From Tridacna crocea (lineage: Eukaryota > Mollusca > Bivalvia > Cardiida > Cardiidae), in assembly GCA_943736015.1 (NCBI GenBank), contig OX031069.1, forward strand, positions 18,233,235 to 18,297,234: 64,000 nucleotides of DNA, in the 5' to 3' direction. Below, one piece after another: positions 1-64,000 of this stretch (positions are counted from its first letter, which is position 1; each line of letters starts with the position of its first letter). The notes under the pieces were generated by a model. It was not told where the DNA came from. It did no database searches and saw only the letters and a list, made by a program, of their open reading frames with translations. Made by a program: the position numbers and the translations under genes.

Positions 1-484
1 TTCTTGAAGCTCGAGGCTAGATTTTTCGGGGGTCGGATATTTCGTCCTTTATACTTTTCGTACCTTCAGACGTTTCAAACTGTTTTACAGGTGCCACAGA
101 CACTATATACCGTGGAAAACATAATATAAAACGAGGGGGAATTCCATTTGTATTTCATTTTTAAACAGATTGTTTTACTAACCCCTTTGCCAAATTCATA
201 ACCCTGCCAGTGTCATTAAAAGCTTTTGCAGATTGCAAATTGCAAATAAGAATGATTCCAATTCTGGGATTTGCTTTTGAAAAATAAGAAACATTTGTAG
301 CAAAGTAAGAAACCTCTTGTTAACAGTATTGCTCCCAAATCTTTCTTCTTTTGGATTATCTGGAAAATGATGAAAGGTTGTGAGGAACATTTTTCATATT
401 TTCTTTTCATTCTACAGATGATATAGAAAGAACGTTTAAACAAAATGCCGCTGCCCCCACCTCCTGTCAGTTTTCTCTTTATAT
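1..484. other. No feature recognised
   Basis: AT-rich sequence with no splice-bounded coding signal on either strand. The short open frames are on the minus strand and have no recognisable composition or motif. Confidence 0.5.
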
Positions 485-680
485 GTTGCAGGCCCCACTT
501 GGCCCAGTGGTAATGTACATGTGTGTGAATTATAACCTTGATGCCACAGGTTCGAGCCACTAAGGGACCCCTGAATTGTTCATGGGAGTGCCCCTTTGGC
601 AAGACACTGAAAAATAGTGCCCATTGCCAAGAACTTGTGAAACCCAGAAGAAACAAAAATATATGAGCTTTTGCTGTGAT
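485..680 (+). repeat. tRNA-derived SINE copy
   Basis: The A-box-like TTGGCCCAGTGGT lies at 499-511 and a B-box AGGTTCGAGCC at 548-558, the spacing of a tRNA-type pol III promoter. The body contains TTTGGCAAGACACT and a CCCAGAAG segment ending near GCTTTTGCTGTGATAT. The same body recurs at about 46.6 and 44.8 kb, which marks it as a SINE family rather than a tRNA gene. Confidence 0.7.
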
Positions 681-703
681 ATTACCAAAATAATGTTGAA
701 AGT

Positions 704-939
704 GGCGGAAAACAATTCAATCGATCTTCATTTGTAAAGTAAATCTCTTTTTTTTTTCTCACCCTATTTACTTAACCCATTACCAGACGACAAATTTTAG
801 GCTCTTCCAAACTGAAAGAGTTGGCGGAAAACAATTCAATCGATCTTCATTTGTAAAGTAAATCTCTTTTTTTTCTCACCCTATTTACTTAACCCATTAC
901 CAGACGACAAATTTTAGGCTCTTCCAAACTGAAAGAGTT
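704..939. repeat. Tandem duplication of about 119 bp
   Basis: The segment starting GGCGGAAAACAATTC at 704 is repeated from 823 almost without change, apart from the length of the T run (10 versus 8). Each copy ends inside the CCATTACCAGACGACAAA end of the TTAA-flanked MITE, so the duplication copied a MITE end together with its flank. Confidence 0.85.
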
Positions 940-1171
940 TGCAGACGACATTTTCAAAATTGACGAAAATGGCAGAAAGTTATCGAAACGGTTAGAAAAC
1001 ACTGGGAAAAGGAGAAATTGAAAGCATTTGCAGACAACAAAAAATTAAGTACTGAAAATGATTATTTTTGTCTTTGAAAGGATTGAAAACATCATTTTCT
1101 TCCCTACAATGTTTTCAAAGGGCCTTTTACCTAGGGTCGTTAAAAGTCGGGATTCTGTGGTAAAGAGTTAA
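889..1171. mobile_element. TTAA-flanked palindromic MITE (piggyBac-like ends)
   Basis: It begins TTAACCCATTACCAGACGA and ends TCTGTGGTAAAGAGTTAA, an inverted pair flanked by TTAA. The interior carries the family hallmarks GGGAAAAGGAGAAA and CCTACAATGTTTTC. The TTAA followed by CCC is the arrangement known for piggyBac-type ends; the superfamily assignment is inference because no transposase is present. Confidence 0.7.
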
Positions 1172-1280
1172 AGTGGCAGAAAAGACTACAACAACAACCA
1201 TTTCCTCTCTTTTCCACACTCTTGTCGAAAGTCATGATTCCCATGGACCAGTTGTTTGGTAAAGAGTTAACTTTCACGAA

Positions 1281-1770
1281 GTTTGCTAGTCTAATGATTT
1301 CATCTTAAAGTCTTTGACTTTTTCAAGAAGAACAGTTTTATATCTTGGTTCTAAAGACGGATTTGTATTTCGCAAAAGGAATTTCCTTACCCTAAAGAAT
1401 GTCGTTACTAGCAAAAGTTTTATATAAAACTTATAAATTTGACAAGTCAAGTTCATCCATGTTGGAAAGATATTCTCAAATTTTGAAAAATCCTTTCATG
1501 CAAAAAGACTACGTTCGAGGCAAAAATCTTCCTTTCATGAACGGACTTACTTTCGCGCAAGAACGGTTATTTATAGTAACACTTTCACCGTGATAGTAAA
1601 ACACGATTTTTCTAGTCTAAAACTCTCAAATTCAGAATCTAACTTTTACAAATACCTAGAATATATAATCAATAAATCAACGGCGGTTTCCTTTCGTGAG
1701 GAAAACGCTTCTTTCATAGTAAACATCTTCCTTTCGTGAACGTAATCTTCCTTTCGCGCAAGGAAGCAAA
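1281..1770. repeat. Upstream copy of a direct duplication of about 490 bp
   Basis: From TTGCTAGTCTAATGATTT to the CTTCCTTTCGCG motif near 1755, this block is repeated at 2041-2527 at an offset of about 760 bp. It contains several CTTCCTTTCGTG-like boxes, themselves short dispersed repeats. No gene is seen in it: the open frame at 1399-1593 is not conserved in frame in the second copy. Confidence 0.8.
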
Positions 1771-2040
1771 ATGATTATGGTACGAAATGATTGCATATAC
1801 CATCATGATTCTTTTGATAGAAAAAGAAAAAAAAACTCTGGAAATAGCATTTTATCCCTTTCCAACAACATTTCACTCCAAAATATGCTTTTCAGATAAG
1901 GACAAGAAAGAATTATACAAGTTTAACAACCACTGATCAGCGTGTTTTACATTTGTGATTTCAATCTCATATTTTAAACTTAAATCACGTCTAAATTATT
2001 AGAAAATCATATTTACATTTTATTTTTCGTCTTTCATAAA
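1771..2040. other. Spacer between the two duplicated blocks
   Basis: AT-rich sequence with no coding or repeat signal that I can see. Confidence 0.5.
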
Positions 2041-2527
2041 GCTTGCTAGTCTAATGATTTCATCTTAAAGTCTTAGACTCTTCCAAGAAGAACAGTTTTA
2101 TATCTTGGTTCTATCTTGTATTTCGCAAAAGGATTTTCCTTACACTAAAGAATCTCGTTACTAGCAAAAGTTTTATATAAAACTTATAAATTTGACAAGT
2201 CAAGTTCATCCATGTCGAAAAGATATTCTCAAATTCAGAAAAAAATCCTTTCATGCAAAAAGACTACGTTCGAGGAAAAAATCTTCCTTTCGTGTACATA
2301 CATACTTTCACGCAAGAACGGTTATTTATAGTAACACTTTCACCGCGATAGTAAAACACGATTTTTCGAGTGTAAAAATCTTAAATTCATAATCTAACTT
2401 TTACAAATACCTAGAATATATAAGCAATAAATCAACGGCAGTTTCCGTTCGTGAGGAAAACGCTTCTTTCATAGTAAAGAATCTTCCTTTCGTGGACGTA
2501 ATCTTCCTTTCGCGAAAGGAAGCGAAA
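2041..2527. repeat. Downstream copy of the duplication
   Basis: This is the partner of 1281-1770, with small insertions and deletions and scattered substitutions. It ends in the same TTCCTTTCGCG run. The 220 bases that follow, up to 2750, show no feature. Confidence 0.8.
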
Positions 2528-3160
2528 GGAGTTCCTTTCGCTGTTTAGCTATACCGGGATACGGATCCGTATCTCTAGCCACAGGATTTTGACATTCTAT
2601 AACCAGAAATAAATGATGAAAACTGAAAAAAAAAAATATGATATAAACATGAGGAATGCAACGTCTTGATTGCTGGCGCCAGCACAGGACAGCCTTTCCC
2701 ACCGAAAATCACCCAAGAAACAAACATTGATCGATCATAATTTCCTTTAGCACGGTGGGTACACGTACACCGGATATAGTAGAGTGATTGAGTAAATGTT
2801 TACAAATGGAAGAAATATTGCTCGCACCACAGGTAAGAATTCATATATTATACCAGTGTTTGTAACATTCGTGTGTCATATAGTAATGATTTGATAAGCT
2901 AAATGGTTAATCAGTCCTGTACTATTGATGAATTACCAAAACTAGTTTTGTTACGACGTAAATTTGTCGTCCGAAAGTCATGCTCACGCATATTTTTGAC
3001 CTGACTGGCCAAAATGATAGAATATTATCAGAACAGGGAATTTGATTGAAATTCTGAAGCGTGCCATTTTTGTGTAATACATTAAGTATTATGTACATCA
3101 AAATTTAGTTCCAAGAATTACTTATCATGTAGTTATACGTCACAGAAGATTACCATCGGT

Positions 3161-3227
3161 GTACCGAGGATAGTTCCTTGCTGTACCGAGGATAGCTGTA
3201 TTTTAGAAATTTGTGTACTGGGGATAG
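3161..3227. repeat. Left subterminal motif cluster, GTACCGAGGATAG x3
   Basis: GTACCGAGGATAG occurs at 3161-3173 and 3183-3195, with the variant GTACTGGGGATAG at 3215-3227. The inverse motif occurs four times near the other end of the same transposon, so these may be transposase-binding sites. Confidence 0.65.
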
Positions 3228-3686
3228 TAGTATAAGATGCTACAAAGCGAATTGTAATTTCTTGCTCACTACTAGTTATTTGATGATATATGCCGCCCAG
3301 AAAGCCAAATATGTCAGGTATTCCGAAATAACAATAAATGTGAAGAAATAAGGAAATTCTACTATTGGATGTTCACAGCTGACAATATTTTTCTGTTCTT
3401 GACAATATAGGCTGCAATCAAAAGATACATGTGTATGTGTTCCGATCCCAGTCCTCATAATTCATCCAGATCAGATTCAAGTAATATTTTTCATCGTTTT
3501 GAAGTTTATTAAGATAGTGGCTTATAAGTAGAAGACAACCTAACATTTATATTCTTTGTTATTTAACTGAGTTATAGATATGCACCACTTTGAAGTGTTG
3601 AAAGATATTGTTGTGATCAGACAATAAAATGTGTCTTTTGATCTGATTTTATTACTTCATCGAACATGCTATAGATATAAGTTTAT

Positions 3687-4049
3687 CATCCTCGGATACC
3701 CCGGGGTCTCCCTATTTGCTACGCTACATCGACCCCTGGGACAATTAGTTGAATTTCCTTCGCTTTACCGCTGGCCGAATGCTGGCTTTTCATTGGTTCC
3801 ATCATCATTTTGTGATGGGCGAGTGTACTGTACGCTATGACGTTTCGTATCGATTTTCGGCGGCTCGCTTTACCGCTGGCCGAATGCTGGCTTTTCATTG
3901 GTTCTATCATCATTTTGTGATGGGCGAGTGGACTGTACGGTGTGACGTTTCGTATCGATTTTCGGCGGCTGATTCAAAGTTTTATTAGTCAATTGTCCCA
4001 GGGTCGATGTAGCGTAGCAAATAGGGAGACCCTGGGGTATCCGAGGATG
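3687..4049. mobile_element. 363-bp MULE-like non-autonomous transposon
   Basis: Long inverted ends begin CATCCTCGGATACCCC and run about 60 bp through GCTACGCTACATCGACCC. The element is flanked by the 9-bp duplication TAAGTTTAT at 3678-3686 and 4050-4058. A 9-bp duplication with long inverted ends fits Mutator-like elements. The core is two tandem 105-bp units (3761-3865 and 3866-3970). It sits within the 4.27-kb transposon and is therefore the younger insertion. Confidence 0.8.
3761..3970. repeat. Two tandem 105-bp units inside the nested transposon
   Basis: Both units start CGCTTTACCGCTGGCC and end TTTTCGGCGGCT, and differ by only a few bases. Each carries a GCTTTTCATTGGTT segment with an inverted CCAAT core and a TGACGTTTCG segment, both resembling promoter motifs. 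No protein is implied by the frames that cross them. Confidence 0.85.
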
Positions 4050-6527
4050 TAAGTTTATCATTTATGTGTGTAAATATGCTTTAACGTAGTTTTGGGTAAT
4101 GAGTGTTATGGACTGTGTCAAGATGTTAAAATTGCTTATTCGGACCTTACCCCATATTTTTCATGTAACATATTATTGAGTTCATGTACAAACGTGCCTA
4201 AACAGCCATTCTTGAACGATATTGGAATACCTGTAAACTATGTCTATGTCGACTCATTGTCGCTTGTAATGAATGTAGGCAAGGTACTTAGACCACCAGC
4301 AATTCACTTTAACTTTGTAAACATGTAGACCGAGATCGCATAGCATGTATGAGGCCACAAGAGTAGGTCAGGGCTAAAGAATAGTTAAAACAAACACACA
4401 TAAAGCTTTGTTTCTCTGAAAATATCAATTATAAAAAAAAATATCTTGGTAAAATCTAAGATAAGATTAATATCAGAGATTTATTCATGTTTTCCCGAAA
4501 CTTAAAAAATACAGTGATATAATGAGTGCTTTTTGTATTGGATTAGAGACATGAACAAAATTAAAGATAAACATAGATCCTAGCGGTAACTGAAAATAGT
4601 GTATCTTGTAAAACAGCTCTATTAAACTCACTGTGCTAAATGAAATGTTATCATTAAAGATCCGTCGTGACTTCTAGAGTTCACACTTCGTGGATGATTT
4701 GTCCGAAAACTGTAGTGTGGAGTCCGAGCCGTTCAAACAGTACGACGTGTGAATTCTGAATGTCAAACTAGGAACTTATAATAAAGGAATAACTTCAGAC
4801 TTCAAACGTCACACTTTCAACATGTCATAAAGCCTTTACCGGTATTTTAATAAAATCTGTAGTATTTCCATGATTGGCATACCGCGGACTCTCCGAACCT
4901 TAATCCTGACCCTGTTTTGTTAATTTTGGGTTATCCCAACTAAAAGCATTTATATAAGGGAATAATAGACGTCTACAGACGGGTAATTAAAGCATAATAT
5001 TAAGACATAGCAGAAAAAAATGTAAATTGAAAAAAATTGCTCGTTTTTTGCAACGTTTTCCAGGTCATCAGTTATAGACGGGTTTCAAGGCCATTTGCAT
5101 AAATATAAGGGTTAAAGCACCTATGTGTGTAACTCTTAACCACACATAATTAAACAATGGTTCAAACATTGTGAGAGAAGCTTGCTTAAAACACCATGGG
5201 AAAGTAGATTTGCGCGTAAATTTTGCTCATCTCCAGAAAATGTCCAAAGAGTATGTTTATTCTTGAGGCATAAAAACCACTGCGGAGACTACATGTACAT
5301 ACACTCCAGACTAAGTACAAGTACATATCCTTAGGTTCCTGCAGCACATGCAAAATATGGTACAGTTATGCCAAAGTTATAGAAGACAATGCGAAAAATC
5401 TTCCAGTTAAGCTTTAACGAGGAGCGGCCGCCGACAGTACTTTCATACCGGCGAAGCAACAAACGGTCTCAAAGTACATACTTCATAGTACATGTATTCA
5501 CAGGCGCTATCTTCCGCTGGGTGGCATCCATCAAATGCACACCTATCTGATTCTGGGTACAGAACCGGATTACTTTTCAAAACGACGACAGTAAGTTTGA
5601 GTTTCAAATTAAACGTTTACACAATAAAACGCTACTTGGTACGATTCATTCAGCTTTGGTAAGCTGGCTTGTAACCTATGCACCGACCATTTATAAAACC
5701 AGCCCCTACAGGCTTTGGTAATAGCTTCGGTATAAGCTGAGACACTTTTTGATTAGTTTTTTGAAAAAGCCTGCACGAATCCTGATTTCCCTAAAGTCTT
5801 TATTTAGAATGTGTATTCAAGGATGTGCTATAAAACAAGAGTATTTGGGAAACCATTTCTTCCTTTTTAAAATAATTTGATTTTTAAGATATTTTGAGCG
5901 AAAAATAGGCTACATATTTTCCATAGATGTATTTTTGATAGCCATTTTCTCCCTTGTTATTTTTTTTTTTTTAAATCGGGTTATTAATATTTATCCTGTA
6001 CACGATATAGAGCAGCGTCATAGCAAACAGGTCGAATCGAGTGAATACCGGTAACTTGGTCTAAGCAACAAGGAGACTGTCTTCAAAAGTAACCATAAAT
6101 TGACCTACAGAAAACCTTTGAAATGGATTGTATAAGTACAGCTAGTATTACTTAGCTTATCTCTTTACAATAGGATTTATGGCCTCTATTAAGTTACCGC
6201 CATGAATATGCTTGCCTGCAACTGTCACATATGCAAGGAGCGGCCTCATGCATTCCCTTTGTACAATATGCTAGCGCATCTTTACTTGATAATGTTAGTC
6301 TGCAATTTACGCAAGCAGGTTAGCTCATGGCTAGTCTCTTTAAATGCATCTGGATTAGAAGAACAAATAGATGTGTGTCTTCGAAAAGACAATTTTTTTG
6401 TAATGTCCTCCTAAAACCTACAACATGAGGATAGGAAATTTAGACACCAATCTAAGTGTTGCATACATAAATACATTCGGTGGTTTATCAATATAGGGTT
6501 CACATGACACTATAGAATGGAACATTA

Positions 6528-6615
6528 CTATCCCCGGTACACTATCTACTATCCCCGGTACAGTAAAATACTATCCTCCGTACAGTTCTTTCAAAACAAT
6601 AGCTATCCTCGGTAC
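6528..6615. repeat. Right subterminal motif cluster, CTATCCCCGGTAC x4
   Basis: Four copies lie at 6528-6540, 6549-6561, 6571-6583 and 6603-6615, in the orientation opposite to the left cluster. The variants are CTATCCCCGGTAC (twice), CTATCCTCCGTAC and CTATCCTCGGTAC. Confidence 0.65.
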
Positions 6616-7290
6616 ACCATTGTCGAAAAATAACTTGTGTTTTCTGGCAATTTTCACCCGATACAGCAAAATTGCAATCATATAAAGAAATTAGACTAAA
6701 AAATCAAGAAATTTGTCGACTCAGATTTTTGTATTGTGAAAAGAACCAGCTTTGCAGATGAATTGTTTCTGGAAATCTCCGAAATCCGTCGTGAGCAGTC
6801 GACTTTTCTGACAATTTTTTCAGACTTTCCATGGCTCAAAGCAGCATTCGTTGTAGACCTTACAAACTCTAAACATCGTAGAATCTGGGTTGACAAGGCA
6901 ATAGTATATTAAAAGCTGTTGTTAAGAAATATTTGGAAATCTCTTACCTGCAGTCATACAACACACAGTTATTTTTACTCAATTTGACGGCTATATCCGG
7001 TGTACGTGTACCCACCGTGTTTAGGCTAGCGATAGACAACACAAAAATAATCTATACCTGCAACATTCAGCGATACCTCAGCAGACACCTTTTAACCACA
7101 GATACAGTATATGTCATTGGCATGTTTTACAATTTTTTTGACAATTGTGATCCATCGAGGAGGCCATTCGCCAACGTTCGAGTACTGTCGTCTGAGTATT
7201 ATACTTTTTCCCGGAAATACCTGCGAAACTTGAGGTTTTACTGTTGGCTTGAAAATTAAATTCCATTTATTTAGCAGGTTAAAGTTTAAA

Positions 7291-8720
7291 CAATTTTTGT
7301 AGCCCCTTCTTATACACCCGAAGGGTTGTATTATGTTATATCTCCGTCAGTCTGTCTGTCCTTTTGTCCGTTGCAATTTCTTGTGTGAGCAACTTTTCCT
7401 ACAGTTTCCATCGGAATTATTTGAAACTTGCCACAATGAATTTCCATGATGTGTAGTTGTGCACCTGACTCTTAGAATTTGGATCGCTGTTTGCGTTCTA
7501 AAATTATCTGCCCTTGATTTCTGAAATAACCAACTTTTCACTTTGAATTTTTGTTCAAGCCATAAATTCGATACTATAAAAGGTATCAACTTGAAAGTAT
7601 ATACCTAAACACATTATGGAGAATTGCAGTGCTTATGAACTATAACTCTGCCACCTTTATTTTTGAGTTACTGCCCTTTATTAATTTTCAGTTTGAATTT
7701 TTGTCCAGGCCATAACTTCCAAAATATAAAAGCTATTAACTTGAAACTTCATACACTGATAGAACCCATTATGGAGAAGTGCAGTGCATAACTTTGCCAT
7801 CTTTACCTTTTGAGTTATTGCCGTTTGTTTCTGAAATTCAGCAGAGCTTATGTCATGCCTTCGTCCATCTGTCCATACGTCCGTTAGTCTTTTTCTTGTT
7901 TACGCGATAAAGTCTTCATTTTTGGTCAAATTTCATGAAACTTACACAGTTTGTTTATCTCATCAATAGCTTTAACCCCATTGATTTTGAAAAAATCCGA
8001 CAAACAGTATTGGAAAAGTAACCATTTCAAGCTTAAAATTTCCATTTCCTGCTTAAGTGATAAAGTCTGTAATTTTGGTCAGTTTTCCATGAAACTTGCA
8101 GAGTTTGTTTATCTTATCAATAGCTTCAAGCCTATTGATTTTGAAAAAAGTCCAACAAACAGTATGGGAAAAGTAGCCATTTCAGGTTGAAAACTTTCAT
8201 TTCTTGTTTATGCGATAAAGTCTTCATTTTTTGGTCAGATTTCCATGAAACTTACACAGTTTGTTTATCTCATCCTTAGCTTTAGCTTTAACCCTATTGA
8301 TTTTGAAAAGAAATCCAACAAACAGTATGGGAAAAGTAGCCATTTCGAATTGAACAATTTCATCGCTTGTTTACATGAGAAAGTATTTATTTGTGATCAG
8401 ATTTTTGTGAATTTTTCAGCTTGTTTATCCCATCAATAGTTTTTTAACCCTGTTGTGTTTGAAAAAATTCAACAAACAGTCATTGAAAAGTAGCCATTTT
8501 AAGTTGAAAATGTCAATTTTTTTGTCTTTTTGCATAATGAATTCCTATGTATGCTTTATTTAAAAGCAAAATATCTGCCAGTAGAGCATATTCAGGCCCT
8601 TAAGGACCTTCTAGTTGTAAAGACCATAACTTCCAAACTTCAAAATCCATCTTGAAACTTCAAAGACTAATAGAACGCATTATGAAGAAGTGCATTGCAT
8701 AAGAACCTCAATTTAGCCAG
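7291..8720. repeat. Repeat element with a tandem array of about 153-bp units
   Basis: The left part opens with a hairpin around ACACCCGAAGGGTTGT and a GTCTGTCTGTCC-rich arm. From about 7860 to 8520 there are four units spaced about 153 bp apart, marked by CAGTTTGTTTATCTCAT (near 7950, 8103, 8258, 8407) and CATTGATTTTGAAAA. A related array lies at 26150-26930. The open frames here are translations of the repeat. Confidence 0.7.
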
Positions 8721-9180
8721 TCAAAGAAATTAAGTAGGACAACATGTCTAGATAAACATGATGGCTTCTTAGAATTGGAAAAAGGAAAAGGCCTACTTGC
8801 AGCAAAAAGTAAACAATTTGGTAGTTATAGTTCAAGCATATTTTATACTACTTATTATTTCATGCTTTCCAGTAGGATATCGAGAAATAGCAGTGAAAAT
8901 AGTTTTCGACCTTACACAGGTACCACCAGTGAAAATACCGATTTTATGTTCTTGTTGCCTAGGTAAATTGCGTGTGCCTGACAACCAGATGGGAAATATG
9001 ACATCATTTACCATACAATTCTCGTGCTTGACATAATATTGTAGTGTGTTGCTATGCGGGAGGGGTACGCCACGGGGAATAATGGAAAAGAACTGTACTA
9101 GATTTTGATAAAGCTCCTCCCAGAGAGGGTTAAAAGCATGAAATAAATAGAATATTTGTTTTTTTTTTGGTGAATGATAG
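8721..9180. other. No feature recognised
   Basis: Overlapping 60-80-residue frames occur on both strands near 8775-9036, but none has a bounded exon or a recognisable motif. Confidence 0.45.
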
Positions 9181-9281
9181 AAATTTATTTCATCTCGAGA
9201 ACACCATCTGTAATATTTTCACTCGTGGCTGTGCCACATGTGAAACTATTACAGATGGTGTTCACCCGATGAAATAAATTT
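9181..9281. mobile_element. Palindromic MITE with AAATTTATTTCAT ends
   Basis: The arms AAATTTATTTCAT...AACACCATCTGTAATA and their inverse meet around a short loop at about 9223-9239, forming a near-complete hairpin. A degenerate copy lies at about 35950-36043. Confidence 0.75.
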
Positions 9282-9419
9282 TGATCTCTCTAAGGAAAAA
9301 ACAAATATCCTCTATTTCACACCATTTTAAAGTATGGATATTATTGATAATATCTGACAATATATTACCATACTATTACCAAAGTTGCAAAAGTTACAGA
9401 AAAAAATATTTGTATATTG

Positions 9420-9649
9420 TTAACCCTTTACCAAACGACGAAATTATAGACTGGTCCAAATTGAAAGCACTTGCAGAGGACAAAACAAATGTAATTCAAA
9501 AAATTGAAATTTGTTTCTAGCAGGGTAGAAAACCTTGTGGGAAAGGGAGAAAATGCTGGTTAACAGCATTTTCTCCTTTTCCTACAATGTTTTCTAAAGG
9601 CTTCCATCTCAGGGTAATAAAAACCAAGGATTGTTTGGTAAAGGGTTAA
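9420..9649. mobile_element. TTAA-flanked palindromic MITE
   Basis: It starts TTAACCCTTTACCAAACGA and ends TTGTTTGGTAAAGGGTTAA. The centre is a hairpin built on GAGAAAATGCTG and its inverse CAGCATTTTCTC. TTAA flanks both ends. One of the cleanest copies in the window. Confidence 0.85.
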
Positions 9650-9997
9650 ACATATTTAGAAGGATGATAGGGTACTGTTATTTAGGGTGAGTGATATGTA
9701 AAGTTTGATGATGGGTACTACTGATCAGAATTGTCTCATATATTTAACATTCTATTGCTATCTACTGGCAAACATACTTGTATATCTGTGGCATTCTGTT
9801 TAAGTACTACTTTGTAAAGGGCAGTTGAAAAAGGAGGTTCCTACATGGTTTGTCGTAATGTTTAGGACTTTTATTCCATACATAGTTCAGACAGCTGCCG
9901 TTTGATTTGCAATTTCAAACTTTTGTAGTTATTTAGAGTTGACCTATTACAGTGCTGACAGCACTTTGATTTAATATACCATCTTGGTTCTTTTCAG

Positions 9998-10039
9998 ACA
10001 ATGAGCTGATAACTGCTGAAATTATGGCTGAGGAACTAG
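9998..10039 (+). CDS. Exon 1 of the CARD-HEPN gene, with the probable start codon
   Basis: A 42-bp exon lies between CTTTTCAG and GTAATTC. The ATG at 10024 has A at -3 and G at +4 and gives M-A-E-E-L plus one base, which joins in phase with exon 2 to make Asp. Frame +1 of the exon has no stop upstream of this ATG within the exon, so an earlier start in an unseen 5' exon is possible. The acceptor in front shows that at least one upstream non-coding or coding exon exists. I chose 10024 because it places the methionine five residues before the CARD, as is common. Confidence 0.65.
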
Positions 10040-13000
10040 GTAATTCATACAGAGGCCATTTCTCTGCCCCCTCTCAATCTTTCTCTGATATAGAATAAGA
10101 AAAAACAAAAATGTTAAATGTTTGTGTATCAGTGTTAACAATATTTTCATCAATATTTTTCAATAATATTTCAGCTATCACCTGTCTGTGCTTTCCTGGA
10201 GTTTCTTTCACAAGTACTTCATACACTATTCTTATTATACAACTGGCTACTTTTCTACTAAACCTAATTAATCCTAAACTGAGCTCTAATTAAAGACCTT
10301 TTTCAGACAGATCAAGATCAGACAGCACAGAACATGCAGTCTGACAAAGGTCACTCGGCAGAATCTTAGAAAAAACTTGTGTGAGCTCTAGAGGCAAATG
10401 CTTTCAATTTGGAAAGCCTATAATTTTGTCATTTGGTAAGAGTTAAGCTTAATTTTTCCTAGATGACTTTACTGGAGTGAGCACTTTGGGGCCAATGGCT
10501 CCCTTTTTTTTTGAGGGGGGGGGAAAGTTATTATTTTTTACTCATTCAGACTACAGTAGAGTATTGAGAAGGTGTATTTCCCGCCTGAAGGAAGATTTGG
10601 AACCAGAGTCTATCCTTGATCAGTTTACAGAGTGTGACTTTCTGTCATCAACTACCATTAGAGATATAAGGGTATTTTGTAGGCTTTGTGCCTTTTGAAA
10701 TTTATTAGTTCTTGAAATAACATATATGTGATAGATACTTTGGACAATCCTGACAAAATATTTTGTACGACACGACCAAATGACCACCAATTTTAGGCTC
10801 AAAAGGACCACTATTTTCAGTGACCAATCTACTTTTGTTATAATTCACATATACGTGGAAAAACCAGGGCCAGTAATTCTCCAAGATTTTCTAAATTTGA
10901 AATTAAAGCAACTTCTGATTGGCTAAACCATTTGGAGACCAAGAACCTTCTTAAGAATGGTTGGTGAATATTGGCCCAGTTGTGACATATCCTAATGAAA
11001 ATATCATGTAGCAAATACAGAATTAACACATTTACATGTCTAACTGTTGATAACCCTATGTCAATTGTGTCAGCAGTGCAGAACCATGTCATTATGACCA
11101 TCAAAACCTTGTATCAGCTTGCTTGTAGACATGTTAACCCTTTACTCCATAGATACTCATTTCTACACATTGCTTGTAGGAGCCTTTGGAAAACATTGTG
11201 GTAAAAGGTGAAATTGCTCGTGACGAGCAATTTCACCTTTTGCCACAATGTTTTCAATGCTATCAAAAGGTGTCATATACACATAAGAAACAGCTTTATC
11301 CTTGCTGTTATTTAGGGTCAATTAGAGATACCATAGAAATGCCTTATGGGGTAAAGAGTTAAAGGATAGAAAACTACCTTAATTAATTCTTGTTTTTTTC
11401 TCTGAATGGAATAAAACTACCGGTATGTTCTATTACCACTACATGAAATGGATTGCATGATCAATAGTTCAGTTATATATACACTACAAATCAAGTTTGT
11501 TCTTCACCAACAAATCAATCTGACAGCCAACTGTTCCTTAGTTCATTGAGTCTTTTATAATAGCTTATGTATACATTTACACAATATTTGGCTATTTCCT
11601 AAGTTCCTTGCCATGAATTCCACAGTTATTCAGTAATTTGTGGAAAAGGTCCTGATGATGAGATTATTTCGTGACTTCTTTGATCTACTTTTGATTTCGT
11701 TTTTTCACTAACAGAAATTGTCATTGGTCCTTTGTAAAGTGTTTAAATTGATAAAGAGTTGTCTTGATACTCTATAATGGCAGCATTTTCTTTGAGTATA
11801 GAATAAATATATTGAAAGAATGAAATTTAAAATTATTGAATTGCAACCTCTTTAACCCTAAGACTGTAGTCTGGCTTAATGATCCCTTATTTTTAACTTA
11901 CCTTTATTTTATCCAAGTTTGAAAATGCTGTGAGCAATGTAGGGCCGCCATGGCCTTGTGTCTCCATTTAAATTTAGGTCAAATGATTAACATATATTTA
12001 GAAGGTTAGAAAGCATTCTAGGAAATGGAGAAAATGCATTGTGTCCATTTCTCACAATGCTTTTAAAGGTGTCCTTGATTATTATGCTTGACATTTTCTT
12101 CAACAGTGATTATAATTATGGTAGTGAATGGAAAACCTTCTTTTTCTGGAATTTCAGGAACTCTCTACAACCACAAAAAAGAACGAAGCAATTGTCAACG
12201 GAGTTCTAACAAAAGGTATTAAAGGATATAAACAGTTTAAAAGATTACTCCGCAAAAGTTACCAGGCACACTTGGCAGATGTTCTAGAAAGGATGGAGAA
12301 GGAAGTTCAGAAGGATCAGCAGTCAAAATCTGGTGGGTAAATCTCATTTTCTTAGAAGTTCCTCTCCCTTGTTTTAACAGCATTTTTTCAAAGATAATAT
12401 TTGGAGAATAATAACTTCAGATTGGATGGTGTTGATCCAAGATCAGGGCCTGTATTTGCAACCAATTCTTAAGAATGTTCTTAGTCTTGTTCTCCAGAAT
12501 TCTTTACATTTGTTAGTAACACAATTTCTGATTGGCTAAATCATTCAGAATGAATGGTTCTGCCAGTCAGAGGTTGAGTTACTTACAAATTTAGAAAATT
12601 TTGCAGAAAAAGACCAAGAATATTCTCAAGACTGGTTTGTGAATACAGTTCCCGACTGCACATTCAGTGCAGTCTGATCTTGATCGACACTGTCCACAAG
12701 AGCTCATTGATTGTTGTTGTATTGTTGTATTGGGGTTTAACGCCACTTTAACAGCTATGGTCATATTATTGCGGTCAGTGATGCACATGTGTTTCCTGGC
12801 TTTCTGATACCAGTACTAACACAACTTTCTTTCCAAAGCCACCAACTACTTTTCTCACATGCTTCAGCAGAGGTGAGAGGCAAAAATACGCTGGAAAGAA
12901 AGTTCGCCTCAACCAGGTACCGATCTCACAACCACCAGGTTATGAATCCGACTTGCTCACCACTGAGCCACCCGGGCAGGCAAAAGAGCTCATTGAGTCA

Positions 13001-16000
13001 AGCCTAGCAGCCTAAGGGTTAAAATGAAATTGTAACTTAATCTTATCATCACTCAAAGCTTGTAGCACGGTAACTTCAGCTTCCTCAGATATGTTATGAG
13101 GGAGTAACAGTAGTAAATTACAGGGTCTGTATTCACCACCCATTCTTAAGAACATTCTTTGTCTTGTTCTTCAAGATTTTCTAAATGTGAAAGTAATAGA
13201 AATTCCGATTGGCTAAACTAAATGGTTTAGCCAATCAGAAGTTCTGTCACTTTCACAGTGACAAAGGTCATAGGACTAAGAATCTTCTTTAGAATGATTG
13301 GTGAATACAAACCCAGGACATTTTGCTCTAAAACTGAATGTAGTGCCAGCTTATATGAACAGTGGTTATACACTTTCATTTTGAACAAATTAAAGGGATG
13401 CTGGTGCCAAGAAGTGCTTTGTTTTCAGTGAAAATTTTAAGTAAAAAAAGGGACATAACTCTCAAAAATACTTCGATAGTTGCCTGCCCTTTGATAGGGT
13501 CCCCTTTTGCTCATCAACAGCTTTTCAAAGTTTGAAGTAAATATCTTCAGTAATAATAGAGATACTGGAAAATGTTGAAGGTTTTGCACAATGGTGACGT
13601 AAACATTGACATCAGCGCAATGGAAATAATCCATTGTTTTCTCAGAAAATGGCCAAGCTGAAAATACTAGCTCAAATTGAATGCCTGTACGCACCATATA
13701 GTTCAATATGGCTTAACCCTTTACCAAACAACAATATTTTAGACTGGTTCAAATTGAAAGCACTTGCAGACGACAAAATTAACATAACTCAAAAATTGAA
13801 ATTTGTTTCCAGCAGGGTAGAAAACATTGTGGGAAAAGGAGAAAAATTCTCCTTTTCCCGCAATGTTTTCAAAAGGCTTCTATCTCAGGGTCTTTGATAC
13901 CAGGGATTGTTTGGTAAAGGGTTAAATGATGAAATATTTCTTGAGAAGGGCACAAGTCCTTATAGGAGAGGAGAGTAGACTGTGTACTCGTTGCCAGTAT
14001 TTTGTTTTCTACAAAATATTTTTTTCAGCCATCTTCCTCAGGGTTGTACAACCACAGGATTGTTTTTGAAGGGCATATGAAAATCTATTTTGAACATGGT
14101 TTATGAGATGAGCATTCTTTTATTTTTTATCCCCCGACGTAGGCGTTGTCCGTCCGTGTGTCCGTCCCGGCAAATATCTCCAATACCATTGGATGGAATT
14201 TCGTGAAACTTTATACACATGTACAATGACCCATTTTCCCGAGACACTTTTTAGCTCACCTGAGCACAAAGTGCTCATGGTGAGCTATTGTGTCAGATCG
14301 TGCTGTGTCCGTCGTCTGTCGTCAATTTTTTACCTTGTGTACGCTCTAGAGGCCACATTTTCGGTCCGATACTCATAAAAAATTGTTCAGGATGTTTGCC
14401 TCGATGAATTCGCAGACAAGTTCGAAAATGGGTCATGTCGGGTCAAAAATTAGGTCCCTAGGTCAAATCTTAGAAAAAAACCTTGTGTACGCTCTAGAGG
14501 CCACATTTTCTGTCGGATACTCATGAAAATTGGTCAGGATGTTTGCCTGGATAATATCTGGGACGACTGTGAAAATGGGTGATGTGGGGGCAAAATCTAG
14601 GTCACTAGGTCAAATTTTAGAAAAACGTTGTGTACGCTCCAGAGGCCACATTTTCAGTCGGATACTCATGAAAATTGGTCAGGATGTTTGCCTGGATGAT
14701 ATCTCCGACGAAACTGAAAATGGGTTATGTCAGGTCAAAAACTAGGTCACTAGGTCAAATCTTAGAAAAACCTTGTGTGCGCTCTAGAGGCCACATTTTC
14801 AGTCCAAAACTCATGGAAGTTCTTCAGAATGTTTGTCTTGATAATATCTCGGACAAGTTTGAAAATGGGTCATGTCGGGTCAAAAACTAGGTCACTATGT
14901 CAAATTTTAGAAAAACCTTGTGTACGCTCTAGAGGCCACATTTTCAGTCCGATATTCATGAAAATTGGTCAGGATGTTTGCCTGAATGATAACTTGGAAG
15001 AGTTTGAAAATGGGTCACGTCGGGTCAAAAACTAGGTCACTAGGTCAAATCTTAGAAAAACCTTGTGTACGCTCTAGAGGCCACATTTTCAGTCCAAAAC
15101 TCTTGAAATTTGGTCAGAATGTTTGGCTTGATGATACTCTGACAAGTCTGAAAATGGTTCATCTCGGGTCAAAAACAAGGTCACTAGGTCAAATCTAAGA
15201 AAAACCTTGTATATGCTCTAAAAGGCCACATTTCCGTCCGATACTCATGAAAGTTGGTCAGGATGTTGGCCTCGATGAAATCTAGGATAAGTTTGAAAAT
15301 GGGTCATGCCAGGTCAGAAACTAGATCACTGGGTCAAATCTTAGAAAAACCTTGTGTAAGATCAAAAGGCCACATTTTCAGTCGGATACTCATGAAAATT
15401 GGTCAGGATGTATGCCTGGATGATATCGAAAATGGGTCATGTGGGGTCAAAAACTAGATCACTATGTCAAATTTTAGAAAAACCTTGTGTACGCTCTAGA
15501 GGCCACATTTTTAGTCCAAAACTCTTGAAAGTTGGTCAGAATGTTTGTCTTGATATATCTCAGACATGTTCAAAAATGGGTCATGTGGGATTAAAAACTA
15601 GGTCACTAGGTCAAATCTTAGAAAAATCTTTTGTACGCTCTAGAGGCCACATTTTCTGTCCAAAACTCTTGAAAGTTAGTCAGAATATTTGCCTTTATGA
15701 TAACTTGGACGAGTTTGAAAATGGGTCATGTGGAGTCAAAAACTAGGTCACTAGGTCAAATGTTAGAGAAACCTTTTGCAGGCTCTAGAGGCCACATTTT
15801 CAGTCCAAAACTCATGAAAATTGGTCAGAATGTTTGCCTTGATGGATATATTAGACGAGTTTGAAAATGGGTCATTGGGCGTTAGAAACTAGGTCACCAG
15901 GTCAAATCTTAGAAAAACCTTGTATATGCTCTGGATGCCACATTTTCAGTCCAACACTCTTGAAAATTAGTCAGAATGTTTGCCTTTAAAATATCTTGGA

Positions 16001-19000
16001 TGAGTTTGAAAATGGGTCATGTTGGATCAAAAACTGGGTCTATAGGTCAAATGTTATAAACACCTTTTGTATGCTCTAGAGGCTACATTTTCTGCCTGAT
16101 ACTCTTCAGACTTGGTCAGAATGTTTGTTTTGGTGATGTCTAAAAAGAGTTTGATAATGGGTAATTGTCGGGTCCAAAACTTGGTCACTTGGTGAAATCT
16201 AAGAAAAACCTTTCGTACGCTGTAGAGGCCACATTTTCAGTCCCTTACTCATGAAACTTGGTCAGAATGTTTATCTTATTGATATCTCAAAAGTGTTTGA
16301 TAATGGGTAATGTCTGATAAAAAACTAGGTCACTGGGAAACTAGGTGGTTCATGTTTGGTCAATAGACTCAGGTGAGCGATGTCAGGGCCATCATGGCCC
16401 TCTTGCTTTTTTTTTTTTTTTATTTGATTCAAAATGGCCGACTGAGAGCGATTTTAAGTTTCACTTAAGTTGCACTTAAGTACACTTTTCATGTTTGGAG
16501 TCTTATCTTCAAAACTATACAAAGTTTTTACATTGAAATTGTCACATCTGTCAATTTCCATTAGGAAATGCAGGAAAAAAAGTTTCACATACATTGACCG
16601 TGCAACACCACTGTTATTTGCCCTTGTTTTTGTAATAAGGTGTCATGGAAAAAGGGGGTTTCCTGTTGTGTTTCATTCTATTTCTTGTGAAGGCTACTTC
16701 TTCCATATTTCTTGACGGAATTGAATAGAATTTTGAGAGAATATTTCTTGTCATGTGGCCTATTGCATATTATAAATGTTTTGCGATTTGTAGCTGCATC
16801 ATGAAAAAAGGGGGCTTCATATTTTCATTTTATTCCTTGTGAATGCAACTCATCCCATATTTCTTGACAGAATTGAAAAAAAAAATCACAGAATATTTCT
16901 CTTCATCTGACCTATCGCATATTCTCAAGGTTTTTCCATAACAGGATTATACATTAAGTCCTCTTTTTCCAGAACTTGGCATTTCATTAAATGAAAACAA
17001 AGTGAAGAAAACATACACCAAACCCCATTTTTCCATGAAACCTCATTCTCGTATATATAAAGAAAAAAATTGTATTAATGGACTATCCAATGGAATACAT
17101 GCATGAAGTTTCATCAATTTTCGTCAAGCGCTTTAGAAGATATCCCTCTGGGCGGACGGATGGGCAAATAGAATGTTATTGGTGTATAATGAAATTATAC
17201 ATTTAGCCCCCTTCTTTCTTGACGTGGCATTTCATGAAATAAAAAAGTGTCTGTAGCTTGTGATAACCTACAAATGAAGTTTAATAACATTTTGTCCAGT
17301 GGTTAAAGATTTGTCCAGTGGTTAAAGAGATACCGGTCCATAATGAAAATATACGTCAAGCCCACTTTTTGCACGACATGACATTTAATGAAAAAAGGTA
17401 AAATAACGATATTGGCGGACTTTCATAAGGAACACACGTATGAAGTTTCATAAATTTCGTGTAAGATCTTGAGTTAAAAAGACACTGGTCCCTAACTGAA
17501 ATGTACATGAAGCCCCCAATTCATATGACACCTTATTGAATATCAAAACAGCAAAAACTAGAGTGCCGTCGTCACAATGTACGCCGCCACGTTGCTGCCA
17601 TTTCCAGCAGCTAGCGAGAGACTTAAGTGTTGGAATTTCTAGCACCTGCCTGGATTGCTCAATGGATATATGGTGTTACTTGTGATCTAAAGGGTTTACA
17701 AACAGACTGATGGATGGACAGACTGATGAACGGCCTTGATCATCCAATAAGATATGAAGTTTTATGAAAATTTATCCATAAGTTGGAGACACATTGATGA
17801 AAAATTAAATTTGACATAAAGCTCCCTTTTTCCATGATACAGCGATAAATTGCAAAATCCTGACAACATGTGCTGGGTCACGGGACCTGTGAAAATCTCA
17901 TCCAAATTTGTTGAGATATGTCCAGTAATTAAAGAGATTGGTGAAAAATGAAATGTAAAAGGAAGCCCCTTATTCCATGACGCAACTACAAATCCCAAAA
18001 CCTTGACCGTATGCGATAGGTCACATAACGGGAAACATTCTGTGAAAATTTTATCCAAATCCGTCTTAAAATTTGGAATGAATTACGTTCACAAGAAATG
18101 GAATGAAATATAACATGAAGCCCCGTTTTCCATGACAACACATTACAAAAACAAGGGTATATAACTGTGGTGTTGTAAGGTAAATCTGGGTTAAACTTTT
18201 TTCCTGCATTTCTTAATGGTGGTTGATAGATGTGACAAGTTCAATGTAAAAAAAACTCTAGTTTTCAAGATAAGACTCAAAACAAAAAATGTAGTCGACC
18301 GCATATGCATCAAATGAAAAAAAAAGCAAACAAAAAACTTGTCTCGGCAGAATGGGTTATTCTACTCATGTATAAAGTTTCACGAAATTCGTCCAATGGC
18401 ATTGAAAATATTTACCCGAACAAACGGACGGAAGGAGGGAGGGAGGGACGGACGGACAACGCTAAAACTACATTCCTCTGCCTTCGGCGGGGGATAAAAA
18501 CCAAAGAAAATACTGGGAACGTACCTATACTTTATCATTAATATCGGAAACATGAATCGTAAGAATGGTCTCTAGAACTGACTGATTGAAAAGACCAGAT
18601 ATTGAGGCATGGTAAAAACCGGAATGGACCATCAGAGGCCCCTGTTTCTTAATCAGAAACATCAAATATCGGACGAAGGAATCGTAAGAATAAACATGAA
18701 TTCAATTGACGATACTTGATATGGAATATGGAAATATCGTTAAGGATCGGAACTCACCCCAAAAACCCTGCCTTTGGACTTTAAAAACAAGGGGAACATC
18801 GGGACTGGACCGAATTCTGGACAGAAATAAAAAAAAAAATCGGCAAAAAATTAAGCATCATAAGAATGAAGCAGTAATAAATTGAAACAAGAGGGCCAAG
18901 ATGGCCCTGGATCGCTCACCTGAAGTTTTGGGGACCATAGCTATTTTCTTCTTTTTTTTCTGAGGTCTTGAAACACTGGAAACAAAATCATTATTTTGCC

Positions 19001-22000
19001 AAGCAATTCTTAAAAGGCCACCTGTATAAGTCATTTCAAAATCTGACCAGCAGTTTTAGCAAAGAAGTTTTAAGAGTTTCTTAATTTCCGTATAGTGCAA
19101 GTGGCCCCATTCACCAGAGCCATGTTTCTTGACCTATCAAAAGTTAGCGTGCATTTTCTGAAAAGGGTCATTCAAGGAATATTTCTGTGAAATTATTTCA
19201 AAATCTGACCAGCCGTTTGAGAGAAGAAGAATTTTCATTTGTTCATGTCCGTATAGTGCAGGTAGCCCCCATTCACCAGAGCCATGTTTCTTGACGGATC
19301 AAAATTTCGCAAACAATTTTTGAAAGGGGTTACCCAAGAAACATTGCTGTGAAATTATTTTAAAATCTGACCACGAGTTTCAGAGAAGAATTTTCAAGAA
19401 TTTCTTTATTTCCCTAGAATACATGTAGCCCCCATTCACCAGAGCCATGTTTCTTGACGGATCAAACTTTCACGAACAATTTTTTAAAAAGGTCACCCAA
19501 GGAACATCTCTGTGAAATTATTTCAAAATCTGACCAGCTGTTCAAGAGAAGAAGAATTTTTATGAATTTCTTCATTTCCCTATACCGTATAACAGTTTTT
19601 TACTGCTGTAAAAGTGTACGGATTTGAGCTAAAAAAACACGTGATTTAAATTTTACGATTTCATTTTTTACTAATTCTAAACATGCGTAAAAAATTACAG
19701 CAATAAAAATATCAGCGCACATCTTTCATCTGCATTGTCCACTCTTGCATTTAAGATTATAAGTGTATTGTTTGTTTTAAATATAGGTTGAAAGAAAAGT
19801 GTCTCTCTGTGTTTGGCGTGGGAATAGCGGTAATTGTTTTGACGTACAAATAACTGTTTTAACATATACCTGTATGGTCATAGTTGATAACCAACTGTGG
19901 AGGCACATTATTAGTTGTACGGTCAGGTGGCAGGGGACTTGGAAACTTGTTCACGGCTGTGGTTAATCATGTCGCCCCGAGCCCGAAGGCTCGGGGCGAC
20001 ATGATTAACCACAGCCGTGAACAAGTTTCCAAGCTCGGGGCGACATGATTAACCACAGCCGTGAACAAGTTTCCAAGTCCCTTTCGGGCTCGGGGCGACA
20101 TGATTAACCACAGACGTGAACAAGTTTCCAAGTCCCCTTGCCTTCGGCTCGGGGCGACATGATTAACCACAGCCGTGAACAAGTTTCCAAGTCCCCTGCC
20201 ACCTGACCGTACAACGAATTTATTATACTGCAAAGTTTTACCCTTTCAAAGAGCGTTAAGCGAAATTTTCCTGTTTTTATAATTTCACGAATCGAGTATG
20301 CTTACGAAACAGAAATTCCCTTCTGTGTGCCCAACTCAGTGAAAACTGACGTCACTGAAAATTGATGTCAATAAAACGTGCAGTTTGGTGCATAAATGTG
20401 CAGTCTGGTGATCGATCAACGCCGCCATTTTGGATGATGTATTGCACGTGTAGTGATGTTTACGGGGCACTCAAAAGGGAATCAGGGCCCGTATTCACCA
20501 ACCATTCTTAAGAACGTTCTTTGTCCTATTCTCCAGAATTTTACACAACTTCTGATTGGCTAAACCGAATGGTTTAGCCAATCAGAAATTGTGTTACTTA
20601 CAAATTTAGAAAATCTTGGAGAATAAGACTAAGAATATTCTCAAGAATGGTTGGTGAATACGGGCCCTGGTTTTACGTGGTTTTTGCCAGGGAACATGAT
20701 ATTATGTTTCCGGCATGTTAACCAATCAGATCACGAGAAATTTCTTTGCAGTATGATCTGTGATCTGTCATTGCTTTTTTCACCCTGTTTAGAAAGCCCT
20801 TCTTTAGCTCATCGAAATTTTGAACCTCGGGTTTTGCAGTTGTGCAGCCACATCTTTTCACAAGTCCTATTCGTGACATTATCGAAGCGGCCCAATGCCG
20901 AGTCAAATTCACGTCACCTTCATGAAACCCGACACCTAATGAACGTGTCTAGTTTCATGAAGGTGCCTCATTTACGTGGTGTCGAAGAATTTTTAACCTG
21001 AATATTCAATTCACGTATAGTACAGGTCGGAATTCTCTCAGTTTTCCGTTTTGGCACGGAAGCTGGGGCTTAAAATATCCTAATAGACATGACTGATTGA
21101 GAGAAGCCATATCACACGTAATCAGAACACAAGTGAATAAATTCTTATATTGCGTGTATTTAGTGCACAGGTATTACATATTGATATATAGTGCAAGTAG
21201 CCCCCATTCACCAGAGCCATGTTTCTTAACGGATCACAATTTGGCGAACAAATTTGGAAAAGGGTCACCCGGAGAACATCCCTGTGAATTTTATTTCAAA
21301 ATCTGACCAGTGGTTTCAGAGAAGAAGAACTTTTAAGAATTTATTCATTTCTGTATAGTGCAAGTAGCCCCCATTCACCAGAACCATGTTTCTTTACGGA
21401 TCAAAATTTCGCGAACAAATTTTAAAAAGGTTCGCCCAAGGAACATCTATGTGAAATCATTTTAAAATCTGGCCAGCGGTTTCAGAGGAGATGTTTAAAG
21501 AATTTCTTAGAAAATTCCATTTGGTTGCCATGGCAACCAGAGTTTTTGACGGAATCAAATTGTGTGAACAGTTTTTAAAAAAGGACCTCCAAAGGAACAT
21601 TCCAGCCAAGTTTAGTCCTAATTGGCTCAGCAGTTTAGGAGGAGTTGATGTTTCAAGAATTGTTGACGACGCACAACGCTCGACGGACGACGGGTGATCC
21701 TAAAAGCTCCTTTTGAGCACGTGGTGCTCAGGTGAGCTAAAAATAAATAAAAAAAAAAAAAAACAGATACTGAAGCATAGAAAAACTGGAACGGACCTGA
21801 ACGGACCATAAAGGGCCTATCTATGGACTTAAAAAAACAAAAGAAAACCGGAAAGGGACCTTTATTTTAGGTCTATGAGAAACATTAGCTGCAGGAACTA
21901 TGAATCATAAGAATGACTCAGAACTGAATTGAAAAAAATCAAATATCTATTCATGAAAAAACTGAACCCCAACACGCCGAAACTTTTTGCAAATTCGTTA

Positions 22001-25000
22001 AGCCCTTTTTTCACAGAGCATGGCTCATTTATATTTGATTCGGTATTAAGTTTGACAATGTTCAGTGAATGACGAAAGCAATCAAAGAAAAGTTAAGATT
22101 ATACTGAAGTCCCATTAGCGTCCAAAAGTAAACAACTGTGCCTTTAAAGGCTGGTATTTAGATTTTCACATTTCACCAAATTAGAATATTTATAAATCAC
22201 TGAAATTTATAAGAAAATACAAATCATCAATAATTAAGAATCATGAAATTACAGAAAAGAAATTGGTGGTGTTCTCTTAAAACTTTATCGAACAATCCCT
22301 GGTTTTTACGACCCTGAGATAGAAGCCTTTTGGAAACATTGTGGCAAAAGGAGGAAATGCTGGTAACCAGTATTTTCTCCTTTTTCCACCATGTTTTCTA
22401 CCCTGCTGGAAACAATTTTATATTTTTGACTTCTGCTGATTTTGTGCTTTCAATTTGGACCTGTCTAAAATTTTGTTGTTTGGTAAAGAGTTAAAAGGCT
22501 ACGCAGCCTCTTAAGGTATTTTTGTATTTTGCGTCAGAAATCAAAACAGCATTGTGGGAATGTCAAGTGACTGGCACGTGACTAATGACGCTTAAATTCC
22601 ATAAAATAAACATGTACATTATGTCCATAATGTCTTCTTCGGACGCTCTGTTTGAAGCTTCGTCTGTGTATTTCCGGTATGTAAATGAGCGAGTTGCTCA
22701 TGTAGAAATAGACCGTGTTTCCCGTCGGTGTCGACCTGGGCGGTAGTGAATATCTATCTTTTTCATGTCGGATGGTTTTCGACTACTGGAGTTTTATGAG
22801 TGAAAATGAAAAGGCTTTGGTGGAGTATACAGATGATTTTTTTTTTTATTTTTGTAAAAATTTCTTCCAAAAATCCGAAAGGCCACCTTTAATATAATCT
22901 TACAGTTTTTTTTTTTTTTTATTAAAGAGTTAAATTCATTTATTAAAAGCCCATTCGCGGCCGAAAGTAAAGGATGACCAGCCCGCATAGCATAAGTGGT
23001 AAAACGTAGGACTCGTAAACGTCAAGTTTACCCCAACATCGGATCTTTCCATTTAACTCTTGTTATCCCCCGCCGAAGGCGGAGGGATATAGTTTTAGCG
23101 TTGGCCGTCCGTGAGTCCTTCCGTCTGTCCGTCCCGGTGAATGTCTCCAATATCATTGGACGGAATTTCGTGAAACTTTATACATGTGTACAATAACCCA
23201 TTGTGCCGAGACACTTTTTTTGTTTTTGTTTTTGATTCTATGGAAAATAGCCGACTGGGAGCGATTTTAAGTTACACATAAGTTACACTGAAGTACACTT
23301 TTGATGTTTTGAGTCTTGTCTTAAAAACTATACAGGGTTTTTACATTGTACTTGTCACATCTATCAACCACCATTGGGAAATGCAGGAAAAAAGTTTCAC
23401 CCAGATTGCCCGTGCAACGCCACAGTTATATACCCTTGTTTTTAGCTCACCTGAGCACAATGTGCTCAAGAGGAGCTTTTAGGATCAACCGGTGTCCGTC
23501 GTCCGTCGTGCGTCGTGCGTCGTCATCACTTCTTTAAATATCAACTCCTCCTAAACCACTGGGCCAATTTGGACCAAACTTGGCTGGAATGTTCCTTGGG
23601 AGGTCCTCTTTATAAATTGTTCACAGAATTTGATTCCATAAAAAAACCCTGGTTGCCATGGCAACCAAATGGAATTTTCTAAGAAATTCTTTAAAAATCT
23701 TCTCTGAAACCGCTGGCCAGATTTTAAAATAATTTCACAAAGATATTCCTTGGGTCACCCTTTTCAAAACTTGTTCGCGAAAATTTGATCCGTCAAGAAA
23801 CGTGGCTCTGGTGAATGGGGGCTACTTGCACTATACGGCAAAGAAGAAATTCTTAAAAATTCTTCTTCTCTGAAACCGCTGTACAGATTTTGAAATAATT
23901 TCTTAGGGATGTTCTTTGGGTGACCCTTTTCAAAAACAGTTCGCGAAATTTTAATACGTCAAGAAACATGGCTCTGGTGAATGGGGGCTACATGCACTAT
24001 ACGGACATGAAGAAATTCTTGAAAATTCTTCTTCTCTGAAATGGCTGGTAAGATTTTGAAATTATTTCACAGGAATATTCCTTGGGTGACCCTTTTCAAA
24101 AATTATTCGCAAAATTTTGATCCGTCAAGAAACATGGCTCTGGTGAATGGGGGCTACTTGCACTATACGAACATGATGAATTTCTTGAAAATTCTTCTTC
24201 TCTGAGACCCCTGATCAGATTTTAAAATAATTTCACAGCAATGTTCCAAGGGTGACCCTTTTCAATAATTGTTCGCGAAATTTTGATTCATCAAGAAACA
24301 TGGCTCTGGTGAATGAGGTCTACTTGCACTATACGGACATGAAGAAATTCTTGAAAATTCTTCTTCTCTGAAACGGCTGGTCAGATTTAAAAATAATTTC
24401 ACAGCAATGTTCCTTGAATGACCCTTTTCAAAATTTGTTTGCGAAATTTTGATCCATCGACAAACATGGCTCTGGTGAATGGGGGCTGTGATGGAAATTA
24501 AGAAATTATTAAAAAATCTTCTTTTCTTAAACTAATGGTCAGATTTTGAAATGACTTTTACAGGTGACCTTTTGAAAATTGCTTGGCAAAATAATGATTT
24601 TGTTTCCAATGTTTCAATTCCTCAAAAATAAAAAAAGGCTATTTTTCTCTCAAAAATTCAAGTGAGCGATCCAGTGCCATCTTGGCCCTCTTGTTGCTAT
24701 AAGATGTCATGGAAAAAGGGGGCATCATGTTGTATTTCATTCCATTTCTTGTGAATGCAACTCCTCTCACATTTCTTGACGGAATTGAATAGAATTTTCA
24801 CAGAATGTTTCTTGTCATGTGACCTTTCGCATATTGTCAAGGTTTTGCGAGTTGTAGCTGCGACATGAAAAAGAGGGGCTTCATGTTTTGTTTCATTCTA
24901 TTTTGTGTGAATGCAACGCCTCCTACATTTCCTGGCAGATTTGGATGGAATTTTCACATAATCATGTGACCTACCGCATGTTGTCAAGTTTTTGGGATTT

Positions 25001-28000
25001 GTAGCTGTATAATGGAATAAGGGGGCTTCATGTTATATTTCATTTTTCACCAATATCTCTTTAATTACTGGACATATCTCAACAGATTTGGATGAGATTT
25101 TCACAGATTATTTACATTACTACTTATGCTAAATGGAGGACATGATTAGTACTCGAAATTACATAGAAAAATGAAGAATGTCACTTGCATTGTGTTGCAT
25201 AGTAACAGAAGTTTAGCCATAGAAACCAGTTTTTCAAGCTTCCAATTTTGAACATTTTGAAACCAAATTATCTTCTAACAGCAAAGTTGCAAATGAAAAA
25301 TACATACATTGCCTAAATGAGCAATATCTGATTTTTTACAGCCAACAATAAAAAAATTCAAAATGTTTATATTTGTTGTAACCATGGCAACAAAACAATT
25401 GAACCGTCAGTGATTTTACAAAAAAGTGGCAATTTCAAAGCAAATTATCTCCCTTCTGCAAAGAGAAATATTGATAGTGTATATACGTATTAAATGATCC
25501 ACATCTGTTCGACCAATAGAGAAAAATTCAAGTTCTGCAACAATCCAAATATTAGTTACCATGGCAACCAAACTCTCCAACAGTTGGCAATTTTAACAAA
25601 AATCAGCAAATTTAAAGTAACCTGAGGCCCATAAACAAAGGATTACATTGATAAGTAATATTTGCTTAAATAACCCACATCTATTTGTCAATATCAAAAT
25701 GTAAAAGAAATAATTAATGGTCCGATTATATGTTACCATGGCAACTAAATCAACGAAACATGACAAATAACAGCTTATTCAAAGCATATTAACTCCTTCC
25801 AGCCTAGTAGCATCAGAATAACTTAAACTCTTTAAATGATCCATATCTGTTATGTACATACAAAATATGATACGTGTTCAACACCTCAGAAAAAGAAATG
25901 TTACCATGGCAACAGAAACAGTAAACTCATCCCCCTAAAATATAGCAAAGTCAGTGCAAAGTATCTTTCATAGACTAAAGATATTTTATGAGTTCTAAAA
26001 AAAACATTTTAATAAACCAAATACCTTAAAGTAAATGCTTAGAATGCTCCTAAAACAAGTAATTATGGTTACCAAATCAACAGTGATTTTTAGCCCTAAT
26101 GGCTGAAATTCAGCAAAGCTTTTGTCATGGTATAGTTTCAATCGTCTGTCCATCTGTCAGTCTTTTTCTTGTTTACGTCTGCATTTGTCATCAGATTTTG
26201 GTGAAACTTGTACAGTTTGTTTATGTTATCAATAGCCTCAACCCCATTGATCTTGAAAAAATCTAACCAACTGTTTAGGAAAAGTAGCCATTTGAAAATT
26301 TCCAATTTCTTGTTTACGCCATAAAGTCTCCAAATATGGTCAGATTCTCGTGAAACTTGCACAGTTTGTTTATATCATCAGTAACTTCAACCCTATTGAT
26401 TTTGAAAAATATTCAACAAACTTGGTACTGGAAAAGTAGCCATTGAAGTTGAAAATTTCCATTTCTTGTTTACGTGATAAAGTCTGGATTTGTGACCAGA
26501 TTTTTGTGAAATTTGCGCAGTTTGTTTACCTCATCAATAGCTTAAGCCATATTGATTTTCTAAAAAAAAAAAATCTAACAAACAGTATGGAAAAAGTAGT
26601 CATTTATAGTTGAAAATGTGCATAGCTGGTTTATGGGATGAAGTCTGCACTTGTGGTCAGATTTTCGTGAAACTTGCAGGGTTTGTTTATCTCATCAATA
26701 GCTTGAACCATATTGATTTTGAAAAAAAAAATGAACGAACAGTGTGGGAGTATGTGAAAAGTAGCCATTTAAAGTTGAAAATTTCCATTTCTTGTTTAGG
26801 CAATGCTGTCCACAGTTTCGATCCAGTTCTTTTTAAACTTAAAAAGATTGTTTGGTTCATCAAGGGATTGAGCTCTATTGAAAGTGAAGAGAATATACTG
26901 ATCTGTTCAGGAAAAGCATCCATTTGATTACTAAGTATTGCTTACTTACCAAAGTCAACATTATTTGTCACATTTCTTTGAAATTTGCTAGGATTGCTTA
27001 ATACAAGGTATACTGAAACCCTGTCACTTTTTGGCCGAATTTCCAAACATTTTTTCTTTACAGAAACTTCATTTTTTTCATTGTTTGTTGAATTTACCAT
27101 GTTGTCTTCGTGGGTTGAGGCCCAGTTGTAAGAACACCCCCTTTTGTGTGTATTTTGCCTTTTTTTTTCATTTTGCTTCATGAATTTATAATGTATGCTA
27201 GCATAAAAGCAAAATGACTACCAGTAACGCGACTTGACAGTTATATGGAAGAATCATTTTTGGGAAATACAAGGCAATGTAAAATGTCGATAAGGTACAC
27301 TTTTTTATATAGCTGTTAAGTGTAAACACATATAAAATTAGACGAAAGAAAAACTCTGCAAAGAACGACCAGCAATAAATAAAATATTGTGCAAGGAGGT
27401 GTTATCACTCAATCTCCTCAGAGACAATTATCCAGCGGTGAAGTTAGTCCAGCTCCAGACAAAATTTAAAAATGGAAAATAAAAAAGGGCGATAAAAACT
27501 CATAAATTATGGAACAGAAAGTTGTGGTTCTTGTTCACTGCACCTCTCATCAATGTAATCAATTAACATGTGTAGTTACCTGTCTATACCTCAAGTAGTT
27601 TTTAATTCATGCTCAGGACAAAATAAAGTAAAAAAAAAAAAAAGGCCAATAACTCTTGAACTCTGCAATCAAGAGTTATTGTTCTGATAAAGGCACTTCT
27701 ACTTAATGTGATCTCTGCACATGAGAAGTATTATGTTTATACCTCTAATAGGTTTTAAGTTATGCTTCGGAAAAAAATCATAAAAGGAACTTAGAAAGGG
27801 CAATAACTCCTAAATAATGACACTGGAAGTTATAGTTCTTGTACACTTTATTGCTCCTTAATGCCACCCAACACCCTGTGATAATTCATCTTTATATTTC
27901 AAGTAGTTTTCAAGTTACATTCTAGACAATATTTAATTAAACAAAAATAGGAAAGGGCAATAACTCCTAAATTATTCAATGAAGATTTATGGCTCTCGTG

Positions 28001-31000
28001 CCCTGCTCTTCTGCTTGATGAGAACTTTCCACCTGAGAATATTCATGTTTATACATGTAATAGTTTTTGAGTTATACGCTAAACAGAATTTAAGAAAATA
28101 ATAAATGGCAATAACTCCTACATTATGCAATCAAGAGTTACGGATTTTATGCACTGCACTTCTCCTTGACAAGCTCTATCCATCTGTGAAGGATCATGTT
28201 TACACCTCTGATAGTTTTTGAGTTAATTTAAGCGAGAAAAATAAAGGGCAATAACTCTTAAATTATGCAACCAAGAGTTATGGTTCTTATCCACTGCACT
28301 TTTCCTTGATAAGATCTATGCATCTGTGAAGTTTGGTATTTATCCCTCAACTAGTTTTTGTGTTATGCTCTAGACAAGATTTAAGTGTAATAACTCTCAA
28401 ATTATGAAATCAAGAGTTGTGGTTCTTATCCACTACACTTTTCCTTGATAAGATCTATTCATTTGAGTTTTATGTTTTTCCCTCAAACAGTTTTTGTGTT
28501 ATGCTCTGGACAAAATTTATGTGAGAAAAATAATAAAGGGCAATAACTCCTTAATTTTGCAATCAATAGTTATGGTTCTTATGCACTGCTTTTCTCTTCG
28601 ATGAGATCTATCCATCTGTGAAGTCGCATGTTTATACCTCAAATAGTTTTTGTGTTACGCTCCAGACAAGAAGGTGGGATGCAAGAAGGGGCATAGGGAA
28701 TGAAAAAAAAAAACGGACGGACATACAGACGGACAGATGGGTACTATTTTCATATCCCTAGCCGCTTTTTTGGCAGGGGATAATTAGAATGTATGCTACT
28801 TTATAAATGAAAACTGACACGGCATGAACCATATATATAGAGGAGTATGAAGATTCTTAATTGTTGTTCATTATATTAACAGATAATGGCATTTTCTCAA
28901 TTTTACTGATATGTTGCCATTTTGGCTGCCATGGTAACCTGGAGTGTGATATGAAATGCTCATTGTAATTTTTTTCATCAACAAAACATTAGATTAATAG
29001 CTATTCCTAAAACCAAAGTTAATAACTTTACTTACTCTAGTCTCTACAGTTATGCTTTGAAAATGAGCAAAAATTGCAGTTGTGCTCCAATGTCGACAGT
29101 TAGGTTGGCATGGAAACTAAACTGAGACACAAAACCAAAGTAGCTTGTGTGCAGCTTTTCATATTTGCATTGATGCTTCATATGACATATTAACTGATGT
29201 CTTCATATTTGTGTTTAGTGGTCATTTTATTGCATAAAACAGGGCATATTCCAAATTTTACAAATGTGTTTCCACTTCGGTTGCGATGGTTTCCTGAACT
29301 AAAAACATTTTGACCCTTTTTCATTTTTATTTGTGACCCAATACATTAGTCTGTATGTGCAATACTGAAACCTTGAATCCTGGCTTTGCTGTTAGGAGAT
29401 AATTGGGAGATAGATCTGTCAATTTAAGCCACCAGCAGAGATGCCAAACACGGCCATTGTTTGTTGCCATAGAAACACATTCTGCAAGCTTATTTTTGCT
29501 TTTGCATTCTTGATATTAAAAGCCAATATATCGGTGATTATGTTATAGTAGCAAAACTTACTGGACTTTTGGCGACAAACATGTTGTATTAACTTCAAAG
29601 TGCATAACTGTTCAAGTTTTAAAAGGAGAAAATCATGCTTCTGGGGGGCAAAACTTTCTGTGGCCAAAAACTTTCTGTGGCCGTTACCATAGTAACAGCA
29701 TGACAATAAAAGTTTCCCTTTGGTTTTTGTGTAAAGGAATCAATTGCGCTAACTTTTTTTGCTATTCTGAAAAAGTCACTTATCACCATTTCTACAGGGC
29801 CTGTGTAATGCAGAGAAGTAACCGTACAAAATGACCCATGGGTCATTTCTCTACGTAGAGGAATGACCCGGGTCATTATTCTTTGTACAGAATGATCCCA
29901 GAGGGTCATTTCTCTAAGTAGAATAATGATCCGGGTCATTCCTCTACGGGTCATTTCTCTAAGTAGAATGATGACCCGGGTCATTCTTCTACGTAGAGAA
30001 ATTACTTCTGGGGTCATTTCTCTATGTAGAATAATGACCCGGGTAATTTTAGGTGTACTTCAGTAAATAATGCCCTGATTGTCTATTGAAGGGCTAGGTT
30101 TCGTAGTGATTTGTGAAAAACACTGTCTCCCGAAGATATTTTGGAGATTCGGGCTCTGTGAAACCGAAGGGAATAACTTGTAATTTATAGTAGCTTATTT
30201 ATAGTAGCTTTTAATTTTTGAAAAGACAATTTTCTGGTAAAGAGTTGATTTTATATTGATAAAACAAGACTTGTTGGATTGTATTTCAATGTAATTGAAA
30301 GGAATTGCTAAATACAGACTAATTATGTATGTAATTAATTACATTACAATTACTTACAATTGACAAAATGCTTAATCACCAATTACACACAATAACTTCA
30401 AAAAATGTATTTAATCACAGTCAAATACGATTACTTGTTTTCAGTTACCAAAGGCCTGCTTTATTTAAGATAAGAAGGTTGGAACTTTACTTGTCATTTT
30501 TCATTTAATTATGATGCGTAATTCTAAATTGATTTTTCAGCGACATTGGCTATTGCCGAACATTATTTGAACAATCCAAGACCTGGAAACTGGGTGAAAA
30601 CTATTCTGGCATTGAAAATCACTTCAGAAGTACTGAAGGATTACGTATATAAAGAAATGCACATCTTACAGAGGTTAATTAAAGCAAAATGTCCACTTGG
30701 AAGTGTATGCTATTCATGCAATGCGATGACCGCGCCAAGGTGTCCAGAAAATGTTTGTAACATCTACCTATATGAAATTTCAAAGTATCACCGAAGCCGT
30801 CCATCCTTCAAGAATACAGACCCCAAGAAGTGGACAACTGATGCTTGGGAAATTGCAAAATGTTTTACAACGGAAACAGCAGGCTACAGGAATTGCACGC
30901 TATTGGATGCAGACTTTTCTATGGTCATCAGCGTCATCATCAACTGCAGACATTTTGATAATGTCGTCTCATGTAGCATGAAAGGTCACAGGAATAAATT

Positions 31001-34000
31001 TTGTGAGGTATGTAGAATTTTAATTTTCGTTTAATTGCATAACCATTGACGAAGAGTCTGAGATTCCTAAATTGAGAATATATTTTGTATTGTAATTGCA
31101 TGGCTGATGAAATATTTAAAGACAAAGAGAAATAAAAGAGTCATAAGGAAAATAAACCTCTCACTTTAATCCAGCGCACAATTTTTAAATGATAGGCTTT
31201 TGCCTTAATGGACTGAACCGTCGTGCTCTAGGTCTAATTATTACAGCCATAGAGTTATTTAGCAATATAACAAAGGACTATGAAAGTTGTTATATGTGAT
31301 GAAAGAAGTCTATTTACAGAATTCTTTAGAATTAGAATTTAGTGGGTTCGGGTCTTTTTTAAGTAGTTGCAATTGGGTGTTAATAAAAAGGCTGTAAAAA
31401 CACAAGTGCCGATCGGCTAAGAAAGTGCCTGAAACAGCAAATATTCGTCGTGTTCTCGCTTATACATTTTATCTAAACGCTGGTAGATATTGAGCTGCCT
31501 TTTAGCGTGTAAATCATTCACATGGGCTACAGATCGAGTTCGAGTTTCATTCCGGTTCACTGATTTTTGGTGAAATTACGGGCCTTGGACTTCGAAAATT
31601 TCACCGAAAATTAGTTTTCCAGACTTTTTTTCCCTAGACGCTGGTAGATAATGAGCTAATTCTTGGTTTGCAAGTTGAGTACCATGAGTTACGGATCAAG
31701 TTCGAGTTCCATTCCGGTCCATTGATTTTTGACGAAATTACAGGCCTTGGACTTGGAAATTTTCACGAAAAAAAGAAAAACAGTTTGCTGGACTTTTTTT
31801 CTAAACGCTGGTAGATATTGAGCTGGTTTTTGGTTTTCTAGTCAACCACCAAGAGTTACAGATCAAGTTCGAGTTTCCGGACTTTTTTTTCTCTAAATAC
31901 TGGCATATATTGAGCTGATTTTTGTTGTGAAAGTCAACCTCTGTGAGTTACAGACCAGGTTCGAGTTTCTTTTCGGTCCATTGATTTTCGAAGAAATTAC
32001 TCACCTTAGACCAAGAAATTTTCAGAGAAAAAACAATTTTCCGGACTTTCCCAAACACTGGCAGATAATGAGCTGATTTTTTAGTGTGTAAGCCATTCAC
32101 ATGAGTTACGGATCAAGTTTAAGTTTCGTTACGGTCAACTGAATTTTGACGAAATTACGGGCCGTAGACTAAAAATTTTTCACGGACAAAACAGTTTACC
32201 GGACTTTTTCTCTAAACGATGGTAGATTTTGAGCAGCGTTTTGGTGTTCAAGTCAATCACCATTAGTTGCAGATCAAGTTGGAGTTTCATTCCGCTCCAC
32301 TGATTTTTGACGAAATCGCGGGCCTCGGCCTTAGAATTTTTGACAGAAAAAATTAGTTGTAGAGTCTTATTTTCGAAACGCTGGCAGATTTTGAGCTGAT
32401 CTTTGTAGTGTAAGCCAACCACTGTGAGTTACATATCAAGTTTGAGTTTCATTGTCGTCCACTGATTTTTGTCCTTGGGCTTGAAAACAAAAAGAAAACA
32501 GTTTTCCGGACGTTTTTTCTTAATGGTGGCAGATATTGAGCTGATTTCGGTGTGTAAGTCAACCACTGTGAGTTACAGATCAAGGTTGAGTTTTGTTCTG
32601 GTCCACTGGTCCATTTTTATCTCCACTGGCCGAAGGCCAGCGGGCTTTTGTCATGGCCTGGTGTCCGTCGTGCGTCGCGTCCGTGCGCGAGTTAACTTTT
32701 ATTTCAAATATCTTCTTCTCTCAAACTATCCATCTAATTTTGATGAAATTCACAGAAATGATCCTGCCATGGTCCTCTACAGAATTCCTTGAAAATCTCT
32801 GGTTGCCATGGCAACAACACTGAAAAATTTTTATTATTTTTTTTAATCTTCTTCTCTGAAACCATAAGGCTTAGGGCTACCAAATTTGGCATGTAGCTTT
32901 ATCTAGTAGACCTCTACAAAGTTCCTTCAAATAATAGCCCTGGGGTCAAAATTGGCCCCGCCTCGAGGGTCACAAGTTTTATATGGGCTTATATGGGGAA
33001 AACTTTAAAATTCGCCTGGTACCTAGACATAGGGCCTAGGGCTACCAAATTTGGCATGTATCTTTATGAAGTGGTAGTCTACCAAGAGTATCCAAAATGT
33101 AGCCCTGGGGTCAAATTTGGCCCAGCTCCGGGGTTCACAAGTTTTATATGGGCTTATATAGGGAAAACCTAAACAATCTTCTCGTACCAAGCCATAAGGC
33201 CTAGGGCTTGTCAATTTTGCATCTAGCTTTATCAAGTGGTTGTCTACCAAAGGTGCCCACATTATGGCCCTAGGATTAAATTTGGCCCCGTCCTGGTGTC
33301 ACAAGTTTTACATGGGCTCATACTGGGAAATCCTTAAGTTTGAAACCAATTGGCAAAATAGTGTAATGTATGGCTCGTTGTGTTTTTACTTATTAGCCAG
33401 TGGAGCGATACATGGCCATCATGGCCCTATAGTTTAAGAAATCACGGGCCTTGGACTTAGAAAATTTGACAGAAAAACAATTTTCCAGGCTTTTTTACGT
33501 ACAATGCACACGTTTGGTAAGTAGGTACCTGTCATTGATACCGATCTTTTGTGGGTTATATGTCCAAGGTCAAGGTAAAAAGTTTTAACCCTTGCCATGA
33601 ACACTTTTCAAAGTAATTTCTATGTTTATACAGGTATTTATTTACGTAAGTTATAACACTTACATGTGGTAATCTGGTACCTCTCATTGTTACAAACCTG
33701 CTGATGATAAGGTCAAGGTCATCTCACAAGGTAAAGGGTCATATTTCTGAAAAGTTGGTTTTACCAGGGCATTTGTGTTTCACAAACACATCTTGTCATA
33801 GTAAAATTTCTTCCATGAATTTACTTTAATTTAACCCCCCCCCCCCACACACACACACGCAAATATATATGGCTTTTATTAAAGCATTGCGTACAAAGAT
33901 AGACACGGTGCTTAAAATTCTGAAAGGGGGTCAAATACGTTCTTTCTCTTCCACAGAGTTTCACAAACTATACCTACCAATGATATATACGGCTGGTGCT

Positions 34001-37000
34001 TGTTTCTTTTCAGGCAAGGGCTTTGAGAAACAGGTTGATGCACTCCGAGAGTCTTGCAGTAAGTGAAATTGAAATGTCAAAAAATCTTGACCTATTGATC
34101 AAACTATTGATGTGTTTCAAAGACGAACATGTAAAGAATTTAGCAGCACAGGATGAAATTAAAAAGGTAAACCACCTTCTTTGCATATCATTTCACATTG
34201 AAATCTTCCATTGCTATATCATCTTGGAATATGTTAAAATTTGCATTTTAAAACCAACAAGTAATACACTTTTGTTTATGTAAATTTCAAGGGGTAGCGT
34301 GCCATTTGTCAATTATACAATGAACAGTTTTCGGAAGACTTAAAATGGTAAAGTTAAAACGTTTTTATTTTTTTTACGTCGAAGACTTTCTTCATTGTAC
34401 ATCATTGTCCACAAAATATTTCCAAAAGAGCGGTTTTTTCTGTGAAAACTTTGGAAGCGACAAACAAGTATTTCTTCCGAATTAACGTATCTGTAATAGT
34501 ATTTTTCATAGTGTGAGTTGTCTAAAGGTAGCCTTGATATTTTTTTCAAGTTGATGACAACGGAGCTTATTGTTACGCAGCAAGACGTCCTATATGCACG
34601 AAAAGAGGCTGTCTGTTATAATTTGAAAGAAATCAATGAAAGCAAAAAGGAAATCACACACTGGTTCGACATTTGGAACTCGGGGGTTGAAGAGAAAAAA
34701 GCAATCTGGACAGGTATTTTAACAATTAAGCTTTAGGCTGTACAAACTAACTTGATAAAAGGATGCATTATAACCGCTTGAAACAGTTTTTTTTTTCAAT
34801 TTTAATGACAATCTCACGATTAGCGAAATAATTTTCTATTTTCTAGAGTACATAATTTAATTATTTAGGAGAAAATGAACTGATTGAATCTCACTTTATG
34901 ACCCCTGAATTTGCTGTCCTATCATTTTATGTCGAAAAAGACGAAAATACATTTCTCGGCATATGTATTGTAGGTAACAAATATAGACACATACGTTCTG
35001 ACAATTCACCTGCTTCAAATGATCTCTTTTTGTTTTGATCTCTCCAGCAGCTCGAGATGATATACATGATAGACAAATTGATAAACTTGCTTAATAATTT
35101 GTAAGCTATAATTAACTTATCTTTGAGACACTGGGTTTCTACAATATACAAAATGAGACAAATTTAGAGATTTTTCGAGATGATACATTTACAGACAAAA
35201 AGGTTTTGTTTCAAAGCCAGTGTCACTCATTCTAATGCGGAATAATTGAAACTTCCCACATGGAAAAAAGAGATAACCAGATGTTTATTCCATTCATTTG
35301 GTAATCTTTCAGAAAATAGTTTTGGATGATGAGGTTTGATAATTCATGTTTATCACAAGTGGAATTAACCGATTTCATAGTAACCAGCACGGAACTAAAT
35401 ACATTCTTGGTCAATATTTAGAATTTCACCCTTTCAAACGCATTGCATCTTTTTCAGAAAGTGATTTATAACATGCAATAAAGAAAAACAACAACAACAA
35501 AAACAAAACTTTTTTTCAAAATATTTATTTACCCCGTAAAATTGATGACTTTGAGTTTTGTTGATTTGTTTTTTCAGTCCGAATGTAAATAAATAGTGGA
35601 CACTAATGGCTCTAGTGCTGCAGGATAAACATGTATTTGGTAATCGTAGAATGCAAAGATAAACGAAAGTCATTTCGAAAAAAAAAAAAGATTTTCCCTT
35701 TTTCTAAATAATTTATGGTACATGATTTCCTCGGAAATAGATTAAAACACATTTGTCATAATTTTAGTCTATACCAACTATTTACTTCCTTTAACTGGTC
35801 AGCACAGTCTTATTGTAATGCGTTCTTAACGAGGGAGGGGGTGTGGGGCGTGCCACCAAAAACTCCTGCACTTGATTTTGATGAAAGTCCCTACAAAATA
35901 CGGTATAGAAGCATGATTTTTTTTCCGCTTAAGGATTGAAATTAATTATGCCCCGTGAACACCACTGGTAACATGTTCACTTGTGCCTGTACCACTTGTG
36001 AACATATTACCGATCTTCAGTCAATGAAATAAATTTCTATCTTTTACAGAAAAAGAAAATAACTCGTATATCTCACTATTTCGGTCTTGGTAATCAGACG
36101 GCTTTTGTTAAAACTTATAAAGAGAACACATCTTTGAATTGTTGATGAATACAAACCTTGGTCTAAAATCTAGACTGCTTGAAACTTAATGTGGGATTTA
36201 TACGGAATTGGGCTAGAAATCGCAATATAATTTGGTTAACTCTTATTTGCTGAAAATTTCTCAAAAATAGTAATGATCTATATCAATGTGTCGAGATTCG
36301 TTATGATTGGTTCGCAATTGATACCAAAAATCACAGCCTACCATTTTTTTAAACTTTCCTTTGGAATAGTTAGCAATATGGAGAAGAGATTCATTTGTTT
36401 CATTTTTGGAAGCTGTGATTTTAAAAAAAATGATACTTAATTGATATTACTAGTGTTTCGTTAATGTTTAGTACTTTCTGGATATTGATCTGTAAAGATG
36501 TTTTTCACCGCTTTTAGCAGTACTTGAGTTAACATTTCGTGGTACTAACACCCCTATTGATGCTTATATGCAGACTGCACAAATTTTCTACAAATATCTA
36601 AATGTCAAACTCTTGTTTTAAACTCCACTGAACGAAGGCTATAGTGAGCTTATTTCATGACGCTTTGTCCACCTTCAGTGCATGGGTTAACTTTTTATTT
36701 CAAACATCTATTCTGATACTATCAAACCATTTTCTACCAAATTTTACAGAAGTGATTCTACTATTGTCCTTTTTATAATTTCTTCAAAAAATTCAATTCT
36801 GGTTATGACAGGAAAATGTTAAAAAAAATCTTATGTAAAACCACAATTTGGAGTTCTCCAGAAATTAGCTGTAATGGACCTTTTGTTGGACTTCTTTCAG
36901 ATACTTGAGATAAAGTTAATCTGGAGAAGAACACTACTGTTAGGTGTGGGTAAATTATAGTCGAAAAGAACACTACTGTTGGGTGTGGATAAATTATAGT

Positions 37001-38070
37001 TGATTTCAAGCTATAGTTAAGCGTATATATATTTGAACAGGGAAATGTCTCTCTTTTTTTTACAGAAAGTTTGAGTACCGTTAATCCTTCGTGATAATCG
37101 TTTTACACTAATCATTGTTAGTATGCATATAAAAGTTTTCTAACTTAATAAAAACGCTATCATTGATATTGATTTATTTTGACAATAATAAAAAAAGGTA
37201 TGTTATCAGTGATAATGATTTATTTTGATAACAGTGGTCATAATCAGGTGTGTCAAATTGTGTCATTACGCTATTGAAATAGAATGAAAAATAAACATTT
37301 TCTGCTGAATACTAATGCCAAAATTCATTGATGTTTGGTTTGAATGATTCTTTATTGTACCTGCTTTTATTCATCGCCATCATATTGTCGTATGAAAATG
37401 ATCCGAGGTTTTTTGGGTGAAGCTTATTTTTCTGAATGAAATATCATTTAGTACAAATTTCTTACAGTTTTGTAACTGGCAATGCCAAGTACCTGCTCGG
37501 CATATTTAAAAGTATTGGATAGTGGAGCAATACACGACTTTCATGACGCTTGAAATTTTTACTTTTCAGATCAGCAACACAGAATTATTTCTAACTTTTA
37601 TAAAGGCTGCAAACATTCTTTAATCAAACTTGTGGAGAGTGAAATTGAAAGAACAAAACCTGAGAAATACCCACAAGAAAAGTGGAATACAGATACATTC
37701 TTAAGCAGACTTGGTCTGTTCATAAACGTAAAGTCTCTTCCAGAAATACATAAAGGCTTACTGTTTCCAGAAGACGGCAGTCGATCAGATATAAACGAGT
37801 GGGATGTATTTCTACTCTGCCGAATTCTTATAGGAACAAGCGGCGACCAGGTAGAGTACGTGCGGGCATTACGGCGCAGCAGAGACACAATCCTAAATAA
37901 TCCTGATGCTATTAAGGAATATGATCTTAAAGAAATATGCGGCCAAGTGAAAGAACCGCTTAAAACTGAACTTATACGTATATTTGCTGGCGAAGATATC
38001 ACAGACGATGCACCACAACTTCAACATTTGCTGAAATGTTGGCAACTGTATGAAACGCACATGTTAAGAG
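10024..38070 (+). CDS. CARD - CXorf38-like HEPN - DZIP3-like HEPN protein (3' end not found)
   Basis: Seven exons join with matching phases at all six junctions and give 532 residues plus one base. Residues 6-88 form a CARD. Residues 105-330 resemble the CXorf38/DUF4559 family and include R265-N266-x3-H270, the R-x4-6-H type motif of HEPN ribonucleases. Residues 366-532 resemble the DZIP3-type HEPN domain (LFP, a WDVFLLCRIL helix, then a helix with R470-D471 but N475 where H is expected). CARD domains form homotypic signalling assemblies and many HEPN proteins cut RNA, so a CARD-gated RNase or scaffold in innate immunity is a reasonable inference, not a demonstrated role. No signal peptide or membrane segment is seen, so it is probably cytosolic. 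A strong donor at 38071 means more exons follow. Sure of the exons; less sure of the start and of the second HEPN assignment. Confidence 0.8.
10040..10549 (+). other. Intron 1, with SINE and MITE fragments
   Basis: It is a phase-1 intron. It contains a minus-oriented SINE body fragment at about 10150-10245 (CTTTCCTGGAGT, shared with 39.97 kb) and the right end of a TTAA MITE at about 10392-10446 (GTCATTTGGTAAGAGTTAA). Confidence 0.65.
10550..10671 (+). CDS. Exon 2: N-terminal half of the CARD
   Basis: The exon lies between TCATTCAG and GTATTTTG. It encodes residues 6-46, starting D-Y-S-R-V-L-R-R. The pattern of a basic first helix (VLRRCISRLKEDL), then ESILDQF, then DFLSSTTIRDI reproduces CARD helices 1-3 as in caspase-recruitment domains of RAIDD and IAP-type proteins. 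It enters in phase 1 and leaves in phase 0, which matches its neighbours. No cysteine cluster or zinc motif is present. Confidence 0.85.
10672..12157 (+). other. Intron 2 with several MITE copies
   Basis: A phase-0 intron of 1486 bp. It holds a fragment of the CCAAT-palindrome MITE (about 10863-10985), a TTAA MITE (11134-11362) and a decayed TTAA MITE (about 11985-12090). The stretch 11363-11980 shows nothing I can name. Confidence 0.7.
11134..11362. mobile_element. TTAA-flanked MITE, variant ends
   Basis: The ends are TTAACCCTTTACTCCAT and a TATGGGGTAAAGAGTTAA inverse. The core hairpin GAAATTGCTCGTGACGAGCA is nearly perfect and its stem extends through AAGGTGAAATT. It differs in its core from the GAGAAAATGCTG subfamily but matches the core of the copy at 47335-47562. 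Confidence 0.8.
12158..12332 (+). CDS. Exon 3: C-terminal half of the CARD and a linker
   Basis: The exon lies between GGAATTTCAG and GTGGGTAA and encodes residues 47-104. ELSTTTKKNEAIV followed by KGIKGYKQFKRLL and AHLADVLERM reproduces CARD helices 4-6 (the usual G-x-x-A/Y-F-x-x-F/L pattern followed by HLA-x-x-L). It is followed by a charged linker rich in Glu, Lys and Gln. Two donors are possible: GT at 12333 (phase 1) or at 12337 (phase 2). Only the first fits the phase of exon 4 and it is used here. Confidence 0.85.
12443..12655. mobile_element. Palindromic MITE with GATTGGCTAAA core, decayed
   Basis: The ends CAGGGCCTGTATTTGCAACC and GGTTTGTGAATACAG are inverted relatives. The interior has TTCTTAAGAATGTTCTTAG and TTCTGATTGGCTAAAT. 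Same family as 13117-13320 and 20485-20668. Confidence 0.7.
12705..12980 (-). repeat. tRNA-derived SINE, minus orientation
   Basis: On the minus strand the head carries the A-box-like GGTGGCTCAGTGGTGAG near 12955-12975. The 3' end of the element appears on the plus strand as GGGGTTTAACGCCACTTTAA near 12730. Flanking TTGTTGTATTGTTGTA is the simple tail. Frames through it, such as 12789-13007, are not genes. Confidence 0.7.
13117..13320. mobile_element. Palindromic MITE with inverted CCAAT core
   Basis: It runs from CAGGGTCTGTATTCACCACC to GGTGAATACAAACCCAGG. The centre GATTGGCTAAACTAAATGG and its inverse TTTAGCCAATC form a hairpin with two opposed CCAAT boxes. Confidence 0.8.
13321..13712. 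other. No feature recognised
   Basis: Unique-looking intronic sequence; no bounded exon on either strand. Confidence 0.4.
13713..13925. mobile_element. TTAA-flanked palindromic MITE
   Basis: TTAACCCTTTACCAAACAAC at the left and TTGTTTGGTAAAGGGTTAA at the right, with the core GGAGAAAAATTCTCCTTTTC as a tight hairpin. Nearly identical in its ends to 9420-9649. Confidence 0.85.
14128..18497. repeat. Foldback element with TATCCCCCG ends, interrupted by a Helentron-like insertion
   Basis: The left arm starts TATCCCCCGACG and contains a GTCCGTCCGTG-rich stretch, then CCATTGGATGGAATTTCG. The right arm at 18360-18497 is its inverse (CGAAATTCGTCCAATGG, GGACGGACGGAC, CGGCGGGGGATA). Between them are degenerate units with CATGGAAAAAGGGGG and CTTGTGAATGCAAC, in one orientation at 16640-16950 and in the other at 17800-18150. 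A separate element occupies 14253-16405. Partial relatives lie at 23064-25118 and 59500-60393. Confidence 0.7.
14253..16405 (+). mobile_element. Helentron-like element with 14 tandem units of about 145 bp
   Basis: The left end is AGCTCACCTGAGCAC with an adjoining hairpin (GTGCTCATGGTGAGCT). The right end is GGTGAGCGATGTCAGGGCC followed by the hairpin GGGCCATCATGGCCC and CTCTTG. The core has 14 units marked by GAGGCCACATTTTCAGTC at about 14351, 14499, 14643, 14788, 14935, 15078, 15221, 15367, 15502, 15645, 15790, 15936, 16080 and 16224. It is inserted in a T run of the surrounding foldback element without a visible target duplication. No protein is encoded; frames of 60-115 residues are the repeat unit read in all three frames. 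Confidence 0.75.
18498..18887. other. Repeat flank, not identified
   Basis: It contains dispersed GGAATGGACC and CATAAGAATGA motifs that recur at 21780-21930 on the other side of the next element, so it is probably one older repeat split by that insertion. No gene is seen. Confidence 0.45.
19906..20215. repeat. GC-rich palindrome with four direct repeat units
   Basis: The outer arms TTGTACGGTCAGGTGGCAGG and their inverse CCACCTGACCGTACAA close the structure. Inside, a unit of about 60 bp, containing CTCGGGGCGACATGATTAAC and GTGAACAAGTTTCCAAG, occurs once inverted and four times direct. A short version consisting of the outer arms alone lies at 43250-43305. Confidence 0.85.
20485..20668. mobile_element. 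Near-perfect palindromic MITE with inverted CCAAT boxes
   Basis: CAGGGCCCGTATTCACCAAC at the left and GTTGGTGAATACGGGCCCTG at the right are exact inverses. The centre is GATTGGCTAAACC and GGTTTAGCCAATC. The best-preserved member of the family in the window. Confidence 0.9.
21739..22276. other. Repeat flank and unassigned sequence
   Basis: It continues the repeat seen at 18498-18887 to about 21950. A piece near 22000-22045 (CACAGAGCATGGCTCATTTA) belongs to the repeat also seen at 53740 and 55615. No gene. Confidence 0.45.
22277..22494. mobile_element. TTAA-flanked MITE
   Basis: TTAAAACTTTATCGAACAAT on the left is decayed. The right end TTGTTTGGTAAAGAGTTAA is good. The core carries GGAAATGCTGGTAACCAG and TATTTTCTCC. 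Confidence 0.75.
22495..23063. other. No gene; tRNA-like scrap near 22985
   Basis: The segment near 22985-23020 (GCATAAGTGGTAAAACG, GGACTCGTAAACGTCAAG) resembles a tRNA-derived SINE head but lacks a usable B box. Otherwise nothing is seen apart from a T run at 22907. Confidence 0.4.
23064..25118. repeat. Second copy of the foldback element, left part only, with nested insertion
   Basis: It starts TATCCCCCGCCGAAGGCGG and runs like 14128-18497. It is interrupted by 23444-24693 and continues with TGTCATGGAAAAAGGGGG to about 25118, where the similarity stops before any right arm. Confidence 0.7.
23444..24693 (+). mobile_element. Helentron-like element with about 165-bp units
   Basis: It begins AGCTCACCTGAGCAC and ends GTGAGCGATCCAGTGCC...GGCCCTCTTG. 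Five units are marked by CTGGTGAATGGGGGCTAC near 23811, 23971, 24142, 24310 and 24472. An uninterrupted relative of the insertion site at about 16625-16650 (CCCTTGTTTTTGTAATAAGG) shows that it entered between two T bases without duplicating them. Confidence 0.8.
25119..26095. repeat. Degenerate array of about 170-bp units with GTTACCATGGCAAC
   Basis: GTTACCATGGCAAC or a close variant recurs near 25380, 25557, 25735 and 25903. The intervening sequence shows further similarity (GATCCACATCTGTT). No gene. Confidence 0.65.
26096..26940. repeat. Tandem array related to that at 7.86-8.52 kb
   Basis: About five units of 150-160 bp are marked by GTTTGTTTA and CATTGATTTTGAAAA. The entry sequence TGAAATTCAGCAAAGCTTTT is shared with position 7840, so both belong to one element family. 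Confidence 0.7.
26941..27389. other. No feature recognised
   Basis: Intronic AT-rich sequence; no bounded exon. Confidence 0.4.
27390..28790. repeat. Element with about eight units of about 150 bp
   Basis: Units are marked by GGGCAATAACTCCTAAATTA, then GTTTTTGAGTTATGCTC, at about 27486, 27644, 27799, 27955, 28107, 28246, 28387 and 28539. The right end has a GGACGGACATACAGACGGAC stretch and GCAGGGGATAATTAG, like other elements of this class. Confidence 0.75.
28791..29814. repeat. Degenerate units with TTGCCATGGTAACC
   Basis: Related GCCATGGTAACC or GCCATAGAAACC boxes recur near 28930, 29110, 29290, 29465 and 29685, with a local duplication of AAAACTTTCTGTGGCC at 29650-29680. No gene. Confidence 0.5.
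29815..30050. repeat. Array of nested short palindromes (ATGACCCGGGTCAT, CTACGTAG)
   Basis: The palindrome AATGACCCGGGTCATT and variants alternate with TCTCTACGTAGA or TCTCTAAGTAGAA over about 230 bp, in about five units. The minus-strand frame 29619-30017 through it gives a repetitive Arg/Met/Thr peptide that has no independent support. Confidence 0.85.
30051..30540. other. Intron end before exon 4
   Basis: A run of ATTACAATTAC and GTAATTAATTACATTAC motifs lies at 30290-30430. The acceptor TGATTTTTCAG ends at 30540. Nothing else is seen. Confidence 0.5.
30541..31007 (+). CDS. Exon 4: N-terminal part of the CXorf38-like domain
   Basis: The exon is 467 bp between GATTTTTCAG and GTATGTAG and encodes residues 105-260. 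GNWVKTILALKI near the start and, later, KKWTTDAWEIAKCF match the order and key residues of the CXorf38 family (N-W-V-K; W-x2-D-A-W-E-x-A-K-x-F), followed by a VISVIINCRHF helix. A cysteine set C-x2-C-x7-C-x4-C (GSVCYSC to ENVC) lies between them, as a similar cysteine group does in that family. Phase 1 in, phase 0 out. The family function is not known to me; similarity is judged from memory and needs a profile search. Confidence 0.87.
31440..33490. repeat. Array of about 155-bp units, split by an insertion
   Basis: Units are marked by GCTGGTAGATATTGAGCTG and GTGAGTTACAGATCAAGTT at about 31480, 31637, 31806, 31901 (short), 32057, 32219, 32380 and 32526. The last unit breaks at about 32611 and resumes at about 33433 with AAGAAATCACGGGCCTTGG. 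Confidence 0.75.
32612..33432. mobile_element. Array-type element with CCACTGGCC and GGCCATCATGGCCC hairpins
   Basis: The left end has CCACTGGCCGAAGGCCAG followed by a GTCCGTCGTGCGTCG stretch. The right end has GCCAGTGGAGCGATACATGG and the hairpin GGCCATCATGGCCC. The core has three units of about 150 bp with GGCCTAGGGCTACCAAATTT. It resembles the AGCTCACC-ended elements in plan but not in unit sequence. A decayed copy lies at 36620-37556. Confidence 0.7.
33835..33861. repeat. C homopolymer and CA microsatellite
   Basis: A run of 13 C bases is followed directly by an (AC)n stretch. Confidence 0.9.
34014..34166 (+). CDS. Exon 5: HEPN-type motif of the CXorf38-like domain
   Basis: The exon is 153 bp (51 codons), phase 0 at both ends, between TCTTTTCAG and GTAAACC. 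It begins A-R-A-L and then R265-N266-R-L-M-H270-S, the RN-x3-H form of the HEPN R-x4-6-H motif and the counterpart of R-N-E-I-M-H in human CXorf38. The rest is an amphipathic helix ending in DEIKK. In active HEPN RNases the Arg and His sit at the dimer interface and are needed for cutting; both are intact here. Activity is not shown by the sequence. Confidence 0.85.
34167..34550 (+). other. Intron 5
   Basis: A 384-bp phase-0 intron with no repeat that I recognise; it ends ATTTTTTTCAAG. Confidence 0.75.
34551..34713 (+). CDS. Exon 6: helical continuation
   Basis: 163 bp between TTTTTTCAAG and GTATTTTA, residues 312-365 plus one base. The sequence is Glu/Lys-rich and predicted helical (KEINESKKEITHWFDIW), probably the C-terminal helices of the HEPN domain or a linker to the next one. 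Phase 0 in, phase 1 out. The AAG acceptor is slightly weaker than the others, hence the lower confidence. Confidence 0.75.
35950..36043. mobile_element. Degenerate palindromic MITE
   Basis: CCGTGAACACCACTGGTAAC and its inverse GTGAACATATTACC surround a loop, and ATGAAATAAATTTCT closes the right end. Relative of 9181-9281. Confidence 0.6.
36620..37556. repeat. Decayed copy of the 32612-33432 element
   Basis: CTCCACTGAACGAAGGCTAT at the left and AGTGGAGCAATACACGACTT at the right match its ends; the first 150 bp inside also match (GGGTTAACTTTTTATTTCAA). The middle, 36850-37480, has diverged or been replaced. A short direct repeat of AGAACACTACTGTTGGGTGT lies at 36929-36986. Confidence 0.5.
37570..38070 (+). 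CDS. Exon 7: second HEPN-like (DZIP3-type) domain
   Basis: 501 bp between ACTTTTCAG and GTAAGTTT, residues 366-532, phase 1 at both ends. The order W-x-x-D-T-F-L-S-R-L, then LLFPEDG, then NEWDVFLLCRILI, then YVRALRRSRDTILN follows the DZIP3-like HEPN pattern (LFP, an F-D-I-x-L-L helix, then the R-N-x-x-x-H helix). Here the last motif is R470-D471-x3-N475, so the catalytic His and Asn are replaced and a non-catalytic role such as dimerisation is likely. After it comes a further helix pair (LKTELIRIFAGED and LQHLLKCWQLYETH). Without splicing, translation would stop at 38103-38105. The domain name is a moderate call; the exon is a firm one. Confidence 0.85.
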
Positions 38071-39924
38071 GTAAGTTTTTACATACAAAAATCGACGGAC
38101 CTTAAGTCATTTGGAAAGACAGACGAGATTATCAGATAGATAAAGTATCACCCACCCACTCACCGCCATATATTATAGACAAACAGACTTGGAGTCATTT
38201 AAAAACACATACGAAAAATAGATAAATGTCAGAAAGACATACTTTAATTACATACATATGTATATACATTCATTGATATACAGACGGTAAGACTCCAAAT
38301 GAAGCCAAACATGTTTTCATTTACGCTTCGTCAGTGGTCAAGTTACTATGGAGTAACGGCGTGTAATCAGATAGGAAGTAAATTCTTAAAGTTAGCAGCG
38401 TTATTGACGAGTATTCAAGGGACATAATTTATCATGAATATGTAGGCGTGAGGTCACAATATGAAGACATTGTATATATGAATATGTTAAAAGAGGTCAG
38501 ATTATAAAGCAATATTGTATGGATGTTTAGCAGAGATCTGATTATGGATGAATAGATCAGAACATTGTCGGAACATGGAGTGATTAGGTCAAAACATGAA
38601 GACATGACTTATCCATAAGGTTATGGATTGTGGTGATTTTATTTTCTGTAAAGAACTGTGATTGTTTGAATTGTTTCATTTATATCCGCCTATGGTGTAA
38701 TCCATGTTCCCATATTAATTGTATAGTTCTTCAGTTTCGATTTACTGTCGGTTCATCTGATAACATTCCAAAATGTTATATTGAGAAACGTTGCTACCTG
38801 ATTGTTCATAAGAGATAAAGGTCAATCAAATCATACTCTTGCCTGACTATATATTTAGATACTCTGAACTGGGTTTCATGCCCCGGAAAAGTTTTTTCAG
38901 GGGCATATAGTGTTACGGGAGACCAATCCTTCATGTATGGCTTCGGTCCGTTTTAAATACAGTACTTAACAACTGCTTTTGGGAGATATCATAGGTTATC
39001 TAAAGTAGCAATAGCGTCCAAATGTAAACAATGGGAGATGTTAGAAAGCAGTAAATTCACATCACACCATATAAAAGTATGTACATTAATATGAGGATGA
39101 CACTCTTTAAATGTGCGATTGGTCAAAGTTCCATTCGCTGACAGAAGAATTAAATTTAAATTAGAAAATTTTCGACCATGCCGAATTAATTTTTGTTTAC
39201 ATCGATGACCATGACGTAATGATCACGTGACAGCCTGAAACTAAGGTAAACGAAAATACAAAATGGAGGACAGTGGAGGTTCAAATTCGACAGGAGAGCA
39301 AGTTAATTAACCGAATTTGCCGAAGAGCAATACAACAGAACAAACGGGCGTCTATTTTAGAAATTGCTTCCAACTAAAAACCCCATGCAAATAAACAGAA
39401 TGACCGAAAAGCCGGAAAACAGATGCTGATTTCAGTTCGCACGGAAACCCGTTCACAATTGTTCACGATCGGTAAGTCACCTCCATTTACTATTGTTATA
39501 GAACATGAAGAACTCTTCGATCCATGAATAGGGGATGGTTTGATAAAAATGCATAATTCAGCACTCGATTGACCCATTTTCTGTGCAGGTATTGCACAGA
39601 TTAAATGTGCATATGTCTGATCCTCGGTTATGCCATCCTCGTTGACCCAGTTTCGATTCATTCTAATGCATGGAGAGTAACCTAATGCTTATACCTGCGT
39701 TCAGAGGATGCGGTTATACGCAAAACATATTTATTGAGGCTTTTATTATAGATCTAAATCTAGTCTAATCCCTAGTTCTAACGCCATTGAGAAATGGCTT
39801 TGGAAAACTTTGAGCAGGATCATATTCTTGTGTATACATGTATATACATTACTTCTTGCAAGCCATGGGCTACATACCAATGCAAAGTGTTTTAGATGAG
39901 AATTGAGGGAAAAGATTGATTGAT
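38071..39924. other. No confirmed exon; possible promoter-like stretch at 39.18-39.30 kb
   Basis: It begins with the strong donor GTAAGTTT, so it is intron of the CARD-HEPN gene at first. 38400-38620 has weak short repeats around ATGAAGACAT. 39200-39300 has TGACGTAA and CACGTG before ATGGAGGACAGTGGAGG (see findings). The minus frame 39374-39661 is not explained. Confidence 0.4.
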
Positions 39925-40225
39925 TGTATGGTATTTAATACTTTTTTTCAACATTATTTCAGTTATATCGTGGCAGCCAGTGCACCTGTCCATGCTTTCC
40001 TGGAGTCTCTTTTACCAGTACTCTGCACAATTTTCTTTCCAGGCCACTGGCTCTTATCCCATATAACCATTGTCGAGACTATGGTCAGAGGTGGGAGAAG
40101 AATGAATCCTGTCACAAGGGACTATCATTAATCCACCAAAAGAAATTTTCTGAGCCAGGGATCGAACCCACGACCCGCTCTTTCTCAAGTCCTGCATGCT
40201 ACTGACTGAGCTACCAATGCTCGGC
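39925..40225 (-). repeat. tRNA-derived SINE, minus orientation, good head
   Basis: On the minus strand, TGGTAGCTCAGTCAGTAGC (A box) and GTGGGTTCGATCCCTGG (B box) form a clear tRNA-like promoter at about 40150-40225. The body reads on the plus strand as CCATGCTTTCCTGGAGTC and TTTCCAGGCCACTGGCTC. The 71-residue frame 39916-40131 is this body. Confidence 0.85.
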
Positions 40226-41738
40226 TTGATGCAAAAGAAACATCTCCAAGCTTCTAGCCCTGTATATTACTAAGTCACTAGGCATACCCATGATAATGAT
40301 AAGGGGAAAGATTAGAATCAGGTTGCTAGTCTGTCCATAATTACTCTCAGATTTGTTAAGGGCTCTTCTTAAACAATTTTCAACTATTGTCTTTGCAGAA
40401 ACAATGCATGTAATTTTCATAACGATTTGTACACAACGTTAGGTGGACTACTGAAGGACTCCTTAATACATGTGGTACATGCAGTATGGCCCTTATGATC
40501 TTTTTTTCATCTGATCCAGAGGTAAAGCCACTGTTGGATTGTGTTGGAGGTTGTAGACCTACATGTATCTAATTTTGATGAAATGTAAACTCTATACTTC
40601 TTCTAATGTAGAAGAACTCTAAGAAACACCCCTAAAGACTGATGTGTAGATCACTTCCATTTACCCAGTCATTTTCATGTAACCAAAGGGTTTAACCTTC
40701 ATAAAACGTTTAAACAATATTTGGAGCTCTCACTTGTTTGATAAATGATATTTCAGGGTACAGAGGGAACTATTTTGCACTTCTCTGGCCAATGCGAATG
40801 GATCCTCCGACATGGTGATACACAAACAGAATCATACTATGAAGATGCAGATTAGCCTTGGTTTCTGACTCTTTCATGATTCCATTCCAGTAGACACAGG
40901 ATTTGGCCATCTACTTTCAAGTAACTGAATTAGATAAAACAGATTTTATTTCAACAGCCATATTCTTACTTATATGACTGGTTAGTGAAAATTTAATGCA
41001 TGTTTTACTGTTTCAGTAGTTCACCTCTACCCAGCCTCACAGGCCATCTACCCAGTGAATCATTGTAGATATAAGATTACTGGTATACTATAAGAAGATT
41101 TTGCTGTCTCATCTTGATCTTGAATGAACCCATCATTAAAGGCTGGATTAAAAATGGAGCAGAATTCTTGAAAATGCTCTATAACTACTGCTGTTCTTGT
41201 GCGACTGAATTTGGTATTGTCACTTAGGGCTTTACAGTCCTTCTATGCCATTTGTGACATTAGTAATGTCCTAGTTTTTTGTTCAGCTGAACAGCTATAA
41301 AGGGCTTCAGGATTAATTCATGACTCAGTGGTTAATTTAATGCATAATACAAGTAATACGTGACTCGGATTCATTTCTCTCTGGGTTTTGTTGGGATGTC
41401 CATGTGCATGTTACTTCAGATAACATGGTAAAAGTAAACTCAATAAATTAAGAATAAATAGTTTATGAAATTGGTATGACAGATATCATGTTGACAGTTA
41501 CACAAATGCATCACTCATTCAGTCAAGCTGGGCTTCATTTGCAAAAGTGTCATCTATTTTCGTGAAAGATGCTGCATTGCACTATTCTTGAACTAATCTA
41601 CATGTATCATACATGTACATTGTATGTGTAAACCGAATGACTGATCACAGGAAATAGAAAGGCTAAAAGCAATTCATTTGGTTGGTGTATAGCTTGTACC
41701 CATGATTGTACATGCTGTTTTTTAAAGGCCCAGCAGCT
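40226..41738. other. No feature recognised
   Basis: AT-rich sequence with ACATGTA-rich stretches; no bounded exon on either strand. Confidence 0.45.
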
Positions 41739-41961
41739 TTAACTCATTACCACACAATCCCTACTTTTGACGACCTTGAGAAAGAAACCTTTAGAAATTA
41801 TTGTGGGAAAAGGAGAAAATGCTGGTTACCAGCATTTTCTCCTTTTTCCCACAATATTTTCTACCCTTCACAAAACAAATTTCACGTCACTTTTTTTTAT
41901 TCGTCTGCAAAGGCTTTCGATTTGGACAAACCTAAACTTTTCTTCTTTTGTAATGAGTTAA
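41739..41961. mobile_element. TTAA-flanked MITE
   Basis: TTAACTCATTACCACACAAT and TTTTGTAATGAGTTAA are the ends. The core GGAGAAAATGCTGGTTACCA and its inverse is a long hairpin. The frame at 41706-42026 runs through it and is not a gene. Confidence 0.85.
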
Positions 41962-42790
41962 ACAAAGCCAGTGGTGTTAAAATGCATTTGACTTTAAATA
42001 ATGTATGGAAAGTATTGGGAAGATGACAATATGTTGTTTTATGATCAATGCAAGTGTAATTAGATGGCAAAAAAAAAAGATTTTTAAAATCTGGTAAAAG
42101 AAATCAAAGGACAGAGGGACATGGCAACTTTTGACCTACTTTTAAACTCCATTTTCTGCCATTAACTAACACTTGCACGGGCTGCAAAATAACAGATTGC
42201 CACCTTCCATAATTTCCATACTTCTGTTATTATTTAAATTTAGATGCATTTTAAGACCTACTTTGTGTACTTTTGCTACCATTGGAGCACTCCAACTCCA
42301 TGCTAGTCCAAACAACATATAAAGTAAATTAGTAAAGGGTTGGAGATGTCCAATCATATGCTGAATATTATACTGGAGGTTATTCTGTCGTCAAATGGAA
42401 TGAAGTTGGAGTATAACAACACCCATTTCAATAATTACCATACTTGTTGTTTTCTTCCCCAGATTTTCAGATTGAGATGAATTGAAAAAGAGATTGTGTA
42501 TTTTTCTTTTTAGGGTATACAGCAGAACAATCAAATTTCCAAAGACAAATTCTGTGGTGTTGCTGAAGAATATGTAGCATAGGAATATTTGGTCTTCAGT
42601 ATGCTTGTTACGATATATAACTGGCCACTTCAGATGACAGGTCATACAAGGACAGATATGTTTCATGCAATAAGCAAGGCAATATGGTGTAAATATTAGT
42701 TTATTATTTTAAATACATTATATAATCACAATAAGAATTTGTGGACAAAAATTAAAATACGTTCATACATACAGCCATGTTAGAGGCTGT
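41962..42790. other. No feature recognised
   Basis: No exon or repeat that I can place. Confidence 0.4.
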
Positions 42791-43615
42791 TGAAAGCTGT
42801 CAGCTCTTAACCAAAACGTCAAAGTTTTCCATGTAGAGCACTATTTAGTAATTTTAACATTGAAAATGATTTCCAAGACATTTTTGGAAATGGAAAGAAT
42901 TGCAGGTAACCAATATTCCCTTTTCCTTTTTTCAAAACATTAACTTCTCTTTCAGAAAAAAAAAAAAAACACTGCATTTCAGCTATGTCTAATTTTTCAT
43001 CTGCAAATGTTATCAATTCGAACAATTCCAAAAAGTTTACAGCTTTTTGATAACGTTGTTGACAAAGGAGAAAATGCTGGTAACCATCATTTTTACCTTT
43101 TCCTACATGTTTTCTATTCTATCAATGACAAATTCCATCATTTGAGTTATGTTTCAAATGCTTTCAATTTGGACAAGTCTATTATTTGCTTATGTGGTGA
43201 AGAGTTTACAAACGTCTGAATGGTAAAACTTTGCAGTCTAATAAATTTGTTGTATGGTCAGGTGGCAGGGGACTTGGAAACATGTTCTGACCGTACAACT
43301 AATAATGTTTCAAGTGGTACAAAATGCTCCGACAAACAAAAATCAAATACATGTATTTACTGGAAAACAACAATCAAGTCTTTGCTAAATTGAAACTTTT
43401 TGCAGATGAAAAAGTAACTGAGATAATAAATGTCTCTTTAAAAGGGTAGAAAACAGTCAGGGAATAAAATGAAAATGCTGGCTACCAACATTTTCTCCTT
43501 TTTTCCACAGGCTGCATTTGACCAATATTTTGTCTTTTTCCCACAATGTTTGCAAAGAGGGTCTTTCTCCGGGCTGTTAAAAATTATATTGTTTTAAAAA
43601 GTGTTAAAATGATAA
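42791..43615. repeat. Cluster of three decayed TTAA MITE copies
   Basis: Cores near 42900-42940 (GCAGGTAACCAATATTCCC), 43062-43110 (GGAGAAAATGCTGGTAACC) and 43465-43500 (GAAAATGCTGGCTACCAACA) are separate copies with worn ends. 43250-43305 is the short TTGTATGGTCAGGTGGCAGG palindrome also found at 19.9 kb. Confidence 0.6.
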
Positions 43616-44640
43616 TGTGTCTTTTACCTCTGTTTCGTTTACTAGTATCCTAAGCAAAGTCTTTAAAATTTACAGGCTATTTCCACCTTCCCCCCTCCCC
43701 CATGAACAAAATCCAAATTATGTTCAAGAGTTTCAGAGGGTTGATTCCTTTTGCAATGACACTTAATATACAATGGCAGTAAATTGAAATAACCAAGGAT
43801 GTGAAGGTGCGTGCACATCCACCATAGCCTTTTGGTTAATATGATTTGTTAGATATTGATGTAAATACATATATTCAACTGTAGCTGGAGCTGAAGAGGT
43901 ACATGTAGTTTCAATAAATAAGTAACCTCCTCTAGCTTTTTTGCCAGTAATATCTGTAACTGACCAAGTATACATGAGTAAGTGTTCTGCTCCTCCTATA
44001 CAGTTGAAATACTGTTGAAAATAGTGTTATTGAATTGCACCACATATCAATTAAATATATTTACTTGTGTCAGTTTTCTTTCTACCTTAGGTACTCCATG
44101 ATGGAAAGTTCAAAGTCCATAGACAACAAGGCTGAACATTGAATTAAGGATATGTATAAGATATGATCATCAAGTTGTACATTTTTGTGACTGTGTGATA
44201 CAAAAGTGACAATTATTCAAGTATACTTAACTCTACACCCAGTTTAAAGATCATGAATTTGGCAACAAAAACATGTCTTACAAAAAGTTCACGACCAATA
44301 AAAAGCTTTTTGAGCAAAGTGCAGTTGTTTTCAGTAATAAACATTTTCAAGCTTTTTATAGCCCTGTAGCAAACAATCCTGTGTTTTAATGACCCTGAAG
44401 AAGAAAGCTCTAGAAGCTTTGTGGGAGGAGTAGACAATGTTCGTACCAGCATTTTTTTCTCTTCCCTGAATGCTTTCAATCATTTCATACACAATTCCGA
44501 AATCTGTCATCTGTTATTCAACCTATTTCTGTATATGAATATAAACTCTTTACATACAACAAATTTTTAGACTTTACAGATGAAAAATAGTACATGTGTA
44601 GTATGGAAATTTGTTTTTGAAAGTTGACATTTTGTAGCCT
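43616..44640. other. Unassigned, with one decayed MITE at about 44365-44580
   Basis: The MITE remnant is recognised by AAACAATCCTGTGTTTTAAT and TACCAGCATTTTTTTCTC. Nothing else is seen. Confidence 0.45.
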
Positions 44641-45085
44641 GTAAAGCGTTCAATGTTGCTATATGGTACGAACTACTTAAGGATTGGATTGTATGGTATT
44701 GTAAAAACATTTTTTCAGTCATATTGTTTTTGGTGAGAGTGTCATTGGGCATGACACAGTCACACTTCAGAGCCTAGTACTGGTAAAACCCAGAAAGCAC
44801 ATGAATATGTGGGCTTTTGCTGTGATATGACTGTTGAAAATGTTGAAAGCAGCTTAAAACACCAACCATACAATCAATTAATCATCACTGTGGCAAATGC
44901 ACCTATCCATGCTTTCGTAGAGTTCTTTTTACCAGTACTCCTACCAATATTCTTTCCAAGCCACTGGCTGCTCATTGTTGAAAAAGTGGTCAGCAGAGAG
45001 AGAGAAATTAAATCCTGTCACAATGACTATCGTCAATCCTTAGACAAAAATTAGTCTAGCTCGGGATAAACCAGTGACCTCCTGT
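44641..45085. repeat. Two SINE pieces, tail to tail
   Basis: 44755-44885 is the plus-oriented 3' part (CAGAGCCTAGTACTGGTAAA, CAGCTTAAAACACCAACC). 44885-45085 is a minus-oriented body (CCTATCCATGCTTTCG, CCAAGCCACTGGCTGC) ending near a worn head. The frame at 44809-45054 covers the junction. Confidence 0.65.
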
Positions 45086-45417
45086 ATACTCTATTCCTTT
45101 ATGCTTTTTCAAACTGATTCAAGATATTGAATACCATAAAGTATGCCAATAAACCATTCAAATTCTTTCTGCAGATTGATGATAGCCACTGAAACGAAAT
45201 TCATTTTTCTTCCTTCCCAAACATGGTTTGAACTTACTGGGATTAAAAATAATATGTATGGAACACTGATCAAACAAGCTCTGACAGCTGGGATGGTTGC
45301 AATGGGCAGTGTGATATACTAATAATTCAAATAATAGTATTAAACACACAAAAAAACTGATAAAGAATGCATATCTCAGAACATTAATTTACCCTTCAAA
45401 AACAAATTCCATCATTT
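45086..45417. other. No feature recognised
   Basis: No bounded exon or repeat visible. Confidence 0.4.
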
Positions 45418-45640
45418 GATTCTTACCAAACGAAAAAAATTTAGACTGGACTCAATTCAAAGCATTTGCAGACAACAAAATAAAAATGACTGAAAATTTG
45501 AAATTTGTTTTGGGAAGGGCAGAAAACTACTGTGGGAAAAGGAAAAGATTTTACCAGTATTTCTTCCTTTTCCCACAATATTTTCAAAAGGCTTCTTTCT
45601 CGGGGTCGTGAAAAGTCGGGATTGTGTGGTAAAGGGTTAA
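45418..45640. mobile_element. TTAA MITE, left end worn
   Basis: The right end ATTGTGTGGTAAAGGGTTAA is intact. The left end is CTTACCAAACGAAAAAAATT without a clear TTAA. The core has GTGGGAAAAGGAAAAG and CTTCCTTTTCCCACAAT. Confidence 0.7.
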
Positions 45641-46544
45641 AAATCAACTGCAAAAGCTTTAAATTTTAACAAGTCTGCATTTTTGTCATAAGGTTAAGTG
45701 TGAATAATAACATTTTCTTTTCAGTATACTACATGTATATTGATACTGTTTGCCTTTAAAATGGTTCTCATTTAAAGCTATCTACATTGTTTTAACTAAA
45801 TTAATTTTTTTTTTAAAAAGTCTCTTTTTTTTTTTAATAACTGAGTCTTTTAATTCTAATTTTGTTATCGCAGTACCACTTCCCAACTTTGTGCCCATCA
45901 TGACTTCCTCTGTTGATAGGCCATAAAACACCAATCATTCATGTCCTTGTAAACTGTGCTTTACTGGGCCGGCTTTGTGCAAAATGAGACACTGAAATGA
46001 TAAGATTATAAGTTTCTTACTAAATACTGTACTGTACTATATGATCCATGCTCTGTCAAAAGGGTGTTTTATGCATCTGCAAAAACTATCTACCTCTGTC
46101 AGCCTGTGCAGGCTGACATGGGATAACACTTTTTGCAATTTACGAATTTTCTGCATGTCAAAGGACCATTTTACCATCAGTTCAAGTCCACCGTTATACA
46201 AAGTGGGTTTTATGGATCCATAATAAGGTGCTTAGTATAATACATCACTGAGATCTATTAAGCCCAATTTTGCTAGGGCTTGGCTCATACATCTTTACAA
46301 ATAAGGTTTACAAATAAGATGTCTGACAAAAATGTATGATCACAAAATGCATAAAAGGTTTATGCAGATTACATGGCTACAGACAGTTTGAAAGTTCTTC
46401 CATACTTTATGATGGAGAGATGTCTTATGTGTATACACTACAGACTTTGTCGGGAGTCTTTTAACAATATCCTAGGAAGGCCATTTAAAAATTATGTGCT
46501 TGTTTCTAACACAGCCACTGAGACTGCATTCATATTTTCAGTCT
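45641..46544. other. No gene recognised
   Basis: CAGCCTGTGCAGGCTGACAT at 46098-46117 is a short palindrome of the GTCAGCCTGC repeat also present near 55545. T runs lie at 45808-45837. Confidence 0.45.
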
Positions 46545-46745
46545 GAAGTACAAGTTTAAATTGGGTCTATCTGGCTCAGTGGTAAAGTGTAGGACTTGGA
46601 TGCCCCTGCTTTGAGCCTCAATGAAAGCACTTGGTTTTCCATGGGAATGTCCTTGGGCAAGACACTTCAGAGCCATTGCCTAGTACTGGTAAAAGACGGG
46701 AAATACAAGCAACTTGTCCTAGTGGAGCAACTGATATAATGTAGA
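46545..46745 (+). repeat. tRNA-derived SINE, plus orientation
   Basis: A-box-like TCTGGCTCAGTGGTAAAG near 46567, worn B box GCTTTGAGCCTC near 46609, and the shared body CCTTGGGCAAGACACTTCAG. Same family as 485-680. Confidence 0.7.
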
Positions 46746-46930
46746 AAACCGTGTTAAGTACCATTCAAACTGCTATTTAATGAGATTGAAGAACACTTGT
46801 ATTTTTAAGCTGGAAAATTTCAGAAAAATGGCTTTTTAAATGTGAGTCTCGAATTGTATTCCTAGACCTATTTTACAAGATATTCTCATTTCTTTATACT
46901 GTAAACACTGCCCTAGTTGCCACCTGAATA

Positions 46931-47100
46931 TTAACTCTTTTCCAGACGACAACATTTGTAACTCATCTATATTAATTTTAAAAGTATTTGAAGACAACAA
47001 GTTGAACGCTGCTCAAATGATGGAATTCGTTTAAAAGGTTTTTTTTTTTCCTCTCTCCACTAGGTTTTCAAAAGTCTCCTATTTTATTTTAATGTAAAAA
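46931..47100. mobile_element. Decayed TTAA MITE
   Basis: TTAACTCTTTTCCAGACGAC marks the left end; the right end is lost in AAAAAACCC. Confidence 0.5.
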
Positions 47101-47112
47101 AACCCAAAAAAA

Positions 47113-50100
47113 CAAGAGGACCATGATGGTCCTATATCGCTCACCTGAGTATATTTGTAACTTAAATGGTTTATCAAGGGCAGGCTATTCTTTTCAAATA
47201 AGGCAAACCCAGGGGTTTGTCACTAGCAGATGTATACAGATTTTCTTCTTTGTCTTTGGCCAGTGGAGCTAAAAACTGCTGCTTATCATCAATTTTTCTC
47301 TTCACAGTGTCTTGTTCCCTTTTTGACTTGTGGTTTAAGCCATTACCAGACAACAAAATTTTAGACTGGTCCAAATTGAAACAAATTGCAGACAACATTT
47401 TAAAGTGTATGTAAAATGAAAAATAAGTGCCAAATAGGGTAGAAAACATTGTGAGAAAGGAGAAATTGCTTGTTACGAGCAATTTCTCCTTTTCTCACAA
47501 TGTTTTTTAGAGCTAGATATCGTTAATGCGTCAAAATGCGGCATTGTGTGGTAATGGGTTAAGTAACATTAAATTTGTCGTCTGCAATATCTTTCAATTT
47601 TGACCAGTCTAAAATTCTGTGGTTTGTCAATGGATTAATATGGTATTCTTGACCTTATTGTATTTTAATGAATAGTCATGATAATTATGGTTTATAGACT
47701 TAACTTGACACATGCAGTCGATTCCATCTCATCTTTACCCTGATAAGATTCTGTTGTACACAGCGAAATCCCCCACAACTGGCCTTGTTCCATATAAACA
47801 AATTAGAAGCCAAGAAATCAACATAATGGAACACAGTGGTTATATCCCATCTGTACATAGTGTTATATTTTACTTAGTTTGTTTGTATGAGGTTTTAAGA
47901 CCACTTTCAACAGTATTTCAGTTATATCCCTGCGGCTGGTGCACCTTATTATGGCTTCCTGTTGTTTCTCACACCAGTACAACCACAACATACTGTGACT
48001 TTGACCTAGAAGGTAGGTCACTAAATGTTGCACTCTTGGCCTTGTGGTTTGTCACAAGAAGATTCTTAAAGATTTTTTCAATTTTCAGCCATTTTGTTGC
48101 AATGGCAACCATACTTTTAGATGGAATTTATTTTAAAACATTTCCTTTTATGATTCTGTGTAAAATCGTGTGCGCCCAGGCAGAGCCCAAATATGACCCC
48201 AGGGGAATAATTTTCACAATTGTTATAAAGGGTCACTAGATGATGCTACGTGCAAAATATGAATGCTCTAGCCCATATGGTTTGTCACAAGTTGATTTTA
48301 AAAGATTTCCTTCTTTGTTTCTATGTAAAATAAGGTGCGCCTGTGCAGAGGCCAAATATGACCGCAGAGGGATAATTTTAACAATATTGGTAGAAGATCA
48401 TTAGATAATCATAATGCTACATACCAAATATGAATGCTCTAGCCATTATGGTTTGTCAGAAGAAGATTTTTTAAAGATTTCCTTCTTTGTTTCTATGTAG
48501 AATAGGGTGCGCCTGGGCAAAGCCCAAATATGACCCCAGGGGGATAGTTTTAACAATTTTGGTAAGGGGTCACCCAATGATGCTTCAAACAAAATATGAA
48601 TGCTCTCGACCTTATGGTTTGCCACAAGAAGATTTTTAAAGATTTTCAAATAGGGTGCGCCCGGGCAGAGCTCAAATACGACCACAGAGGGATAACTTTA
48701 TCAATTTTGGTAGAGGATCATCAGATATTGCGACATTGCAAATATGAACGTTCTAGCAATTATGGTTTGTCAGAAGAAGATTTTTTAAAGATTTTCTTCT
48801 TTGTGTCTATGTAAAATAGGGTGCGCCCGGGCAAAGCCCAATTATGACCCCAGGGGAATAATTCTAACAATTTTGGTAAGGGGTCACCCTGTGATGCTTC
48901 AAACAAAATATGAATGCTCTCGGTCTTATGTCTTGTCACAAGAAGATTTTTAAAGATCTTAAAAGACCCAAATATGACCGCAGAGGGATAACTTTAAAAA
49001 TTTTGGTAGAAGATCATCAGATAATGCTACATACTAAATATGAATGCTCTAGCCATTATGTTTTGTCAGAAGAAGATTTATTAAAGATTTCCTTTTTTGT
49101 TTCTATGTAAAACAGCGTGCGCCCGGGCAAAGCCCAAATATGACCCCAAGGGAATAATTTTAACAATTTTGGTAAGGGGTCACCCTGTGATGCTTCAAAC
49201 AAAATATGAATGCTCTCGACCTTATAGTTTGTCACAAGAAGATTTTAAAATGGGGTGCGGCCGGGGAGAGCCCAAATATGACTGCAGTTGGATAATTTTA
49301 ATAATTTTGGTAGAAGATCATCAGATAATGCTACATACCAAATATGAATGCTCTAGCCATTATGGTTTGTCAGAAGAAGATTTTTTAAAGATTTCCTTTT
49401 TTGTTTCTATGTAAAACAGGGTGCGCCCGGGCAAAGCCCAAATATGACCCCAGGAGAATAATTTTAACAATTTTGGTAAGAGGTCACCCAATGATGCTTC
49501 AAACAAAATATGAATGCTCTCGACCTTATGGTTTGTCACAAGAAGATTTTAAAATGGGGTGCGGCCGGGCAGAGCCCAAATATGACCGCAGTTGGATAAT
49601 TTTAAAAATTTTGGTAGAGAATTATCAGATAATGCTACATACCAAATGTGAATGCTATAGCCATTATGGTTTGTCATCAGAAGATTTTTTAAAGATTTCC
49701 TTCTTTGTTTCTATGTAAAATAGGGTGCGCCCGGGCAAAGCCCAAATATGATCCCAGGGGAATAATTTCAACAATTCTGGTAAGGGGTCACCCAATGATG
49801 CTTCAAACAAAATATGAATGCTCTCGGCCTTACAGTTTGTCACAAGAAGATTTTTAAAGGTTTTAAATACGGTGCGGCCGGGCAGAGCCCAAATATGACC
49901 GCAGAGGGATAACTTTAACAATTTTGGTAGAAGATCATCAGATAATGCTACATACTACATATGAATGTTCTAGCCATTATGGTTTGTTAGAAGAAGATTT
50001 TTTTTAAAGATTTCCTTCCTTGTTTCTATGTAAAAAAGGGTGCGAACGGGAGAAGCCAAATATGACCGCAGGGGGATAATTTTAACAATTTTGGTACGAG

Positions 50101-50424
50101 GTCACCCAATGATGCTTCAAGCAAAATATGAATGCTCTCGGCCTTATTGTTTGTCACAAGAAGATTTTTATAGATTTTTTTCCATTTTCAGCCATTTTGT
50201 TGCCATGGCAACCCGAGTTTTTGATGGAATTAAATTCTTTTAACAATTTTTGTAGAGCTTAACCCAAGGAACGTTCCTGCCAAGTTTTATCAAGATTGGC
50301 CATCTTGTTTTGGAGGAGAAGGTTTTTAAAGAAATTGTTAACGTACGGACGGACAGACGGACGGACGGACGGACGATGACCGATCACAATAGCTCACCCA
50401 GAGCACTTCGTGCTCAGGTGAGCT
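47113..50424 (-). mobile_element. Helentron-like element, minus orientation, with a two-part repeat unit
   Basis: It begins CAAGAGGACCATGATGGTCC and ends CACTTCGTGCTCAGGTGAGC followed by T. From about 48170 to 50160 the core alternates two related subunits (CGGGCAAAGCCCAAATATGA / GGGGTCACCC and GGCAGAGCCCAAATATGACC / GAAGATCATCAGATAATGC), giving a higher-order unit of about 300 bp; two neighbouring copies at 49097 and 49401 are exactly 304 bp apart. The left part holds a TTAA MITE (47335-47562) and a SINE scrap (about 47860-48000). An ACGGACGGACGGACGGACGA stretch at 50345-50374 is near the right end. Confidence 0.75.
47335..47562. mobile_element. TTAA-flanked MITE
   Basis: TTAAGCCATTACCAGACAAC and TTGTGTGGTAATGGGTTAA are the ends, and GGAGAAATTGCTTGTTACGA with its inverse is the core. 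It is followed at 47568-47637 by a second, partial right end. Confidence 0.8.
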
Positions 50425-50504
50425 AAAAACAGATCAACAGGAAAGGGGTTCGTCAAGCATTCTTTTGTATAGAGGAGAGTACATTACTTTTACCAAATAC
50501 TCCT

Positions 50505-50640
50505 ACCAAATCCAAATGGTACAGCCATTGGTATACAGGACTTGAGAACAGAGAGTTGCTGGTTCAAATCCCAAGCTGGGCAAAATTCTTTCCCAGGATC
50601 AAAGATAGTCAATGCAACAGGATTCATTCCTTTCTTACTG
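50505..50640 (+). repeat. tRNA-like SINE head
   Basis: GGTACAGCCATTGGTATAC (A-box region) and CTGGTTCAAATCCCAAG (B box) have tRNA spacing. The body continues with CAACAGGATTCATTCC, which recurs inverted at 40099-40114. Confidence 0.6.
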
Positions 50641-52289
50641 CTGATAATTGTTCTGAATATGGTTACAAGGGAAATCAAGGGTTGGAATATTGTGCAAAGT
50701 AAAGGTAATAGAAACTCTAGAAAAGCATGGATAGGTGCACTGGCTGTAAGAAAGGAACATTTGCTTGTTACAAACAGTTGATTCTTTCCTAAACTTGCTT
50801 CTTTCCAAAAGTTAATTATTGCACATGCAGTCTATGGCATGGGTGCACAAAGCTGAACCTTTGTCTGGTCAAGTATTTAAGCTCTGAATACAAGAGACAC
50901 GAATTCTAACATTAATGTATTTTAGATCCAGACATAAATATCATTGAAATACCTGTTGACATGTTAAAATCTGTAAAAAAAAAGAAGAAATCCTTTCAGA
51001 CGGGATATAACACCAGACTGGGGTATCTAATCAACAGTTTACAAACATCTTGGTCTCTCTGTCTGCCTAAAAAGATACATTGTTGTTAGATTAGATAGGA
51101 AAGTGATCAGTAAAAAAGACACGAAAAACAATATTCTCGATCACAATGTTTTAGATTACTTGAGTACAGTCTACTACTGCTGATGGTCTTCAAATGTCTT
51201 GCATCTGTAGGGTTCATCTGTATCCGATGACTTGGTTGATGAAATAACACCAAATTTGTCCTTAAAAACTGACTAAAGATATCTGTAACCAACGTGTTAA
51301 ACCAAACTCTTGAAAGTTGAGACTTAAATATCCTGTGTTGACAATGTAGTCAAGACCAGAATATACCTGGTAAGAAGTCTGACATTTGATATGAAACGTC
51401 TTACACCTGATGCTAAACTCGGATCAAAATTCGTCAGCAATTATTGACAAAACAAAGTTCTAAACCCATTCACTACCTACGATGATCAATATCCGAACGC
51501 ACCTATTGCAAAGTCCGATCTTCATGATAAAACATCCACAATTTGTTTAACTAGTTTTCCATAGCCCATATTACAACTCTGTGTACCCTACACATTCGAC
51601 TTTGTATACGCCGAATGTCTTATTGGTCGAAATAGTAATGGGCCGAAATAGTTATCGGCCGAGACACGACGTCTCGACAGCTCTGACGAGGAAAAAAGGT
51701 GTTAATTCGTGTCCTGATCAGAATGAAGAAAGTGCAACTCTGGTTTACCAATTTCAAACAAGGAACGCAGTACTAATTGCAAGAAAATTAAAATCTTACC
51801 GAGGTTTCGCAGTACAAAGATTTCATGTAGAGGGAGTATATGTCGTCCGTGTAAATACGTCATCATTATCATTCATGTGATGCCTAAAAATAGGACATCA
51901 GACAATACCTCTGTGTGAGCGCTATTGGGCCTTTAAGAGTGCCTCCATTAAACAACCCAAATGGCGCCAAGAAAACACAACATTTCGGCCATACTGCAGC
52001 GCAGTCAGCTGGGTCACAAATAAAAAAAAAACACCTGCTTTCGGTTTTAATTACCGCTAAATAATGAGCTTTACGTCTGGTCATTTGAAATAGCTTTTGA
52101 GAAATTGTTATTTTAACTTATTAGGAATATCGTATCAAGAGAAATTTTTCCAGCAAAATTGGGAATTCCTTTCAGCAAAATACGGAAAATCTTCTGCCAC
52201 AGTTGGGAAAAATGATGCTTTTTGCAATTGGGAAGTTGCCGAAGATCGGCCTCAATTATAGAAGGAAAAAAAGCCCTGCACCTAAACCT
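50641..52289. other. No confirmed gene
   Basis: 51420-52090 is less AT-rich and looks unique, with GGCCGAGACACGACGTCTCG (51659-51678). The 99-residue frame at 51581-51880 and the short frame from ATGGCGCCAAG at 51960 have no splice support. Confidence 0.4.
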
Positions 52290-52820
52290 TTTGATCAAAC
52301 ATGACCTTTTCCAATCTCATCGCTTCAGAGATATTAAGACACTCTGACAAACACTCATTAGTACTGCGCTTACAAATATGGCATCTAGAGTGCAAAAAAC
52401 TTTTTCTAGAATTTGTCTCAGCGGTCTACTTAACACATAGAAATTATCCAGACAAGGTTTTTCAAAGGTTTGACGTAGTTACCTAGTCTATTACACGACA
52501 TGGCCCACTTTCAAACTCGTCTATCAATATTAAGAAGACAAACATTTGGACCACTTTTTAAGGTTTCGAGCAATTTTCCAGGTGTTTATAAGAATTGACC
52601 TAGTGACCTAGTTTTTGACCCCACATGGCCTTTTTTGAGCTCTTTCGAGATATTACCAAGACAAACCTTCTTACCAAGATTCAAGAGTATTCGACTGAAA
52701 ATGTGGCCTCTAGAGCGCGCACAAGAATTTTCTAAGATTTGACCTGGGAACCTAGTTTTTGACTCGACATAATCCATTTTCGAACACGTCTGAGACATCA
52801 TCGAAGCGAACAAGAGAAAC
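52290..52820 (-). repeat. Truncated array of the 145-bp unit family
   Basis: It opens CCTTTTGATCAAACATGACC like the elements at 56.8 and 59.4 kb, then has about three units with CCTAGTTTTTGAC and AAAATGTGGCCTCTAGAG read in the minus sense. Both terminal hairpins are missing. Confidence 0.65.
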
Positions 52821-52922
52821 TGATAGACATTATAGTTCACCTTATAATATCACACTAATAATGAAATGTATTCTTAGTCATTGCAAAAAACATGAAAACG
52901 TTATTTCATGTTAAAGAAATAG

Positions 52923-52928
52923 TTTATT
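52923..52928 (-). terminator. Polyadenylation signal AATAAA for the SEA-domain gene
   Basis: TTTATT on the plus strand reads AATAAA on the minus strand, about 95 bases downstream of the stop at 53024. Placement fits a short 3' untranslated region. Confidence 0.5.
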
Positions 52929-53023
52929 GATTTTTTCAATTATGTCAACTATTTTTTCAGCAGTGAGAGATTTATAACTATTAATTGTGGAACATTCATG
53001 TAAGATCATTAAAAAACTGTCTC

Positions 53024-53196
53024 TCAATTTGTAACATGGAACTTAGAAGTTTTCATTTTAAACTTTCGCTGCCACCTTGAAGACACAAATAACAATACTA
53101 CACAAAAGAATATAATAGCCAAAATTTTACCAGTTCGAAAACGGATCAACACATTGTTATCATTTAAATAAATTTGAAGTACTTTTGCTAATGATA
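53024..53196 (-). CDS. SEA gene, last exon: membrane helix and basic tail
   Basis: The acceptor CCTGATCAG precedes 53196 on the minus strand, and the phase matches the donor at 53763. It encodes VSLAKVLQIYLND, then a helix ILAIIFFCVVLLFV, then RWQRKFKMK and a stop at 53024-53026. Hydrophobic helix followed by basic residues is the expected topology for a type I anchor. The polypyrimidine tract is modest, so the start of this exon is the weakest part of the model. Confidence 0.55.
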
Positions 53197-55143
53197 CTGA
53201 TCAGGTTATAGAGAAGGTAATTCTTCAAGGTTTTCTATATTGTCAATTCAAGATACACTAGTCATTTACGCTGTTTTCTGCTTGCAAAAACTAGAGATAC
53301 CACTAATTGAACATGAAAATATTCACCTTACCTTTGAAACTGAAAATGTGTAATTTTAACGCAATGTAGAGGATAGATATTGATTTTTTCCTATTTAAAA
53401 AAAAAAAAAAACTTTAAGGATAAATGGACAAACACATTAAAGTCAAGACATAAGCTCTGTTAGTACTTCCTTCAGCCAGTATAACTTTAAATAGGTGAAA
53501 AAAATCATAAGCCATGTTCTGAAAAGGTGGTTTAATGCATATCCATGATGCATTGTATCAAGCATGTCATTACATAATTATGGATCCATAAATTCTATTG
53601 TCTAACACCAAGCTGAATTCAGAGGTAGAACGGTCATTGAATTTGCAGAAAATTAAATAACTCCACCTTATCTGACTGCACATGCTGACCTGTGTTGATA
53701 CATCTTCAAATGCATTAAAGCCCCTTTTCACATAGCATGGTTCAAATATAATGATGAAACTACCTGAACATTTGTAAAATTTAAAATGACTTGGGTCAAC
53801 AGTAAATTCACCAAATTTCCCTTTTTTCAGAATCTCTGACAATGCAAGTTCAAGACATTCGGTTGAGTCCAGTCCGTCTGTTTCTATGAGCAACACAACT
53901 ATTAGGGATCCACTCCTGCAAGTAACAACATATTCCATCATATAATGACGAATTCCGATAAATTACATAAAACGCCTAGAGGCAGCAAACCAACCTATAT
54001 TTAAACACAAAATCTTAGAAAAGTTTTTACTTGGTAATAACATATTACAAGTGGCTCAAATGATGCATTTGTCTTAAAGTTTTATGAAGAACTTACAACT
54101 TCTGCTGCCATATTTACAAGCTCCCTACAGATTACAAAAAGTTTCTTTTACGAAACAATTCCCAGTTTTAACAACCCTATCAAAAAAGCCCTTGGAAATC
54201 ATTGTGTGAAAAGAAGGAAAAGAAATTTTATCCTTTCAAAGACCGACCTTATCATACGAGTCGTATATTGTTGTTTGACATTGCTTTAAAAATGGAGAAA
54301 ACTAAACCTTCATCTTCTAGTTGGGAGCTAACAGTGGCTTCGATATTAGCTTACTATATGAGTTTATTTCATTGGTAGTACTGACAGTATATTTTGATCT
54401 CAGATTTTTTATACGCCAGACAAAAATTAAACAAGCAAATACTGCGAATGGTGAACTTATCAGAATACAGGTGGGAGTTAATAACCTGAAAAAGTCAAAA
54501 GGGTTAATCACCAATTTATCTGCATATTTTACCCATTATAAAAATGAACAATACCTACAAGGTCATATCTTTTGCTGCAACCAAGGTCTCAGAAAACGTT
54601 ATTCTATCTTTGGTACATTTGCCAGGGTTTACATTGTTTTTCTACTGTGCCATTATTTTCAGACATACGTTGGAGAAACGTGTTACAAATGCTACAAAAA
54701 CTATATGGGAAAAGGAGCAAATTGCCATCTTGACAAGAATGTAATAGTCACAATAATTTTGCTCATGTCAAATCAAATAATTCTTTTATATCTACAGCTA
54801 AAATCATTGATATTGATATTCAAATAGAAATAAACACCACGACATTGGCATTTTAAGGCTCTTTTGTTACCAGTATCTCACCATGTACCAAACAACACAG
54901 ATCAAAGATCAGATTTTATTCTTTGCACTCTTTTTTCCCCGTTTTACGTATGACCTTAATAATAACAAGTTTACCTAAAGTCTTTTACAATCACATCTTT
55001 CACCTCAGGAATGTTACACAGTTCATTCTTCAGAGCATCCTGTATCCTCTTTGCAATATCCAGGCTCGATACATATGGTCTAGCTCTTTCAATGTCTAAA
55101 CTGTACACTTCACTTGTCACACATATTACAACTTCAAAATATG
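53024..55143 (-). CDS. SEA-domain single-pass membrane protein, C-terminal part
   Basis: Three exons on the minus strand join in phase and give about 163 residues to a stop. The first two form a SEA domain: FEVVICVTSEVYSLDI, then SSLDIAKRIQDAL, then VIVKDFRSGSLIVVLL, and finally KGKFGEFTVDPS. G-S-L-I-V matches the G-S-V/I-V-V autoproteolysis site of SEA domains found in mucins and membrane proteases. The third exon adds a membrane helix and a short basic tail, so the protein would be anchored with the SEA domain outside the cell. Upstream exons (the acceptor at 55144 shows that they exist) were not found in the window, so the full architecture is unknown. The gene is convergent with the CARD-HEPN gene if that gene ends before 52.9 kb. 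Confidence 0.65.
53520..53755. repeat. Dispersed repeat with TTATGGATCCATAA, copy 1
   Basis: It shares TTTAATGCAT, GATGCAT, the palindromic GGATCC box and AGCCCCTTTTCACATAGCATGG with the copy at 55385-55640. Confidence 0.6.
53764..53915 (-). CDS. SEA gene, exon with the C-terminal half of the domain
   Basis: 152 bp between TTACTTGCAG and GTAGTTTC (minus strand). The first base completes the Arg codon begun by the previous exon, followed by S-G-S-L-I-V-V and ending F-K-F-Y-K-C-S plus one base. The intron that follows contains a dispersed repeat at about 53520-53755. Confidence 0.72.
54975..55143 (-). CDS. SEA gene, exon with the N-terminal half of the domain
   Basis: 169 bp between TATTTTGTAG and GTAAACTTG (minus strand). 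It enters after one base (phase 1) and leaves after two (AG). It encodes YFEVVICVTSEV to DVIVKDF. Confidence 0.7.
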
Positions 55144-55650
55144 CTACAAAATAAGCAAAAGAAAGCAAATTTATATCCAGAGAATATGTTACCCAATTAA
55201 AACAGATGGGCTGAAACTGAATAATTTTTTCACATTCGAGACTACTACAGTATAGGATTAAATGAACATTTTTAAACATTTTATGTATGTGATTAAACCT
55301 CTTTGCAATTATAAATGAAGTATCGTATGGCTGATTTTATGTAGAAGAACATTTATTACAATAAATACCATGCTGTCTGAATAGGCCATTTAATGCATCT
55401 TAGTGATGCATCATACTAAACAAGTCATCACAAAATTGTGGATCCACAAATTAATCTTATCCGACAACCGGCTTTTGTGAGGTAAAATTGTCACTAGACA
55501 ACAAGAAAATGTTAAAAAAAAAAACAAATAGTTTTGATCCAAGTCAGCCTGCATGACTGTGAAGGCTGACCTGCATCAGATCTATTTTTTGCAGTTGTAC
55601 TGAACCTGCTTTTCATAGAGCAAGGCTCATTTATTTGTAAGTTTAATGAA
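55144..55650. repeat. Intron sequence and dispersed repeat, copy 2
   Basis: 55385-55640 carries TTTAATGCATCTTAGTGATG, TTGTGGATCCACAA, GTCAGCCTGCATGACTG and CATAGAGCAAGGCTCATTTA. 55144-55384 shows nothing else; upstream exons of the SEA gene were not seen. Confidence 0.6.
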
Positions 55651-56631
55651 CAAGAGGGCCAAGATGGCCCTGGATCGCTTACCTGAATTTCTGAGAGAAC
55701 CATAGCCATTTTTTTTCAAAATCTAATCAGCCATTTAAGAATTTTTAAGAATTTCTTCATGTCTGTATAGTATAAATAACCCATAGCCATCAAAGCAATG
55801 TTTCTTGATGGATCAAAATTTCTAAAGCAATGTTTGAAAAGGGTCAGCCAAGAAACATTTCTGTGAAATTATTTCAAAATCTGAACAGCCTTTTCTGAGA
55901 AAAAGAATTTCTTCATGGCCACATAATGCAAGTAGCTCCCATTAACCAGAGCCCTGTTTCTAGATACGTCAGCATTTTGGGAACAATTTTTGAAAAGGGT
56001 TACCAAAGGAACATTTCTGAGAAATTATTTCAAAATCTGATCAGCCGTTTCACAGAGGACGAATTTTAAAGAATTTCTTCATGGCCATATAGTGCAAGAA
56101 ACCCCCATTCACCAGAGCCATGTTTCTTGATGGATAAAATTTCGCAAACAATTTTTGAAAAGGGTCATCCAAGGAACATTTCTGTGAAATTATTTCAAAT
56201 TATCTCTGTGGAATTATTTCAAATTCTGACCAGCGGTTTCAGAGAAGAAATTGTTCAAGAATTTCTTAATTTCTGTATAGTGCAAGTAGCCCCCATTCAC
56301 CAGAGCCACATTTTTTGAGGGATCAAAATTTTACGAACAATTTTTGAAAAGAGTCACTGAAGGAACATATCTGTGAAATAATTTTAAAATCTGACCAGCG
56401 GTTTCAGAGGAGAAGATTTTTAAAGAATTTCCTAGAAAATACCATTTGGTTGCCATGGCAACCTGAGTTTTTTATGGAATCAAATTCCAGCCAAGTTTGG
56501 TCCAAATTGGCCAAACGTATTAGGAGGAGTTGATATTTAAAGAATTGTTGACGACGCACTGATGCACGACGCACGACGGACACCGGGTGATCCTAAAAGC
56601 TCCTCTTGAGCACGTTATGCTCAGGTGAGCT
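55651..56631 (-). mobile_element. Helentron-like element, minus orientation, compact copy
   Basis: It runs from CAAGAGGGCCAAGATGGCCC to GTTATGCTCAGGTGAGCT, 981 bp, with about five units of the CCAGAGCCATGTTTCTTGA type. It is the shortest complete element and useful as a reference for the family. Confidence 0.8.
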
Positions 56632-56809
56632 AAAAATATACGGTATTGCCATTTCTATGCAATACATGTCCAAAAAAATACACATTATGTAACTATTTTT
56701 TTATCAGTTTATCTGATATACATATCAGATATTAACTTAGCAAACCGTAAGCAACTTTTACTGGTATGAGCCATATAAATACAACTATTGCAGGAGCATG
56801 ATAAGAAAA
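56632..56809. other. Spacer between two elements
   Basis: No feature is seen. Confidence 0.5.
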
Positions 56810-58312
56810 CAAGAGAGCCATGATGGCCCATAAGTCGCTCTCCTTAGCCTTTCGATCAAACATGGCCCATTTCCAATCTCTTCAGAGATATGGGGACAAA
56901 CTTTCTGACAAATACTCATTAGTATTGGACTTACAAATATACCAGGGTGCACACAAGCTTTTTCTGGAATTTGTCTAAGGGGCCTACTTGACATGTAGAA
57001 ATTATCCAGACAAATATTCTCACAAACTTTGAGAGTATTTGACTGAAAATGAGGTGTGTAGGGTGTACAAAGGTTTTGTTTTTGCAAAGATTTGACCAAG
57101 TGACCAAGCTACTAGTTATTTATTGATGTTACTTCCCTTTTGAATTTGTAAAAATACCAAGCTATTTCAGGGGGTCTTCAGTGTGTTCTAACCTTCACTT
57201 CAGCTGGAACAAACGAATCTGGGACTTTTTGATATAAACATATTTGAACTCTTAACCGTGTTTTATGAGTATCAGGCTGGAAATGTGGCCTCAAGAAGGA
57301 TCCTACATACTAATCTGAAGTGACCCGATGTCAAACATGTCCGAGATTTTATCAAGACAAACACGCTGACAAAATTTAATGAGTATCAGGCTGAAAATTT
57401 TCGTAAAGAGTGTACACAAGGTTTTGTGAAAACTTTGATAAAAATGTCTTAGACATCATCACGACAAACATTCTGAGTTTCATCAGTACGAGGTAGAAAA
57501 TGTGGCCTATCGAGGTTTTTCTAAGATTTCGACAACTGACCAACTTTTTGACATGACATGACTCGATTTGGAATGTGTCTGAGATGATATCAAGAGAACT
57601 ATTTTTTGATACGGTTTCAAGAGTACAAGGCTGAAAATGTGGCCTCTAAAGTGGTCACAAGGCTTTTCTAAGATTTGGCCAAGTGACCTACTTTTTGATC
57701 CAACATGACCAAATTTTGAAGCTGTCTGAGATATTATCATGACAAACACTTTAAGCTAGTTTTACGGGTACCAGGGTTCTGGTACACAAGGCTTTTTGAG
57801 ATTTAGCCCCGTGACAGTAACCTGCTTTTTAATCCAACGTGACCCAATTTCGAAATTGTCTGAGATCATCAACACAAACGCTCTGACCTAGTTTCAGAAG
57901 TAGCAGTCTGAAAAAGTGGTATCTAGACTACACAGGATATTTTCTAAGATTGGGCCCAGTGACCAACTTTTCGACCCGACCCGACTATTTCAAACATGTA
58001 AACATATAATCAAGACAAACATTCTGACCAAGTCATAAGAGTATCAGGCTAAAAAAATGGCCTCTACAGTGCACCCGAGGTGTTTCTTAGAATTGGACCA
58101 ATGACCTGTTTTTGACCAAGCGTGACCCAATTTCGAATCTGTCCAATATTTTAAAACTATAAGCATTCTGGCCACGTTTTACGAAAATCTGACTGATATG
58201 AAGCTCTAGAGTGCACGCAAGGTACATGTTGATGACCGCATGACACATGATGGATGCTGGACACAGCAGGATCACAAAAGGTCATTTTGAGCAATTCGTG
58301 CTGTGGTAAGAT
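56810..58312 (-). mobile_element. Helentron-like element, minus orientation, 145-bp unit type, worn
   Basis: It begins CAAGAGAGCCATGATGGCCC and ends GCAATTCGTGCTGTGGTAAG. Units with GAAAATGTGGCCTC and GATTTGGCCAAGTGACC are about 145 bp and degenerate. Confidence 0.7.
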
Positions 58313-59418
58313 AAAAATGGGTCTGCTCTCAATGGGGCTTAAATCCAGACTTAGTTATATTCAGAATTCACTAATCAGATGCTATTGAAAACTGCACATA
58401 CTTGAAAACAAATAAATGGAGCCTACTAGTAAAAGACAGTTGATTGCAGCAAGAACATGTTTCTCTCCCCTTACATTTTCCATAACTTTCTACAACATAA
58501 TCGTTTCGTTTTTATGGTGTTTAAATGCCACTTTCAGCTAATACAACAGTTGTATCGCCAATGCATGCTATCCTGGAAATTCCATCAATCCTTTCTACAT
58601 AAGCATTAAAATATTTTTAGTTGTAGATTATGTGATAGACAGTAGACAGTTATTTGGCCCTTATTAAATTGCCCTGCGACACCAAAAAAGTATTTGAAAA
58701 TATTTGAAAAGGGCATCATAAGGAGAAAATCTCATTTAACATCAAGGTTCTTATTTGAAATTGTCACTGTAATTCACAAGCCTTTTCCTAGAAGGGGTAC
58801 ATCACCATCTGAAATGCAAAACGGCTAGTGTGCAGCACCTTATTCAGCGTATTCCACTTCATGGTACGTCATGCGAGCCTGTGAACCTATCAATAAATTG
58901 AGTTCCTACAGATTACTCTTTTAGCACTGTGAACAATAAGCTTTCCAATATCAACAAGATATTTTATTGAAATGATATCCCAAACTTCAATTATCCTAAA
59001 AGTCCATTTGGACGGAAAAAAATGTCAAATTTTGACAATCTTGGATGAAAACAACCAGGAATAACTGGAGTTGCATGATAAATCTGGTTCAAAGTTGTAC
59101 TGTTTCTTGCACAGCACTAGTCCTCAATGTGATCTGTCTGCACACGAAGTTTGAAGTCAGTACGTTATATATTTTAAAAGTTATGCTCTGGAGAAAAATC
59201 AAATCTGTACACAAACAAAAGGCAAGAGTCGAAAATGATGAAAAAGGAGTTAAGGGTCTCGTACACTTCAATTGTTTTCAAAGTGATCTATCTGCATAGA
59301 TAGTTTAAACCCAATAGCTTCTACACTTTGGATAGAATGCTCACCACAAGAATCCAATCTGTTAAACTACAAGGGCAATAACTTCAAAAATGGTGAAGAA
59401 AGAGTTGTGGATCGTGAA
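58313..59418. other. Unassigned; SINE scrap at about 58510-58610
   Basis: The scrap has GGTGTTTAAATGCCACTTTC and GCATGCTATCCTGGAAATTC in minus orientation. 59045-59410 contains a unit of the GGGCAATAACTTC type. The 84-residue frame at 59045-59299 has no exon boundaries. Confidence 0.45.
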
Positions 59419-61971
59419 CAAGAGGGTCATGATGGCCCTGAAGTCGGTCACCTGAGCCGTTTGATCAAACATGACCCATTTCCAATCTCTTTAGAGAAAA
59501 CTATACCTAGCACAATACCCCCATCAAGCTCATTGTTACAAAAATGGTCTTTGTTACAGAATGCAGAATGGTTTAGTACAAAATTAAGAGTTGAAAAAAA
59601 TTCAAGGGGAGATAATTCCGTAACAAATTGCAGCAGGATCATGAAAATTGCACATCCTTGACAATATGCAATAGGTCACATGACGTGAAACATTCTGTGA
59701 AAATTCTATTCAATTCCGTCAAGAAATGTGGGAGGAGTTGCGTTCACAAGAAATGGAATTAAATATAACATGAAGCCCCCTTTTTCATGACACCTTATTA
59801 CTAAAAGAAGGGTATATAACTGTGGTGTTGCACGGTCAATCTGGGTGAAACATTTTTCCTATATTTCGTAATAGTGGTTGATAGATGTGACAAGTTCAAT
59901 CTAAAAAACTCTGCATAGTTTTCAAGACAAGACTCAAAACATCAAAAGCGTACTTAAGTGTAATTTAAGTGTAACATAAAATCGCTCCTAGTCGGCCATT
60001 TTGCATCGAATCAAAAACCAAAAAAGTGTCTAGGCAGAATGGGTTATTGTACATATGTATAAAGTTCACGAAATTCCGTCCAATGGTATTGGAGATATTC
60101 ACCGGGACGGACACACGGATAGACGGATGGAGAGACGGACAGACAGCCATGGCGATTCTAGTATATTCCTCTCCACTAGCGGAGATAATTCCGTAACAAA
60201 TCGCAGCAGGGTCATGAAAATTACACATGCCAAACTTCATATATATAGGAACCCTGTGTGTTAAATTTTAGTTCAAAACTTGAAAAATTGTGGGAATATT
60301 GCTGAATACAAATTTGTGCCTACGAACAGACAGCCATAGCGATTCCAGTATAGCGCCCCTTCCACTACGTTGTGGGGGGGAGGTGTGTTATAATAAGACA
60401 AACACTCTGACAAACACTCATCAATATTGGGCTGATAAATATGGCCTGTAGAGTGCACACAAGCTTTTTCTATAATTTGTCTCATCAGCCTACTTGACAT
60501 GTAGAAATTACCCAGACGTACATTCCCACAAACTTTCATGAGTATTTGAAAGAAAATGTGTCTTGTAGGATGTATTTTTTTTCCGAGATTTGACCTAGTG
60601 ACCTAGTTTTTTATCCAACATGACCAATATTCATACTAGTGTAAGATATTATCATGACAGATATTCAAAACAAACTTCAAGATTATTGGACAGAAAATGT
60701 GGCCTCTAGAGCGTACACACGGTTTTTCGAGGATGAAAGTTGGTGACCTAGTTTTTATTCCATGTGACCCATTTTCAAACTCATGCAAGATTCCGTGTGA
60801 CTCATTTTCAAACTCATGCAAGATATCCTCAAGAAAAACATTCTGACAAAAGTTTAAAAAATATTGGACTATAATTATAGTACAGAAAGTTTTTCCGAGA
60901 TTTGTCCTTCTGACCTAGTTTTTTATCCAACATGATCCATTTTCATACTAGTCTTACAGATTATCAAGCCAAAACTTCTGACCGAATTTCAAGATTACTG
61001 GATTGAAAATGTGGCCTCTAAAATTTAAATAAGGTTTTTCTATGATTCGACCTGATGACCTAGTTTTTGACCTGACATGACCCATTTTCAAACTCATTCA
61101 AGCTAGTATCATGACAAACATTCCGACTAACTTTTGAGCATTGAAATGAAATCGTGGTTTCTGGAGCGAACACAAAGATTTGACCTAGTGACCTAGATTT
61201 TGACCAACGTTCGAACTCATCTGTGATATTACCCAGACAAACATTCTGATCGATTTTCAGGAGTATTGGATATAAAACATGGCTTCTGGATCATGCACAA
61301 GATTTTTTTTTATATTTTTTAATTTGACCTTGTGACCTTGTTTATGATGAAATATGGCCCGTTTTCAAATCTGTCAGAGATATCATCAAAACAAACATTC
61401 TGACTAACTGTCAAGAGTATTGGACTGAAAATATGGCCTCTACAGCGTATATAAGGTTTTTCTAAGATTTACCCTAGTGACTTAGATTTTGGTCCGACAT
61501 AGCCAAATTTCTAACTTGTCCGAGATATCATCAAACGAATTGTCAGGAGTATCGGACAGAAAATGTGGCCTTGAGAGTGTATACAATGTTTTTCTAAGGT
61601 TTGACGTGGTGACCTATTTGTTCAAGCGACATGACTTATTTTCGACCTCGCTCGAGATATCATCAAGGCAAACAGTCTTAAGTTTCATGAGCATCAGACT
61701 GAAATTATATCCTCTAGAGGACACACAAGGTTTTTCTAAGATTTGACCTTGTGACCTAGTTTTTGACCCAACATGATCCATTTTCGAAGTCGTTGTTGAT
61801 ATCATCAAGACAAACTTTCTGACAAAGTTTCACAAGAATTGGACAGCAAATGTGGCCTCTAGAGTGTACACAAGGTGAAAGTTGACCATGCACGACGGAC
61901 GTCACACGACGGACGCCGGACACAGTACAATCACAATAGCTCACCATGAGCACTTCATGCTCAGGTGAGCT
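59419..61971 (-). mobile_element. Helentron-like element, minus orientation, 145-bp unit type, with insertion
   Basis: It begins CAAGAGGGTCATGATGGCCC and ends CACTTCATGCTCAGGTGAGC followed by T. About ten units carry GAAAATGTGGCCTCTAGAG and TGACCTAGTGACCTAG in the minus sense. The first unit breaks at about 59499 and resumes at about 60394. Confidence 0.75.
59500..60393 (-). repeat. Insertion made of the foldback family
   Basis: It contains the inverse of the left half of the element at 14.1 kb: TTTTTCATGACACCTTATTA, CAAGACTCAAAACATCAAAA, CGAAATTCCGTCCAATGG and GGACGGACACACGGATAG. GATAATTCCGTAACAAAT occurs twice (about 59611 and 60182), so the insertion itself has a repeat at its sides. Confidence 0.6.
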
Positions 61972-62329
61972 GATAATACACTTGTCCTCAATGTAATTTA
62001 TCTGCATATAAAGTTTGAGGTGAAAAGCTTATACACTTTGGAAGTATAAACCTGGAACAAAAATCCAAATTGTAAAATAACTAAGGGCAATAACTCCAAA
62101 TTAACAAGGATATATCTTTGGTGTTGCAGAGTCTAGCTGGCTGAAACTCGTTGTACTGCATTTCCTAATGGTGGATGATAGATGTGACAAGTCCCATGTA
62201 AAAACCTTTTATAGTTTTCAAATGAAAAAAGACCGGGTAACTCAAAATAGGTCCCATTTAGCATCACACACACACACACACATAACACGAAATTCCGTCC
62301 AATGGTATTTGAGATATTGTCCTGGAGGG
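61972..62329. other. Scraps of array elements
   Basis: It has a GGGCAATAACTCC unit near 62085, a fragment of the foldback arm (GAAATTCCGTCCAATGG, 62288) and a short CA repeat at 62265-62281. Confidence 0.5.
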
Positions 62330-62890
62330 AAACATGAACTGATGACCCAACCGAAAGACCCGGGATTAATATGTGTTGAGAGAAAATGTAGCCTCTTGAG
62401 GGTAAAAATGATTTTTTAAAGATATTACCTGGTGACCTACTTTGTGAACCTGTCTGACATTCTGGACAACTTCCATAAGTATTGTACTAAAAATGTAGCA
62501 TCTACAGAGTACAACAGTCTTCTCAAAGAACTGACCTCGTGACCCGTCCTTTGATCTATTTTGTGCTCATCCAGGAAATCATTAAGAGAAATATTGTGAT
62601 CAATTTTCATGAATTTTTCAACTGAAAATGTGGCACACAGTTTTCCGAAGATTTGACCAGGTGATCTACTGTTTGAATGCTGGATCAATTTTCAAAGCTT
62701 TCTAAGATATTGTCAGATATAACATTCTGACAAATTTCCAGAAATATTGAACTGTAAATAAAGCCTCTTAAATGTAATCCACGTTGTTCTCAAATTTGAC
62801 GTGGTGACCTACTTTTTCACCCTCTGTAATCTATCTAAACGTGCTTTAAACATCATCAGCACATACATTTGATATAACTTTCATGAGTGT
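62330..62890 (-). repeat. Truncated and worn 145-bp unit array
   Basis: Four degenerate units with GAAAATGTAGC and TACCTGGTGACCTACTTT. No terminal hairpins are present. Confidence 0.6.
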
Positions 62891-62915
62891 TGCTTTTATA
62901 GTCTATGCACATATA

Positions 62916-63066
62916 AGGAATCTGCCTAGACCAAACTGGAATTCTATTTTGGTTCAGACCAAATTAGAATTCTACTTTGGTCTAGACAGATTCCAGATCT
63001 GCCTAGACCAAATTAGGATTCCAGTTTGGATAGGCAGATCCAGAATCTGCCTAGGCCAAATTGGAA
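62916..63066. repeat. Palindromic mini-satellite on TCTGCCTAGACCAAA
   Basis: The unit GGAATCTGCCTAGACCAAAC and its inverse alternate five to six times, with GAATTC between them. Neighbouring arms can pair, so the stretch can form a cruciform. The 88-residue frame through it has no support. Confidence 0.8.
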
Positions 63067-63571
63067 TTTTTAATTTAAACTCGAAAATAAAAAAAGTTGT
63101 TAATCAGAAATTCAAAGTAAGAATAAGTTTTGAATGTTTTGCACTTTAGCAGGAAAAAAATGTAGAAAATGGAGCAAATGCGGAAAAAAAGATATTGCTT
63201 TAACTAGAAATATATGTACCTCTTAGTTGTAAACATATGTGGATCTGATTGATTTAATAGAAAGAAATCATGAAATAATTCAATAATGAAGTTTTAAGCA
63301 TTGTTGGAAAATGGGATTTTTTTTGTAATTTCCTAAGAATTCTGCTACAGAGACGTAGTTGTAAACATGTTTTATTTTTTGTAGGATTGATATTATAAAA
63401 ATAAGAAAAATGATTAATATATCACGTAGAAATAATGGTGGGAAAAGGAGAATCGTTTATACTGTATAGTCTTCATATTTTTCCCCTATAAATGGTAATT
63501 AATACTATGTGATGGGTCAACCTATCTGGCACAAGTATGATGTGTGAAGACCAGTGGAAGGTAAAATGATG
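63067..63571. other. No feature recognised
   Basis: AT-rich; no exon or placed repeat. Confidence 0.45.
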
Positions 63572-63800
63572 TTAACCCTTTACCACTCAATGGTGACTCT
63601 GACCGAACCTGGGAAAGGAGCCTTTTGAAAACATTATGGGAAAAGAAGAAAATCCTGGTAACTAGCATTTTCCCCTTTCCCCACAATATTTTCTACCTTA
63701 TCAAAGAAAAAATGCTCCATTTTAACCACATTAAAATCATTGTCTGCAAACGCTTCCAATTCGGAAAAGGCTCAAATTTTGTCGTCTGGTAAAAGGTTAA
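63572..63800. mobile_element. TTAA-flanked MITE
   Basis: TTAACCCTTTACCACTCAAT and TCGTCTGGTAAAAGGTTAA are the ends; CTGGTAACTAGCATTTTCCC is the core. The last 200 bases of the window after it show nothing. Confidence 0.8.
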
Positions 63801-64000
63801 TTGCCAAATTAGTTAGCTGTAAAGTTGTGAATGTGTGATATCTTTTTGACCAATTACACATACAGGAACCATCTGGGAACCCCTTACATGGAATAAGAGA
63901 GATCACAGGCAGTGTACATATTACTCCATTCTATTATTATTAAAACTCTCGCGTCACACAAAAAGCTCTAATGTGCTTTTATTTACTTCAAAAAAAATGT

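Follow-up and report, generated by a model that had tools for sequence, protein, structure and literature searches.

Introduction

RNases of the HEPN fold work as dimers, and dimerisation is also what activates RNase L and Ire1. Both of these enzymes are named as KEN-type HEPN proteins in the survey of Anantharaman et al. (2013; PMC3710099), in which the CXorf38 family was placed among the Swt1-like HEPNs, with an inserted Zn ribbon, and was called active. Table 1 of that survey lists CXorf38 with dsRBD, NACHT, ankyrin, CARD and DEATH modules and the DZIP3 HEPN with CARD, NACHT, DEATH and other modules, and the same work proposed that modules of the DEATH and NACHT type are coupled to CXorf38 HEPNs. 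Related combinations have been reported in several invertebrates. The DUF4559 domain, which defines the CXorf38 family in Pfam (PF15112), is present in 45 of 99 NACHT genes of Corbicula fluminea (PMC8298618), and large arrays of NACHT and DZIP3-HEPN genes occur in the pearl oyster, where the Rx4-6H motif is kept in 194 of 202 DZIP3-type domains (PMC9646362). NACHT proteins carrying DZIP3-like HEPN domains have been found in cnidarians and Aplysia (PMC8260672, PMC9334734), and TRADD-N proteins with HEPN RNases in bivalves (PMC8195603). In the text of a 2025 characterisation of human CXorf38, a word search finds neither HEPN nor RNase (PMC12196990).

This study concerns a stretch of 64,000 nucleotides of the bivalve Tridacna crocea (hereafter the window), lying on the chromosome designated C14. 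The initial annotation of this DNA described a CARD joined to a CXorf38-like and a DZIP3-like domain in an order thought to be undescribed. That novelty applies in part: the principle of death-fold-coupled CXorf38 HEPNs had been published in 2013 (PMC3710099), while a CXorf38 HEPN paired with a DZIP3-like pseudo-HEPN in one chain was not found described in the open-licence literature (word search).

Results

The seven exons proposed initially, all on the forward strand, have GT/AG borders and compatible phases, and their joined frame of 532 amino acids contains no stop. The features of the locus are as follows.

Exon 1: 10024..10039, + strand, 16 nt, with the proposed start codon and donor gtaatt
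Exon 2: 10550..10671, + strand, first half of the CARD, three copies on the same chromosome
Exon 3: 12158..12332, + strand, second half of the CARD, donor gtgggt; if the donor is not used, an in-frame TAA follows at 12338-12340
CARD-CXorf38 interval: 12333..30540, + strand, 18.2 kb, of which about 6 kb (summed) are recognisable dispersed or tandem repeats
Exon 4: 30541..31007, + strand, N-terminal part of the CXorf38/DUF4559 HEPN; the ATG of the family is TTG here (30546-30548)
Exon 5: 34014..34166, + strand, RN-x3-H (RNRLMH), the predicted catalytic motif
Exon 6: 34551..34713, + strand, linker and end of the DUF4559 match
Exon 7: 37570..38070, + strand, DZIP3-like HEPN with a degenerate motif, running without a stop to a phase-1 gtaagt donor

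The seven exons fall into two blocks that do not stand equally firm: exons 4-7 are a real gene unit, whereas the join of the CARD to exon 4 is putative. The model is, to judge from its open end, incomplete: it must lack one or more 3' exons, since exon 7 runs without a stop codon to a phase-1 donor. At the other end, the exon-1 frame stays open in the upstream direction as far as an acceptor AG at 9996-9997, so that additional N-terminal coding exons may belong to the CARD and exon 1 may not be its start; no Pfam match was obtained on the + strand of positions 1-10001. Many minisatellite-like arrays were also seen in the window (14332-16334, 23698-24487, 48326-50168 and others), with periods mostly of about 140-166 bases and one of 304, and those at 14332 and 23698 sit in dispersed repeats found genome-wide.

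Matches to the exon-7 sequence number 11 across the 1.05-Gb genome, counting that of the window itself, and every one of them has a DUF4559 exon 3-46 kb upstream in the same orientation. Recurring in the same order at these 11 places, exons 4-7 are, on the genomic evidence, a real gene unit. In the nine listed pairs with dS above 0.3, exon 7 gave dN/dS values of 0.27-0.73 (ten copies compared, L064 left out; pairs with dS below 0.6 listed), so the domain is maintained, and exon 7 looks constrained. Two young pairs with few changes, each at a dS of 0.010, gave 1.78 (L056/L058) and 0.53 (L054/L055). For exon 4, pairs other than that of the window and its duplicate gave 0.41-0.64.

An ATG stands 2-5 nt past the exon-4 acceptor in nine of the 11 copies, so that the family protein probably starts there; human CXorf38 also begins at about this point. 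The two exceptions are the window, with TTG, and a copy on C2 with ACG (L030/L082, C2:73313819). Exon 4 is still open in the C2 copy, no CARD was found in the 10 kb upstream of it, and its exon 7 (L057) has a dN/dS of 0.27 against both L056 and L058.

The CXorf38-like domain was borne out by a Pfam match to DUF4559 at residues 121-346 (E 4e-20; 72.9 bits against a cut-off of 27; model positions 9-232 of 305). The R-N-x3-H motif, reported as intact, reads RNRLMH in exon 5 and is kept at 11 of the 12 exon-5 loci read, the twelfth (L080) having KN-x3-H; this count covers none of the NACHT-type copies on C7, which a narrow pattern did not pick up. Exon 4 encodes a Cys-rich stretch, C-x5-C-x2-C plus further Cys, a candidate for the Zn-binding insert. 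When the joined exons were searched against Pfam, as had been suggested, CARD and DUF4559 came out above their cut-offs, but the HEPN hit that had been expected (HEPN_Swt1, residues 197-292, E 0.0043) fell below its own. No kinase-like domain or ankyrin repeat was found in the joined protein by Pfam, and a PDB sequence search with the DUF4559 region returned no matches. Elsewhere in the genome, DUF4559 exons are interleaved, on a single strand, with eight NACHT matches at C7:7.92-8.55 Mb (L032-L042), in what are probably CXorf38-NACHT receptors arrayed in tandem.

The DZIP3-like domain ascribed to exon 7 is beyond Pfam (no family at E<=1) but was recovered by profile-profile comparison, in which it matched DZIP3-type HEPNs over 157 columns with a probability of 96.7 (E 3.9e-10), compared with 2.0 for reversed columns and 1.7 for the best of 100 column shuffles. 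The exon-7 profile was built from nine of the 11 copies, the C14 duplicate (L055) and L058, a near-twin of L056, being left out, and the comparison profile from eight of the 15 sequences of PF18738 type that this genome contains. Blocks common to both are LYP..DI..WD..LLC and L..R(N/D). The claim of two HEPN-type domains thus holds for the second at the level of the profile but not of the usual motif, which reads RD for RN in all 11 exon-7 copies. A histidine at Rx4-6 is missing in ten of the 11, the window among them, with L057 having one at Rx6. On both counts the second domain has probably lost its catalytic activity. Two DZIP3-type HEPN matches with internal stops were noticed on C7 (L015, C7:38967244; L016, C7:39056843) and are perhaps decaying members of the DZIP3-type HEPN expansion; intact ones occur elsewhere.

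A phase-1 donor of the gtaag type was recognised by eye at the end of exon 7 in ten of the 11 copies and is hard to make out in the C1 copy (L064). In L056, L058, L060 and L062 the next exon, of phase 1, looks by eye like a coiled coil, and a further match to it lies at C2:73286093. No such exon 8 was found in the window as far as 64000 or elsewhere on C14, which is weak evidence of its absence, because the exon diverges so fast that the version of one paralog pair fails to find that of the other: a query from L056 missed the L060/L062 exons, and the two versions are linked weakly (E 0.28).

The CARD of exons 1-3 was upheld by Pfam on the joined exons (residues 9-90, E 8.9e-9), PF00619 scoring 35.7 bits against a gathering cut-off of 23.9 over model positions 2-83 of 85 with exons 2 and 3 joined. 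Its nearest PDB sequence is the Caspase-9 CARD (E 0.015). A caspase prodomain was ruled out, given that none of the 29 Peptidase_C14 matches in the genome falls on chromosome C14. CARD exons of the window type were found genome-wide as six matches at three places on C14 and a weak one on C3 (E 0.036), with none near the other nine HEPN copies. A local CARD model, built with the window CARD included and scoring the window exons at 1.3e-13 and 6.2e-12, found nothing significant in the 10 kb preceding the C7 and C2 paralogs or in the 1.5 kb upstream of eight further DUF4559 loci, the best other match having an E of 0.23. Pfam scans upstream of two paralogs were also empty, which says little about a split CARD, as a scan with X at stops sees that of the window weakly (E 0.03, second half only); the same scan does detect DUF4559 in 30000-38101 (E 7.7e-17).

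One of the three C14 CARD places, at C14:17583133-17585780 (L067, L070), lies more than 337 kb from any CXorf38 exon. Between it and the window CARD there are 2.5 synonymous and 7.5 non-synonymous changes; between the window and the duplicate described below there are 3 synonymous and 1 non-synonymous.

The duplication took in the CARD as well as the HEPN exons, and the second copy lies at C14:17.92-17.94 Mb. Identity between the two is 98.5-98.9% around the CARD, 95.8% at 30018-33830 and 99.0% at 34369-44631. Exon 4 differs from that of the duplicate (L072, C14:17920001-17930000) at 31 of 467 sites, compared with 70 of 3332 in flanking non-exon DNA (Fisher p 5.5e-7), a divergence about three times that of the non-coding flank; 27 of the changed sites are non-synonymous and four synonymous. 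Differences number 7 of 153 in exon 5 (flank 4 of 202, p 0.22), 2 of 163 in exon 6 and 3 of 501 in exon 7. The catalytic, CXorf38-type half thus diverges unusually fast between two young copies. This fits diversifying selection between the two C14 copies, but gene conversion from a further copy may also account for it; the excess of non-synonymous over synonymous change in exons 4 and 5 together was not significant (p 0.40).

Discussion

The reading that we favour, at somewhat better than even confidence, is that exons 4-7 are a gene for a predicted RNase with a CXorf38 HEPN of intact motif and a degenerate DZIP3-like HEPN, the CARD being a separate neighbour or an alternative first module. 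Exons 4-7 would then be the core of a tandem-duplicated gene of innate-immunity type. The CXorf38-type domain is predicted to cut RNA once two chains meet, the degenerate HEPN would act as a dimerisation, RNA-binding or regulatory partner, and clustering would be the switch, brought about by the coiled coil in some paralogs and perhaps by the CARD here. CARD exons 1-3, duplicated along with the HEPN exons, would, on balance, belong to a neighbouring gene or form an alternative first module rather than an obligatory N-terminus.

The strongest competitor, possible although in our estimate less probable, is the true fusion envisaged by the initial annotation, in which exon 3 splices to exon 4, filaments of the CARD cluster the chains, the active HEPNs pair and RNA is cut. 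The phases of exons 3 and 4 agree and the exon-3 donor gtgggt is identical in all three CARD copies, although a phase match is expected by chance in one case out of three. Exon 3 can instead end at its own TAA; this short stop is absent from the third CARD copy, and the 2.2 kb downstream of the CARD contain a single ATTAAA but no AATAAA. That the window has lost the exon-4 ATG also favours splicing from upstream, for without an upstream coding exon the family start would be missing, but the near-identical duplicate retains that ATG. Co-duplication of the CARD and HEPN exons, with their order kept in both C14 copies, speaks for a fusion, whereas the third CARD copy has no HEPN exons and nine of the 11 family members have no adjoining CARD of the window type. 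Splicing would have to bridge 18.2 kb in the window and 64.6 kb in its duplicate, which counts against a fusion; since an intron of about 21 kb is known in the family (C12, exon 4 to exon 5), the 18 kb gap is not prohibitive. Of the 18.2-kb interval, the first 9.6 kb are collinear between the C14 copies and the rest, to 30018, is absent among the matches listed. A domain-bearing exon within the interval was ruled out on the + strand, where no Pfam family was found between the CARD and exon 4 (E<=0.01), and this too is in keeping with a fusion. Exon 4 has changed in amino-acid sequence beyond the expectation from flanking DNA for a decaying copy, and there is precedent for the combination in the CXorf38 entry with CARD in Table 1 of PMC3710099.

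Taken together, the evidence that exons 1-3 and 4-7 form one transcript is mixed, and the genome-wide distribution argues against a CARD-HEPN fusion as the normal architecture of the family. Control of the HEPN by the CARD within one chain would rest on one predicted junction. A reading of the locus as an NLR with a downstream NACHT was also tried and ruled out, as the three + frames of 38071-57862 contain no Pfam domain and the 16 NACHT matches of the genome all lie outside C14.

A variant that we consider unlikely is a recent capture, whereby the CARD was placed upstream of a two-HEPN gene and the window copy, its own start lost, came to depend on it. The product would be a new death-fold-nucleated RNase that combines an active and an inactive HEPN in a single chain, its catalytic half being under diversifying selection between two young copies. 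No exon resembling a coiled coil was found in the window copy, unlike in some paralogs.

A somewhat smaller chance still is given to the window copy being a young pseudogene or decaying duplicate, with its start lost, no 3' end found and residues common to its relatives replaced (for example MP to TT in exon 4). The change of ATG to TTG and the failure to find an exon 8 agree with decay, as does the polarisation of the 24 non-synonymous codon differences, nine looking derived in the window, five in the duplicate and ten unclear by majority among eight paralogs (some assignments rest on one or two, and L030 entered with a shortened sequence). Set against this, exon 4 outpaces its flanking DNA (31/467 against 70/3332) rather than following a neutral rate; exons 4-7 are also open with intact splice sites and RN-x3-H, to which little weight can be attached in so young a copy. 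That exon 7 is an unrelated helical domain is very improbable in view of the profile match with its clean controls and the blocks common to DZIP3-type HEPNs, even though it has no Pfam match, no match in a PDB sequence search and an all-helical single-sequence model that is too poor for a fold search (pLDDT 47.6).

On the favoured reading of exons 4-7, a family whose tandem copies link an intact HEPN motif to a pseudo-HEPN and change fast in their catalytic half offers a tractable test of the RNase activity of CXorf38-type proteins and its switching. If the CARD junction is real, two near-identical copies would document the capture of a death-fold by an RNase, and the states before and after would be directly comparable.

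With RNase L and Ire1 the locus would share the principle of dimerisation, but it has no kinase-like domain or ankyrin repeats and belongs to another HEPN branch. Caspase-9 provides the closest PDB relative of its CARD, from which it differs in that no caspase-domain match (0 of 29) lies on C14. Exon 7 is a remote relative of the DZIP3/hRUL138-like HEPN (PF18738), differing in being below Pfam detection and in having RD for RN..H. The DUF4559-NACHT genes of Corbicula have the same domain in a clam, and C7 of the present genome likewise interleaves NACHT (8 of 16 matches) with DUF4559 exons, whereas the window has neither a NACHT match on its chromosome (0 of 16) nor a Pfam domain in the + frames of 38071-57862. 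The closest described system is the CXorf38 family itself (DUF4559/PF15112; PMC3710099), from which the locus differs by a second, degenerate DZIP3-like HEPN, a pairing unmentioned in the survey's treatment of that family, and with which it shares DUF4559, RN-x3-H, the Cys-rich stretch of exon 4 and, in this genome, tandem copies.
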